Source of the DNA: Sisyra terminalis
Lineage: Eukaryota; Arthropoda; Insecta; Neuroptera; Sisyridae
Direction: 5' to 3'
DNA length: 64,000 nt
Assembly: GCA_958496175.1 (NCBI GenBank)
Contig: OY292278.1
Coordinates: forward strand, 44,764,001-44,828,000
The notes under the pieces were generated by a model. That model saw only the letters and a list, made by a program, of their open reading frames with translations, made no database searches and was not told the origin of the DNA. Positions 1-64,000 of the stretch are shown one piece after another (within the stretch, counting starts at the first letter, position 1; every line of letters begins with the position of its first letter). Made by a program: the position numbers and the translations under genes.

Positions 1-26
1 TTTTTCCTTTTTCTTTTTCTTTTTTT

Positions 27-145
27 TCGCTCGTATTTGTTTCGACGTAAAGCTCGATCGAACGGCGTGTGCGCCACACCACGTGGATTCGCGTCGTTAT
101 ATAACCGGCCGTTCATCCCCCATTGACGAGGGTGATGAGCGGTTT
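27..145 (+). promoter_or_regulatory. CpG-rich islet with a TATA-box-like site
   Basis: This short stretch is much richer in G+C and CpG than the surrounding 70% or more AT sequence. It has a TATATAA at 98-104 with C/G-rich sequence on both sides. That spacing would place transcription initiation near 125-135 on the + strand. No reading frame follows that I can identify. It may be the proximal edge of a promoter lying outside the window, or a transposon promoter. The call is an inference from composition and one motif. Confidence 0.2.
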
Positions 146-372
146 CCAAATATATTCAGGTGTTGAATTAGGTCAGTTTATACTCTATTACTACCTATAT
201 GGAGTGGATGGAGTATGCTATAGATATGTTAACATTAATCAATAACATTTTCATTATACAAATAAATATAAAATTGAACGTAATCAATTATAAATTAAGG
301 ATTACATAAGGGATGATTACTGTAAAACATGCATCATTGTAAAAATGCAGCCCTTGTATTATACTTTCAAAT

Positions 373-667
373 AGATGAAAAAATTCAGATCTCAATTTTT
401 TATTAAATAAGAAGACAATTCAGGTTATTTAAGATCGGTTTTTTTGTTTTATACTTTTAATATTCAATTAGCTACGTTTCGTTACGTATCGTAACTTCAT
501 GAGGCTTCTTGATTCACAAAAAATATAATATTTTCTATTTAAATTCAATAAACGAATAATTATTTATGATGAAGTTACGATACCAAACGAAACGTAGCTA
601 ATTGAGTATTAAAAATATAAAATAAAAAAACCGATCGTAAATAACCTGAATTGTCTTCTTATTTAAA
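373..667 (+). mobile_element. Family A palindromic element, copy A1
   Basis: This is a 295-bp fold-back element flanked by a perfect 10-bp direct repeat ACTTTCAAAT (363-372 and 668-677). The left end reads AGATGAAAAAATTCAG and the right end ...GTCTTCTTATTTAAA. The arms (about 400-510 and 565-660) are inverted copies. They carry hammerhead-like motifs on the minus strand at 475-505 and on the plus strand at 565-594. Both cores are mutated: CTCATGA on the left, TATGATGA plus a broken stem II on the right. The target duplication length fits retroposition better than a typical DNA transposon. No coding capacity. Confidence 0.8.
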
Positions 668-678
668 ACTTTCAAATG

Positions 679-1036
679 CTAGAAAACCAAAAATTTTATC
701 GTTATTTCTCCCCACAGATTATATTTTAATTTTTTTTTTGTGATTTTATAAGAAAATGAAAAAAAAATGATTTGTTTTCTTTTTTTCATTCATATTAGAT
801 TGGGCCAAAAAAATCCACTATTTTATTTTTGAAAAGTATAGCAAAAATATTGTACTAGAAAACCAAAAATTTTCTTCCCACAGATTATATTTGAAAATGA
901 AAAAAGTTTTTGTGCATTTTTATAAGTAAATGAAAGAAAAAAAATTGATTTATTTTCTTTTTTTCATACATATTAGACTAGGCCAAAAAAATCGATTACT
1001 TTTTTTTTTTTGAAAAGTATATCAAAAATATTGTAC
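679..1036 (+). repeat. Tandem duplication across the left edge of hairpin element H1
   Basis: Two imperfect units of about 175 bp (679-853 and 854-1036) lie head to tail. Each begins CTAGAAAACCAAAAATTTT and runs into the first 60 bp of the H-element terminus (TTAGAYTRGGCCAAAAAAATC, then the GAAAAGTATA block). The duplication therefore copied host flank plus element end, leaving an orphan H terminus at 796-857 beside the intact H1. Confidence 0.7.
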
Positions 1037-1947
1037 AAGGTGACAAGAAAAAAATATCGGGAAGTTTTGAGCCCTTAATATTAATATTAAGAAGTCTATC
1101 ATCTTTAATTTCGATTTTTTATTTGTGCTTTCATTTTTGCGTCAATGCTGTCAAACTATCAAGGTTAGAAAATGCATCTGCACATATATTTATAGAAAAT
1201 TAAATTCTCTACAAAAAACGTTTCTATGAAAATTTTTGTCAGACACGCCGTTTCCGAATAATCAAGCTTCAGACATTGATATAATTTTTAGATTTATCTT
1301 CTTCATTTTGAAATTTTGTAACTAACGAACAAATAAATATATAGAAATGAACAATATAGATTCTTGAAGGGAATTTAATGCTCTACAAAAAAGGTTTCTT
1401 AACGTTTTTACATAAAATCAATCATTCAAAATTGGTTCAACAACGAAAAAAACAATAATTGAATTTTTCCTTCAACTTTAATTGTGAATAACTTTTGAAA
1501 AAAAGATTTTACGTAAAAACGTTAAGAAACCTTTTTTGTAGAGCATTAAATTACCTTCAAGAATCTATATTGTTGATTTCTATATATTTATTTGTTCGTT
1601 AGTAACAAAATTCCAAAATAAAGAAGATAAATCTAAAAAATTTATCAATGTTTAAAGCTTGATTATTCGAAAACGGCGTGTCTGGCAAAAACTTTTTAAG
1701 AGACTTTTTTTGTAGGGAATTTAATTTTCTTTTAATATATATGGAGATGAATTTTCTTACCTTAATAGTTTGACAGTATTGACGTAAAAATGAAAGCACA
1801 AATAAAAAATCGAAATTAAAGATGGTAGACCTCTTAATATTAATTTTATGGGCTCAAACCTTCCAAATATTTTTTTTGTCACCTTGAACAATATTTTCGA
1901 TATACTTTTCAAAAAAAAAAAAAAATTGATTTTTTTGGCCCAGTCTA
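974..1947. mobile_element. Family H long hairpin element, copy H1
   Basis: This is a nearly symmetrical inverted repeat. The left arm is about 974-1455 and the right about 1485-1947, with almost no spacer. The ends are TAGACTAGGCC and GGCCCAGTCTA. Flanking 8-mers ATACATAT (966-973) and AAACATTT (1948-1955) match at 6 of 8, consistent with a decayed 8-bp target duplication. Each arm holds the class-wide blocks: a TTAATATTAATATTAA-type core after TTTGAGCCC, and CTCTACAAAAAAGGTTTCTTA-like sequence. There is no transposase. A transcript would fold into a 450-bp duplex. Confidence 0.8.
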
Positions 1948-2146
1948 AAACATTTACTTTTGTATAGATGGTGCTGTAACAAGAACCTTGAAATTCGAGA
2001 CCTAATCAATTTCCATTCCCCCATAAAAATGGTTAAACAATATAAAAAAATGCATGAACTTGCAATCGCAATGCGTTGACGTAAATCTTAGGAAAATTAA
2101 CAACTATATCTCAACTCTGTATGGCATTATATCAAAGAAGAAAAAC

Positions 2147-3420
2147 ATATTAAAAGTTTTGATCAAACTAAATAGTAAATTTTTTTAATGAAAGGATAAA
2201 TGAACGATTAATACTTAATGGTTGAAAAGTTATGAAAGAGCTTTAATCGGTCATTAATTTTTGGTGTTTAATTTAATAAACTAAATCATAAAACCAATAG
2301 GATAACTTGCAGGTTTATGATAGTAAGTAAGAAGTATAGCATCTTTTAAATGTCGTCCATTTTCCACTAAATTCTTTACTACTTTTAACGTCTTTTAGCC
2401 ATTATTTTTCTGAGGATTTTCGGCGATAATTATTTCCTTAGGTAACCCTCTTCAATAAATCAGGGGTCATAAGGAACGGAGATTTATATGCACCGGATTA
2501 ACTCTCTTAATAACTATCATTGTTTCAAATCTATCATTCAATAGACGAAATTCCGGCATTACATTTTTAAAAGAATTTAAATAAAGCCATTAATGTGGCG
2601 ATAAATCATTAAACCATTAATATGGTGCAATATGGCAGGCTTAACTTTAGCATGGTGAAGGCTAAAATTTTCTTATATGATTATTAATATGGTCGAATAT
2701 GGAGCGTTTAAAGAAGAAAAAAATGTTTTTCTTAAAGATGTACCAGAATTAAAGTTAACAAACAAGTGTGTCTATTGGCACGCCTATGGATTTTTTAAAA
2801 AATCATTTTCATTTGACAAACGACCAAGCATATTAAAAGTTTGGAACTAAAAAAATCAATTTTTTAAAGGAGAGGATAAATGAACGATAAATACTTAATG
2901 GCTGAAAAATTATGAAGGTTTAATCGGTCCTTAATGTTTGGTGTATAATTTTTTTACTAAATTAAATCATAATAGCTATAGGATATCTTGCAGATTTTAT
3001 GATAGTATGAAGTATAACATTATTCTTCTTCATTACAACTGATCTTTTGCCATTATTTTAGCTATTATTTGTCCAAAGTTTTTCGGTGATAATTTTGTCC
3101 TTCAGGTAACCCTTAAAAAATTAGGGGTCATAAAGACCGGAAATTTATATGCACCGGATACACTCTCTTAATAACTTTCTATGTTTCAAATCTATCATTC
3201 AATAATCGAAATTCCGGCGTTACTTTAAGAAAAGAATTTCAATATAGCCAATAATGTGGGCCCAATTTCATAATGTATCATTTTATGGATATAATATGGT
3301 GTAATGTAGCAGGCTTAATTCTAGCATGGTGAAGGCTAAAATGTTCTAATGTGATAATAAGTACAGTTGAATAGAAGAGCATTTAAGGAAAGAAAAATTA
3401 GGAAATTTTTAGAAGGATTT
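2147..3420 (+). repeat. Two-unit tandem duplication, period about 682 bp
   Basis: The units begin near 2147 and 2830 (ATATTAAAAGTTT...). They share GGATAAATGAACGATWAATAC (2194 and 2875) and then ordered blocks down to TAGCATGGTGAAGGCTAAAAT. Several indels separate the copies, so the duplication is old. I see no coding potential and no terminal repeats. Function unknown. Confidence 0.75.
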
Positions 3421-3966
3421 TTAGCAAATAAATAATTTCAAAAAATTGTGGTCATAAATGGTGACGAACGAGTATTTGTTGGTTTTTCCAATAGATATAT
3501 ATGAGAAAAATGATTGGCAAAATCGGATTGCAATCTTTTGCAAACTTGATAAGGAATTGACTTTTATTGTTATATTTTTCAAATCAAACGTATTGTTATC
3601 GAATAAACGTCATTTTTTAGTCAAATTTTCAATCCAAAAGATAAAGTATTACCGTGTGTAATCTTTGCAGTCGTTAAATTTGTTCCATTGACTATTATTT
3701 TTCAATATTATTATTGCACCGTACAAGTGAAATATATTGTGTAATACTCCCGATTTGTAAAATTCCCCATAACGATGAAATAGGTTTTCAAACAAAAAGA
3801 TTCCCAATCAATGAAAAAGGTCAAAAAAGTGAATTTTCTCGATGCAGTGCTAGCTTTTTCAAACCGTGGAATAGTGAAAATGCAGCTATTTTTCATGTAA
3901 AATGCAATTTTTTGCATAAGCCACAATTTTTCCAATTTTAAGTAATGGAAAATTTTGCTTATTGTA
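3421..3966. other. Unassigned AT-rich sequence
   Basis: Nothing recognisable. Short open frames on both strands overlap each other and show no family motif. Confidence 0.4.
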
Positions 3967-5093
3967 TCTATACTAATATTTAAAATCTTATGTCTGTCTG
4001 TACATTTAGATTTTGAACCCAATTTTAGGGTAAATGTTTGTTTCAAGAAGCCCTTATTACAAATTTAACATTTTTAAAATTTTTGTCTGTCTGTCTGTGT
4101 GTCCCAATTTAACTAAAGTACGGAACAACCGAATTTGATGAAATTTAGTTTTAAGATACAACACAATTTCCCACAGACTATAGGCTACTTATCATTTCAA
4201 AAAAATAATAAGGGAAGATATGTCCTAAGGATGAAAACAGAAAATTTTACACTAGACAGGTGAGTTATATATCATTGGAAAGGTAATTTAAAGTTAGAAA
4301 ATAATCTGTAAAAATATTTTCAGTTGCACTGATAAAAAACACAGTAAATTCAATTTGATTTTTAAAAAATTGCCTCTTTGAAATATAAACCTTTATATAT
4401 AAATATAAAACAAATAATTGATGTTAATAGCGTAATGGCTAAACTCGGCGAACTGAAAGAAAATGGTTTAATTATATAGTTGAAATTCAGATATTTTAAT
4501 AATAAGTGCATAGATACGCAATGGTTATACTTGATTATGGAGGAACTGGGTTTCGTGCATTTGAACAAATTTTAATTTCGCCGTAGTTTTGTACATTTCA
4601 GTAGTGTAAAAATTTTGAGAAAAAGGTTTATTCGAGAGTTGAGACAATGAAATGGGATTTCTACTAGTATTCTAAATTTTTAGGCGAGTGTTTTGATTAC
4701 TTTTGACTGTTTTAAGTCATAATTATGACTAACTTTATTGAACTTAACGATAGGTTTTATTGATGTATAGATGGTGATTGATTTACGGGTTAATTGGTTC
4801 ACAATATTTATAACTACTGTATGTATATGGAATAGACCATACTCTTTTTAGATATTTATAAATAATTTTTGAAAATTAATTGACCATTATATACAACTAT
4901 TTTATTCTAAGTAACAGTTTATTAAATGAGTCTTTTTAAAGTTGACAAAATAGTGTTTTTAAGTATGATTATGTTTTTCGTAAAAGAAATAGGAAAAATA
5001 ATAATTTTCATATGCCACTACAAATAGCAAATTTAAAAAGAAAAATAAAATCTACACCTACGTTACGCAGACGAAGTCGCGGGGATCAGCTAG
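3967..5093 (+). mobile_element. Helitron-like non-autonomous element
   Basis: The left end reads A|TCTATACTAATATTTAAAA and is followed by TGTCTGTCTGT repeats. The right end reads ...GACGAAGTCGCGGGGATCAGCTAG|T. A TC start, a CTAG end and insertion between A (3966) and T (5094) match Helitron rules, and these terminal sequences resemble common insect Helitron ends. A weak GAC-GAA-GTC stem lies just before the 3' end. The 1.1-kb interior has no Rep/helicase frame, so the copy is non-autonomous. An alternative is a RepeatMasker-style unclassified element with the same consensus ends. Confidence 0.6.
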
Positions 5094-5609
5094 TTCAATA
5101 TAAAACGTGTATAACAATTGACTGGAACCATAAATAAATTGTTTAGAATTTAGTGAAATTTTTGATTGAAATGTAAAAATTTGTGATTTTTATTAAAAAT
5201 TTTCTTCCTTAATTCCGAAATTACTGTTTAAATGTTAGGATTGCATATCTTTTATCCATTTTTTCCCAAAAAAACGGTTCAATATTATAAAATTTTTTGT
5301 TCTAATCCATAAAATATAAGTTTTTTTATGTAACAAGATCAAAATTTGGGGCATAACTTTCGAAATTTTATGGATCTCGTACAAAACGTCAACGTTATCG
5401 CTTTGTTTACCAACCAATTTGTTTCGGAAATGAATTCGGTCATTACATAAAAAGTACACCTGTAGCTACTGATCTTATATCGATTGAATAAAAAAAGTTT
5501 CAAAAAAACTTCCACATAAAATTTCCCATTACAAAGTTCTCTCTAACAAATATCCTTCATTGAATTTATTGATCTTTGAAATATGAGGGAAAAAAATGAC
5601 AAATAGAAA
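5094..5609. other. Unassigned AT-rich sequence
   Basis: Nothing recognisable between the Helitron-like right end and the GC-richer islet that follows. Confidence 0.4.
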
Positions 5610-5945
5610 ACTACGCTTGCATTAGCTTGCTAATTGTAATAGCTAGGAAAGCTCGGCTCGTAAAGCTCGTTTCACTCATTACCAGGTGCACGGCTAATGC
5701 AAATGCACGGGGACCACGTGGTTTGATGTGCACCCGGTTTTGCGTAAACTCAATAGAAAATAACGCACAAAACTACGTTGAGTCCCTGATTATTGGTCCA
5801 TTGCTTGGAGTACGTCAGAAAATCGTCATGGTAACCGTTGATATTTCCATTCGCTATTCGTTAGAAATCCAGCACAAGCTGGGGAGAGCTTTTCATTATC
5901 TATATAGTTGGATCGTAAGCAGCTCAACACTCGGCACCGGGTTTA
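5610..5945 (+). promoter_or_regulatory. GC-richer islet with TATATAG and an initiator-like TCAACA
   Basis: About 330 bp here have clearly higher G+C and CpG than the flanks, and lack the repeats seen elsewhere. A TATATAG at 5901-5907 sits about 25 bp upstream of a TCAACA initiator-like site at 5924-5929, a plausible core promoter arrangement for the + strand. A 114-codon open frame at 5627-5971 spans it but has no recognisable domain and is probably chance. The islet could be a host promoter or relict exon, or an unrecognised element. Confidence 0.25.
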
Positions 5946-6299
5946 TTAAAGTTTTTTTTTTTTATATATAGGTATAGAAAATTTGCACCTTTCAGAAAAT
6001 TTAATTATAAATAAATGAGATTTGTTGATTTGAGTTAATAAAAAATATGTTTTTTTTTTGAGATGCAAAAAAAAAATAAACGATGAGTTAGTCTCGCTTA
6101 TTAAGAAACGTATTGCAATCGTGTTTTTGCTGCTTATTAAAATTTAATTGAAAATTAACTAAACCAACTACATTTTTTATAGCCAGGGGTTGTTTTTTCA
6201 TTCTAGATATCAATTTAAATGAATATTTATCATTTCACAAACTTTATACTATGTATTTCGTTTACAACAACTTAAAACATTTAGCTATACCAATGCTAC
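5946..6299. other. Unassigned AT-rich sequence
   Basis: Homopolymer-rich sequence in which I see no feature. Confidence 0.4.
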
Positions 6300-8060
6300 T
6301 CTTAAGCTCTTTGAATTTAGAGCATAAAATATATCATATAAATATTTGCATAAAACGCTGAAATTGGGTACAACAAATTCTTTACTACTAATTACAAAAA
6401 CAAGGTAAGGATTTGAAAAAACTTATAAAATTCCAATCCATTCTTTTCCTTTGTTTAAATCTTTAATGGTAAGATTTTGGGGTATGCTTTTTCAAAGCAG
6501 GAAGGTAATTTAAAAAAAATAAAACATTTTTCATAATGAAGTAATAGTGGTTCCAAAATTTTCTTTTGGAAAAGATTTGATCCTTTTTATGGTACGTTTT
6601 ACCAAGGAGAACAATAAAGTTGCCAACATAATGAGTTTTTTTTTATAGCTTTTCACGAATCTTTTAATACTTGGGGGGGGGGAAGTGAACGAGCTTCTAG
6701 TTCCATGGATATGAATATGGTACTTTCGGAAGGTCTGTAGATAAAAAAATTATTCCCCTGGAAGACCAGAAAGAATATAAAAGCTTTAGGTACTCCTCAC
6801 TACGTTACTTTTAAATCCGTGGAATTTGAAGGTAAAGCTCAATAAATATTTGCATGTAACGCTGAATTCGGATATAATGACCAATTGTAATAAATTCTTC
6901 TGTAATAATTTCTTAAAATTCCATGTACATATAACGACAAAGACGAAAAAGGATCTGAATTTTAAACCCCGAGACAATTTGTTCCATTGTTTCGATCTCA
7001 AAAGGTCAAATTTTGCGATCCCCTTTTTTATGGGGAGGGTAGTAATAGGTTCAAAAAAGAACCAATACTTGTTTTTCACTCAAAGAAGTAGAAATTTTTC
7101 CAAGATTTTCATTTGGAAATGGCTTGGTCCTGTTTAGGGTACGTTTTACCAAAGGGAACAATAAAATAGTGCACATAGTAAGTTTCCTTTGATAGATTTT
7201 CACGAATCTTTTAATACTTTCAGGAGAGGTACATATGGTTCTAGCCTCTCCCCCTCTGAATACTTCTGGAAAGTCTGTAGGTGAAAAACAAAAAAACCGT
7301 GGAAGAAAAACGAAAAACAATACAACAATATTCGGAACTCCTCATAATGTTACTTTTTAATCTTCGGAATTTTAAGCATAGGTTCTATGAATATTTCTTT
7401 GATATAAAGATTTGATATAATCGGATATAACAACCAATTGTAACAAATTCTTCAATACTAATTTTTTAAAATTTCATGAACATTTAACAACCAAAACGAC
7501 AAAGATGAGTATTAGAATATGCTCGTAAAATTCCAAATTTTTCTTTTTTCTTGTTTAGATCTCTAATGATCCGATTTTGTGGGCACCTTTTCCATGAGGG
7601 GAGGTAATTGAAAAGAAGGACTAATATAAAAAAGTATTGGTTCCAGAATTTTCTTTGGGACAAGACTTGATCCTTTTTATGGTGCGTTTTACCAAGGGGA
7701 ACAATATAATTGCTCACATAGTGAGTTTCCACAAATCTTTTAATACTTTTGGGGGAGGTACTTGAGCTTTAAGTTTCCCCCCCCCCCTAATAAAGTACTC
7801 CTAGAAAATCTGTACATTAAAAATTATTCGTTTCACTAGTCAATTGGAATATACACAATTGAAAGACGAAAAACATTACAACAATGTTCGGTATTCATAA
7901 TTAATGAGTTGAAGAAAGAAAGCTTGTGCTTTTTAGTCCTCCCTTCCTGTATACTGTGTACTTTCAAAAAGTCTGTACATAAAAAAATCTTTTTTCCACA
8001 AGCTCATTTAAAATCAGAAGTCTAAAAACAAGACAACAATGTTCTATTCTATACAAAGGG
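6300..8060 (+). repeat. Tandem array of three units of about 545 bp
   Basis: The GGTACGTTTTACCAA-type block recurs at about 6591, 7138 and 7680. A CTTTTAATACTT block followed by a G-run recurs at about 6661, 7207 and 7737, giving spacings of 530-547 bp. Each unit also has a CTTTCGGAAGGTCTGTA-like block, and a partial fourth one lies near 7970. Units differ by many substitutions, by the length of the poly-G/poly-C tracts, and by internal deletions. There is no coding potential; short open frames here are offsets of the repeat. Confidence 0.75.
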
Positions 8061-8858
8061 TTCTATTCAATTTTTATAAAATTTGTTCCAAATTTTTGGC
8101 TATTGTTTGTTAATTTTTCTGGCCTATAAAATTTATGAAAATATGGTACAATTTTCTTAGGAATTGATCAAATTATATCCATGGTTTCATATCTTAAAAG
8201 ATTCTTAATCAATTACAATCATATATAGTCCAAAAAAAATCAGTTTTATAATAGTGCAAATCAAGGGTTGAGGACGAAAGAAAGGGGCGAATAATTGCCT
8301 TATTCTCCTGTTAATATACGGAGATATCCTCTTATAAGATTTTGGATAGTGGTAGTAGCTAAACCCATTGATTCTTTCTCAAAATTTTACGACTAATAAT
8401 ACGAGGGATGTTTCTAAAATTTAGGAAATTAAGCTAGAATAATTATTATTTTTTTAATGTTCCTCAATATTAACATTGAATTTTTTAAACTTAATCTCCA
8501 TTTAACGGAATACATTTATCCCAATGATTAACCAAATATTTTAAGCCGATTTTGCAGAAGTTTTCCTATGTTTTCTCAATCCACCCTATGAATGGCACAT
8601 TTTACATCAGTTAAACTTTAAAATTGAACACCCCATAGGGATTTTTTCTTATGTGGGAATAAATGGTAATCTTTGAAGCAAGATTCGAAGAATAAGACCT
8701 TTCTTCTTTTAGTAGGTCTTCGACGGCAGTAATATTTCTTTATCTTAATTTAATAATTAATAGTAAATCCAAGAACACAAGATGGACTTCAAATGGGTTA
8801 AAATTCGATTTTTTAAATTCAATTCTTGTTGGGAATTTCATCATCTTTGCGATTGATT
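8061..8858. other. Unassigned sequence
   Basis: No repeat structure or coding motif that I can identify. Confidence 0.4.
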
Positions 8859-8866
8859 TATTTAAT

Positions 8867-9135
8867 CAAGGGCGGATTCAGGATTTTTTTCGAGGAGGGG
8901 GGGGGGGGTACAAAATCATCTTTCATTTACAAGTGCGTGATAGGGATCACGAAAAAAAAATCGCTATTCCAGCCAGAAATAGACTAGAGTTTCCCTAATG
9001 TTATTTTATTCATATATTTTCACAACTTTAATAATTTTATTTGTTCATAGGATGTACTGTTATAGAATCTCCAGTGTTCACAAAAATACCCTGGGGGGGC
9101 ACGTACCCCCGTGCCCCCTCCCCTTTCCACCCTTG
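8867..9135. mobile_element. hAT-type MITE with perfect 8-bp target duplication
   Basis: The 269-bp element is bounded by CAAGGGCGGATTCAGGA on the left and ...CCTTTCCACCCTTG on the right. It is flanked by TATTTAAT at 8859-8866 and again at 9136-9143. Runs of G near the left end and of C near the right end extend the imperfect terminal inverted repeat. There is no transposase. The 8-bp duplication and the CA-G-rich termini point to hAT mobilisation. Confidence 0.8.
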
Positions 9136-9185
9136 TATTTAATGGTACATCCAACTAATTAAAAGGGCATTTTTATACTATTTAT

Positions 9186-9662
9186 TAGACTGATTAAAAA
9201 AAAAATGATGAATTTTTTTTTCTTAACTGTATCGAAAATATTGTTGGGAATGACAAAAAAAAATCCTGTGAAAGTTTAAGCTCTTAATATTAATATTAAG
9301 AGGTGCCGCATCGCAAATTTCGATTTTCCATTTAAATAACATGGCAACAATATTCTCTTGCGCTTTGGAATTTTATTGCTCACGTTGGTGACAATATTTC
9401 GGAATGACCAAGGTATATTCTTGTAGAAAATTGAACGATCTACAAAAAAGGTCTCTAGCCAAGTTTTTGATATATTAATTCCTTCAAAAGTTATTCGAGG
9501 TCAAAGTTGAACAAAAGATAAATTTTAATATTTTTTCAATTTTTTGACGCAACCATCAATTTTATGAGAAAATTTTATAGGACATTTTTTGTAGAGCACT
9601 TTTTTTCCTATAACTTATCTCTGTAAAAGTTTTTGATATTTTTCACAGGTTCTAAGTTCTTT
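9186..9662 (+). mobile_element. Family H solo arm, copy H2
   Basis: A single arm starts TAGACTGATTAAAAAAAAAA and carries all class blocks in order, including GTTTAAGCTCTTAATATT and GATCTACAAAAAAGGT. It is very similar to the left arm of H4 (54093 onward) and ends near CACAGGTTCTAAG, where H4 turns into its centre. The second arm is missing, so this copy cannot fold back. This is either deletion of one arm or evidence that arms can exist singly. Confidence 0.75.
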
Positions 9663-10421
9663 AATACATTTTCTTTTCAATATAAAGACTTGGGGAACTA
9701 AGAACAAAATTTTGTGATCCCTTGATAGCCGTTGTAATTAAAATCAAATGCACTTTAATACTTGCAATTTACTAATAGCCATTATCTGTATGCATTGTTG
9801 AGTGCAGTATTAAGAAGTGGTGAAAATGCAACAGAAAAAAATGTTTTAAATTTTTTTCTTTTATCTGTCATTTTTAATTTTTCCAGTTATTATAAATTTT
9901 CAACAAATTCATATTCGTGTTCAGCACTGTTGTGTTGTATTCATTGCACACAAAAAAAAAGAACACGAAAAATGGGAATGAGGCTAAAAGTTTTATTTCA
10001 ATTCATCCAATACTTTGCCTTCTTCATTCATTTTTTAACTTTGAACACATCTACACAAATGAATATATCTTTGTATATGTGAATATACATATATATCCAG
10101 TTCTCACTAAATTTCCAGACTGCAGTTTTCCTTCCCATACTTTTAATTAACAGCGTCTGGCTGGTTGCATTCAGGGACAAAGTTGGCGAAATTATAATAA
10201 CATGCACACGGGGTGGTGTGAGGGGATGAAAGGAGATGAAAATCGCGAGCAGACGAAAAAAAAATGCATGCATTTAACGGTTGTACAACACAGTACACTG
10301 TAATTACGCTAAAAGACATTCATTGGTAAATGTAATTGAGGCTTTATTATCGCCCGTTTTGGATTAGTCGAGTGATGAAGTTTTATTTAGAAAATAGTTT
10401 GTTGAGGAGAACCTTTTCCAG
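9663..10421. other. Unassigned sequence
   Basis: No motif is recognised. Composition becomes less AT-biased from about 10150. Overlapping short frames on both strands at 9762-10273 look like chance. Confidence 0.4.
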
Positions 10422-10491
10422 AAACCGGTTTCAAAAGCAAACGTCAATCGCGAAGGCGTCGGTGGTGGCAATGGGGAGCTTAAAAATGGAG
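10422..10491 (+). other. Candidate 70-nt host exon
   Basis: The sequence between the acceptor-like CCTTTTCCAG (ending 10421) and the donor GTAAGG (from 10492) is 70 nt, GC-rich relative to the flanks, and open in two frames. Frame 1 encodes a Gly/Asn-rich stretch ending ...GGGNGELKNG. Both splice sites fit the eukaryotic consensus. No protein family is recognised. This is an inference from splice signals, composition and an open frame; chance remains possible in 64 kb. Confidence 0.25.
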
Positions 10492-10743
10492 GTAAGGGTC
10501 TAATTGGAGGATTAGTGGTGCTTTAAAGTTTACAGAAAAAAGAAATAGTGGAAAACAAGTGCATTTGTGGAGAAAAATTAACGGGAAACATAAAATATTT
10601 GGTGAAAAGTTTCGTAGGAAAACACGAAAATTATTGTTAACTTTATAGGAAAATATATTTATTTCATTATGATTAAGAGAATGGACACTTTTGGATACTA
10701 GTAGAGATAGGATACACTTCTTTGGATATCAGGAAATTCTAAT

Positions 10744-10955
10744 AGATGATAAAATTCAGATCTCAGCTTTTATTAAATAAGAATACAATTCAGGTTGTTT
10801 AAGATCGGTTTTTTTATTTGAACATTAAATTAAAAAAAATCATAGAAGTCAGATGAAGTTTCGATACGTAACGAAACGTAGGTAATTTGAATATAAAAAA
10901 ATATTAAATAAAAAAAAACGATTTTAAACAACCTGAATTGTCTTCTTATTTAAGA
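10744..10955 (+). mobile_element. Family A palindromic element, copy A2
   Basis: This 212-bp copy has a perfect 10-bp target duplication AAATTCTAAT (10734-10743 and 10956-10965). It begins AGATGATAAAATTCAG, the same terminus as A1, A3 and A4, and ends ...GTCTTCTTATTTAAGA like A1. The left arm lacks the hammerhead-like part, so only the right-arm motif (10848-10878, plus strand) remains. Its first core base pair of letters has changed (CAGATGA) and stem II is imperfect. It is a shortened derivative with both original ends. Confidence 0.8.
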
Positions 10956-10965
10956 AAATTCTAAT

Positions 10966-11609
10966 TTAATTTTAGTTCAATTACAAAAAAAAAGAAGCTT
11001 TTTTTTGAAAGAAGTTGCCTTCTTTTTGTCCTGATAAAATTTCAGTTGGCACCCATGACTGTGGTAAAAAGAACATGAAATATGGCTCATATCACGCTTA
11101 AGGTTGCAAAGCTTAGACCATGGATTCCCAACGGGGACGATAAAGCTCTCGACGATACTAGAGCTTTTTAATGCCGTTTTTACTTTTTTTAACGTAAAAA
11201 TTAGTTTTGAAAATATTTTCGAAGAGCTTTTATTAAATATTGACTTACAACTGTTCTAAAATTATAAATAAATAAACTTTAAAAAAAATTAAATTACTTT
11301 TATTAAAAATACTAATTGCTTGCATATATTTTGATCCGCAATTTCTATTAGTTAAGATTGTGAAATATCGATGCAAATGACGTAATCGAACAGAAAAATT
11401 CAAAGGCTTATAATTCTTTTATCAAAAATATCGTATTTTATTTAGTTTTATTGATTTATTCAGTGGAAACCAATTTTAGTCTAGCTATAGGGAAAGGATT
11501 ATGATACAAATTTTTTTACTTGATAGATAAAAAAATAGTTTTTTTGAAGTGTATTGAGTTTGACGATTAAAAGTGAATCTACCATCTCAATTCCAAATGC
11601 AAAAATTCA
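10966..11609. other. Unassigned AT-rich sequence upstream of the mariner fragment
   Basis: No recognisable feature. The N-terminal half of the mariner transposase is expected here, but I cannot find its motifs. Confidence 0.35.
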
Positions 11610-12085
11610 TGGATTAGTCCATAAGAACCATCCACATTGACACTAAAGCAAAATTTTCACGGCCGTAAAGTCATGCATTGTTTCTGGTGCATTTATCAAG
11701 GTGCAGTATATTAAGAAATGTTAAAACCGATTGAAACTATTACTGAATATATTTCCCGATATTTATTGAATCAATTGAGTGATAGATTGTTGCAAAAAAG
11801 ACCAACAATTGTGAGTAACAGGTGCAAAGTTATCCACTTGGATAATAACATTCAGCAATACGTCAAGAGAGTCGTAAAGAACTCAGGGTTACAACTCGAA
11901 TGGGAATAATTATCTGATAATATAGTACCTTCTGATTACCACTTATTAAGAACGATAAAGCATGGCTTGGCCTTCGGTGGCATATGGTTTCGAAATGCTG
12001 AAGAAGTGTTAAAATAGATCGGCATTGTATTCTTCTGACACTTTATCGCGATAGTTTGTAGAAAGTATATTCATTACGATTTATA
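11610..12085 (+). pseudogene. Mariner (Tc1/mariner) transposase, C-terminal fragment
   Basis: Translation from 11610 follows the C-terminal half of mariner transposases. In order it shows a W-x-x-P segment, EPSTLT, an HGRKVMHCFW block, then from 11718 an open stretch containing VIHLDNN (equivalent to the HDNARPH catalytic block, Asp kept). After a stop it continues with VPSDYHLL, which holds the last catalytic Asp, and an EEVLK block followed by YRDSL. In-frame stops interrupt it near 11620, 11709, 11910 and 12017, and the N-terminal DNA-binding half is not seen. It is a dead copy. No terminal repeats were found. DNA-transposon integrase of the DDD type is the family role. Confidence 0.85.
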
Positions 12086-12330
12086 CAATTTTTTTATCAG
12101 TGAAAAATTGATCAGAATACCTGTAAGCACCTAATATATACCAATAAGTGCAAATAAATGACGAAACTATGAAAAGTTTTAATGATTTATACTGAATATC
12201 ATTACGATTGTTGCTATTGGCGTTGTACGATTCACGTAAAAAGCTAAGCCCGCAAAGCACATATTTCACGAAGCTTTCACTCCATAAAGTTAAATCTACC
12301 GAAAAAAATTAAAATTATTATAAAAGAAGT

Positions 12331-12820
12331 CTGTGTATACAATATATGGAATATATTGTGGTCCAATTTATATAGTATAGATTAATATAATAATTTATAA
12401 AAAGCAAACCATAAACATAATTTTGAACAGAAGTTCAAACAAAAATATTCGTGACGTATTGCCCAGATACGTATTTCGATTCCCAAGCAATATTCCTCAG
12501 TAGTCATCAAGTAGTTTGGATCACTCATGAAGATGAAGATCACTCGTGAATCATGAGAATCATGTGAATCATCACAAAGCAGTTACGGAGTGATCCAAAC
12601 TATTTGATGACCACTGAGAAAGATTGCTTGGCAATCGAAATACGTATCTAGATAATACGTCACGAATATTTTTGTTTGAACTTTTGTTCAAAATTATGTT
12701 TATGGTATGATTTTTATATATTATTATATTAAATTATACTACATACATTGGACCGCAATATATTCTACATATTGTATACACAGTATAACTGTTCAAAGGC
12801 AGCGGAAAAATCTTATTTTG
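12331..12820 (+). mobile_element. Family B palindromic element, copy B1
   Basis: This 490-bp element is flanked by ATAAAAGAAGT (12320-12330 and 12821-12831). It starts CTGTGTATACAATATA and ends with a tail present at only one end: after the mirrored CACAG comes TATAACTGTTCAAAG... and finally TCTTATTTTG. The arms are long inverted copies that meet in a CACTCATGAAGATGAAG-type centre. Hammerhead-like motifs lie at 12453-12500 (minus) and 12614-12661 (plus). The asymmetric tail, constant start and 11-13 bp duplication suggest retroposition. Confidence 0.85.
12614..12661 (+). ncRNA. Hammerhead-like motif of family B (B1, right arm)
   Basis: The order is CTGAGAA, then a stem II hairpin GATTGC-TTG-GCAATC, then GAAAT, then a possible stem III hairpin around ACGTAT, then GTC. 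This is the order of a type I hammerhead. However, the core reads CTGAGAA rather than CTGATGA, and two extra bases follow GAA. Stem I pairing is not evident. I treat it as ribozyme-derived, probably inactive as written. Confidence 0.45.
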
Positions 12821-12869
12821 ATAAAAGAAGTCTTTTTCCAAAACTGTAATAAGTTTTTGGGCTATACAA

Positions 12870-13047
12870 TCAGGGTTGGTTCTAAAATTTTGAGCGCCCC
12901 AAAAAAATTAATTTTTAGCGTCCATTTTAAGCAACAGTTATAACAATATACAAATTTGCTATAAATTAAGCGAAAAAAATAAAATTTTATATTTGATATG
13001 GTGCCCCGGGTAGTCGCCCAACTTGCCCGCACCTTTATCCACTTCTG
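12870..13047. mobile_element. hAT-type MITE with perfect 8-bp target duplication
   Basis: The 178-bp element is flanked by TATACAAT (12862-12869 and 13048-13055). Its ends are CAGGGTTGGTTCTAAAATTT and ...CCTTTATCCACTTCTG. Internal blocks GAGCGCCCC and GTGCCCCGGG...TTGCCCGC are typical of hAT non-autonomous elements. It lies 39 bp beyond the right target duplication of B1. Confidence 0.7.
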
Positions 13048-13307
13048 TATACAATGGTTACTTTTTCATTATTATATCGACAATGGATCTATAAATTTAT
13101 GAATACAATTTTCAATAACTAATCAAATTTGGAAGAGAATATTGAGGATATCATAATTATCAAAATTTTTGAAAATCGCATTATATATTTTCCTCTAAAA
13201 ATTGGACAGATTGGATCTTTTTTTTACTTTGATCATATTTAAAACCTTTCCCATATAACTTTGAATTAAATATTTTACAGGCTACAAAGGATTAAATCTC
13301 TGGTACG

Positions 13308-13655
13308 ATTACGAAAAACGGATTTTCAAAAAATCGATAATAAGTCGCTTAGAAGCTTTTGGAAATTTTGAAGTGAGAAAATACCATTGGATTTTTCGAA
13401 TTTCCTGGGTAGTCCGAAAAAGAAACGAAAATGTTTTTTGAAGGCTGCCGAAAAATAGGCAAGTTTTTGCAGCTTTAAAGTGGTTTATGTTCGAATACTT
13501 TGGGCACATTCTGCATGGATTCTAGGCATGAGCTTTTGCAGACCTAATCAAGGGAAAACGAAGAATAAGCTAAAAGAAATTATGATGACTTACTTCATTG
13601 AAGATTACTTCAGAATAATCTTGGTCTCCTAAGCCTGGCAAGAGCTATTGCACCT
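13308..13655 (+). pseudogene. LINE ORF2 C-terminal fossil
   Basis: A + strand frame reads KRIFKKSIISRLEAF, then after a divergent piece WIFRISWVVRKRNENVF. That is the conserved segment after the reverse transcriptase of many animal LINEs (RLEAFEMWxYRRMLRISWxDRxxNEEVL). Frameshifted but ordered remains follow: an I-K-R/K-type GRKIGKF-like piece, a LGT...H segment (usually LGHxxR), a LIKGKRR-like piece (usually IxGKxxGKRxxGRR), and a terminal LARAIAPL. RT and endonuclease domains are absent, so only a 5'-truncated tail is present. Family assignment below LINE is not possible. Confidence 0.7.
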
Positions 13656-15487
13656 TTAAAAGAAGAAAAAAAAGATCCATAAGGAATCATACAATTATCA
13701 TTTTTATATAGAACTGTGGTGTATGATTTTAGGGGGTTTTAACTTTGAAAATTTGAGATACGATTTAAAAATGTTTACAATTACCAAAATTGCCAAATAG
13801 TAAAAAGAAATCCAAAGTTTATCAAATCTACTTGCACAGGTGTGTAATACATATTCATTTAATAAAGGTTTCTTGTTAAGTATTTGGTAAAAAAAAACCC
13901 TAATAAAAAATAGGCTTATTAAAGTATGATAAATATATTTGGGAACAAAACTTTTAAAAAAATTCACTACAAATCGTTAAAGAACTCTGCTGATATTAAA
14001 CAAAATTGAATACTTTATTCTTGATCCATCGTCAAATTAATAAATTAAAATTTTTATTGCAGTAAACATTATAATATTATTTAGTTTAAGGATTCGGTTA
14101 CTTTAAATGCTATTGATTTATTAATAGCGATTATTTTCCGCTTGCTAAAGATGCCATCTTCAATTATACCACTTGCTAAGAAATAATTGTAAATTTAAGT
14201 CAATGGATAAAAATACCAAAAAAGCTAAGAAAACTTAAAAAAAATGGTTTTTGTCGTTTGAATATACCGCTATACCGAAGAACTGTTTAAGTTGTGTAGT
14301 TCATGGAAAGGATGCTTGAAATATAGATTATGCATACGAGTATAACAATGAAGTTTTTGCTTCCTTTTTTCCGGAAAATTATCGAAAAAATCATAACAAT
14401 GCCATCACGAAACTTTGATTGTTAATTTTTCTAAATATTTTTCCACCAAATTAACATATTTGCAATTTTTTTAAGAGCAACTTTACTGTATATTCATTAA
14501 TGTTAACAACAATCGACAAAGATATTAAAAATTTATAAATTAAGTAATCCATTGGGTTAATTTATGGTGTTTTATTTTAGATCCCAAATTTTGTCTTCCA
14601 GAAATTACAACTTAAAAGTTTTGATGATAAATTCTTATCAATAAAACTTTGAAGTCATTTTAAATCCCAAATTTTGTCTCTGAAAAGTTACTATTAAAAA
14701 GTTTTGGTGTTTTTTTTCGTCAATAAAACTTAAAAGTTTTAATAAAGCTAATATTTTTCGGGATCATTCCCTAAGTGTGGATTTACAGTTCAAAGTCCCT
14801 TCATAAATAAAAGAAGAAGCCTCTAAATACTTAAATCTGATGTAAGCAAAATTTAGGCTTTTTTTTTGGAACTAAAACTTAACATTTACCAAAAACATTC
14901 AAAGGTTTTAACTACTTGGGAATCCAAGCCATATTCAATACAATTTTTACGATTGAGATAACTTGTTGCGGTTCTCAATAGATGTTTGAATTGAAAGCTA
15001 AACTTTTAATCGATTGTAGAGTAAAACTTTATGTATATTAAATCATTATTCGCAAGTTAAATGATTTTTCTTAAAATTTTCAATCAAAAAAGTATTACTT
15101 TTATCCCAAATTTAAATGTTTAGTTTTTAAAACTTAGAGATAAAAAATTTATGAACTATTACATTAATTTTTTAATGAGCATCTGCAATAATGAAAGATG
15201 CAATTTTCATATCCAAATTCTAAGATTATAATAATGAAAACCTCTACTCAAATTTGCATTGTAATGCACTTTTTCTTATATGTTTTCTTCAAGTGAAAAC
15301 TCGTTCTGTTAAAAAAACGTGCAACAATGAAAAATCGATCAGTTTTCAACTTTAATTTCAGTCCGTAATTGTTCAATTGTACCAAAAACTTAGATGAAAT
15401 TTATCTAGTGCAATTATCGACAAGAACGTGGGATGTGATGTTAAATGCAATGCGTGTGTATAAAAATAAATAATAATCATAAATTAA
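13656..15487. other. Unassigned AT-rich sequence
   Basis: There is no recognised element. At 14577-14735 two imperfect copies of an ATCCCAAATTTTGTCT...AAAAGTTTTG block (about 75 bp) lie in tandem. Otherwise I see nothing. Confidence 0.4.
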
Positions 15488-15700
15488 GACTGGGGCTCGA
15501 TACAAGTCGGTCTTTCAATGTATTCGCTATCGACGTCGGTGTATGCTGCATCGATTTTGTCGTACGACGGTGGCGACATCGCGTCGAGACGCCAAAGCAT
15601 CTCTCCGAGCTTTCAAAGCTTTGAATGACAGCGCTAGACAGTCCGACATTGCGCATGTCACCTCTTATCTACAACCGTACAATAATACGATACGATTTCC
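15488..15700. promoter_or_regulatory. CpG-dense islet
   Basis: About 200 bp here hold many CpG dinucleotides (for example GTCGTACGACGG and CATCGCGTCGAGACG) inside otherwise very AT-rich DNA, and there is no repeat copy elsewhere in the window. No open frame or core promoter motif is convincing. It may be a host regulatory element or exon, or the promoter part of an unrecognised transposon. Confidence 0.25.
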
Positions 15701-15834
15701 TAGATGTCATACTAATTGATAAATAAATTAATGATTGATTCTGGATAGGTAAATTTCGAAAAACATAAAATAAAATTGGAAGAATATAAATGTTTGATTT
15801 ATTTAAACTATTATTTCTTTAGTGTAGTACGAAA

Positions 15835-15935
15835 AGTTTTAAAAAATAGGCCGTTACAGGGCTTGAATCTGGGTAATTAGTCTTTGTCAATTTCTAGTTC
15901 CGGGTTCAACATACGGTCACATCACGGATGTGCTT
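15835..15935 (-). other. Possible Pol III / tRNA-derived SINE-like head
   Basis: On the minus strand, a B-box-like AGATTCAAGCCC is followed closely by a T6 run that could terminate Pol III transcription, and a weak A-box-like stretch lies upstream. The ends can pair only over about 4 bp, so it is not a convincing tRNA. There is no second copy in the window. Low certainty. Confidence 0.15.
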
Positions 15936-17014
15936 TAAATTGAATAAATCTTCTTCACTTCAAATAATTTATTTCATTTAAGATTTTTAAGATATAAAAC
16001 TTTTATGTTGAACTTGTTCGAATCTTTAATTGCAATTCTTCAACAATTAAATTTGAATCTTTTATATCAATTAAACTATAAAGATTTTAAATTCCCTTAA
16101 TTGTTTAAATTTAAGTTTTTCTTTATCTTAGTCTATGTTTTCAATTCTCTAATCTAAGACTTTTACTTAAGAAAATTAATATTGATAACTTCTTGAAAAA
16201 TTCTTTAAAAAAGAACAATTATTTATTTAAGTAATAATTTAAGTCTTTTGCAAACCTTGAAATTGATTCATAAACTTTAGATTCCCAAAAATAGATTCAT
16301 TGATTAATTACTTTCATGGCTTTAAACAATTTTTTTTCTATTTGAACATTTGTACGTATGAAAATTAATGATCCAAATCAAGAAATGCAATTTTGTATAT
16401 ATGTAATTCTTTATGATAATTTCGCTATCAGTATAAGGCTATTAAAACGTCATATCAAATAATATTGAACCATAAATGACGTGCGTGATAAAAACTCACA
16501 TATGTAGTTTCCACAACAAAATCGTGGAACTATAGTCTGCTACGTCAACGCCTGTAATTATTATTTCTGCTAATTTTTTTGTAAGAATTAAAGCAAAATT
16601 GAATAATACTATTTTTGTGCTTAATGTAAAATTTAATTTTTCAATAACGGTAATGAGCAATCCGAGTGCATAACTTAAATGCAGCCAAAGGAAAACACGT
16701 AAATACGTTCACTGAATTTTTATTATCAATAGTGTAATTGTAATTTTATCTCTCACATTCACACAATGCAATTTCCGATCTGAGATCATTAGAGATGATG
16801 ATAAATCGAAACGGATGTGAAGCAAATCTGATACTCGAGAAAACCGAGTTAATAATAAAAGAAGAGAGTGGAATTTTTGCATTTCCTTCTGACACTATTC
16901 TTGAACCAAATCATAGCCACAGTTTTCAGAAAAAGATTCATGTATTACACATTTAGTGATTTTTTTGGAAATTTTTCTTTACTTTGTTTAATGAAAAATA
17001 TACGAAAACATTCA
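15936..17014. other. Unassigned AT-rich sequence
   Basis: Nothing recognisable. Confidence 0.4.
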
Positions 17015-17279
17015 TTAATTTTGATTTAACAATCGGATCTTGGTCATTTATTGAAAATTACAGGGTCCCCTGAGAATTGATCAGGTTTTTGCTTTAGTTT
17101 TAAAAACAAAAATCGTTTGTCCTAATTGACTGACTAATGGATCAACACATAGCCTAAAACGGTGGTCATCAGAAATGTAAAACATAAAGCAAATATTTCT
17201 TGTATGATGTAAGTTTCGGATACGAAAGAATTTTTGAAAAAAATTGTACCAAAGTTACACGAAAACTTTAAATTATGAT

Positions 17280-17779
17280 CAAAATAAGATATTTTTTTTC
17301 GCTGACTTTGAACAGTTATACTGTGTATACAATATATAGAATATATTGTGGTCCAATTTATGTAGTATAGAGTAATATAATAATATATAAAAATCATTCC
17401 ATAAACATAAATTTAAACAGACGTTCAAACAAAAATATTTGTGACGTATTTGCCAGATACGTATGTCGATTGCCAAGCAATCTTTCTCAGTGGTCATCAA
17501 GTAGTTTGGATTACTCCATAACTGCTTAGTGATTATTCACGAAGCAGATTCATGAATAAATCATCGCAAAGCAGTAATGGAGTAATCCAGACTACTTGAT
17601 GGCCACTGAAGAGGATTGCTTGGTAATCGAAATACGTATCTGGGCAATACGTCACGAATATTTTTGTTTGAACTTCTGTTCAAATTTATGTTTATGATAT
17701 GATTTTTATATATTATTATATTAAATTATACTATATAAATTGGACCGCAATATATTTTATATATTGTACCTATACACAG
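17280..17779 (-). mobile_element. Family B palindromic element, copy B2 (minus orientation)
   Basis: This 500-bp copy lies opposite to B1. Its tail (CAAAATAAGAT...) is on the left and its start (CTGTG on the minus strand) is at 17779. The flanks TTTAAATTATGAT (17267-17279) and TTTCAATTATGAT (17780-17792) match at 12 of 13. The centre is a long palindrome built from GCAGTTA/TAACTGC-type arms around a GAAGCAGATTCATGAA loop. Hammerhead-like motifs are on the minus strand in the left arm and on the plus strand at 17606-17653. Confidence 0.85.
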
Positions 17780-18241
17780 TTTCAATTATGATTTTTTAAA
17801 TGCATCTTTTCCATTTATAGAAAATAAGAGGTCCTTCTCCCCTGAAAATTGATCAGGTGGACAATGATATGTATAACATAGAGGAAGTAATTTTTATATG
17901 ATATAAGCTTCAGATACAATGAAATTTTTGAACGAAAATTTTACGAAAAATAGACGAAAACATTAAATTTTGATTTTTTAATTAGATCTTTGCCATTTAT
18001 AGAAAATTAGAGTTCCCCCCCCCCCCCCAGATAATTGATCAGGTATTTACTCTAACCTTTATATACAAAATCGTTTGTCCTCATTGACTAACTAATGGAT
18101 CAACACAGCTTTAACCAGTGGTTATAAAAAAGTAAAATATTGAGGAAGTATTCTTTATAATATGTAGGATTCTGATATGAAAGAATTTTTGAAAAAAAAT
18201 GCTCGAAAAATTGACGAAAAAATTTAATTTTAACAAACTTT

Positions 18242-18457
18242 AATTGTTTGCAGGAAAGTGGACATAAAAGAAAGTAAATCATTAATAATTAAATCCGCAA
18301 AGTTTCGGTCTTTTGTTATACCTTCATCAGGCTTCTTAATTTACAATATAATACTATGTGTTACAGTAGATGCTGTAAACTAAGAAGCCTGATGTTGTTA
18401 TGTACCTATTAGTATATGGATTTACATCCTTTTATTTCCACTTTCCTGCTAACAATT
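18242..18457. mobile_element. Family E palindromic element with hammerhead-like motif
   Basis: The ends are AATTGTTTGCAGGAAAG (18242-18258) and CTTTCCTGCTAACAATT (18441-18457). The arms are imperfect inverted copies over about 85 bp. The left arm carries, on the minus strand, CTGATGA, an A, GGT...ACC, then GAAAC (18302-18331). The right arm keeps only CCTGATG and fragments of the hairpin (18388-18406). This is a single copy in the window, so its ends are less certain than those of A and B. Confidence 0.6.
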
Positions 18458-18467
18458 CAAAATAATT

Positions 18468-19011
18468 TTTTTAAATAAGATGACAATTCAGGTGGTTTGA
18501 GATCGATTTTTAAATTAATTAAATTTATTATTGCTTGGAAAATTTAAAAAAAAATAGTGTTAAAAAGTTTAAATTGGTGGACCTCTGTTTGAATAACGCG
18601 CGGTTGGATGTTAGTTGGGCTCATTAGGCGGCACTGAATTTACATGCAATGTGTATGGGTAGAGTGTGTAATTTTTTAATTTTTATTTATTTATTGAATT
18701 TAAGTTAAAAACATTTTATTTTTGTGAATCAAGGTATTTTATTCATTAATTTTATTATTATATATTTAATTATTTATAATAATATCTCTTAAAATGTTTG
18801 TCACATTCTGAAATTTTGAGTTAGTTATTATTATTTAATAACAAATATTTTATATTATCTATATTATATGTATATTATTATAGTTTTAAAATTTATGTAT
18901 GATTGACAAATTTTGTAATTATTTTAATTTTTTATAGAAGCCTGATGAAGTTACGATATGTAACGAAACGCAAGTTAAAAAATACAAGCTGAGATCTGAA
19001 TTTTATCATCT
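18468..19011 (-). mobile_element. Family A element with about 400 bp of internal cargo, copy A3
   Basis: The element is flanked by a perfect 13-bp duplication ATTCAAAATAATT (18455-18467 and 19012-19024). It is inserted at the right end of E. Read on the minus strand it begins AGATGATAAAATTCAG like other A copies and ends ...GTCATCTTATTTAAAAA. Unlike A1 and A4 it is not a palindrome. One arm has the hammerhead-like motif (18940-18970, plus strand). The other has only the GACAATTCAGG end, with about 400 bp of unique AT-rich sequence between. It may be the progenitor form or a copy that captured host DNA. Confidence 0.8.
18940..18970 (+). ncRNA. Hammerhead-like motif of family A (A3)
   Basis: The core is CTGATGA, A, stem II GTTAC-GATAT-GTAAC, then GAAACG. 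All conserved core letters are present and stem II is perfect. There is one extra purine between CTGATGA and stem II compared with the minimal hammerhead. No convincing stem III plus cleavage triplet follows at the usual distance. A GTC lies in the family A end about 75 nt downstream in copies A1, A2 and A4. Self-cleavage is untested. Confidence 0.5.
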
Positions 19012-19330
19012 ATTCAAAATAATTATTAAATATTGATTTTTTAATGGAATCTTTGCCATTTATAGAAAATTAGAGCCCTCCCCCTCTTGAGAATTGGTCT
19101 GATTTTTGCTTTAGTTTTTATTTACACAAAACCGTTCATTCTGATTGTCTTACTAATAAACTAGCCCATAGCTTTAACCAGTGGTCAAAGAAATGTAAAA
19201 CATTGAGGAAGTATTATTTATTTTATTGGAAGTTTCCGATACGAAATAATTGTTGAAAAAAATTCCCCTAAAGAGGCCAAAAAGGTGACAAAGTTTTCAT
19301 GGGATAACGTGTACCCTGGACCCTCAATCG

Positions 19331-20151
19331 AAATTTCAAATTTAATGACTTCTTTATCTAAATGTTGGAATTTGGAATAGAAATAAAACTATTGCAGCTA
19401 CAAAGGAAAAAAAAAATTTAGACATTTTGTTGGTATCCTTCGAAGGACCAAAATACCAGTACAAATATTTGGACATTTCAGTGCATACGAATGATGCTTT
19501 AAACCAAAGGTGTCAAATTCAAAAGGTTACTTGGTCCAAATAAACAATGCTTAACTTTACGTGGGTCTTACCAAAATTATGCAATGGAACCAGGAGAGCT
19601 GGAAAAGCTTTGCATTAACATTTGGTACAGGCCACTATATTTGCTGAAAGCATTCGAGGTGAATCAATAATTATACCATGAATACCACTTATACCGTCAA
19701 AGTATTCAATCCTGTTTATAAAACTGCAATTCCCTCTTATATTATGTTTTGTTATTGCAACAAAAACCAACTGTGAAATTACGTACTTTACAAGCGATAA
19801 AAAATATAAAAACAAAACAAAAATAAGTTAATATTATTGAATTGTTACTCTTCAGAAGTAAATAAATAATTTGTTTAAAAATACGATTTAATCCTTCGAG
19901 CATATATCCTTTTTACTAAAGGAAACATTTCAAACATATTTTAAATCAAGATTTTATAATTGGTCCAGTGAAGCGGGTAGATGACCGCTAAAATTTGCAA
20001 AATAAATCATCAGACTTCAGATTTTTGAAATGATATAAAAGAAAAAAATCGTTTAGATTTAAAATAATTATTTATCCGAATTTCCAGTAGAATTAAGGGT
20101 TGTTATCTCTTAAAAAAGAGTACTAAATATTCTTGAACTTTCATTCTTGGG
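19331..20151. other. Unassigned sequence
   Basis: Moderately GC-richer than the flanks around 19400-19800, but no family motif could be assigned on either strand. Confidence 0.35.
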
Positions 20152-20159
20152 ATATAGTG

Positions 20160-20362
20160 CAGCGGTTCCTAACCTTTTTTAGCCGTGGACCCCTAAGGAA
20201 GTCAAGCATAATGCCAAGGACCCCTGAGTGAAAAAAAGGTGCCATTTTCGGACGATATTATATTTTAGTATTCTTGCATTAAATTAAAAAACAAAAAACA
20301 AACTTTTTCAAATGGAACCGCGGACCCCCAGAGGTCCGCGGACCACAGATTAGGAAACAATG
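20160..20362. mobile_element. hAT-type MITE with perfect 8-bp target duplication
   Basis: The 203-bp element is flanked by ATATAGTG (20152-20159 and 20363-20370). Its ends are CAGCGGTTCCTAACC and ...TTAGGAAACAATG. Sub-terminal GTGGACCCC and GGTCCGCGGACC blocks are typical of hAT (Charlie/hobo-like) MITEs. No coding capacity. Confidence 0.85.
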
Positions 20363-20370
20363 ATATAGTG

Positions 20371-21781
20371 CATTAAAGGGTTTCCGCCTACAAATATTTA
20401 TCAATCTACTTTATAGAATCTTAACGTTGAAATTAGAAACTTCGAAAAGAAATAAGGTTCATTTTTGATGGATTACCCTGAAAAATGCAAGGTTAATCCG
20501 AAATTTCAAATACATGAAATCAGTAGCGCAATCAACTTACTTTTTACTAGATTAAGGCTGTCCGACTTTGATTAATACAAGGCCTGTTATGAATAAAATT
20601 CACGGTTTTTATTCTGGTTCTTATACGTTTATACTTCGTTTCCGTAAGACCCACAAAAATCGTATTGGTCCATATGCAACCCGAAAATTATACATTAAAC
20701 AAACCCTGTGCTAAATTATTCCGATAAGGGAAACAATATAACAAAGAGTTTTATTGCAACTATTCAATAAAAAAGTTGATTTTTTTTTGTTAAAATTCAC
20801 TTAATAGTACTACCTATACAATAATATATAAATGATAAGATGATAAGATAAAAAAAATGACCATAGTGTATTAGAAGTCAATACTTGTGAAAAGTTTTTT
20901 TTTCCGTCAAACAATTAGATTATATTGATAAAATGAATGTTGAGATTTTTTTAATCAAAAGATTAATATTTTGTAAAACATTTTTGGTAAAAATTTTAAT
21001 AGAATTTCATGTTTACAAATAACTTCATTATTTAATAGTTCATTTAAAATACAATTAAAATTGCTAATTTAATCATTTCCTTTGGAAAAGTATTCTAACA
21101 GCTACAAAACAAATATTTTGATATTAATTTATTTTCTGATAAATGTATATCGGGCATAATTATCGAAAACACCTGTTAGAGATAATCAAGGAAAATATTT
21201 TTTCTATGCTAGTTTATATTCAATCATGAAGGGATTAATTGAGTCTTATTTAAATTTCTAATCGGTCAACCTCCTTTCTCAAATAAATCTCAATGGATCA
21301 ATGGATATCCCTTTAGATTCCCATAGTTATAACTTATATTATCTTCGGATGGGCCCAGGATATTGAATTAATTCCGGTCAGTAGGAAAGGCCGTTTTTTC
21401 CCTTCTGCTACGTAAATATAATATCATTGAATTATTGGGACCATTAGTTATCGATACTGTTTAGGAGTTTCCTAAAAATTCGAAATTCTTAATGATAGTA
21501 GAATGTGAAGTTTTTTTGGAAGATAAAATTCAAATATGACTGAAAAATTTTCGTGAATGTTATCTTCGATATTCCAACAAATCGTTTCTGTCATCAAAAA
21601 AATTTTTAATCAATCAATTCGGAATTGTTCCATAATTAATCCCGTGAAATTTTTTATAGAGATTACCAGTTTTCGATGACTATGATAAAAAAAATACCCT
21701 TACAGAAAATGTTTTAAATTTATTCCTCAAATTGAAAAATCATATTATGATTCCTATAATTTTTTTATTTTTTTGTTACAG
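20371..21781. other. Unassigned AT-rich sequence
   Basis: No repeat or coding signal recognised. The last 45 bases are pyrimidine-rich and end in TTACAG, a good splice acceptor for the feature that follows. Confidence 0.4.
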
Positions 21782-21802
21782 AAAAGAGAGCGGTGATCCA
21801 AG
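21782..21802 (+). other. Candidate 21-nt microexon
   Basis: A T-rich tract ending TTTTGTTACAG is followed by the 21 nt AAAAGAGAGCGGTGATCCA+AG and then the donor GTAGGT. The insert is multiple-of-three in length and GC-richer than its surroundings. In its second frame it has no stop (K-E-S-G-D-P-R). Strong acceptor and donor 21 nt apart fit a microexon in a long intron. There is no independent evidence, and chance acceptor/donor pairs are common in AT-rich DNA. Confidence 0.2.
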
Positions 21803-22169
21803 GTAGGTTAAATTTCTTCAATCGTTGCTGTTTTGATCTACAATATTTCCGGTTTCCAATAAAAAATGTCATACTAGATTGTTAATTCAACATTTGGTTA
21901 ATCCAGAACTATTCTTCCAAAGTAGTTCCAAAATTGCCTCTTATTTTATCCAATATAATAGTTTCCAAAATTTTTATTTTGATCCACTAGTCATAGCCAT
22001 TTAAATATCTTTCTTGAATTCGTATGATTTCTGATTTTCATTTTTGAAGCTTTAATTATCCCTGAACACAACTTTAATAACAGTCAAGTTCTCCATAGTT
22101 CTTGATATAAAAACGAGGAGTTTTCATTATGTAATTTCCCCAAAATTTTTGAAAAATATCAAATTTTCT

Positions 22170-22900
22170 CAACTGCTTTCTAAAAAAATGTCTATCTTCA
22201 ATACCTTTTCCGATCTTTGTCCATTTCTCGTCTTTAAACTTTTCCTGGTGACTTTCAAAGGTATTAAATGGTCAAGGTTTATAAAATATACAGGTGGCCT
22301 CATGGTGGCTACGTGACGTATCCAGAAGAAATTCGTACATATCTTCAGACTGATTCAAATTTCAAAATTCTTCGTATGTCGTCATTTTTTTTTCTAATGG
22401 GGCAACCTGTGTAATTTACAAACTATGTTAAATGACTCAGTTTTGCTTTTTAATTGCCCAAATTGCTTAATAATCTCTACAAAAGCCAATCGAATTCGTA
22501 CCATCGTTATTGGATCAGAATGTTTCGATGCATTTTGGCGTATATGACCGGTTTCTAAACTGCTTTCTAAAAAATTGTCTATCTTTAATACCATTAACAA
22601 TCCATTTCTCTTTTTTCAACTATCCTGGTGATTTTCAAAAGATTTTCTAGGGTTAATTCCGTAACTATTCCGTTAATAATTAAATCCGTTATCGATATAT
22701 ATATTGAAAATTAGCATAAAGATCGAACCCTCTTCTTACTAGTTTTGGAGCGGTCACCTAGACTACTCGGCTACCAATAGGCTAAATTGCGTAATTATCT
22801 CTATAAAAGCAAATCAATTCCATATTGTTGTTATTGAAACAGAATTTTTTGATTCATTTCGATTCATATGTGACCGGATTTCCCTACCAAAAATATTTAA
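22170..22900 (+). repeat. Two-unit imperfect tandem duplication, one unit carrying a MITE
   Basis: Blocks ACTGCTTTCTAAAAAA...TGTCTATCTT...CCTGGTGA (22170-22255 and 22556-22640) and CTCTAYAAAAGCMAATC...TATRTGACCGG (about 22473-22555 and 22798-22875) recur in the same order. The first unit was interrupted by the MITE at 22271-22427. There is no coding signal. Confidence 0.55.
22271..22427. mobile_element. MITE with 7-bp target duplication (CCAAGG family, copy 1)
   Basis: This 157-bp element has the direct repeat TTAAATG on both sides (22264-22270 and 22428-22434). The ends are GTCAAGGTTTATAAAAT and ...ATTTACAAACTATG, with inner inverted blocks ACAGGTGGCC and GGGGCAACCTGT. A second copy lies at 45011-45170 in the same orientation. 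Superfamily unknown: the 7-bp duplication does not fit hAT (8), Tc1/mariner (TA) or piggyBac (TTAA). Confidence 0.75.
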
Positions 22901-23702
22901 GACCTACAATAAAAATCATACAAAAATGTGCCAATGAATACCTTGTCATACCTACGATTACTATCATAGTGAATAACGTAGTGTAGTGGGTCACGGGGAG
23001 CCATGGCCCCTGGCGGTATATTGGCATTGATAATTCCGCAAAAAAATTTGCCTTTAAAAAATTACGAAAAATATTTACATTTTAATAACAAGAATTTTAA
23101 GATATCTGTCTTTTTACCAATTTTCTTGACTAATGACGAAAATAAGGGGCAGGGATTTTTTTTTTTTAATATTTGTTTTGTGAATCAAATTAAATAATTT
23201 AATTAATTAAAGGTGGATAAAACTAATTTTAGTCAATAAGAACAAATAATTATTAAAAAAATATTGAGTTGTGTTGGTGGACACAACCAATTCAAGAGCA
23301 GGACAAGACGACAAATTGCAATTATTGCCAAGAGGCAGATTGTGTAAATTAAGTGGAAATAAAAAAAAATATTGGTTTTACATTATCTTCTTGAAGATCT
23401 CTGTAGTAACTTCGGGTTATTGTGTTCTTTTAAGACATTATATATTAACCATGGTCCTTTCTAAATATTAAAGTTATAGTTAATTCCTTCTTGAAATCAA
23501 TTACCAATATTAGTGATCTTAATATTTTGATCTTATATTCCATAGTTCGTGGAATATTAACGTAGCTACTCTACATCTTACACAAATTACAAAAATTGGC
23601 AATTAAATGATATCGGAACTACAATTGAAAGAAATGACGACAATCAGTAAATATATTAATGAATAATAATAAGTATATGTCCTATGATTTAATTTCTTCT
23701 TT
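22901..23702. other. Unassigned sequence
   Basis: Short chance frames (23003-23197 and 23271-23471) show no family motif. 23481-23700 may be the tail of the Penelope-like element (AATAAAG just downstream of its hammerhead motif on the minus strand). Confidence 0.35.
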
Positions 23703-23747
23703 ATTACGACGCGTTTTAACAGTTTTTGGCTGTCATCATCAAGTAAT
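23703..23747 (-). ncRNA. Hammerhead-like motif at the Penelope-like element 3' end
   Basis: On the minus strand, stem I ATTAC/GTAAT encloses TTGATGA, a GACAG-CCAAAAA-CTGTT hairpin, AAAAC, GC and the cleavage triplet GTC. This is the layout of the short-stem-III type I hammerheads described in Penelope-like elements. Two core letters differ from consensus (C to T in CTGATGA, G to A in GAAA), so this copy is probably inactive. It begins 3 nt beyond the stop codon of the endonuclease frame, and an AATAAAG follows. Confidence 0.65.
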
Positions 23748-23749
23748 GA

Positions 23750-24113
23750 TTATTTTGTCAGTTGTAAACAAATTTCATATAGGTTCATTGTTTTATATAG
23801 TTTATCGTTAAGGAATGCTATTTGGATCTATTTTGTGTACTTTGTATATTTCATATTCTTCCAGGGTGTCCATATGTGATCCTTTCTTGCAAATATGTAA
23901 TGGCTTAAAATTTCTTTCGAAGTTTAAGCATTGATGATTTTCGTCATAAAGGTGATTTTTAAAATTTGAAGTTGTAGAAAAGATTATACTGTAACTCACT
24001 TTATGGGAGTAAAATAGTGGAATTAAAATTGGTGGAAAAAGATTTTCCAACCTTCGATTCGTAGGCGATACAATCATAAATGCAAACAGGGAAAGAGAGT
24101 TATTGGACTTCAT
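23750..24113 (-). pseudogene. Penelope-like retroelement, GIY-YIG endonuclease C-terminal part
   Basis: The frame contains SNFKNHLYDENHQC, NFERNFKPLH and a KKGSHMDTLEEYEIYK block, the C-terminal half of the GIY-YIG endonuclease of Penelope-like elements (PLEs). A -1/+1 shift near 23808 is needed to continue to a plausible end (LNDKLYK...LQLTK, stop at 23750-23752). The GIY and YIG half is missing; upstream residues in this frame are unrelated. In PLEs this enzyme nicks the target for reverse transcription. The copy is dead. It lies downstream of a second, partly complementary copy at 24655-25245. Confidence 0.85.
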
Positions 24114-24654
24114 TCAAAGACTTCAAATCGTAAGTCAAAATTTCGCTTTTAAAACAATAAGACCAATGATCGTTGATCGAATTAATGATCAAAATTGGAA
24201 TAAGAAAATAAGTTGCCAAAATAAAACAAAAAAATATTTCTAATTGTTCTCAGTTTACGGATCTTTATTAAGACCGAAGGTTTTAATTGTGCGAAGAAAA
24301 ACAGCCCTTACAAAATCAACGATCTTCATCCTCAAAAGTAAATTTTATATAGAAAAATATTAATTCCGGACTATAATTAAGAGTTATATAGAAAAATTAT
24401 TTAAATAACAATAATTTTCTTTGCGATATATGAATTATAAATCGAACGAAATATCGTTCCGAATGTTCTGCACTCAAAAGTCACTTTAAACGAGAAATAC
24501 TAAGCCTACTTTGTACAAATCAAGGCACTGTAGTTACGAATGGCGCAGGATGCATGGGCCAATCATAACACATCATACAAAGCTCAATCTTTAATTCGAC
24601 CAATCAGTGAATTTGTTACTTTAACTTTATAGATTTTAACCAATGACATTATTC
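24114..24654 (-). other. Possible PLE terminal/promoter region between two endonuclease remnants
   Basis: The tract between the two PLE remnants is non-coding. It contains a GC-richer piece (24470-24630) with repeated CCAAT-like sequence, and could be the 5' terminal repeat or leader of the downstream copy. This is an inference from position only. Confidence 0.25.
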
Positions 24655-25245
24655 TTAGGTGTATATTCCGTATTCTTTGTATGCAGTGGCATAAAATTTC
24701 TTTCAAATTTTAAGCATTGATGATTTTCGGCATAAAGGTGTTTTGTAAAATTTGAAGTTGTTGTTGAATAACGTTTCTTAGGTGTATGTTTCTTATATCT
24801 TGTTTCAAAAGATCTATCAGTTTGGCCAATGTAGAATTTTTCACAGGAACCACATTTAATTTTATATATTCCGGTTTTATTTTTCGTTGAAATTTGGTTG
24901 TTCTCCAATGGTTTAAGAATTTAAATCATGTTGTTGATTGTTGAAAATGGTATATTGATGTTATTTTTCTGTAGGAAGTTGGCGATTGTAAAACTAAATA
25001 TATTATTGAAATTTGCTTTTATATATTTTTTATTTTCTTTTTGTGGAATTGGAAGAATGGATTTTTAAGTAAATTTCAATATTTTTTTGTCTACGATTGA
25101 GCTGTTGTATCCGTTAGTAATGGCTATATGTTTAATTATCTTAAATTCTTCTTCACGAGCTTTGGTAAGCCTTTGGTAAAACAAGACTATTGTAAGTTGC
25201 CATTTTTTGGTTTCTTGGGTGAAATTATGTTTTATGGATGGTTGT
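24655..25245 (-). pseudogene. Penelope-like retroelement, RT-endonuclease linker and GIY-YIG domain
   Basis: The open part (24636-24908) reads GIY at residues 13-15, the PLE-specific pair C19-x2-C22, YIG at 26-28, a conserved Arg at 37, and HLY...ENH plus FERNF near 57-71, then loses the family sequence after PLH. The C-C and later H-H residues match the CCHH insertion that separates PLE endonucleases from other GIY-YIG enzymes. Upstream (24990-25245), frameshifted pieces KMATYNSLV and EEFKIIKHIAITNGY match the linker after the PLE reverse transcriptase. The RT core itself is not recognisable. Confidence 0.85.
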
Positions 25246-26180
25246 GTTCATTTACATTTCAATATATTCTTTGTCTTTGCTGACAAATTTATATTTTATT
25301 GCCAATTATTGGATCAATATTCGATTCTTATTCTAAATTCTTGGTTTTGGTAACCAAACTTTGCTTCTCGAAAAATTTATGTCCATTTTGAAATGGCATC
25401 CCTCTAATTTACTATATTCAATCAAAGTCTTTTTTGTTTCTAATTGTGAACAAAACTTTTCTAAATTTATTTATACCCTTTCTCTTAATTTACCTCTATA
25501 ATAACTACGTTTTAGTCTGTGTTGATATAACCAGAGCTCCGGTTTCCACTCCGGAGCTAATTTTTTTAATACTAATGCTCTAGTTTCGGCACCAGATTTG
25601 ACTTTAGTCTCAATTGTTGTAACTTATAAATTTATTTTTTTGATCATAAATTGACTCGTTTATTTTGAAAGTGGCGTAAGTCCATTTCAAGGACGGTCTA
25701 TATGGTGATTTTTCTTCTTGTAACTAGAACAAAGTGTGTTAATTATTTAACTGCTAAGTTTTCAGAAATTTCTGATTTCATTTTAGTTGTAAAAACGCCA
25801 ATTATTCTCTCCTCCTTAGTAACTTATGTTCCTATGGTTAAAAATGATGACACTATAGGGATTGTTTTTGAAATGACTTAACTCACTTTCAAAATAAACG
25901 GTTCAATTATTACCATCAAAAATCAACTCAGATACAAATTTATAGCAATAGAGATCTGGGTAAAAGTATGAAATTCCCAAAAAAATATTGTTTTTTTAAG
26001 CTTCAGCTTCTTAAAAATCTTTCGGTTCCCAAATTCTCATCTTTTTCCAATTCTGTTCAAAGCAAATCATGAAAAGTACAATGGGAAAAACCCAAATTGA
26101 AAATTTGATAAGTCCACGAATTTGTTAAATTTGAAGTCATTTATGTATACTAATCGCTATTGCTTTATTATAGAACATTC
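25246..26180. other. Unassigned sequence upstream of the PLE remnant
   Basis: RT motifs are expected here on the minus strand, but I cannot place them. A minus-strand frame without ATG (about 25470-25622) has a basic LKKLAPEWKPELW... composition that I do not recognise. The rest is AT-rich and featureless. Confidence 0.3.
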
Positions 26181-26278
26181 CCTTTAACCAGTGGCGTAGC
26201 TAGGTAACCAAGGGCCCTGGGGCAAATTAAAAAATGGGACCCCACTGCTATGTAAACTGATTAGGTTTTATCAAATAA

Positions 26279-27426
26279 CTAGTAGTTGCCCGTTGCATTC
26301 GCAACTAAAGGTTTTATGTCAATAAAATGTTTAATATGAGATAATGTACAGTTAATCAACAATCGAAGTTTTAAATTTAATAATCAAAGTGTTGTTAATA
26401 TAAAAAAAAATATCTAAAATTATATTAAGAAATAAAATATAAGTGTTTTTTTTATATCATTTTAATAACAACATTTTAAATAACATCATTTCACTAAATT
26501 AGTATGAAAGTTTAATACTTATGTAGTACTCATACCAAATAGGCGATTTTAAATTTTGGTTCGTTTTTCAACAATCAAATTTTTTTAAATCTATTTAATT
26601 TTATGAATCAATGGTTGTGATCTGGAGTAAGTATATATTCGGCTGAAAAGCATTAAGGTTGCAATTTTTTGCTATATATTTCACAGTCAATTCAAATATA
26701 AAATCTTCGATACTAACTTTTTCTCGGTATTTAGAACAATTTAAAAACCAATTATTGTTATTGAAAATAAATCAAATATTCGAATTTAAGTCCACGCTTT
26801 CCACCTATTTCCAACAATTCTGTATGTACAACGTCCAAATGTGCGAAATTGAATTGCTTTTTAGTCATGTTAACTAACATAAAGCAGGTCATTATTTTTT
26901 TTCGTTTACATTGTATTTTCAAATATAAGTGCACATTTGTGTCGATGAAATTTGGAAAGTGTTTTCCTTATACGATGCAGATATATAATAAGAAAGGGTT
27001 TTTGAAAATTCCTCCCCTAAAAGAGTGAAAAACGACTGGAAAGTTTGTAAGGGATAACGTTTAATAAACAATCGAAATTTCAAATTTAATAATCAATCAA
27101 AGTCCGTTAAAAGCGAGACGTTATTAATGCTTAGTATAAAACAAAGTGGATTTATTATTACAAACAAAAAATTAGGGTTTGCTTACAAATTTACACTCTA
27201 AGTAGATATATCTGAAAAGGTTAAGTTAAGTTTATAAGTGAGCATTATGTTTTTTGGCTTTCACATATTGTAAACCTGAAAATCCGAAATACGTATTCAC
27301 AAATAAATACATTAGTGAGTGAGTATTCGTACCAACGTTTTGAATGCGTAAGTGGAGATAACAGAGTGCATGCGCATAGCCCATTCTGCACGGACGCACG
27401 GAAAGACAGGCAATTTATATATATGA
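26279..27426 (-). mobile_element. Helitron-like element nested in the hAT
   Basis: On the minus strand it starts TCATATATATAAATTGCC, followed by TGTCTTTCCGTGCGTCCG, and ends ...AACGGGCAACTACTAG|T. These match the TC start, CTAG end and CTGTC-rich leader of the element at 3967-5093, and the lengths are similar (1148 and 1127 bp). The base before the start is T instead of the expected A. The interior (26940-27090) contains the same sequence as 19256-19365. No replicase is encoded. Confidence 0.5.
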
Positions 27427-27673
27427 AAATATGAAATATACAAATACTTTAAAAATGCTAAGCTACTTAAGCTCTTTTTTGTGCACTACAGGACAGGTTA
27501 TAAAAATATTAAACAGTAACAATATAAATTACAATTAATACTTGGTGTAGGTTTGGCTAATAAAACGAAATAGAGAAGATTCAAGGGTTTATTATATAAA
27601 GGTCGGGTCTACCAACTGAATAAATAACAATTATATTTACAATTTTTTCCTAGCTTTAGTTTTCGCAAAAGTA

Positions 27674-27997
27674 TCAATGACTTCGTTTAAATCCAGGCTT
27701 GATACGGTTTTGTTTTTCAATTGCTATTAGCGATAAATATCGAAATCGAGTTTGGCTCATATTATTTCTTAAATAATTTTTTATTATTTTTAATTTGATA
27801 AATGACCTTTCAGCTGCTGCAGAAGTGACAGGAATTGTAAAGAATAATAACATTGCTGTAATTACTTTCGTTAGGTCGCATTCTAGCACTCCATATTTGC
27901 TCATTATTTCCTTACATAATTGGTGAACTTCCAACTGAATTTCCAAAAGTTCAGTTCGATCGAGATTTCTGGTAAGGATTCGAGGGCCCCGGGGCAC
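27674..27997 (-). pseudogene. hAT transposase C-terminal dimerisation domain
   Basis: The frame has 107 codons. After about 10 residues encoded by the sub-terminal repeat, it follows the hAT C-terminal domain: TIPVTSAAAERSF at residues 54-66, then KLKIIKNYLRNNMSQ at 68-82 and LSLIAIE at 88-94. This helix-rich region dimerises hAT transposases and completes the RNase-H-like fold. The zinc finger and the catalytic Asp residues are absent, so the product could not transpose DNA. The reading frame itself is intact, which could reflect a fairly young deletion. Confidence 0.85.
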
Positions 27998-28039
27998 TGC
28001 CCCGCCTAGCCCCTAAGTAGCTACGCCACTGCTTTTGAC

Positions 28040-29629
28040 CCGTTGCCCAAACAAAAATCTCAAATATAGCTATCCACAAACTCTATGCAGTTTATTTAAG
28101 TTTTGTTTTTCCCCTTGAGATTACCGCAACTAAAATTCCGCGATTACGAAGTTAAAGCATATCTACATAATTGGATGCAAAACCTCTTCATTTATGCAGT
28201 TTGACATTTAAATTGTCATTAGTCACTAATTTGTTAGAGTCATATTAAGTGCTGCACTTCCGTCTCCTATTTGTGTGTATTTTTTTTTTTAAAATTCAAG
28301 CTCAAGGTTTGTGTCTTGAGTTTCTGTTTCAAACGTTGTCAACATTTAAAATTAAAGTTGCGACATAGAAATTCCTCAGTGATTCGATGCAAACGTCTTA
28401 AATGTGCGCTCATTTAATCTTATTTTTAACTTTCATCTCATACGCCATAAGTTCCCAATCTTTGGGAGCACCCTCATCACACCACCGCACATTTTCCATA
28501 CATACCACTTTTGTAATGGATGTAGATAATATTCACTAATAATATCTATTCATTAAAGCGAAATGATTTCTTCATTTTCCTTTTCAATTTGGCCCAATTA
28601 AAACGAACAATTCATAAAAAGTGACCGCATTTTTCATTGGTCGCACAAAATATCTAAGTGTATGTATCGTATAATCGTAAATCAAGGCTGCAAACTTGAC
28701 AAGATCGGTGGAGATAGTATATAATATAATATAATATTTTATATGATCGTTGGTATAAACCAACAATTTTTATTGGTGGTACATTTACGAATTCTACGTT
28801 CAATTCATTTCGGTTTACTCCAATTGCAATTTAACATATTCGCGAGTCGGAGAGAACATATGAGAAATAACCTTGAGAATAATTTTAATTATTTTCCTAG
28901 GCCATTTCATTTCCTCATGCGCTCCATTTAACGGCTTTTTCTTGTAGATTTCGAGTTCCCAAACTCGAATGTTTGGGAACCATTGTTTGGGAAATGGGTG
29001 GTACTGGTTTAATAGAATTAGACCAGTTGTTACTCGTATAAAATTTATCAGTTGGTACTTTCGACTTCATCAATATGGCACACAAATATGTTGATAGTAG
29101 AGTTGTGTTCAGATTTATTGCTAACCCTGAAATATGTGAATCATTATCTGTAACTTTTCCTACGAAATTAATTGCTCTTATTTTTTAAATACAGATATTG
29201 GTTAGTAGGATCGTAATCCTTTTAATCCAAATTGGTGGCAGGAATTAAAAAAGATTGACAAAGCTTCCATTGGCACATCTTAATAGACCAAATGGGACTA
29301 AATGGGCTAAATTAAAAACAAATACTTATTTTAGAAGTTAAATGGGTTTAACTGGAGAGAAAACAGTTTAAATTCAACAATTTGTTTCCCATACAAAAAA
29401 TAAAAATATTTTATATAAACTTTTAACTGTCTAAAGGATGTATATAAGGCGAAATTTTCTGAAGTTTTCGTTGAAAAATGTTTAAAATTACGCCATTGTG
29501 ACGTCATTTCCGGTGACCCTTCGGAAAAAAGGAAACAACGGAACTCATGACCTGATCATCCATGAAAATAAAACGTTTTTAGTTAAGACCATTGACTAGA
29601 ACTTGGACGAAGGAAAAAAAACTTGAAAA
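28040..29629. other. Unassigned sequence
   Basis: There is no supported gene. 28451-28480 and 28950-28990 hold TTCCCAA...TTTGGGA blocks resembling hAT ends, but no target duplication pairs them. A short ATATAAT repeat lies at 28724-28745. Confidence 0.35.
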
Positions 29630-31560
29630 ATGAATTTTTGGTAAAAATATTTACCAAAAAATACAAATTTCGTTGATATTTGCTCTATATTTTTTATGCT
29701 AAACAGTTGTAATTTAAAAAGAATCTTTCGTCCAAGTTCTTGTGATTTATATGTCGAAGACCTGGGTAAAATTTCATCAAAATCGGTTTAGTAGTTCTTA
29801 TAAAATCTTCGACAACCGACTTCGAAAATGCATTTTCGAGAAAAGCGCAACAATAGACGAGTAGCTGCACCGATATACCTGCTACAGGCTAAGTTTCCCA
29901 TGAATCGTAGATCTAGTATCCAGATACATAAAACTATAGATATCTTTGAAGCTATTCATTAGATTAACTTGAAAATTTAGAATAATATTCTAGAGATATT
30001 GTGAAAATATATAAAGGAAAAAAATTTCTTTAAAAATATAGTAGATATCATATCCAGATACAAGAAACCACAGATATCTCTGAAACTATTCTTTAGATCA
30101 ACTTGAAAATTTAAGACAATATTCTAGAGATATTTTAGAAATACATAAAAGAAAAAACGATTTTTTTAAAATATAGTAGATATAGTATCTAGATACAAGA
30201 AACTACAGATATCTCCGAAGCTATTTCTTAGATTTACTTGAAAATTTAGAATAATATTTTAGAGATATTGTGAAAATATATAAAGGAAAAAAAATTCTTT
30301 TAAAATATAGTAGATATAGTATCCAGATACAAGAAACTACAAATATCTCTGAAACTATTCTTTAGATCAACTTGAAAATTAACGACAATACTCTAAAGAT
30401 ATCGTGGAAATATCTAAAAGAATAAACGATTTTTTTAAAAATATAGTAGATATAGTATCTAGATACAAGAAACTATAGATATCTCCGAAGCTATTCCTTA
30501 GATCAACTTGAAAATGTAGAACAATATTTAAGTTATATTGTTGAAATACATAAAAAAACGATTTTTTGAAGCCAAGAAACCCATGTAACCCTTTAAAGAG
30601 AAAATGGGTAAATAGAAATATTAAAAGCACTTTTTGGAAATCGTAACATTCGTTGTAGTATGAAGGATTTTTGGTAAACATTTTTACCAAAAAATACAAA
30701 ATTTGGTGATATATGCTAAATTTTTTTTATGTTAAACATGTGTAATTGAAAAAGAATCTTTTGTCCAAGTCCTTGAGAGTTGTATCTCGAAGACCTGGAT
30801 AAAATTTCATCAAAATCAGTTCAGTAGTTCTCGCGAAATCTACGAAAACTCAGTTTCGAGAAATACGCGACAAAAGATGAGCAACTGCACCGATATATCT
30901 GCAACATGCTGAATTTCCCAAGTATATAGAAAGATATAGTATCCAGATACAAAAAACTACAGAAATCTCCCTAACTTTTACTTAGATCAACTTGAAAATT
31001 TAGGACAATATTCTATATATTGTATATTCTATATATTTATATATTGTAGAAATATATAAAAAAAAACGATTTTTTTAAAAGCATAGTAGATATAGTATCC
31101 AGATACAAAAAACTACAGATATCTCCGAAGCTATTCCTTAGAGCAACCTGAAAATTTAAGACAATATTCTAGAGATATTGTAGAAATACATAAAAAAAAT
31201 GTTTTTTTTTGAAAATTGTGATATAGTATCCAGATACAAGAAACTACAGATAATTCCGAAGCTGTTTTTTAAATCAACTTGAAAATTTTAGAACAATATT
31301 CTAGAGATATTGTAGAAATATATAAAACAAAACGATTTCTTTAAAAGTACAGTAGATATAGTATCCAGATACAACAAACTACAGATATCTCCAAAGCTAT
31401 TCCTTAGATCAGCTTGAGAATTTAGGACAATATTCAAGAGATATTGTAATGAATTCATTAATCATGAAATTCATGAAAAAATTAATTTTTTGAAACCATA
31501 AAAAGAAGTTATAGAAGCACTATTTGTAAATCGTAATATTCGCTGAAGAGTAGACTCCTG
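29630..31560 (+). repeat. Higher-order satellite: two 1-kb units built from about 135-bp monomers
   Basis: The GATACAAGAAACTACAGATAT block recurs at 29923, 30057, 30192, 30326 and 30462, then at 30946, 31102, 31233 and 31369. The period is 131-136 bp, with one monomer expanded by a TATATA insertion. Each run follows a unique header of about 280 bp (29640-29910 and 30664-30930; TTTACCAAAAAATAC ... CTGCACCGATATAYCTGC), so the higher-order period is about 1023 bp. The monomer end (GATCAACTTGAAAAT ... CGATTTTTTGAAGCC) recurs at 60562 and 61001. There is no coding potential. Confidence 0.85.
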
Positions 31561-32575
31561 TTAAATTTTTAATTTTAGTTTCATTGTCTGCTAAATTTAA
31601 AGTACAAACACAAATTAAAAAAAAAACATACCTAAAGAAATTATTTAAAATAAGCCTTTTATTTAAAGAACCCCACTGCTCAATATTGTACCTTCAGATT
31701 GAGATTCAAAAATGTTATTGAATTCTCAAATCTTTCGACATCGATATTGAACAATAAAAATACAACCCATGAACTTACGGGGTGAAATTTAAAGACTAAA
31801 TTCCCAAAAAGGGGTCTTCCCTTCCCTTAAACTGTTCTCTATTTAGCTAAGAACAGGGAGGCACTACTTCCCTTACCAGCAGACGCCTTATTTGTATTTA
31901 TTTAGAACCACTTTTCAAAGGTTAATACGAAAACCATGTTACCTACCTATTATATTTTATGTTTATCAAAAAATTTTCAAGGTTTCCTACATATTATAGT
32001 CGTTTCTTGTCCCCCTTCCATTAACAAAAAAATCCTACCTACGTCAATGGCTTTAAAAATTATAATTCTCCTGAAAAAATTAGAAAAATTTATATTTTTT
32101 TTGTGAGACAATTATATAATTTAGTGATTAGAGAATTGATTTTACTTGTAAAGCTGTAGGTTACATCACAAATGACGACTTTTAAGTCTTCTGAGAGCAA
32201 TGTATTGGTATTTTATTTATAACTGAAATAATAATTTGTACTTATTGAAATATAAACGTAAATTTTATATGGTATTAATAAAAACAGGTGGTTTATTATT
32301 CGACTAATAGCATTTTTGAAATAATCGGTAATAATGAAATTTGATTAAATTTTAATTGTTTACATTTGAATTGAGTTATAGAAATATATGTATAGTAGAA
32401 ATTAAGATAATTTTTTGCTTGAATCATCGAAATTGAGCAAAATTTTGGTACTTAAAGAAAAATAAAATATCAAAACATAAGGATTTCCAAAAGAATTTTG
32501 CATCGATATATATAGCGACGATACACAGCGGCGTAGGTACAACGATTTGAATTTTCGTAAAAGTTGTAAAGAAAA
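31561..32575. other. Unassigned sequence
   Basis: No feature recognised. Confidence 0.4.
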
Positions 32576-33089
32576 AACGACTTGTGCGGACATAAACTGA
32601 CGGAAACGTGCGGGGAACTATGGGTAAATTCCGTAATGTCTGTCTGGTTATGCATAGTACGTCATGAAGCTAGAAACAAGCGGAGTCAAAGTGGTGGCCG
32701 AAATTGGCTGTGCTCATGCGCATCTCGTCACATTCAAAACAAAGAGCGCGATAGCGACATTATCCTTCTCGTTCCTTTGTATTACAACACTGTACCTTGA
32801 ACATTTCACTTCGCCAGAAAACATGTCGACGAGTTGAGATGGAAGATTCGTGGTATGAAGTTAGTCGAGAAGTCTGTTTCACTTTTGTGAATACTAGTCG
32901 AGCTGGGACATGTAATTTTATGTTGGTGAGAAAGACAGGAGATTGGGTGATGCAGGTTTTTCCACTAGGTTTGTCTCGGTTTTTTATCAGCCAGAGTGGT
33001 TGATGGTCTGTCGAGGCTATACGCTAGTTGGGGTATGGTTGTCCCCCGATACGTTGAAGCGACCCAGTAGTAGTATAATGTTTAAGCAG
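32576..33089 (+). promoter_or_regulatory. CpG-rich islet, possible promoter and first exon with splice donor
   Basis: This 0.5-kb block is close to balanced base composition and rich in CpG, and it is not repeated in the window. It contains an NRF1/Ewg-like CTCATGCGCATC near 32712 and GAGCGCGATAGCGAC near 32744. It ends at a textbook donor, AAGCAG|GTGCGT (cut after 33089), with AT-rich, intron-like DNA beyond. Open frames of 72 and 68 codons overlap it but show no domain. I infer a host promoter with a mostly non-coding first exon on the + strand. A retroelement LTR is an alternative. Confidence 0.35.
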
Positions 33090-33799
33090 GTGCGTTGAAC
33101 TGTTTTCATGCTCTCCAAAGAAACTGTCAATGTTCCTATTTTCTTTCTAATTTAAACAACTATCTTAATTTATTTATTTTTTTTGGAAAAGTGTTAAAAA
33201 TAAATTTCCCTGTGAAAATTTGTGTTTATCATGTGTCTAATCGGTTGCAAACTTGAATTTAGTGGGAAAAAACGGTGATAAATGTGATCAAGTGCTGATT
33301 TTTATTAGTTACAACAATGTAAAGTTCAAATAAATGTAAACAACTGACGAAAAAATATGACAATTCAAAAAAACGTTCACAACTCGCATACAGCTTCTCA
33401 CTAGTGATTTTACACATAAAACGCAACAGTATCTCTGGTTCTTTTTAACGCACGCAATTTACACAACCCACTTCTCTTTCTGTCCTACAACTACATTTGT
33501 ATATTCCATAATATATTTTTCAAACAAAATATATAAACAACTATATACCTAAACTCATATACATATACACACACATACATGGCCAATTCCAGTGCCGAAC
33601 GCTATTGTATTTTCTACATATAGAAAGAGAGTGAAGTGAACCGATCCAACAAACATATTATTAGAACGGTCGAAAGAAAAGAAAGAAAAGACTTGAGAAA
33701 AGAGAGAGAGAGAGAGAAATTCGTTATCAAATTCACAAAAGAGACACTGTAAAAAAAACGTGTTCAAACCAACAAGTTTTCGAACCACCAAGACTTGAC
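33090..33799. other. Unassigned sequence with a (GA)n microsatellite
   Basis: Intron-like AT-rich DNA. A short GA repeat lies at about 33693-33717. Nothing else recognised. Confidence 0.4.
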
Positions 33800-36700
33800 A
33801 CCACCGCCGAAATCTAAGTTACTGGAAAACGGTAAATATATATATACAATACATAGTTACATTCTTCCGAACCACTAACATCTTTCTAACGAACGTAAAA
33901 AAACGTGCCACAATGCAGAAAGCCGAAAGTCATAATGCAGATGCAGGGAAATTAAGAACACCTGTTGTTAAATAGGGGACATAACGTTTATGTAGATCAA
34001 GTTATGATCAACAAGCTACAAATAAAATGCTAATGATTTACGCTGGAAAACGGTACGCGGAATCTAAGCGCCTAGGAACTCCCATGGAATACAAAAATCA
34101 AAAAATTTCGGGATCTAAGAGTCTTAAGATTGAAGCAATCTGCTAAGATGCATAAATGCAATCGAGCGGTGGTTGCAGAACTTGCATGAATCGAGAATGG
34201 TGCAAATAAGAGTTTCTAAATCGGAATAACCCTAAATTTCTTTCCGGGACTTAAATCGGGTGAAAAGCTTGGTATTTACGCCGGAAAACGGTACGCGGAA
34301 ACGAAACGTCTAGAATATTCCCGTGGAACACTAAAATCAAAATATTTCGGGATTTAAGAGTCTTAAGTTTTACGCAATTTGTTATGATGCAAAAATGCAA
34401 ACGAGCGGTGGTTGCAAAAGTTGCATGAGTCGTTTTTACTGTCGAGAATGATACAAATTAGGAGTTCTGAATCGAAATAACCCAAAATTTCATTCCGGGA
34501 ATTAAATCGGTTGAATAGTTTCTTATTTACGCCGGAAAACGGTACACGGAATCTAAGTTCTGAAGATTTTTCAGTGTTCCACTGAAAAATTTGCTAAGAT
34601 GCAAAAATGCAATCGAGCGGTGGTTGCAGAAGTTGCATGAATCGTTTTTACTGTCGAGAATGGTACAAATTAGGAGTTCTGAATCGGAATAACCCTAAAT
34701 TTCTTTCCGGGAATTAAATCGGGTGAAAAGCTTGGTATTTACGCCGAAAAACGGTACGCGGAAACGAAGCGTCTAGAATATTCCCGTGGAACACTAAAAT
34801 CAAAATATTTCGGGATCTACGAGTCTTAAGTTTAAAGCAATCTGTTAAGATGCAAAAATGCACACGGGCGGTGGTTGCAGAACTTACATGAATCATTTTT
34901 ACTGTCCAGAATGATGCAAATTAAGGTTTTTAGATTGAAATAACCCCAAATTTCTTTTCGGGAATTAAATCGGGTGAAAAGATTGGTATTTACGCCGGAA
35001 AACGGTACGCGGAATCTAATACTGAAGATTTTTCAATGGAATTCAAGGGTTTTAATGTTCCTAAATTTAGCAGGCTTAAGTTTTAAAAAATTTGCTAAGA
35101 TGCAAAAATGCAATCGAGCGGTGGTTGCAGAACTTGCATGAATCGTTTTTACTGTCGAGAATGATACAAATTAGGGTTTCGAAATTGGAATAACCCTAAA
35201 TTTCTTTTCGGGAATTAAATCGGTTGCATAGTTTGTTATTTACGTCGGAAATCAATACGTGGAATTTAAGTACTGATGGTTTTTCAGGCGGATTATAATG
35301 CTGAAGATTTTTCAAAGGAATACTAGGGTCTTAATGTTCCTAGATTTAGCAGGTTTAAGTTTTAAGAAATTTGTTAAGATACAAAAATGCAATCGTTTTT
35401 ACTGTTGAGAATGGTGCAAATAAGGGTTTCGGAATCGGTTAACAAGTTTGGCTGCACTTTCTTCAATGCATGTTTTCGAAAACTAGAAAAAAATCCTAAA
35501 GTTATTCAACCGAAGTTCTGGAAATTCTTGAATTATTTACGCCAGAAAACGGTACGCGAAATTTATGCGGATAGATGTTCCTATGGAATAGCAAAATTTT
35601 AATGTTCCTAGGCTTAAATTTTAAGAAGTTTGCTAAAATGCAAAATTGCAAACAATCGGTGGTTGTAGAAAATACGTGAATCGTTTTTACTATCGAGAGC
35701 GGTATAAATAAGGGTTTCGGAATCGAAATAACCCAAAATTTCTTTAAACCGGGAATTAAATCGGTTAAAAAGTTTGACTGCACTTTCTTCTATGCATGTT
35801 TTCGAAAACTGGAAAAAAATCCTAGAATTATCCAACCGAAGTTTGGGTTCGAATAATTTACAGCCAAAAACGGTACGCGGATTCTAAGCACGAAGGATAT
35901 TCCATTGGAACACTGAAGTTTAAATGTTCCTAGATCTAGTAAATTTCCTAAGATGCAAAAATGCAAACGAACGGTGGTTGCAGAAGTTGCATGAATCGTT
36001 TCTACTGTCGAGTTAATGTCGAGAATGAAACAAATTAGGGTTTCTAAATCGGAATAACCTTAAATTTCTTTCCGGGAATTAAATCGGTTGGAAAGTTTAC
36101 GCCGGAAAACGGTACGCGAAATCTAATGCTGAAGATTTTTCAATGGAACACAATAATCTTAATGTTCCTAGATTTAGCAGGCTTAGGTTATAAGCGATTT
36201 GCTTAAATGCAATCGAGCGGTGGTTGCAGAAGTTGCAAATTTCTTTAAACCGGGAATTAAATCGGTTCTTAAATTTGGCTGTACTTTCTTCTATGCATGT
36301 TTTCGAAAACTTTAAAAATCCTTTAAATATTCAATCGTAGTTCTGAAATTTAGGTTTGAATTATTTACGTTAGAAAACGGTACACGGAATTTATGCGGAA
36401 AGATGTTCCTATGGAATAGAAAAATCATAAGATTCCTAGGCTTAAGTTTTAAGAAGTTTGCTAAAATGCAAAATTGCAAACAATCGGTGGTTGTGGAAAT
36501 TGCATAAATCGTTTTTACTTTCGAGAGCGGTACAAATAAGGGTTTCGGAATCGAAATAACCCACAATTTCATTAAACTGGGAATTAAATCGGTTAACAAG
36601 TTTAGCTGCACTTTTTTCAATGCATGTTTTCAAAACTAGAAAAAAATCCGAGAGTTATTCAATCGGAGTTCTGAAATTTGAGTTTTAATCATTTATGCTA

Positions 36701-38170
36701 GAAAACGGTACGTGGAATTTACGCGGAAAGATTTCTAATGGAATAAAAGTTCCTATGGAATAAAAAATGCTAAATGTTCTTAGACTTAAGTTTATGAAAT
36801 TTTCTTCGATGCAAAAATGCAATCGAGCGGTGGTTGCAGAAACTGTACAAATAAGGGTTTCTGAATCGAAATAACCCAAAATTTCTTTAAACTAGGAATT
36901 GAAGCGGTTAAAAATTTGGCTGCACTTTCTTCAATGCATTTTTTTTGAGTATTTAAAAAAAATCCTAGAATTATTCAATAGAAGTTCCGAAATTTACGCC
37001 ATAAAACGGTACGCGGAAAGATAAGAAGAAAAATCTAAATACTCTTAAATTTAACAGTTATGTTTCGAAATTTACTAAGATGCAAAACTTCAAACGACCA
37101 GGGGTTGCAGAAATTATGCATGAATCGTTTTTACTTCGAGGGCGGTACAAATAAGGGTTTCTAAATCGAAAAAACCCGAAATTTCTTTTCGAGAATTAAA
37201 TCGGTTGAAAAATTTGGCTGCACTTTCTTCCATGCATGTTTTCGAAACTTGAAAAAAATCCTAGAATTATTGAACCGAAATTTGAGTTTGAATTATTTAT
37301 GCCAGAAAACGTTACGTGAAATTTAAGTGAGAAAATGTCCCTATAGAATAGAAAAATCTAAATGTTCCCAGGCTTAAATTTAAGAAATTTGCTAAAATGC
37401 AATTGAGCGGTGGTTGCAGAAGTTGCATGACTTGTTTCACTTTTCGAGAGTGATCTTATTAGGATTTCTCAATCGAAATAAACCACGAGTTCTTTCCGGG
37501 AATTAAATCGTTTGAAAAGTTTTGAAAATCTGCACTTTCTTTATGCATGTTTTCAAAAATTTTAACAAATCCTGAAATTCAAAGTCCCTAGAATTTAAAA
37601 CAGCGTATATCGCTGGCGATAGCGATAGGTTAGATCCTTTTTTTTAAATTTCATAAGCTATAATAGCTTGAAACGCAGAAATTGCATGTATCGTTTTTTC
37701 AGTGTAGAAACAATGAACCGCAATAATCATTTCGGGAATTAACTTAAATCGATTTTACCGATTCTTACTTTGACTAAGTTTTGAAGATGTTCATAAAAAA
37801 ATTAATTTATTGTTAATATAAGAACATTAAAAGTTTCCACATTTATCTAACCATAAGTTCCGAAACTTGATTATGAAATCAGCATGTATTTGTTGACAAA
37901 AATTACATGTTTGCTTTGCAAAATACTTATCATTGCATGTATGCATTTTATATTCCGAAATGGCATACAAAATATTTTTGTACTGTAAAACAGTACTTAT
38001 GATAATCAATTGAAACAATCTAAGAATTTCATTACGGGAACTATTTTAACTTCGCAGGAGTCGTAAGTTCGTAAGAAATTGCATGAGTTGTTTTTACTTT
38101 CGAGAGTGGTACAAATTTGAGTTTCTGAATCGAAATAACTCAAAATTTCTTTCCGGAAATTGAATCGGTT
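33800..38170 (+). repeat. Large satellite array, 13 or more units of two length classes
   Basis: The GGAAAACGGTACGCGG-type block recurs near 34043, 34282, 34533, 34742, 34994, 35243, 35541, 35862, 36101, 36367, 36697, 36999 and 37297. Short units (209-252 bp) dominate before 35250. After that most units are 266-330 bp and carry an extra segment with GCTGCACTTTCTTC...ATGCATGTTTTCGAAAA. Other constant blocks are AATCGAGCGGTGGTTGCAG and GGGAATTAAATCGG. The array decays beyond 37560 and a last recognisable piece ends near 38170. Open frames inside it are shadows of the repeat. Confidence 0.9.
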
Positions 38171-39305
38171 AATCGCTGGTAATAGCAATAGCCAAAGATG
38201 CATTTTTTTCCAAAATAACTTAAAGATTGGCTTTGGTTTTGATAGTGGTGCCTACCAAGGAATCTTATCTAAAACTGTCCTTAAATCATCTCACTGCAAA
38301 TTGGAACGAAAAATAATTATCCAATATTTCAACAACATTTTAAAAAGAAGAAATGTTCATAGACAAAAGATTTGGAAACTCAATGGAGTTGACTTTATTA
38401 CCCAATGATTACGAAATATTAAAATTTTTCGAGATTTAACAAACCTTGGTTGCAAAATTTGGTCAACTATTCAATTAAAGCATTTGAAGAAAATATATTC
38501 CAAATCCTTGCTAAGATTATTTTCCTTTTAGATACTTTAAAGTTGTTCCTAATAAAATTTCCTACAAAAATAGTTTCCAAGTCGATTTGTGTTTGGTATA
38601 TTGAAGTCATTCTTTAGATTGAATCGTTAGCTTGACTTCACTAATAACCATTGATCCGAATTTTCTGTAAAAAGTTGCATTTTACCACAGATAATCCGCG
38701 TCCATACGATAATGCTTGAACCCACAATGTTTACTTATGAATGAATTATATATTCATATGAGCTTTTAAGTTACCATTTTTTTACACCAATTCCCCACTG
38801 TTAACTCTTGGAATACAACTTTTCTTTGAAGAGGAAATACTAAAGCAAATATTTCTTTCCTAGGATTCACCTTAAGTTTTCCAAAGTTTATCAATAAAGA
38901 AGTCAAATGTTAAGACTTCATGGAAAACTTATAATGTTTTTTATCTTAAAATTTTCAATTAATTTAATTTGTTTTAAATAAGCTATTTTCGTATTTGTTG
39001 ATAGAATCTGTTTAAGAAAACATTCAATCATCATTGGAGCCTTATAAGGTTCAATATGTGAAGTGTTTTTCTTTGTAAATTTCTATTTGTTTATTTATTT
39101 ATTTAAGTGTAAGTTTATAGAAAATTAATGATCTAATTGCTATCAAATAAAAAAATAAATCAGTTTTAATTACAATTTGAAATACTATCTAACGATAGTA
39201 TCATAGTTCTTATTACCTCCCCCTCCCAGTTTTGTTATAAGGTCAAATTGTTCAAGTCTATATTTGAGATCTTTATGGATTTTTCCCAACTCATGTCCAG
39301 GTTTA
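38171..39305. other. Unassigned sequence
   Basis: No element or coding motif recognised. Confidence 0.4.
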
Positions 39306-39309
39306 CCTA

Positions 39310-39922
39310 AGGGGCCGTTCATAAAATACGTTCGCATACAAGGAGGGTAGGAGTCTTGCTGAGTATGACAAGATGTGACAAGATGTGGCGGGGGGGGTGT
39401 TTTCGGTAACGTGACTTTCGCCGTTCGTCAAAAAATTTTAAATTAATATTTCTTTCGACTATTTTTCTATTTCAATTTCTATCATGATAAAAAGTCATTT
39501 ATTTCATATTTAGTAAATATTAAATATAATAGTTTTCGCAGCGCACGCGATGTAAGAATGTTTTTTGGTAATTTTTTCAGACCTTAGGTTACATTATTGC
39601 AGTTTTATTACTTTTTTGAAAATTTAATATAGCCTATGTTCACCGGAAATAGTGTAGCTTCCCAACAGTGAAAGAATTTTTCAAATCGGTCAAGTAGTTT
39701 CGGAGCCTATTCAAAGCAAACAAACAATCAAATCTTTCCTTTTTATATATTAAAAAAAAATATATAGAGTTTTTAAATATATAGCAATTTGTGCACTTTT
39801 AATTGAAATTTATCATATTCAGGGTGGGGGTCGTAGTTTTGTGACGAAATATTTCTAGGGGGGTCACAGAAAGTGTGACACAGCGTGACAATGGGGGAGG
39901 GGGGGTCAGAAAAACGGCCCCT
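39310..39922. mobile_element. Non-autonomous DNA transposon with AGGGGCCGTT ends
   Basis: The termini AGGGGCCGTTCATAAAATACG and ...CAGAAAAACGGCCCCT are inverted repeats, followed inward by G-rich GTGACAAGATGTGGCGGGG and GTGTGACACAGCGTGACAATG blocks that also mirror each other. This terminus type is widespread in insects. The 39610-39760 interior (CAAATCGGTCAAGTAGTTTCGGAG ... CTTTCCTTTTTATATATTA) looks like the reverse complement of a Helitron-like 5' end, so the element may be a composite. No clear target duplication. Confidence 0.55.
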
Positions 39923-39940
39923 AAGAGATCTGAGAAAGCT

Positions 39941-40111
39941 TTGAATCATAACTTGGCAAGCGAATAATTCGTATGGGGCAGTTCCCTCTTTGGTCAAATA
40001 TGTTTTCAAGTTTCCTTAAAGGCTTTTTTTAAGTCTCTTGACCAGTGGTTCTTAAAATCAATTGAGCTCTGAAACCACCTAATAAAAATTTCCAATCTTG
40101 GGACCCATCTC
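39941..40111 (+). repeat. Source copy of a 171-bp segment duplicated into element A4
   Basis: This segment (TTGAATCATAACTTGGCAAG ... GGGACCCATCTC) recurs at 40665-40836 with only a handful of differences, about 97% identity by eye. It overlaps the left part of the hAT-like MITE at 40043. The copy lies 0.55 kb downstream inside the right arm of A4. Confidence 0.85.
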
Positions 40112-40234
40112 TTAGCTATCTAATAGAAATGAAGGTATCATTTTTTTTTGGTCACTTCCTATTTTAAATGCATGTCTTATACCCATTAAGGTTCACTCAA
40201 TATTGGCTGGTGATCCACAGTTTGGGAACTACTC
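40043..40234. mobile_element. hAT-like MITE, degenerate
   Basis: The left end is CAGTGGTTCTTAAAAT with GGGACCCA further in, and the right end is GATCCACAGTTTGGGAACTAC. They form the imperfect CAGTGGTTC...GGACC type inverted repeat of hAT MITEs, as in the copy at 20160. Flanking 8-mers do not match convincingly, so the limits are approximate. Confidence 0.5.
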
Positions 40235-40531
40235 TTCTAGGCCTTAAAATATTATGAATCCTTTCCAATTTTTCCTTTGATTAAATCAGTTGGCATTCAG
40301 TTTGACCAATTAAAATAACTTTCGATTATCCCTAAAGCCATCGTTTTAATATCGAAGTCGTAGTTGCGGAAAGTATTTTTAATCCGGAAATATTTCAAGA
40401 ATTGGTTCAAAAGATTATCTTTTGTAGATGATAAAATTCAAATCTCAGCTTTTATTTTTTTAAATAAGAAGACAATTCAGGTGGTTTAAGATCGGTTTTT
40501 TTATTTAATATTTCTATTATTTAATTAGCTA

Positions 40532-40562
40532 CGTTTCGTTACGTATCGTAACTTCATCAGGC
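40532..40562 (-). ncRNA. Hammerhead-like motif, A4 left arm
   Basis: On the minus strand the core is CTGATGA, A, stem II GTTAC-GATAC-GTAAC, then GAAACG. All core letters are intact, with one extra A before stem II. It points outward from the element centre. Confidence 0.5.
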
Positions 40563-40633
40563 TTCGTGATTCACAAAAATAAAATATTTTTTTGAATTTA
40601 AATTGAAAATATTTTATTTTTGTGAATCAAGAA

Positions 40634-40664
40634 GCCTGATGAAGTTACGATACGTAACGAAACG
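40634..40664 (+). ncRNA. Hammerhead-like motif, A4 right arm
   Basis: This is the mirror copy of the left-arm motif on the plus strand, with the same intact core and GTTAC/GTAAC stem II. The 172-bp templated insertion begins directly after its GAAACG. Confidence 0.5.
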
Positions 40665-40925
40665 TTGAATCATAACTTGGCAAGCGAATAATTCGTATGG
40701 GGCAGTTCCCTCTTTGGTCAAAAATGTTTTCAAGTTTCCTTAAAGGCTTTTTTTTAAGTCTCTAGACCAGTGGTTCTTAAAATCAATTGAGCTCTGAAAC
40801 CACCTAATAAAAATTTCCAATCTCGGGACCCACCTCGAAACGCTAATTGAATAATAAAAATATTAAATAAAAAAACCGATTTTAAACCACCTGAATTGTC
40901 TTCTTATTTAAAAAAAAAAAAAAAA

Positions 40926-42649
40926 TATTTCTTTAAAAAAAGAGCCAAACTCATAAAAGCTCCAAGTATCCATCGAATCCACGAATGGATCCATCAAAAA
41001 TAAATGAAACTTTTTTATTTCAAATGCTCATATTTGGCCAAAATCGAAAATGAAATTAGCGATGTTTTTTTCGGCTAAATACAGAAATTTTCCTTATTAA
41101 TTTTCTTTGACGACTCGCCTGAAAAAGTCGGCAATTATTGGATGAAACGTAATTGGAAAATTGTTAGAACTTCCCATATTATTAGTTCTTCTATTCTAAA
41201 TTACCATATTTTCTATCCTAATCTCCATAGCATATTTTGTCTAAATTTTAACTTTCTTTTTAATATTTTTCTTGATGGCTAATTTTAAATGGCCGTTTTG
41301 AATAGATCGTGATATAGTACATTAAGTAAATAAGCCACGGCCGAAAAAAATTTCAATTAAGACCCAAGCAAAATCGAGTGGTCAAGGACTTTAATGTTCT
41401 TACTATCCGAGTACTTCCAAATGCCAAAAATATTATAAGTCCATGTACTTAGTAAAACCGATTATAATTTATCTATGTAACTTTAACAATATAATGACTT
41501 AACCGCTTTGCAAACTTTGGTGTTGCTGCCTTTCTCTAATGTAAATTCCCACTAATGTTTCCACTATATCTCTTGTTCTTCATATTTGTGTAAGAAAAAT
41601 TTAAAACTAGTGAATTTCCACATGTTGGGGAACAAACGAGGAAAGTTTTACCCCAAAATGATGGGACAACGAAAGAGAAGAAGTACTTATAATATACTTT
41701 TAATTTTTGATACTTTGATACTTTTAGATTTTGGTGTTGAAAGACCAAATTGATAAGTCCAAAAGATTTACAAGGATTTCAATTGTGGACCAAAAAAAAG
41801 GTTTAGAGTGAAGTGGTTGAAAAACTACTGTGCCAAAGATAAAAGGAATGACCAGAAGCTTATCTTTTAGTACAGTGATAACCAATTTAAAACCTAAGAA
41901 ACTTAGCTAGTCCAAAATTAGCAGTGCATTTTTTTCTGCAATCAAACGGAAAACCAGGCGGATGGTGGTTTTCATGGCCAAATTTTTTTCATCAGAGTTC
42001 CGCAACAATCTGGTAAAACTACTTTCTGTGAAGAAGATATTTTTAAAAGAAATGCATCGAACATCGTTAGTAAAAGCAGAACGATATGAAAGTATTTCAT
42101 GCCAATACAGAGGCACCGACCGACCAGAAACGATCGCCCAGAACCAGTAATCATGAAAGTATATACCACGTACGTAGGTATATTATGCGGAAGATCACGC
42201 GTACCATTTAAAAAAAAAGACCGAGAGATAGAGAATATTATTGTGGAAAAGACGTCTTTCTAATTCTTAACAAGAAGAAAATAATGTTGGAAAACAAAAA
42301 TTTTAATTTATTCATAGGAATAACAATCGATGTACACTTGGTATAGAAAAAAATATCGATTATTGCAAATTAGAGTTAGATCAAAAGATATCTAATAGTA
42401 TACAATAGGGTATTCAATAGATATTTTTTGTTTCTTTGAAATTATTGTGATGATATTCTACTTAAAACTTTATATCAGTCTTACTATATTTGATCGTATA
42501 AGCCGAGGTTCTTGATTTATGAAGTTGAAATTGATTAAAGATCTTTTATTGAGAAAAAAATTGTTAAACTCCTATTATTTTTTTCAAATCTTATATAAAA
42601 AAATCTATAACTTCCTTGGCTAGAAAATGTCCATATGTTTCTTTAACAC
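40926..42649. other. Unassigned sequence
   Basis: No recognised element. The segment 41760-42180 is less AT-biased, with overlapping short frames on both strands and no family motif. Confidence 0.35.
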
Positions 42650-43712
42650 AAAGGATCTAGCAGGATCCACATAGCGAGTTGGCCCCCAAATAGGAACCTA
42701 TGTCGAAACTTATGTTAAAATATCGGCTTGATATACAAACACATTTTATATACTTTTCTTAAAATACTATACTATACTATTACTTAAAATAGTATTTGAT
42801 AGTTAATTTATTCGCCCACTTTAGGTAGAACCTGTAAAAATTTTGGTATGAGCCAGTGAATAATATCCTAAGGTAAACGAAGAAAACCAAGTAATTCAGA
42901 TGCCGTCAATATGTACCCAGAATTAATTGGAGACGTATAGTCTTCCAGTTTTAATAAATTATAACAGTGATAATAATTTTTTTTTATTCTTATTTTAATA
43001 AAAATTGAACACTAGTTGTTTTTTTTTCTTTTGGGATCAATTATTTTGATCTTGAAAGTAATCATCTTAAGAGTAAATATAGAAAAACAAAAAAAACTAA
43101 AAAAAATTTTTTTTTTTGTTTTCTTTGACTAACAATTATGAAAATAATATATGTTTTGTTCCTATATGTGGCCTATTTTTAATGGAAGTTTATTGAAAAA
43201 AAAGTTGGTGCAACACTTCGAAAAAAAATAAAACCGAGGTATACTATTAGGCGTAAATCACATTTCAATTTTTTTCAAGGTGTTGCACCACCTATTTTTT
43301 CACGCAATTTTTATGAGTTATAGTGCTTATGTAGAAGCATAAAAATATATTTTTTCGTGATTGTCATTTTCAGAGAACACATAAAAACAAATATTTCATT
43401 CGTTTTTTGGATTTCTTTGTTTAATTTTTTTTTCTAAAAATTTCAAAAAAATATATGAAATACTCTGTAAAATAATCTAAAGCCTCGTGTTGGTTTCACT
43501 TCTGTAGCTTAATTAGTTTTTGAGATATATCACTTTGAAAAATAGCCATGCGGGGGGACATTTTTGCCTATATCTCAAGGTCAAAGAGGAATTTGGTCGC
43601 GAAAAGTTTATAAAATGTGTTTGTATATCAAGCCGATATTTTGGCATAAGTTTCAATATAGGTTCCTATTTGGGGGCCAACTGGCCATGTGGATCCTGCT
43701 GGACCCTTTCCT
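42650..43712. repeat. Wide inverted repeat with a nested small hairpin
   Basis: Arms 42650-42763 and 43598-43712 are inverted copies sharing CAGCAGGATCCACATRG, GTTGGCCCCCAAATAGG and ATATCGGCTTGATATACAA. About 835 bp of AT-rich DNA lies between. Inside it, 43204-43296 is a smaller hairpin with GTTGGTGCAACACTT and AAGGTGTTGCACCAC arms. The right arm abuts the RT-like inverted repeat at 43720. No target duplication identified. Confidence 0.65.
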
Positions 43713-43719
43713 TATTTTC

Positions 43720-44140
43720 CAGGCTGAAAATCGCGTTTTTTCCTCACCGTATTGATAAAAAGCTTGTCTGAGATCAATTTTAGAAAAAAAAAATTCCCAT
43801 TCTTTCATATTATGTTTATTTTCGATGACATCTACATCTTTCCTAATTGTTATCACACTACTTGGAAATTGAAAATTTTTGGAATTATTTCCAAGTTTCC
43901 TTTCCCTTCGAATTAATCGAAATTTTGGCAAATTTTTTTGCAAAATCAAAATTTAAGGAAAGGAAAATCGTGAAATTTTATTGGAACAAACTAAAAGTCA
44001 GGAAATTTGGCAAAAATTTTGAAAATTTTTAATTTTATTGTGGTTTGATAACAATCAGGAAAGATGTAGATGTTATCAAAATTAAATATAGTATGAAATT
44101 GACCTGAGACAAGTTTGTTATCAATAAGGTTAGGGAAAAA
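43720..44140 (-). pseudogene. Ty3/Gypsy-like RT fragment present as an inverted pair
   Basis: On the minus strand, within the frame 43653-43949, residues 54-76 include FSKIDLRQAFYQ followed by KTRFSAWK. This resembles the RT segment (FSKIDLRxAYHQI...KTAFS) of LTR retroelements. The same sequence recurs inverted on the plus strand at 44043-44140 with stop codons in the matching frame (IDLRQVCYQ, then GKT). The copies form arms of about 100 bp around a spacer of about 170 bp. The fragment is too short for firm family placement and far from functional. Confidence 0.5.
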
Positions 44141-45003
44141 CCTGAGTTTCTGCCAGGAAAATCAAGAAATTTATGTTAAAAAAATAACTGTACATTTTGT
44201 ATTTCTACGTTGTTTATTTAAGATTAAAAAAAAAACAAAATTGTAATAATTTTCCTTAATATATGATCCTTAATCCATTTCAAATTCAAAAATCAAGAAG
44301 TTCGAGATATACGATCAAATATAGCAAGAATAATACAAAATTTTATGTAGAAAATCACCACAATAATTCGAAAAAAAATGCCGTTTGAACGTCCTATTGT
44401 GCACTAGAAGATATATTTTGATCTATCATTAATTTGCAAAAATCGATCTTTTCTTTATTACAAGTGTATACCCAGTTTAATTTGAGATTTTCAACAATCT
44501 ATTATTGTAAAGAAACATTATGAAGAAAAGAAAAAGATGATTTTTTTTCTGAAATTTATTACAATACGAACTATATCGATTGTCATTCCCACTCTATATG
44601 TTATCGGAACTTTAAAGCTTTCTAATTGATAAAAATAAACAAAACTATAAAGTTCAATTCTTATCCACCATATTTCTTAGTCCCTTTTGATATATTAAGC
44701 TTTAATTTCATGTTATCGACCACTGGAAATCCTTTTTAATTTGTGATTTTCGATCATGTATCAGGTATTATAAAGAGACGTAATATAAAAAAAAATCATC
44801 ATTCTAATGAAGGATATCGACAATTCTTAAAAATCAGAAGAGTTGGTGGATTTTTTTTTCTGATTTTTTTTTTGTAAAATAAAAACTATATCGATTATGC
44901 CTCCCACTCTATATGTTACCGGGGCTTTAAAGCTTTCCAATTGATAAAAAAATCAAGTCCAAGGTACTATGAATCGGATTTACCGTCTAGACTGAGTAGG
45001 TTG
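44141..45003 (+). repeat. Degenerate two-unit tandem repeat, period about 315 bp
   Basis: ACTATATCGATTRTSMYTCCCACTCTATATGTTA, followed by GGRRCTTTAAAGCTTTCYAATTGATAAAAA, occurs near 44569 and 44884. Similar poly-T/A-rich sequence precedes each. The first third of this stretch (44141-44400) has no recognised feature. Confidence 0.6.
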
Positions 45004-45010
45004 CAGCATA

Positions 45011-45170
45011 CCAAGGTTTATAAAATACACAGGTGGCCTCATTGTGGTTACGTGACGTATCCAGAAGAAATTCATCCATATCTTCAGACTGATTCAAGTT
45101 TCACAATTCTTCGTATGACGTCATTTTTTTTTGTTCTAATGGGGCAACCTGTGTAATTTACAAACCTTGG
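45011..45170. mobile_element. MITE with 7-bp target duplication (CCAAGG family, copy 2)
   Basis: The 160-bp element has ends CCAAGGTTTATAAAAT and ...ATTTACAAACCTTGG, giving a clean 9-bp outer inverted repeat plus the inner ACACAGGTGGCC/GGGGCAACCTGTGT pair. It is flanked by CAGCATA (45004-45010 and 45171-45177). It is about 90% similar to copy 1 at 22271. An open frame running through it has no domain. Confidence 0.8.
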
Positions 45171-45277
45171 CAGCATACAAGCGTCCACCATTCATTTATT
45201 CAATAACACTCGAAAATTATGGAATTTTACCCCTAAAATTCTATCCTCTAAAAAATTAGAAATATCATTACTAATAT

Positions 45278-45582
45278 AGAATATATTGCGGTCCAGTTTA
45301 TGTAGTAAAATTTAATATAATAATATATAAAAATCATACCATAAACATAAATGTGAACAGAAGTTCAAACAAAAATATTCGTGACGTATTGCCGAGATAC
45401 GTATTTCGATCACCAAGCAATCCTCTTCAGTGGTCATCAATCTGTTCAAATTTATGTTTATGGTATGATTTTTATATATTATTATATTAAATTATACTAC
45501 ATAAATTGGACCGCAATATATTCTATATATTGTATACACAGTAAAACTGTTCAAAGTCAGCGAAAAAATCTTATTTTGATCC
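45278..45582 (+). mobile_element. Family B element, 5'-truncated and internally deleted, copy B3
   Basis: The copy begins at AGAATATATTGCGG, about 17 nt inside the normal CTGTGTATAC start. It keeps the full one-sided tail (...TCTTATTTTGATCC) and is flanked by TTACTAATAT (45268-45277 and 45583-45592). The left arm is present up to CAGTGGTCATCAA and then joins the outer part of the right arm, so only the minus-strand hammerhead-like motif (45383-45430) remains. 5' truncation with an intact tail and a target duplication is a signature of target-primed reverse transcription. Confidence 0.8.
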
Positions 45583-45592
45583 TTACTAATAT

Positions 45593-46840
45593 TAGAAGTA
45601 TGCCTTTGTCGTTAATTCTATATAGCCTATAGTTTTTTAAAGGCCAATCCTTTTTTTTAAGGAAATTTAGCCTTCCCCATTTTAATATCCTCAAGGTCCT
45701 CATATTCGTCCATTTTTAAACCATTGTGAAACCAATAGCTAAGAAAAGTATATATCTTAAGGTAGTTATTTTTATTACTTTTTGAACCAATAAAGTTCCA
45801 ATAAAAAAATTTGGGGTCTAAAATATTAAAAAAATTAGTCAAGGTCTTTTAATAGGTTTATTCGATCGATTTTGAAATTTTTAATTGGTTGTTCTATGTA
45901 TTTTTCACAATTTTATCCGAAATAGTTTTAAAGCAAAATTTCATCCAGGCCAAAACAATTTGGAATGATATTTTTGCCGTCTTTACCCTTACAAATGTGG
46001 GGACAACAGGTGTTTGTAGAGATTGCCTCATAAATTCTGCCATTAAGTCATAATTTGATATATATATGTATAATTTTTAGGGTCATTAACATATACGAGA
46101 AACGTTGAGATAAGCAAAAGATAAAAAATCTGATTAAGTAGTTGTCCAACATTAAAACACTGTACTGTTTTTTTTTCTTCTTAAAACTTTAAAACACTGT
46201 GGAGGATAAGTATTGGGAGGATTTTTTTAATTACTAACGGTATTTAGGCAGAATTTGTTTCTAAAATTTATCTACTTTTTGAGGATCAAACAACACTAAT
46301 GTAGTTAAAATTTACGGGCCAATATTAGTCTAAATACCAATTTCCATATTTCTATCTTCTCTAAAAAATTTCATCCCCTATTTCTTGTCCAACTTTTAGA
46401 GCAAACTTTCTAACTGTTTTCCTACTGCACATTTATGATGTTTTATAATATATACTAATGAAATCTTCTGTAAAATTTTATACTTATAGATCCATCAGTT
46501 TATGCTGTGGCTTGTTTGTCAATCAACATCAAAAGCTTTGTCATATGAAGGGTTGTTTTTATGGTGAATTTATTGTTATTTTGTAAATTAAAAATTTCTG
46601 TTGTTTATAATATTTTGGTGTTTCAATATTAAAAAGTAAAGCTTTTGTAAACTAATTTTAAGAAAAATTTATCGATTTTTTATTTATGAAAAATGCTTTC
46701 TAAATGTACACCCTCGACTTCTTCATACTATTGGCGGTACGAAGCCAAAACTTTGATCAATTCTATAAAAATAAAATCTTAAAAAAATTGGTTTTTCTTA
46801 TGATATTTCTCAATTTTAAAGCACCAGTACTGCTTGGTGA
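45593..46840. other. Unassigned AT-rich sequence
   Basis: No feature recognised. Confidence 0.4.
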
Positions 46841-47160
46841 TTACTTATACAGTTTGCTTGGCAATCAAAATACGTATCTTTGGTCATAAAACAGTAATTT
46901 CGTCTATAACATGGTAAGATTATTTATGCGTTATAGGAGCATTCTCGCATAACAAAGGTTGACGAATGATTCACGTTTAACTTTTCTTGATAACTAAATC
47001 GTATATTAAGGAATTAATTAAAATAAAATTAGGAACATTTTAAATCAAAAACTTATAGAACGTGAGAAATACTCGTATTGTATGAGGGAAAACATGTGTT
47101 ACACGAGAGATTTGAAATCACGTTATATAAAAACGCGTTATTAGAGTATCATGTTATAGA
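46841..47160 (+). repeat. Diverged family-B-related repeat (B-prime), copy 1
   Basis: GCTTGGCAATCAAAATACGTATC followed by TTTGGTCATAA resembles the stem II/core part of family B. The sequence that follows (CTCGCATAAC, AACTTTTCTTGATAAC) matches 49876-50100 instead. It is a related but distinct repeat. The GAAA of the ribozyme-like core has become AAAA. Confidence 0.4.
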
Positions 47161-47286
47161 TAGGGATGAAACATTGCTCATTAAAACATCGATATTTCTG
47201 AAAATGAAACATCGATGGTCAAAACACTGAAGTTAATAAACGATATATCGATGTTTGAAAAATTCGATGTATCGTTTGCATCCCTA
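47161..47286. mobile_element. Short MITE with TAGGGATG ends
   Basis: The 126-bp sequence is bounded by TAGGGATGAAAC and GTTTGCATCCCTA, and the interior is built from ATCGAT/ATCGATA motifs. The termini suit a hAT-type MITE, but flanking 8-mers do not match, so classification is tentative. Confidence 0.5.
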
Positions 47287-47865
47287 ATTATTATAGGCAT
47301 TACTGTATATAGGAACATCTTTGTTAACGTTAGTTCACTATTTACGTCTAAAATCGATTTCTTTCAGTGAATATTTGTATATAAAATTCCAGTTCGTATT
47401 TGTTCACAATTCTTTCTCTCCAAAATTGTTTTTAAGGATCAATTTTGATGGACATTTTTTTATAGATTAATTGGGTTCACCTGTTTGATTTTGAGTTACA
47501 TTTTTATACGGTAGGTGGCACTGTTGTTGAAATTCAGAGTTTTTAAAAAAATCCCTTTAAGGCATACTATATTACTTCAAGTAAATAAGTAATCGATAAT
47601 ATAAGTAATATATCGACATAAGTAATCGATACATCAAAACCTTTCAATGTTGATAATCCAATTAGAGGTTCCCAATTCTTGAGCCTAACCAGCGTTTTCT
47701 ATGATTTCTTCTGTCCAGCAGAAGTTGGGATGCCATTGTTGGGAATTGCTGATAATAAAGAATGTGGTTGGAAACCAATGATCTATACGAAAAAATGCGT
47801 TTCAGAAATTGTTGATAAACGTGGAAAATTTGATTTTCCAAGCACAAATTTTAAAACTAGCGACT
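47287..47865. other. Unassigned sequence
   Basis: AT-rich, with short overlapping frames and repeated AAGTAATCGATA motifs at 47580-47630. No family assigned. Confidence 0.35.
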
Positions 47866-47869
47866 TTAA

Positions 47870-48601
47870 GGGGGGAAGCTGGTCTAGAGCGTGAAAAAAT
47901 AGGCATAATTTATGAATTTTTTGTGACTCAACAAAAAGATCAATCGAAAATCTGTGAACGAGGTTTTATAATTTAGGTTTTAATATACAAATACAAATTT
48001 TTTCGTGCCAATTAAATTCAAAATGGCGGCTGTCCAGCATTTCTTCAGGGGCGCCTCATTTTTTAGACGGGTCCACGGCCGAAGATGTAGCCTCCTTAAT
48101 TTTAGTCCCGGAACAAAATCCCGAAAATTTTTAGTTTCTATATAACAACAGCAAGAGACGTACGTAGGATTTTTTCGATATTTTGTTTTTTCGCGAAATG
48201 GTACACGTTTGAACAAAACATTAAAATTTTCACAATAAAAAAAACGACAAAATTGTTGATTAAAAAAAAACTGCAATATAAAAAAAAAATCTACGTAGGT
48301 ATGTCTCTGGAGAAAGATATTTCGGATGTACTGTCAAAATTTCGTATAGATCGGTGAAGATTTGCTCGAGTTATGTCTTCGGCCAGTTCAAAAAAAAGTG
48401 ATTTCGAGAAAAACGCGTTTCAAGTTTTAAGTTCTATAAAATCATATTAAATGCGTATATACCTTTAATCTGCGAAAGTTTGGGCATTTAGACATTTTTG
48501 CCGGCATCCATCCTTTGGTATGTTATTTTTAAGACCCTAAAGTACCTTTTAAGACAAAAAAAAATTTCGGTTTCTTCAAAATTCTAGACCAGCTTCCCCC
48601 C
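47870..48601. mobile_element. TTAA-flanked DNA transposon, non-autonomous
   Basis: Both ends carry a long inverted repeat, GGGGGGAAGCTGGTCTAGA at 47870 and its complement ending at 48601. The flanks are TTAA (47866-47869 and 48602-48605). TTAA target sites are used by piggyBac and Kolobok elements; purine-rich ends are closer to Kolobok. The 732-bp interior has a 98-codon minus-strand frame without a recognisable domain, so no transposase is encoded. Single copy in the window. Confidence 0.7.
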
Positions 48602-48605
48602 TTAA

Positions 48606-49865
48606 ATTATGAAATTTGATCAATAAAAATCGTAAATGAACAGGTGATCTATAATTTCTTTAAGCATAAAGATAATATTAAGTTTTTGAAGAGATGTGCT
48701 GTAACTTTTAAAATGAAATAAGAATGTGCCATGGAAACGAAGTTGCAGGTGTCGGTGTGTTTTCTAATATAATTTTATTCTTCTAAATAGAAACCAAAAA
48801 TGAAAAAAGAATTGGTCCAGTACGAAAATTATATGTTTGTTCGGAGTTGAATGGCCCTCGAGTTCCACTTTTGGTGGTTTTTATAGATCATAAGTGTTAC
48901 CTTCTATTGCTTAATTCAAACTTATCAACACCGAGATCATATTGAAGCCAAGAACTTCTTAACGTGACTATTGCGTGTATCGTTGATGGTTTCAAACAAC
49001 CAAAATAAATAACGATGTTAAGTTTTATATTAAACCGATCAATTAACACTTGAGGAATTAAAAGATCTACGATAAATTTTAGACGGCTCATTTTTTTTTT
49101 GTGATAGAAATTTCAAAGTTTTCCCTGCATATGATGACGAAACAGATGCATTTTCTAAATGCAACCGAAATGATGCGGTTTGATGGAGACGATTTCAGTT
49201 TCAAGATGATGGTAAATTGATGCTTTTTGTTCAGTGAACAGATGTTCTCGAATTTTAAAACCCTCGCTATATCCGCTTCATCGTTCCTCCACTTCGTATC
49301 TTTCCAATGTCTTTTCATTTATCCCAGCATCGCTCATTTGGACCAAATTGAAGATTATTTCACCGAAGCTGGATTGCGATTTTATGGCGGAAAAACTAAT
49401 CGGATGTTTGCCAGAACAAAGACACGATAGAAGAGTGGAGGTTCCACGATGAAATTTAAAGTTTTCCCAAAGAAAATTGAAGAACTATATGTACTTAATA
49501 ATGGGAAGGGGTTGTTTTTTTGTTCAATTATTATGAAGGTAGTGAAATTCTTTGTTTCATAAATGAAAGACATAAGATTGTAAGGGAAAAGAAGACAAAT
49601 CGTATATAAGTAGTTTAGTGGTAGAAATATGATAAGTTTCGATTTGTTATTGAGAATTTTCGTATAAGTAGTAAGTTTTTCAATGTTTTGTTGGGAATTC
49701 AATATTTGGGAACTGAGAATCAAAAAGGAAAATTGTACCAGCAGTTGGTGAAAAATTCAAGCTTCTTAAGATTTTAAAGAGAAAAAATATAATCCAAGTC
49801 AAGTTTAATGCATCAATCTTAAATCATAAGATAAACATTCATAAAATGAATCATAAATCATAAAT
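48606..49865. other. Unassigned sequence
   Basis: Less AT-biased between 48700 and 49450. Overlapping frames on both strands (49088-49452) show no domain that I recognise. It could be host-derived or an unclassified element. Confidence 0.35.
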
Positions 49866-50110
49866 GAAATTTTTAGCCACTGATGAAGTATGCTTGGTAA
49901 TCGAAATGCTTGGTATCTTTTGTCATAATACGAAAGATTAGTTCCATGTTAGAAAAAAACATGTTGTACGAATATTCTCATATAACGCGCCACTATGATC
50001 CCATATAACGCGTTATGTACAAGTGATTAAGTTAAACTTTTCTCGTTAAAGAAAGAATAAATCGATTATCGCGAAAAAACTGCTATAAACGAAATATGAG
50101 CGTTGTATGA
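49866..50110 (+). repeat. Diverged family-B-related repeat (B-prime), copy 2, with hammerhead-like motif
   Basis: CACTGATGAAGTATGC-TTG-GTAATCGAAATGC reproduces the order CTGATGA, hairpin, GAAA, but with a weakened stem II. The following sequence pairs with copy 1 at 46841-47160 (TGTCATAA, CTCATATAACGCG, AACTTTTCTCG). No inverted partner is seen. Confidence 0.4.
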
Positions 50111-51166
50111 ACCAAATTAAGATAATTTAAATAAAGCTTATTCCAACAGAAATTTAACGTGGGTTGAAATATTTTTGGGACTATAAAATCCAATAGTTTC
50201 CTATTCCTATAGATCAATTATTCCTTCTAATTTTGGTAAATAGTTAATTTTTGTTTCTATAACAAACATAGGAGGATAGCAACTTCAATTTTGGGGATGA
50301 AAAATCCAAAATTATCGATCGAAATCGATCTACTTATAGATCTTTCTTTTAGATAAATCGAAGATACTTGAATCATTTTGATTTTCAAACCAAATAATCA
50401 ATCAAACGTTATTATCTACCATTATTTTTTTTCTTTGAATTTCCAACCCTAAGGGATGAAACAAGTGGTTGATTTTTTTCAAACTCTCTCGTATTAAGAA
50501 AATTTTTAAGTTGGAAAATGTTAAACTAAATATTATCTTTATAAGTCCACTATCTTAAATTTATTCTCTAAATCCTGATTCAGGTCTACCGATTGGTTAA
50601 GGTTTGGAAAATTTGATTGTTGAAAAAGGAAATTTTGTACTAAAAGAAAAAAAATTCCACTTTTTATAAAAAAATCTTTCGTTTCAAATATTACTCCGTA
50701 ATTGCTCCAAAAGAATCTAAAATTTCTCCAGGTCCTCGAACATTGACTTATTAAATATTTAGACTTCAAAAAACAAATGAACGTTGGGTAAAAAGCTCTG
50801 CTTTAAAATGGCTGATTAAGGACTTTTGATAAAAGCTCGCTTCCCCAAACACTGCTGCCCAAAATGCATAATTACTGCACATCTACAATCTGCACAGTTT
50901 TTGAAAAACTAAGATTTGCAAAAGTTTCATTGTTGGGGAAGAAATTTAGCTATAAAATGTAAAAAAAAAATCTTTTGCTTAATATATTGCTCCCTAAATG
51001 CTCCCAGGAAAACCCGAAATTCCTTCAGGTTCCTACAATTATTTGCTTATGAAATACTTAGGTTTACAATAAATATTTTTGGCAAATAAGTTTTGCTATA
51101 AAATTTGATAAAAAATCGCTTATTCCAAAAAATTACTTCCATAGAATCAATGTATAATGGATTTTT
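50111..51166. other. Unassigned AT-rich sequence
   Basis: Nothing recognisable. Confidence 0.4.
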
Positions 51167-51862
51167 CTTCACGTCTATCATTGGTTCATGAAAAATTAAA
51201 ATTTTCATAAGTTTGATTGTTGAAAAAATAAATAAGAAGTTTTAAGTCTTCTATATAATATGTCCTTTATCTTTAAGAAATTTTAGTTCATAATATTCAA
51301 CTATCAAATCACTAGAATCCCTTAAAAACTACGAAAAACAATAGTAAAAGATGAATTAAATTTTTAGCCCTGTATTTTAAAGGGATAGAATTGGGGTTGA
51401 ATTTTTTTCATCTACTCAAAAAGTACTCCATTTTATCTTTTAAATTCGCCTCGAAAATATTTTTCATAGAAAAATTTTACTAACTCAATTTTTTAAAGCA
51501 TAAAAGACTTCACGTCTATCATTGGTTCATGAAAAATTAAGATATTCAAAAGTTTGATTGTTCAAAAATAAATAAGAAATTTTAAGTCTTCTATATGATA
51601 TGTCCTTTATCGTTAAGAAATCTTAGTTCGTAATATTCAACAATTAAGTTACTAGAATCCCTTAAAAACCCCATAAAACAATAGTAAAAGATGTAAAAGT
51701 AAAAGATGTATTAAATTTTTAGCCCTGTATTTTAAGGGGATGAGAACTAAAGTTGATTTTTTTCATATATTAAAAAAAATGCCCCATTTTATCTTTTAAA
51801 TTCGCCACGAAAATATTTTTCATAGAAACATTTTACTAACTTTATTTCTTAAAGCATATAAT
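51167..51862 (+). repeat. Two-unit tandem duplication, period 341 bp
   Basis: The units start at 51167 and 51508 with CTTCACGTCTATCATTGGTT. They stay alignable throughout, including AGCCCTGTATTTTAARGGGAT and AAATTCGCCWCGAAAATATT. Unit 2 has an internal micro-duplication of GTAAAAGAT. No coding signal. Confidence 0.85.
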
Positions 51863-53198
51863 GTTTCTACTCCTTTAGAGCAAAGGAAGATTTACAAATT
51901 TGCTATTCAATTTTTGCCGCCCCTAAAGACCTCTAAAATTCGAAACCCTATTTCGCAATCATTTTAATTACATTTATTCTTTCAATGATGTCGCAATTTG
52001 TGCTCCATTGCCGTTATTACATCAACTTTTAGCAATTAGCAAATTTTTAGACCAAATTTGCCGCCCTAGACTCCAATCTACTTAGTCTGCAGGTAAATCC
52101 GATATTGCCTTAGAAGACATTGGCATAAAAAAATGATACTTGTTTTTTATTTAACCCTAAAGAAGGTTCTCCCAAATTTTAAATGGATATAAAATTTCGA
52201 TTTTTAAAATCAAATCTTTGAAAAAAATTTCAATCAATTGCTTTCGAATAATTTCCCAACCCTTATATCTGATATCCTACTTAAAACTCTTAGCAGAAAT
52301 CAATTCATTTCGAACCCCTAAAAGTACTCCTGCTTTATATTACTGAAATCCAAATCAAAACATATGTTTTTGGTAATTGTTGAAAAAATTTGCATTTTTC
52401 CACCTCAACACTTAAACGGTCAAAGATTCACTAAAACCAAAAAAAAACACAATACTTTTTAATGCATTGACCTTTGTGACGTATTTTTTTTATATTCTTT
52501 TTTTTTTATGGAGGTTTCTACGAAAACATTGAGCCAAAGAAGACTGCAAACGAACCGCTACTTTAAATTATTACACGTTTTACGGAGAATACGATTAGTT
52601 TCGGTCGTCGAAACTTCTCCACTCAAACCTTTCCCAAAATTGGCGCGCATTTTAAATCTTTCCCTTTAGTTTATATGTACGTATGGATGTCCTGTTGGAG
52701 GAAACAGGTGGGTAAATTATTCACGTCTTTACTCGCGGGTTTTCCATCCCTTGAATCGTAGAGCTTTTGCTACGAAAGTTAACAATTTATTAGAGGAATC
52801 CCTTTGTGTTTTATTTATGAAAGATCGTTAAGTAATTATTAGATCTATGGTGGAGTAGTAGGTATAATGCGAAATCATTTTGAATTATACACCCACGTTT
52901 TCCGTTAGTTTCGGTCCATGTTACATCCTCGTTTAATTATAAATAGTTGCACTATTAGAAAATCATTATGTTATCATTTTTGCTGTTGAGGTGTGTGCAA
53001 AATTAAGCCATGACGTAAATGATGATTGAATTTAGATCTCAGGTAAACGGTCCAATTTGAATATCTAAATTTGTCGATGGTAGATTTGGTTTCCATTTTT
53101 TCTTTTTTTTGATGTAATGCTGATTTGATAGATTTTATTGCAGAAAATCAACCGATTCCGAAAAGTTTGAGATATTTAAAGTTAGCATATTATGTAAA
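51863..53198. other. Unassigned sequence, partly less AT-rich
   Basis: 52550-52780 has more G+C and CpG than its flanks (for example GGTCGTCGAAAC and TGGCGCGCATTT), is not repeated in the window and could be host regulatory sequence. Otherwise nothing is recognised. Confidence 0.35.
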
Positions 53199-53208
53199 GA
53201 TTCTATAT

Positions 53209-54004
53209 TAGGGTGATTTTTTTTTTGGTCCTATCGTGAAATTTTGTTGGAAATACCAAAATAAAATTCCCTAAAAGTTTGAGCCCTTAATATTAATTTT
53301 AAGTCCTCGACCAAGACGTGTAAAGATTTCCCATTGAAAATACACGGAAACTCTGATTTTTTATTTTTAAGTTTCTATATCTCAGCGGCATTTCATGGGA
53401 TCGCTTTTACCGAAGATGGTTTTTTCTCAGAATTAAACGCTCTACAAAAGTGCCCATAGCGACAAAGTCCAACTCACACCGGTGAGGTAGTATGGGCCAC
53501 TGAACCTGATTTTTCCATAAAATTCGCGTTTTTTTTGCATTTATCTCGTAAATAACAAGAGCTACGGAAAAATTATAAATAAAAAACTTGTAGAGAATTT
53601 GATTTCCTACAAAAAAGTTCCTGTAGACCAAATCGCGAATATCAATTTTAAACGAGATATTAAGCCTTGAATTTTATGATAAAATCAGGTTCAGTACTAC
53701 CCGTCCCGTACTACCTCACCGGTGTGAGTTACGACTTTGTCGCAATGGGCACTTTTGTAGAGCGTTTAATTCTGAGAAAAAACCATCTTCGGTAAAAGCT
53801 ATCCCATGAAATGCCGCTGAGATATAGAAATTTAAAAATAAAAAATCAGATTTTCCGTGTATTTTCAATGGGAAATCTTTACACGTCTTGGACGAGGACT
53901 TAAAATTAATATTCAGGGCTCAAACTTTCAGAGAATTTTTTTTTTGGTATTTCCAACAAAATTTCACGATGGTACCAAAAAAAAAGTCAAAAAGAAAATA
54001 ACCT
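53209..54004. mobile_element. Family H long hairpin element, copy H3
   Basis: Inverted arms (about 53209-53590 and 53630-54004) flank a short centre. GATTCTATAT lies on both sides (53199-53208 and 54005-54014). The exact target-duplication length is ambiguous between 8 and 10 bp. The arms hold GTTTGAGCCCTTAATATTAATTTTAAG and a CTCTACAAAAGTGCCCAT block, plus a GTAGTA/TACTAC...CACACCGGTGAGGTAGT segment unique to this copy. Terminal TAGGGTGA differs from the TAGACTG of other members. No coding capacity. Confidence 0.75.
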
Positions 54005-54092
54005 GATTCTATATGTAAAACAATAAGTTGAATTGAAAAGATATAGGAAATCATAGATTGTTGATTAAAGTTTATAGTCTATTTATGTATAT

Positions 54093-55142
54093 TAGACTGA
54101 TTCAAAAAAATTGATGATTTTTTTTTTTTTAATTATATCGAAAATATTGTTGGGAATGACAAAAAAAAATCCTGTGAAAGTTTAAGCTCTTAATATTAAT
54201 ATTAAGAGGTGCCGCATCGCAAATTTCGATTTTCCATTTAAATAACATAGGAACAATATTCTCTTGCACTTTGGCATTTTATAGCTCACGTTTGTGACAA
54301 TAATTCGGAATGATCAAGGTATATTCTTGTAGAAAATTGAACGATCTACAAAAAAGGTTTCTTAAAAGTTTTAAATATATTTATTCGTTCAAAAGTTATT
54401 CGAGGTCAAAGTTGAACTAAAAAGAAATTTTAAGATTTTTTCAATTTTTTGACGCAACCATCAATTTTAGGAGAAAATTTTATAGGACATTTTTTGTAGA
54501 GCACTTTGTTTTCTATAACTTATCTCTATAAAAGTTTTTGATATTTTTCACAGGTCCTAAGTAATTTAATTAAAATAAAAAAGTAATTTTTATGTTAAAA
54601 ATATAATAATTCAGGGAATATTATTAATTTAAAACATTAAAATTACGAATATTTTCAGTTTAATGCAAATAACCTAGGACCTGTGAAAAATATCAAAAAC
54701 TTTTGCAGAGATAAGTTATAGGAAAAAAAGTGCTCTACAAAAAATATCGTATAAAATTTTCTCATAAAATTTATGGTTCAGTCAAAAAATTGAAAAAATA
54801 TTAAAATTTCTCTTTAGTTCAACTTTGACCTCGAATAACTTTTGATGGAATAAATATATCAAAAACTTGTACAAGACCTTTTTTGTAGATCATTCAATTT
54901 TCTATAAGAATATACCTTGGTCATTCCGAAATATTGTCACCAACGTGACCTATAAAATTCTAAAGTGCAAGAGAATATTGTTCCCATGTTAGTTAAATGG
55001 AAAATCGAAATTTGCGATGCGACACCTCCTAATATTAATATTAAGAGCTTAAACTTTCACAGGATTTTTTTTTGGTCATACCCAGCAATATTTTCGATAT
55101 AATTAAGAAAAAGAAAACATCATTTTTTTTTGAATCTGTCTA
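54093..55142. mobile_element. Family H long hairpin element, copy H4
   Basis: The ends are TAGACTGATTCAAAAAA and TTTTGAATCTGTCTA. The arms are about 54093-54570 and 54660-55142, around a centre of about 90 bp rich in TTAAAT. The left arm is very similar to the solo arm H2 at 9186. The class blocks are GCTCTTAATATTAATATT and GATCTACAAAAAAGGTTTCTTA. It begins only about 90 bp after H3. Confidence 0.85.
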
Positions 55143-56374
55143 ATATTTACGTATATATTTTTTATGAAAAAGATCCAAAAATTCAATATGAAAACAAAGA
55201 GTTTGTTGAAAAAAACGAGACCAAGTCAAGGATTTGTGGATAATTCAAGCTGTCCCACTTTCCCCACTTTTCCCAATGCGTGAAACTGTAACAATTTCCT
55301 CGAATTTCCTCAATCATTTCACGCGTATAATACAAATATGTACACCAACGCAACTCGGCCAATTTTAGCTTGGAAATAATTAAAATTACACACCAAAGCT
55401 TAAAATAATTGAGCCATTTTGTATATATAGATAACCACTGGTTCTATATATATACATAGTGGAGCTTTTTTTGCAAGTGAAAGCTTTGTGACGGGTTAAT
55501 TATAATGGTTGTTATTCACCAGTGATGAGTTGAGAACATTTATTAACATTTTTTTTTCTTTTACGATTTTTTCAATTAAAGAATTTGATTAGATCGTATA
55601 TTTGATACCTTGGTATATATTCGTTTGCAGCGAATTGTGTCAATGTATAGAAACTGTAATTTTAGTAACTGCTTCTATATTTAACCGTTACGTTAATCAA
55701 TATCATTTTCTATTCGGCATTCGTTTTTATTTCTTATTGTAGCGAGGAAAACTTCATTCAAATAATGCAAATTCAGAATAGGTCTTCTGCTTTTCGTAAT
55801 TTACGTTTCCCACTACCATTGTTGTGGTTTGAAAAATTTTTTTCTCTACGATTGAAAAATTAATTTTTTTGACCTTTTTTTGTCGACCATGAAAATTTTC
55901 TTGTTGGTCTCTCTGTTTGAACTTAAGAAAGTTAATAAATAAATTTATAACTTCCAATTTGGCTTTAAAAGCTTTAAAATCAATACGATGGAAAATTAGT
56001 TCAAGGAAAAATCTAAACGAAAAAAAAAAATATTTCACATTGCATATAAACCAGTAAGTCATATCGGTAGAAGTTTCTCTTTTTTCCTACTAAATTGTGT
56101 ATAGAGATGGAGGTACCTTTCTCTTATTCTTTGGCTTTGTTTATACGAATACGTACGTCAGCAATATATTATCGGTGTAATTTAATCCAACTCATTTTTT
56201 TTAAATTAAATTTTCAAAAAAAATTACGTCAACAAAATATTTTTTTTCCTCGGTAATCGTCGCCTACTATTGTGGTGCCTGGATTATAGAACCAACATGA
56301 ACTTTGGGAATATTTGGACAAAAAAAAAAAAGTTTTTGAACTAATTCATTCTAATTTCCAAGTCTAAGGTGTCA
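55143..56374. other. Unassigned AT-rich sequence
   Basis: A 102-codon minus-strand frame at 55754-56062 is rich in Phe/Lys/Asn without any motif; I judge it to be chance. Nothing else recognised. Confidence 0.4.
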
Positions 56375-56382
56375 CCATAAGG

Positions 56383-56682
56383 CAGTGGTCGGGGAATTTT
56401 TTAACCATTACCCCAAAATATTTTTGCGTAAGTCGATATTACCCCGCCCCATGCTGAAAAAAAACATTTTTTATTGAATTAATTTACATTTACATATTTG
56501 TAGTACTGGTTTTGGAAAAATGATGTTGTTTCATGATTGATATTAATACTTCAAAATTGGGACTTTTCGAACATTACGGAACATTTAGGGACATTAAAAG
56601 TATTAAAAAAATTTCCCTATTACCCAAAAAAAAATCATTTTTACTCCATTTGGGATAATTTACCCCGGTTCCCCGACCACTG
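56383..56682. mobile_element. hAT-type MITE with perfect 8-bp target duplication
   Basis: The 300-bp element has perfect 14-bp ends CAGTGGTCGGGGAA and TTCCCCGACCACTG, flanked by CCATAAGG (56375-56382 and 56683-56690). Sub-terminal ATTACCCC/TTACCCCG blocks follow. No coding capacity. The intact ends and duplication suggest fairly recent movement. Confidence 0.9.
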
Positions 56683-56994
56683 CCATAAGGAAACCATTAA
56701 ATAACTACGTCGAACAATTTATAAAATTTGTTGTAGTTGTAAATTTATAAGACTTATAAGATTTTCACGTCTTTCCCCCCCATATAACGTAACAATAACG
56801 TTTTAATAAGACTCGGCTTTATAACGTTATCCTTAAGCATTTTTTATTTTTCGGGTAATACTTTCAAGAAAATTAAAATGCCCAGCGATCGAGGAAATCA
56901 AGAAATCGGATACAAAATCTGGAAAATTTAAAAGATATATCAGGATGTGGTAGACCAAATTAGCAGTGTTTTACTTCATTTATTCCAATTGTAA

Positions 56995-57026
56995 CGTTTC
57001 GTTGGTGTTATTCCAACTTCATCAGG
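56995..57026 (-). ncRNA. Hammerhead-like motif, family C left arm
   Basis: On the minus strand the core is CTGATGA, A, stem II GTTGG-AATAACA-CCAAC, then GAAACGTT. Core letters are intact, stem II is 5 bp and perfect, and there is one extra A before stem II. Confidence 0.5.
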
Positions 57027-57259
57027 CAACTTGTAAATATTTTGATTTTTTTTTTTTGGTTGTAACTAGCAATAAGCAACTATAGGTTAATTTTAATTGC
57101 TGTCAATTGTAATTTTATAGAGATCTATTAATATTAAGAATGTTTTAGCCATAACCACTGGTAATTGACATGCCAATACTTAATTTCACCAACAAGTCTG
57201 GCATATGAATTTGTTATAAATCATGGGACTACTGTGTTTTTATTTAATATTTACAAATT

Positions 57260-57292
57260 CCCTGAAGAAGTTGGAATAACACCAACGAAACG
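57260..57292 (+). ncRNA. Hammerhead-like motif, family C right arm
   Basis: This is the mirror copy with CTGAAGA in place of CTGATGA, stem II GTTGG/CCAAC and GAAACGTTG. The single core change would be expected to reduce activity. Confidence 0.45.
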
Positions 57293-57357
57293 TTGCAATT
57301 GGAATAAATGAAGTAAAACACTGCTAATTTGTTTGGTCTACCACATCCTGACATATC

Positions 57358-57778
57358 ATTTACATTATACATGGATTTAGACCTGAAAGAACGGAAATCT
57401 GGGAAGTTTTAATTTATTTAAAATCTGTCTAGTTTTTAGTTTTGAGAATATGTAGACGTACATAAGCATTATTTTGTTATGAGATCTAACAATAACTTTA
57501 AAATCTCTAGTCGAAAAGTTTTACACCGGAAAAAAGTGAATTTTCATGTAGAAAGTCATGGAATTGGTGTTAAAGAAAAGGCTGGGCAACCTGTTCCAGA
57601 TTTAACTTCTTAACATCACCACACCATATAGCAGAGGTCGAAGCCCATATTCTAGGATTTTAATCGAATGGCCCGCAATATATATATTTGACGGTAAATT
57701 TATTGTGGCCAACTACTAATAACTAGTAGCTTCCCGTGAAATATCCACAGCCAATACTGACAAATGGTAAAAATTGGC
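57358..57778. other. Unassigned spacer between families C and D
   Basis: It contains a hAT-like CAGAGGTCGAAGCCC at 57632 without a partner. At about 57718-57740 it has ACTAGTAGCTTCCCG, which on the minus strand resembles the Helitron-like 3' end found at 26279. Both are fragments. Confidence 0.35.
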
Positions 57779-57838
57779 ATTTAATTGTGGGCAATAAGGA
57801 CGAAGCTTCTTATGGAATCTTATTTATTTTTTCGTCAA

Positions 57839-57870
57839 CGTTTCGTCAGTCATTCCTGACTTCTTCAGGG
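57839..57870 (-). ncRNA. Hammerhead-like motif, family D left arm
   Basis: On the minus strand the core is CTGAAGA, A, stem II GTCAG-GAATGA-CTGAC, then GAAACGTTG. Stem II is perfect. The core has A instead of T at one position. Confidence 0.45.
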
Positions 57871-58102
57871 CTCTATAATGAAAATACATAACATTTAAAA
57901 ATAGCGACAACTATTGTCAAAACTATAAATAAATAAATTACAATTCATAAGTCTTAGTCTATATAAATCTTAGTTAATGAATGTGAAATCTAACCAAAAA
58001 ATAGTTAAATTTCAATCCCATTATTTAAATACTGACCAAAATTTAAAAATTACTCCACAAATGTCTTAAAAATATTTTTTTTAAAATATTTTCATTATAG
58101 AG

Positions 58103-58134
58103 CCCTGAAGAAGTCAGGAATAACTGACGAAACG
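58103..58134 (+). ncRNA. Hammerhead-like motif, family D right arm
   Basis: The core is CTGAAGA, A, GTCAG-GAATAA-CTGAC, then GAAACGTTGG. It is the mirror image of the left arm, with a single loop difference. Confidence 0.45.
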
Positions 58135-58194
58135 TTGGCGAAAAAATAAATAAGATTCTACAAGTTGCTTCGTCCTTATTGCCCACAATTTAAT

Positions 58195-59671
58195 TATTAT
58201 ATTTAAAAAGACAAGGACTTAAACAACATGGATTAAGTAATAAGAGTACAAGTAATCCAAACACAAGTGGTAGTTACACTGATTTATGACATAGGGATTT
58301 TTACGGTCAATAACCTTTTTTCGGTTACGCAAAATTAGCGACGAACTCTAGCCAACAATTATTATGATTTTTTACTAATGTGAAATAAATTAGCTGAACT
58401 AGGCATTTTTTTTTCGATTTTTCGTGTGATTTTTCCAAATCCTGGTAACCAAATTGTTGGAATTGTTACCAAGAAAATATAGTAATTTGGGGACTCAAAA
58501 AGATAGCGAGTTTGTTACGTCTTATTTCACGTTTTCTTATTGTATGTATGTATGTGTTGTATTACGAAGAAAAAATACAGCAAATGTAACGGTAATTTTC
58601 AACAATGAGGCAACTTAAATTGTTCCCGGTTGGTGTTTTTCAAATGAATTTGAGGTCTTTGTACTATGGCGGCCGTTGAAAATGTGTGATTAATTTACTT
58701 GAGACTATTTTTTGCCTACAACTCCTATTGTGTATTATATGATTAAAAGAGAACATAAGTATCTAATGCGTTATATGGTTTCCATTTATTGAAGTATTCC
58801 AAAGATTTCGACGATTTTTAAGTTATCCTTCCTCTAATTAATCTATTTTTGGATCATCTATTCTTTTTCTTGAATCTTGGCATTACTATTTAAAGTATTG
58901 CAAATTGCAAGATTTAAATTTTTCTCCTCCCCTTTAAATCGTTGATTGTTTATTCATTTCGATTTCTATGATGATTTATTACAATATGTGACTAACTATT
59001 TAAAAGGGCAGTGGACTCAAAAAAAAAAAAAAAAAATCGTATGGATTTTCCAAAGCCCTCAATTTTGACTTTCAACTTACCACCCTCTCGTGAAAAGAAG
59101 TTGAACTTAAAATATATTTTTTCCTGATTCTTTTTCTACCTTTTTTGTGATCTATAAAAATAGCAATTTAAAAATCTTTTTTACCTTTAAAGGGTCCCAA
59201 GTTGTTCTAGAATAATAAGTAAATATGGTTATTAAAAAGATGAAAAAATTTGATCTTTTAATATGAAAACTTTAAGGGTTCTGGTTCATGACGTCATTAG
59301 TAAATTGGTTTTTTAAGGGTACCTCAGAAGCAATACTTGGTTCACGTTAACAAAGCTAGATACTAAACGGGTATTAGGGGTAATTAAATATAGTTTTTCC
59401 CTACTATCTAAGATTTAATGTCTTGTACAATATTCCAGTACGGTTTTTCTATATTTTCATAAAAATAAAAATTTAAATTTTCGCCTATTTAATGCAAGAG
59501 TCGATGCACAATTGGTAGATTTCCATTTTTTGCAAAAATCATTTAAAAAAAAATTCAAGTTTTCTAGTTTCAAGAGCTTTTGTTTTAGTTTCTGGTCTTA
59601 AAAGATATGGCTCTTGGGGGCTGTTTATTGGGGAAAAAAAAAAAATGTTGTATTTTCAACAATTTTTTTTC
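58195..59671. other. Unassigned AT-rich sequence
   Basis: There is a short TATG repeat at 58541-58554 and long homopolymers near 59020. No feature recognised. Confidence 0.4.
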
Positions 59672-59699
59672 CATATAAACTTTTTACTTTCATAAACAT

Positions 59700-60446
59700 T
59701 AGGCTGGGCCAAAAAATTCAACAATTTTTTTTTTTTGTTAAAGATATATGAAAAATATTATTCAGAGTGACAAAAAATAAAATACTGTGATATTTTGAGC
59801 TCTTAATATTGATACTAAGAGGTCTATCATCGCAATTTTCGATTTTTCAATCCAAAACATTTTTTTAGCTCAAAATTTTTGAAACTCACACTGAAAGAAT
59901 TAAACAACATATGTAGCATTTTTTGATAAATTCATTTTATTTTAATTTTCTCAAGATCATAGTTGAATAATTCGGCTTCAATAAATTTGAGAGAAGTAAA
60001 TTTATCAAAAAATGCTACGAGATCATTTTTGTAGAGCATTTTATTTCCTTCAAGAATATATAAAAAAAAATGTTTTAAATGATGATTCTTTCATTAGGTA
60101 CAAAATTCCAAAGTTAAAAAATCAAATCAGAAAAATAAGTTAATGTTCCAAACTTGATTTTAAAAAAACGGTTGATCTCACGAAAATTTACAATGAAACA
60201 TTTTTGTAGAACATTTAATATTCTTCAGGAATATATGTTGTTTAGTTTTTAGAGTGTAATGGTTCAAAAATTTTGAGCAAAAAATACGCTTTAGATTGAA
60301 AAATCGAAAATTGCGATGATAGACCTCTTAGTAACAAGATTAAGAGCTGAAAATATCACAATATTTTATTTTTTGTCATTCTAAATAATATTATTGATAT
60401 ATATCTTTAACAAAAAAAAAAATGTTGAATTTTTTGGCCCAGTCTA
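59700..60446. mobile_element. Family H long hairpin element, copy H5
   Basis: The ends are TAGGCTGGGCCAAAAAATTC and its near-complement ending in GGCCCAGTCTA. It is flanked by a perfect 8-bp duplication ATAAACAT (59692-59699 and 60447-60454). The uninterrupted site TATCATAAACATACATATTT is present in unit 2 near 60890, confirming the limits. The arms are about 350 bp with TTGAGCTCTTAATATTGATACTAAG and GTAGAGCATTTTATTTCC blocks. No coding capacity. Confidence 0.9.
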
Positions 60447-61174
60447 ATAAACATACACATTTAACAATGAATTTTTGAGGGGACATGTCCCAATTGGGCC
60501 CAATGAGGGCTCAATGTATACCTTGGACATTCTCAAAGTAATATCTAGTCGGGTACTCGGATCAACTTGATAATTTTGGACAATATTTTAAAGATGTTGT
60601 AGTAACTAATAAGACTATAAAAAAGTCGATTTTTTGAAGCCCTGAACCATATATAACCCCTTAATCTAACTGTCCCACTTCTGGCTATTATGGTACACTA
60701 TAAATTTTTGGTTCATAAAACCAATGGGATTTATTTTTTTAAATCCATAGTTGAATTTCATTTGATTGAACAAAGATGCCTATCGTATTTTTCTTAAACT
60801 TTTCTTTGGAAAACCACCCCAAAACTTGCTTATTTATCTATCATTCCTAGCAATAAGTTTGTGTATATTTTATTTATACTTTTTACTATCATAAACATAC
60901 ATATTTAACAAAGAATTTTTGAGGGGGCATGCCCCATTTGGGCCCAATGAGGGCCCAATGCATATCTTAGGCATTCCCAAACTAATTTCTAGTCGGATAC
61001 TCGGATCAACTTGAAAATTTAAGACAATTTTCTAGAGATGTTGCAGTAATTAATAAGACAAAAAGTCGATTTTTTGAAGCCGTGAACCATATATAACCCC
61101 TTAATCTAACTATCCCACTTCTGGCAAATTATAGTACACTATAAAGTGTTTATTCATAAAACCAATGAGATTTA

Positions 61175-61653
61175 CTGTGTATACAATATAGAGAATATAT
61201 TGCGGTCCAATTTATGTAAGATAATTTAATATAATAATATATCAAAATCATACCATAAACAGAAATTTGAATAGAAGTTCAAACAAAAATATTTGTGACG
61301 TATTGCCCAGATACGTATTTCGACTGTCAAGCAATCTTCCTCAGTAGTTTGAATCACTCCGTAACTGCTTTGTGATTATTCACGAAGCAGATTCATGAAT
61401 AAATCATCACAAAGCAGTTACGGAGTGATCCAAACTACCTGATGACCACTGAGGAAGATTGCTTGGCAATCGACATACGTATCTGGGCAATACGTCACGA
61501 ATATTTTTGTTTGAACTTCTGTTCAAATTTATGTTTAATGTATGATTCAATATATTATTATATTAAACTATACTACATAAATTGGACCGCAATATATTCT
61601 ATATATTGTATTCACAGTATAACTGTTCAAAGTCAGCATAAAAATCTTATTTA
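61175..61653 (+). mobile_element. Family B palindromic element, copy B4
   Basis: The element begins CTGTGTATACAATATA like B1 and B2. It has the one-sided tail ending ...AAAATCTTATTTA and is flanked by AATGAGATTTA (61164-61174) and AATGGGATTTA (61654-61664). Unit 1 of the surrounding duplication holds the single, empty site AATGGGATTTA near 60723. The centre is a palindrome around CCGTAACTGCTTTGTGAT arms. Hammerhead-like motifs lie on the minus strand near 61299-61345 and on the plus strand at 61449-61496. Confidence 0.9.
61449..61496 (+). ncRNA. Hammerhead-like motif of family B (B4, right arm)
   Basis: The order is CTGAGGA, A, stem II GATTGC-TTG-GCAATC, GACAT, hairpin ACGTAT-CTGGGCA-ATACGT, then C. 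The GAAA of other B copies is GACA here. The second hairpin sits where stem III of a type I hammerhead would be, and ends in the GTC expected at the cleavage site. Confidence 0.45.
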
Positions 61654-61808
61654 AATGGGATTTATTTTTCTAAATCCTTAGCTGAATTTCCTTTGATTGA
61701 ACAAAGATGCCTATCGTATTTTTCTTAAACTTTGCCTTGCAAAACCACCCCAAAACTTACTTATTTATCTATCATTCCTAGCGATAAGTTTGTGTATATA
61801 TTATATAC

Positions 61809-62089
61809 AAGAAACCCCACAGATTTTGGGTTGGTTTCGTTTTTCATTCCGATCAAAAAAAGCGCAGTGATCTCATTAAAGATCTGCCAATACTAAAGAC
61901 TATAAATATTTAAAATGAATCATCCCAGAAAGAAGCAATACTGCATCAAATCCCCAATCACTAACTGCAATCGCCTTTTTTCTCTTATGGAATTTGTCGC
62001 CATAAAAATGATCCACTGTAGAGAATTGGGTGAAATAAAAACATATTTATAAACATATGCATATTGAGAGTAATAGACGACTGATAGTA
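61809..62089. other. Unassigned sequence
   Basis: No feature recognised. Confidence 0.35.
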
Positions 62090-62290
62090 TTTTCGGGGGC
62101 AAGGGGGGCGGACGATCAGTGGCGGCGGTTGTGACGTGCGTTTTAGTTTTCCACTCTCCCAAACCTTACGACGACCGCCAAATCAACAACCAGCTAGCAG
62201 ATGATTAATCTGGTGACTATCACAGCATGCGTAATCACCGCCGCCGCCCCCGCCCCCGCTGCCCCCGCCGCAGCCTCTCCACACATAATA
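62090..62290. promoter_or_regulatory. GC-rich islet with C-run/GCC tract
   Basis: This is the most GC-rich stretch of the window. 62238-62275 is built from CCGCCG, CCCCCGCCCCCG and CCCCCGCCG. The minus strand has three runs of five G plus GGCGGCGG, suited to a G-quadruplex, or would read as Gly/Ala-rich if coding. The CpG content and lack of copies elsewhere suggest host promoter or 5' UTR. No TATA or splice site is convincing. Confidence 0.3.
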
Positions 62291-63941
62291 GAAACTTTAA
62301 CAGATTGAAGTGTTTTTTCTTTCCTCTTCTTTTTCCGCTTTTCATAAATCGAAAAAATTTATTTCCTCACTTACAAACTTAGAAAAATTAATCGCAAAAA
62401 ACATTTGAAACTTGAACGATAAATCTTCAATTTGTGTGACACAAATTTGATTTATTTATTCAATGAAATATTCATCGACCTCCCCCTGCAACCCTCTGGT
62501 TTTGTGGCCCTTAAAAAGAATTATTTTTGCGACAAATTTTCCGAACGGAAATCTTTTGCATGTTTGTGTAAAAGTTCTTCTAAAATAAATGTTTTAACTT
62601 AGAAGTTAAAGTGCAGCTTTATAGGCAACCACCTGCTAACTTTCTGCACGATCGTGCCTAACTTTCCGCACGCCAATCAAATCATTAGGACTGAAAACTT
62701 TGGGGTTATAAAAGCAAAGATTTATGATGCTTTTACTGTGTGTTTTTTTTTCCGTTTTTGAAATTCTCAAATACGAATTGTGATTTTGAAATATTGTTAC
62801 GATCGACATATATCACTTACACACCATAAAACCGATCGTCACTTGTCGAAAATCCACCGCAATAGCATATCTTCATCAATCCATCCCTAACGCTACTAGA
62901 TCTCTATCAAATATCCGTAGAAACTTTCAATCATATTGTCGTCTAATGTGTGCTAATTTTTTTTCCCATTTTCGAATGATAGATCATTACACATACATAC
63001 AAGGCTATCTATCGGAGTGGTCCATGTACCATCTTAATACATTCACTTTTTATCAGTTTCTCTTTTATGTAGGTATAGTATAGACCTCTCTATCGTCGTA
63101 CATGTGAAAGGATCTCAAAAAGACGACAAAAAATTACGTAAAACATTCAGAGAAATCCAGCCAGTTGTAAAATAAATCAATAACACTCCATATACATTCC
63201 AGAAAAGATTCGGCTAAAAAAAGATGTGTTCGACGCGTATTAATCATCGAGAAAATCAGGAAACCTCTATAAATATCCAAATGGGAATATGTCAAAGAGT
63301 CAATGACTTCTTTATAACCGATTTTTTTTTTCGTTGAAATTTTCGAAAATCTATCAAGAAAAAATGCTTTGTAGAAATCATCGCTTACTAAATTTATCAA
63401 AGTCTAATTATAACGACACGTTGAACCCATTTAAAAAAAAGCTCATTGCATTTTCTGTTGCAACGTTTGAAATCAATAGAGCAAAGTTTGTGATATCAAT
63501 ATTTTTTCTAATTTATTTATATTCAACAATCAATAGTTCATGAAAAATAGAGAATATTAATAAGTAATAAGCGCATTTCTTTTCATTTCTAATCATTTTA
63601 ACTAACAATAAGTATATGGTTTGAATATTGTTCTGTCAATAGTAAAGCTTGGATAGAAAATAAATTATAAATTGGAATGAAAAGAAAAAATGCAAATAAA
63701 TAAAAGCTCTATTCCGAGAATTGGAATTTTCTAGTACAAGCAAATGATTCATGATTATTTAATTAAGATTGTCTAACTAAGTTTTTTTTCAATATGAGCT
63801 TTAAAGCTCTAAACATAATAGACATCCACAGTTAAGCTTCGAAAAAAAAAAATCGACTTTTATATAAAACATTCATTTCACGGAGTATAGATACAAGAAA
63901 TTCAAACGATGTAGGCTTTTTCCCAATCAATTATTGTACAT
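62291..63941. other. Unassigned sequence
   Basis: No repeat seen within the window. 62620-62700 holds a small repeat CTAACTTTCYGCACG. Short frames near 63134-63543 show no domain. Confidence 0.4.
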
Positions 63942-64000
63942 TAGACTGATTCAAAAAAAAAATGATGAATTTTTTTTTCTTAATTATATCGAAAATATTG
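63942..64000 (+). mobile_element. Family H element, left end only (runs off the window)
   Basis: TAGACTGATTCAAAAAAAA... followed by TTAATTATATCGAAAATATTG is nearly identical to the start of H4 and H2. The rest lies beyond the window. Confidence 0.75.

Follow-up and report, generated by a model that had tools for sequence, protein, structure and literature searches.

Palindromic elements with hammerhead-like motifs in the window

The window, a 64,000-nt stretch of Sisyra terminalis contig OY292278.1, holds ten small elements of five families (A to E) that carry hammerhead-like motifs, together with a relic of a Penelope-like element (PLE). A loose hammerhead-like pattern matches 17 times in the window versus 3.3 expected, and the strict CTGANGA-hairpin-GAAA motif with a stem II of at least five pairs occurs 10 times, versus a mean of 0.02 and a maximum of one in any of 300 shuffles. 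Three strict outward motif pairs (A3, C and D) compare with none in the 300 shuffles, and the excess of inverted pairs over shuffled controls anticipated by the original prediction is therefore present within the window.

All four family B copies have a one-sided tail, and the arms are inverted head-to-head. B1 (12333–12820, plus strand) lies within the 13-bp target duplication ATAAAAGAAGTCT and contains a left motif with an imperfect stem II (12474–12500, minus) and a right motif with a mutated G8 (12614–12640, plus). B2 (17280–17779, minus; tail on the left; 13-bp duplication with one mismatch) has two core changes in its left motif (17464–17490, minus) and a right motif at 17606–17632 (plus). 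B3 (45278–45578, plus; 14-bp duplication with one mismatch) is 5′-truncated and internally deleted, and retains a motif at 45404–45430 (minus). B4 (61175–61653, plus; 11-bp duplication with one mismatch) carries motifs at 61318–61344 (minus) and 61449–61475 (plus), the latter with GACA replacing GAAA. The B pairs are not strict pairs because each has one mutated or imperfect motif.

Family A is structurally heterogeneous. A1 (10744–10955, minus) is palindromic, with its tail on the left, at the minus-sense 3′ end, a core-mutated motif at 10850–10876 (plus) and the target duplication AAATTCTAAT at 10734–10743 and 10956–10965. A2 (18468–19011, plus), flanked by the 13-bp duplication ATTCAAAATAATT (18455–18467 and 19012–19024), bears a putative 204-nt GT-AG intron (18734–18937, plus) directly upstream of its hammerhead-like motif (18942–18968, plus), in which the stem III stretch is mutated; this intron is missing from A3, and a similar sequence occurs in locus L018. 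A3 (40428–40911, minus) is a palindrome of two intronless arms with the tail on the left, motifs at 40534–40560 (minus) and 40636–40662 (plus) and an insertion of ~170 bp in the right arm (40666–40841); a clear target duplication was not found around it.

The C palindrome (56930–57394, plus) has its tail on the right, motifs at 56997–57025 (minus) and 57262–57290 (plus), and a 15-bp target duplication with two mismatches (56915–56929 and 57395–57409), recovered once the element end had been corrected. Its one-sided tail was recognized by eye, and also from the duplications, in the window copy and in L067. The D palindrome (57787–58187, plus; 8-bp duplication ATTTAATT) carries motifs at 57841–57868 (minus) and 58105–58132 (plus), and both arms have TTTCATTATAG, possibly the 3′ end of an intron, ahead of the motif. 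The E palindrome (18239–18460, plus), for which no significant target duplication was found, has one recognizable motif (18303–18330, minus).

The inverted arms of the window palindromes proved genuine on checking. Strict motifs in both arms occur in A3, C and D; the A2 motif at 18942 sits in a copy that is not palindromic over it, just one arm of A1 shows a recognizable motif, the second motif and the centre are gone from B3, and the right arm of E is degenerate. Two further matches, at 34560 and 41970, fall outside the strict set, and no palindrome was found around a motif at 49880.

A predicted minimal hammerhead with an extra residue

Judged from their sequences, the motifs are predicted to be hammerheads of the minimal, dimer type that carry an additional residue at position 10. 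Parsing 21 chosen copies bore out the description of the motif as hammerhead-like, as the core, stems I and II and the NUH triplet can be read in most of them; stems I and III, which had been left open, are likewise readable in most copies. The core residues C3-U4-G5-A6-N7-G8-A9 and G12-A13-A14 are intact in 17/21 copies (one change each in C_L067, B1R and B4R, two in B2L) and the NUH triplet is readable in 20/21. Stem I is paired at 88/126 positions, with all three inner pairs formed in 15 of the 21 copies, and pairs best inside its own family, a level reached by 2/720 permutations. A stem III closed within a single molecule is absent: each molecule offers a self-complementary stretch of 4, 6 or 8 nt, intact in 18/21 copies, which differs by lineage (ACGT, ACGCGT or ATACGTAT). 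Cleavage would probably occur as a dimer, because this stretch is all that each molecule contributes to stem III.

Across 18 copies, those within each family being related, 93% of stem II cells pair (65% when shuffled), with 25 double-sided changes (10 shuffled) and a covariation score of 0.76 (0.25 shuffled); none of these three values was equalled in 500 shuffles. Two coarser measures were unexceptional, namely pairs with a double change (240/500 shuffles) and further pair types (35/500). Stem II pairing thus persists across families of differing sequence, as originally proposed, and the lack of covariation that had been named as counting against the proposal did not occur.

Minimal PLE hammerheads have reportedly been described by Cervera and de la Pena (2014) and by Lunse, Weinberg and Breaker (2017). 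As presented in PMC6155905 and PMC6466107, such motifs share with ours a type I layout, a vestigial or missing stem III, association with PLEs and a proposed activity as dimers, whereas a lineage-variable stem III stretch and a residue between A9 and stem II, found in 21/21 parsed copies, distinguish the motifs described here, type I having no residue at that site. This residue is mostly A, but G in B2R and in B3L; the PLE copies of the genome have T there. The original prediction did not assume activity on account of this residue. An identical additional A10, between A9 and G10.1, is present in the plus-strand hammerhead of a viroid rather than a retroelement, chrysanthemum chlorotic mottle viroid, with A10U reported as faster and A10G and A10C as poor (PMC3705267). 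By this analogy, the extra residue alone does not exclude activity of the predicted hammerhead.

The Rfam hammerhead models, suggested as a check in the original prediction, matched nothing in the window, either at gathering or in a weak scan. This is weak counter-evidence because clean PLE copies are also without a match. The same silence in both sets would suit a conserved hairpin that serves protein binding or RT priming and is no ribozyme, as would the extra position-10 residue, the very weak stem III, the four changed cores and the Anolis PLE hammerhead, which PMC11167929 describes as dispensable for insertion in vitro and as cutting only with protein added. We think this rather unlikely, since the lineages jointly preserve the core residues, the NUH triplet and stems I and II, and minimal hammerheads are reported in PMC6155905 from all available PLE sequences.

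The same motif in PLEs of the genome

A PLE GIY-YIG endonuclease relic occupies 24636–24920 (minus) of the window, and a hammerhead-like motif (23704–23742, minus) lies downstream of a PLE-like C-terminus at 23803–23980. The relic has 150 scored PLE-like matches in the genome, from 2118 candidates. Three PLE ORFs chosen for their length (420, 465 and 427 aa) match RVT_1 at E about 1e-11, and the one ORF compared with telomerase RT structures matched at E 1e-4; the combination of a TERT-related RT with a GIY-YIG endonuclease was found just in the lineage to which the window relic and L021/L022/L024 belong.

In 17 of 20 PLE loci, hand-picked down the list of GIY-YIG matches, a hammerhead of the same design follows ~150 nt after the endonuclease match (the misses are L038, L040 and L041); the motif scan found none in L021, which has the longest open frame. 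Some PLE copies have the palindromic form too: L011, L012, L016 and L022 contain outward hammerhead pairs in arms of 446–627 nt that are 99–100% complementary. Such pairs occur in 2 loci of the 20-locus sample, and inverted arms near the endonuclease in five (L032, L035 and L044 head-to-head, L026 and L028 tail-to-tail). Eleven neighbouring pairs among the 150 GIY-YIG matches are no more than 5 kb apart, 9 of them head-to-head, 1 convergent and 1 tandem. Family D is connected to PLEs by L071, where a D-type motif lies downstream of a second PLE GIY-YIG ORF that Pfam did not call; an endonuclease ORF was thus seen beside D in 1/3 stretches, and no PLE ORF beside A or C in two A and four C stretches (nine stretches in total). 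For A, B, C and E, we infer a PLE origin.

Insertion anatomy and orientation

The outward arrangement repeats beyond the window, as had been claimed: among the matches listed, every one of the 33 adjacent arm pairs of A, C and D faces outward, with gaps of -1 to 1812 nt, and the palindrome centres of these families vary from copy to copy. None of the 33 listed pairs is tandem, which sets the elements apart from the metazoan retrozymes of PMC7229834, described as tandem repeats with canonical hammerheads and loop contacts; small size, non-autonomy, type I hammerheads and proposed mobilization by PLEs are shared features.

Inverted arms, a ~30-nt tail on one side in families A, B and C, and target duplications of 8–15 bp give the palindromes a PLE-type insertion anatomy. 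The duplications reach P < 0.04 in 7/10 window elements, A3, C and E being the misses, and were found in 9/11 family A loci tested, a count taken with no null and including one simple repeat. Palindromic shape and high copy number could also denote MITEs, TIR DNA transposons moved by a transposase with the hammerhead inside the inverted repeat. We give this very little credence: the duplications vary in length, the ends are made asymmetric by an extra tail, B3 is truncated yet lies inside a duplication, family A occurs with and without its intron, and PLE copies can show the same form.

The palindromes are very probably ORF-less, inverted head-to-head pLTRs of several PLE lineages, with a predicted minimal hammerhead in each arm. 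Families A to E are probably not independent small palindromic designs, as first thought, given their PLE anatomy and the occurrence of outward pairs of the same motif in PLE copies that have ORFs for RT and GIY-YIG. Nor is the head-to-head arrangement undescribed: for the GIY-YIG PLE families of Adineta vaga, PMC3846280 reports inverted head-to-head pLTRs with a 31-bp tail on one of them, short target duplications, palindromes at the inverted junction, and introns. Our elements differ from those described there in being mostly ORF-less and numerous, in that both arms can be intronless and in the hammerhead motifs of the arms, a word absent from the main text of PMC3846280. With the architecture already known for PLEs, the newer elements are the ORF-less multi-lineage form and the doubly intronless palindromes.

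Arm relationships and the copying template

Of 22 family A loci, 16 are palindromic and 6 are not palindromic within the stretch fetched; the tail lies on one side in 15 of the 16, on neither in 1 and on both in 0. Both arms are intronless in 11/11 A loci in which both motifs were found, the query itself having selected for one arm only. In 12 copies, arm identity is 96.1% within a copy versus 94.1–94.7% between copies, a likeness that supports de novo formation of the A palindromes; against this, the other arm of the same copy is the closest or equal closest relative in just 4/12. In family B, the arms do not point to de novo formation (identity 0.906 within versus 0.909–0.912 between copies).

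The B values, the one layout and tail common to all four B copies, and the closer match of B2L to B3L (92.5%) than to B2R (86.6%) would be expected of self-propagating palindromes, in which transcription and copying treat the inverted pair as one unit, comparable to a small retrozyme with rod-like RNA, and the arms are co-inherited. Such inheritance appears improbable, as A, C and D centres vary, same-side A arms are no nearer to each other than cross-side arms, and splicing of a palindrome transcript could affect a single arm, whereas the intron is missing from both arms in A.

A stronger contender, though still unlikely, is fold-back, whereby the first cDNA on one RNA turns back and copies itself into the inverted arm. 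Self-priming is the preference published in PMC3846280, where it is discussed on antisense RNA of PLEs, and it would explain the near-perfect arms of some PLE copies and the greater likeness of A arms within copies. Complete copying should, however, place a tail on both sides, and an antisense template would retain introns, neither of which agrees with the family A loci.

A model for palindrome formation

The palindromes were probably built by target-primed copying of spliced sense RNA from two sides; for this reading, we infer splicing as the cause of intronless arms, two-sided priming, mobilization in trans and hammerhead cleavage. Transcription of the element would proceed outward, and in family A splicing would remove the intron that lies directly before the hammerhead, as the intron-bearing and intronless copies suggest. 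An AT-rich target would be nicked on its two strands, with a stagger of 8–15 nt, by a PLE reverse transcriptase and GIY-YIG endonuclease working in trans, and each cut end would prime cDNA on sense RNA, with the ~30-nt tail included at one start and left out at the other. Both cDNAs would extend inward and be joined at the points where synthesis ends, producing a head-to-head palindrome whose centre varies, with a tail on one side only and a duplicated target; since each arm copies the 3′ region of the element in the sense direction, its hammerhead would read outward. Multimeric or read-through transcripts would be the substrates of the predicted ribozyme, which would probably act as a dimer. 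Fully independent priming of both ends does not predict exactly one tail, and this counts against the scheme; two intronless A arms could also come from a source element already intronless.

More tentatively, the palindromes may be the normal PLE product, arising afresh at each insertion as ORF-less head-to-head elements because both strands are cut and spliced sense RNAs are copied inward from both cuts, with the ten-inserted, dimer-only hammerhead as the standard PLE ribozyme of this host, selected across lineages. We hold this broader view to be possible rather than probable.

The Discussion of PMC3846280 excludes neither an antisense nor an unspliced sense transcript as the PLE copying template. 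That family A, which includes intron-bearing copies as well, has palindromes lacking the intron in both arms points to spliced sense RNA as the template, and the sequence of copying steps is constrained by the outward pairs, the variable centres and the one-sided tails. For testing a PLE copying model, the matches listed already supply dozens of natural products from this genome, and the paired arms provide covariation for a hammerhead variant missed here by the Rfam models. For the Anolis PLE PAc, PMC11167929 describes a hammerhead in the pLTR-ORF region, internal RT starts that bracket the tail and starts on both target strands; that element differs in being described as tandem repeats with the hammerhead at the ORF start.

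Hammerhead-like motifs in the palindromes

The window is AT-rich, has no open reading frame (ORF) of at least 150 aa from a start codon and contains remnants, a hAT dimerisation domain among them. The original prediction placed outward-facing CTGANGA–hairpin–GAAA motifs in the arms of five palindromic families (A–E), and these motifs are real: the window holds 17 loose matches against 3.3 expected. Ten motifs with a paired stem II of at least five pairs were found against 0.02 expected in 300 dinucleotide shuffles, and three strict outward pairs against none. On these counts we reject a chance origin. The proposed conservation of stem II as RNA structure is supported by covariation across 18 copies of all families, with 93% of cells paired and a score of 0.76, neither attained in 500 shuffles; two coarser covariation measures on the same copies fell inside the shuffled range. 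A looser pattern run over the whole assembly (376.6 Mb in 11 contigs, including the window) gave 129 matches versus 64 with a reversed control and was too unspecific for use.

A parse of 21 copies, selected from the window and from loci fetched elsewhere in the genome (numbered L), gives a more complete hammerhead than first described. The order is stem I, CTGANGA, one extra residue, stem II, GAA, a self-complementary stretch, H and stem I. The stretch in the stem III position is ACGT in families A, C and D, ACGCGT in the Penelope-like elements (PLEs) of this genome and ATACGTAT in B. It is wholly self-complementary in 18 of the 21 copies, the exceptions being the right arm of the A-type copy at L024, A2 and the left arm of E. 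Since stem III would consist of so short a self-complementary stretch, good pairing would be possible only between two molecules or two units. The NUH rule holds in all copies except A2 (20/21), with the stretch ending in U followed by A, C or U. Stem I is paired at 88 of 126 positions and pairs better with the 3' strands of its own family than with those of other families, the observed sum being attained by 2 of 720 permutations; it is weak in A2, D, E and the left arm of B4. Overall, 17 of the 21 copies have an unaltered hammerhead core.

The extra residue before stem II is A in 17 of the 21 copies, G in one (right arm of B2) and T in three PLE copies. A viroid precedent exists: PMC3705267 reports that an extra A10 moderately reduces trans-cleavage, that A10U increases it and that A10G and A10C perform poorly. 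Rfam gave no hammerhead match in the window, even in a weak scan, nor in six fetched loci. Five of these loci carry PLE or A-type motifs, so we do not weigh the missing match in the window against a hammerhead. Plant and animal microRNA families appeared in the weak scan below their cut-offs and were rejected; they coincide with the long hairpins formed by A3, B1 and one further inverted repeat. A box C/D snoRNA and a CRISPR-like repeat were other readings considered, on the sequence letters alone. The predicted hammerhead would presumably trim read-through or multimeric RNA. For the Anolis system, PMC11167929 describes a hammerhead that is dispensable for insertion and cuts only with protein.

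Lone B-like sequences lie outside palindromes at 49880-49906, with intact CTGATGA and GAAA, and at 46829-46880. At about position 266 of the fetched locus L003, a motif of the same type, with a longer loop and with GAAACGTTGC, apparently represents a further family.

Relationship to Penelope-like elements

A relic of the GIY-YIG endonuclease domain of PLEs lies at 24636-24920 on the minus strand of the window, as a weak match under the curated cut-off. It has 150 scored matches in the genome, of 2118 candidates; a homologue search with a 94-aa GIY-YIG piece found nothing. Three ORFs chosen for length (420, 465 and 427 aa) contain a reverse transcriptase (RT) domain and end in this GIY-YIG domain. 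The one tested matches telomerase RT structures (E 1e-4), a relationship expected of PLEs according to PMC3846280. Of 20 loci picked down the match list, 17 carry a hammerhead of like design some 150 nt beyond the endonuclease match; none was found after the endonuclease in L038, L040 and L041.

Outward motif pairs are present in four loci (L011, L012, L016 and L022), where the arms measure 446-627 nt and show 99-100% complementarity. L016 and L024 have target duplications and a tail, identified by eye, on the right side only; a motif scan of L021 found none. Within the 20 sampled PLE loci, inverted arms occur near the endonuclease in five, three of them head-to-head (L032, L035 and L044) and two tail-to-tail (L026 and L028); outward hammerhead pairs occur in two. 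Outward motif pairs are thus not the rule in PLE copies. The 150 endonuclease matches include 11 adjacent pairs within 5 kb, 9 of them head-to-head. The tail-to-tail copies slightly lower our confidence: that the palindromes are ORF-less inverted pairs of PLE terminal repeats (pLTRs) from several lineages, with outward predicted hammerheads, is still probable. A wider reading, in which PLE machinery regularly yields such palindromes anew at each insertion and the hammerhead with its extra residue is the usual PLE ribozyme of this host, is rather unlikely.

At L071, a second GIY-YIG ORF (40% identical), in which Pfam did not call the domain, is followed downstream by family D motifs.

PLEs are already known to have inverted head-to-head pLTRs and to carry minimal hammerheads. 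Our literature search found no precedent for outward hammerhead palindromes that are numerous and ORF-less, occur in several lineages within a single genome, lack introns in both arms and have a constant extra residue; part of this may stand in the two primary papers on PLE hammerheads (Cervera and de la Pena 2014; Lunse et al. 2017).

Several loci show other inverted arrangements. The tail-to-tail inversions, the reverse of the head-to-head order, span 221 nt at 99% in L026 and 498 nt at 90% in L028. A palindromic insertion separates the PLE endonuclease ORF from the D-type hammerhead at about 560-840 of L071. Positions 1697-10000 of L023 form a large inverted repeat (arms of 2085 nt and 649 nt, 100%) that holds two PLE copies and other retroelement-like ORFs, possibly a recent duplication or an assembly effect.

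Probable repeated formation and insertion anatomy

Adjacent pairs within 2.5 kb among the matches listed for A (51), C (48) and D (45), for which 40 of 257, 569 and 1269 candidates, respectively, were scored, are outward in 33 of 33 cases. Their gaps range from -1 to 1812 nt and differ between copies, which suggests that palindromes formed many times over.

All four B copies have inverted arms, a one-ended tail of ~35 nt and duplications of 11-14 bp; in B3 the other end is truncated, inside its duplication. Target duplications measure 13 bp in A2, 10 bp in A1, 8 bp in D and, for C with the end taken to include the tail, 15 bp with 2 mismatches; none showed up in A3 or E. We fetched 22 A loci from the 51 listed matches and detected arms by local alignment, self-BLAST having missed most of them. 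Sixteen are palindromic: 15 of these have a tail (roughly 30 nt) on one side, one has no tail, and none has two. Duplications of 10-15 bp occur in 9 of the 11 A loci tested, one being a simple repeat, a count without a null. The variable target duplications and the one-sided tail led us to reject a MITE origin.

At L067 (C1:1356500-1358750), ~1.8 kb without a PLE match lies between two inverted C-type pLTRs, which have a single tail and a target duplication of 12 bp (1 mismatch). This interior contains an open frame resembling that at 26647-26877 of the window and looks like captured DNA moved between pLTRs.

Origin of the second arm

Family A gives clues to how the second arm arose. A2 contains a 204-nt GT-AG stretch, the presumed intron, whose 3' end adjoins the AAGC opening stem I; L018 has a similar stretch, and it is precisely absent from A3 and the L024 copy. 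The second A arm is intronless in 11 of 11 loci with both motifs found, the genome query having been an intronless A arm, which selects the state of one arm and leaves the other unselected. Once a palindrome is complete, splicing of a transcript that runs through it could affect one arm only. The template of the second arm was therefore most likely spliced sense RNA or cDNA made from it; alternatively, the source already lacked the intron. In the D copies examined here, TTTCATTATAG still precedes the motif on either arm, so not every lineage was spliced there.

Arm identities in A are 96.1% within a copy versus 94.1-94.7% between copies, based on 12 copies: the 10 of 16 palindromic loci with long arms (L045, L049, L054, L055, L057 and L061 were left out), L024 and A3. 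Arms on the same side are no more alike than arms on opposite sides, and in only 4 of the 12 copies does the copy's own other arm rank first, or tie for first, in similarity. Fold-back self-priming, discussed in PMC3846280, would make the inverted arm from the first and accounts for this likeness of arms, but it predicts two tails; we consider it rather unlikely. The B arms show no within-copy signal like that of A, and comparing them did not discriminate between the models.

Two-sided priming, in which sense RNAs are copied from both ends of the target and the two cDNAs are joined centrally, is in our estimate about an even prospect. It would produce the head-to-head order, unequal arms, variable centre, intronless arms and one-sided tail; alone, it leaves the near constancy of the single tail and the tail-to-tail copies unexplained. 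For a PLE in vitro system, PMC11167929 reports that the protein cleaves and extends both target strands and that reverse transcription begins at internal sites of the RNA that bracket the tail.

Other inverted repeats in the window

Long palindromes without a hammerhead motif occur at 53214-53989, 54118-55117 and 59698-60448; by eye, their ends resemble ordinary terminal inverted repeats. Nested inverted repeats at 42431-44377 (arms of 128, 109 and 99 nt) enclose an open frame at 43653-43952 that appears Gypsy RT-like by eye and has no match in Pfam. The right arm of A3 carries an insertion at 40666-40841 with CGAAACG on both sides, the inside of which looks by eye like a hAT-type non-autonomous element.
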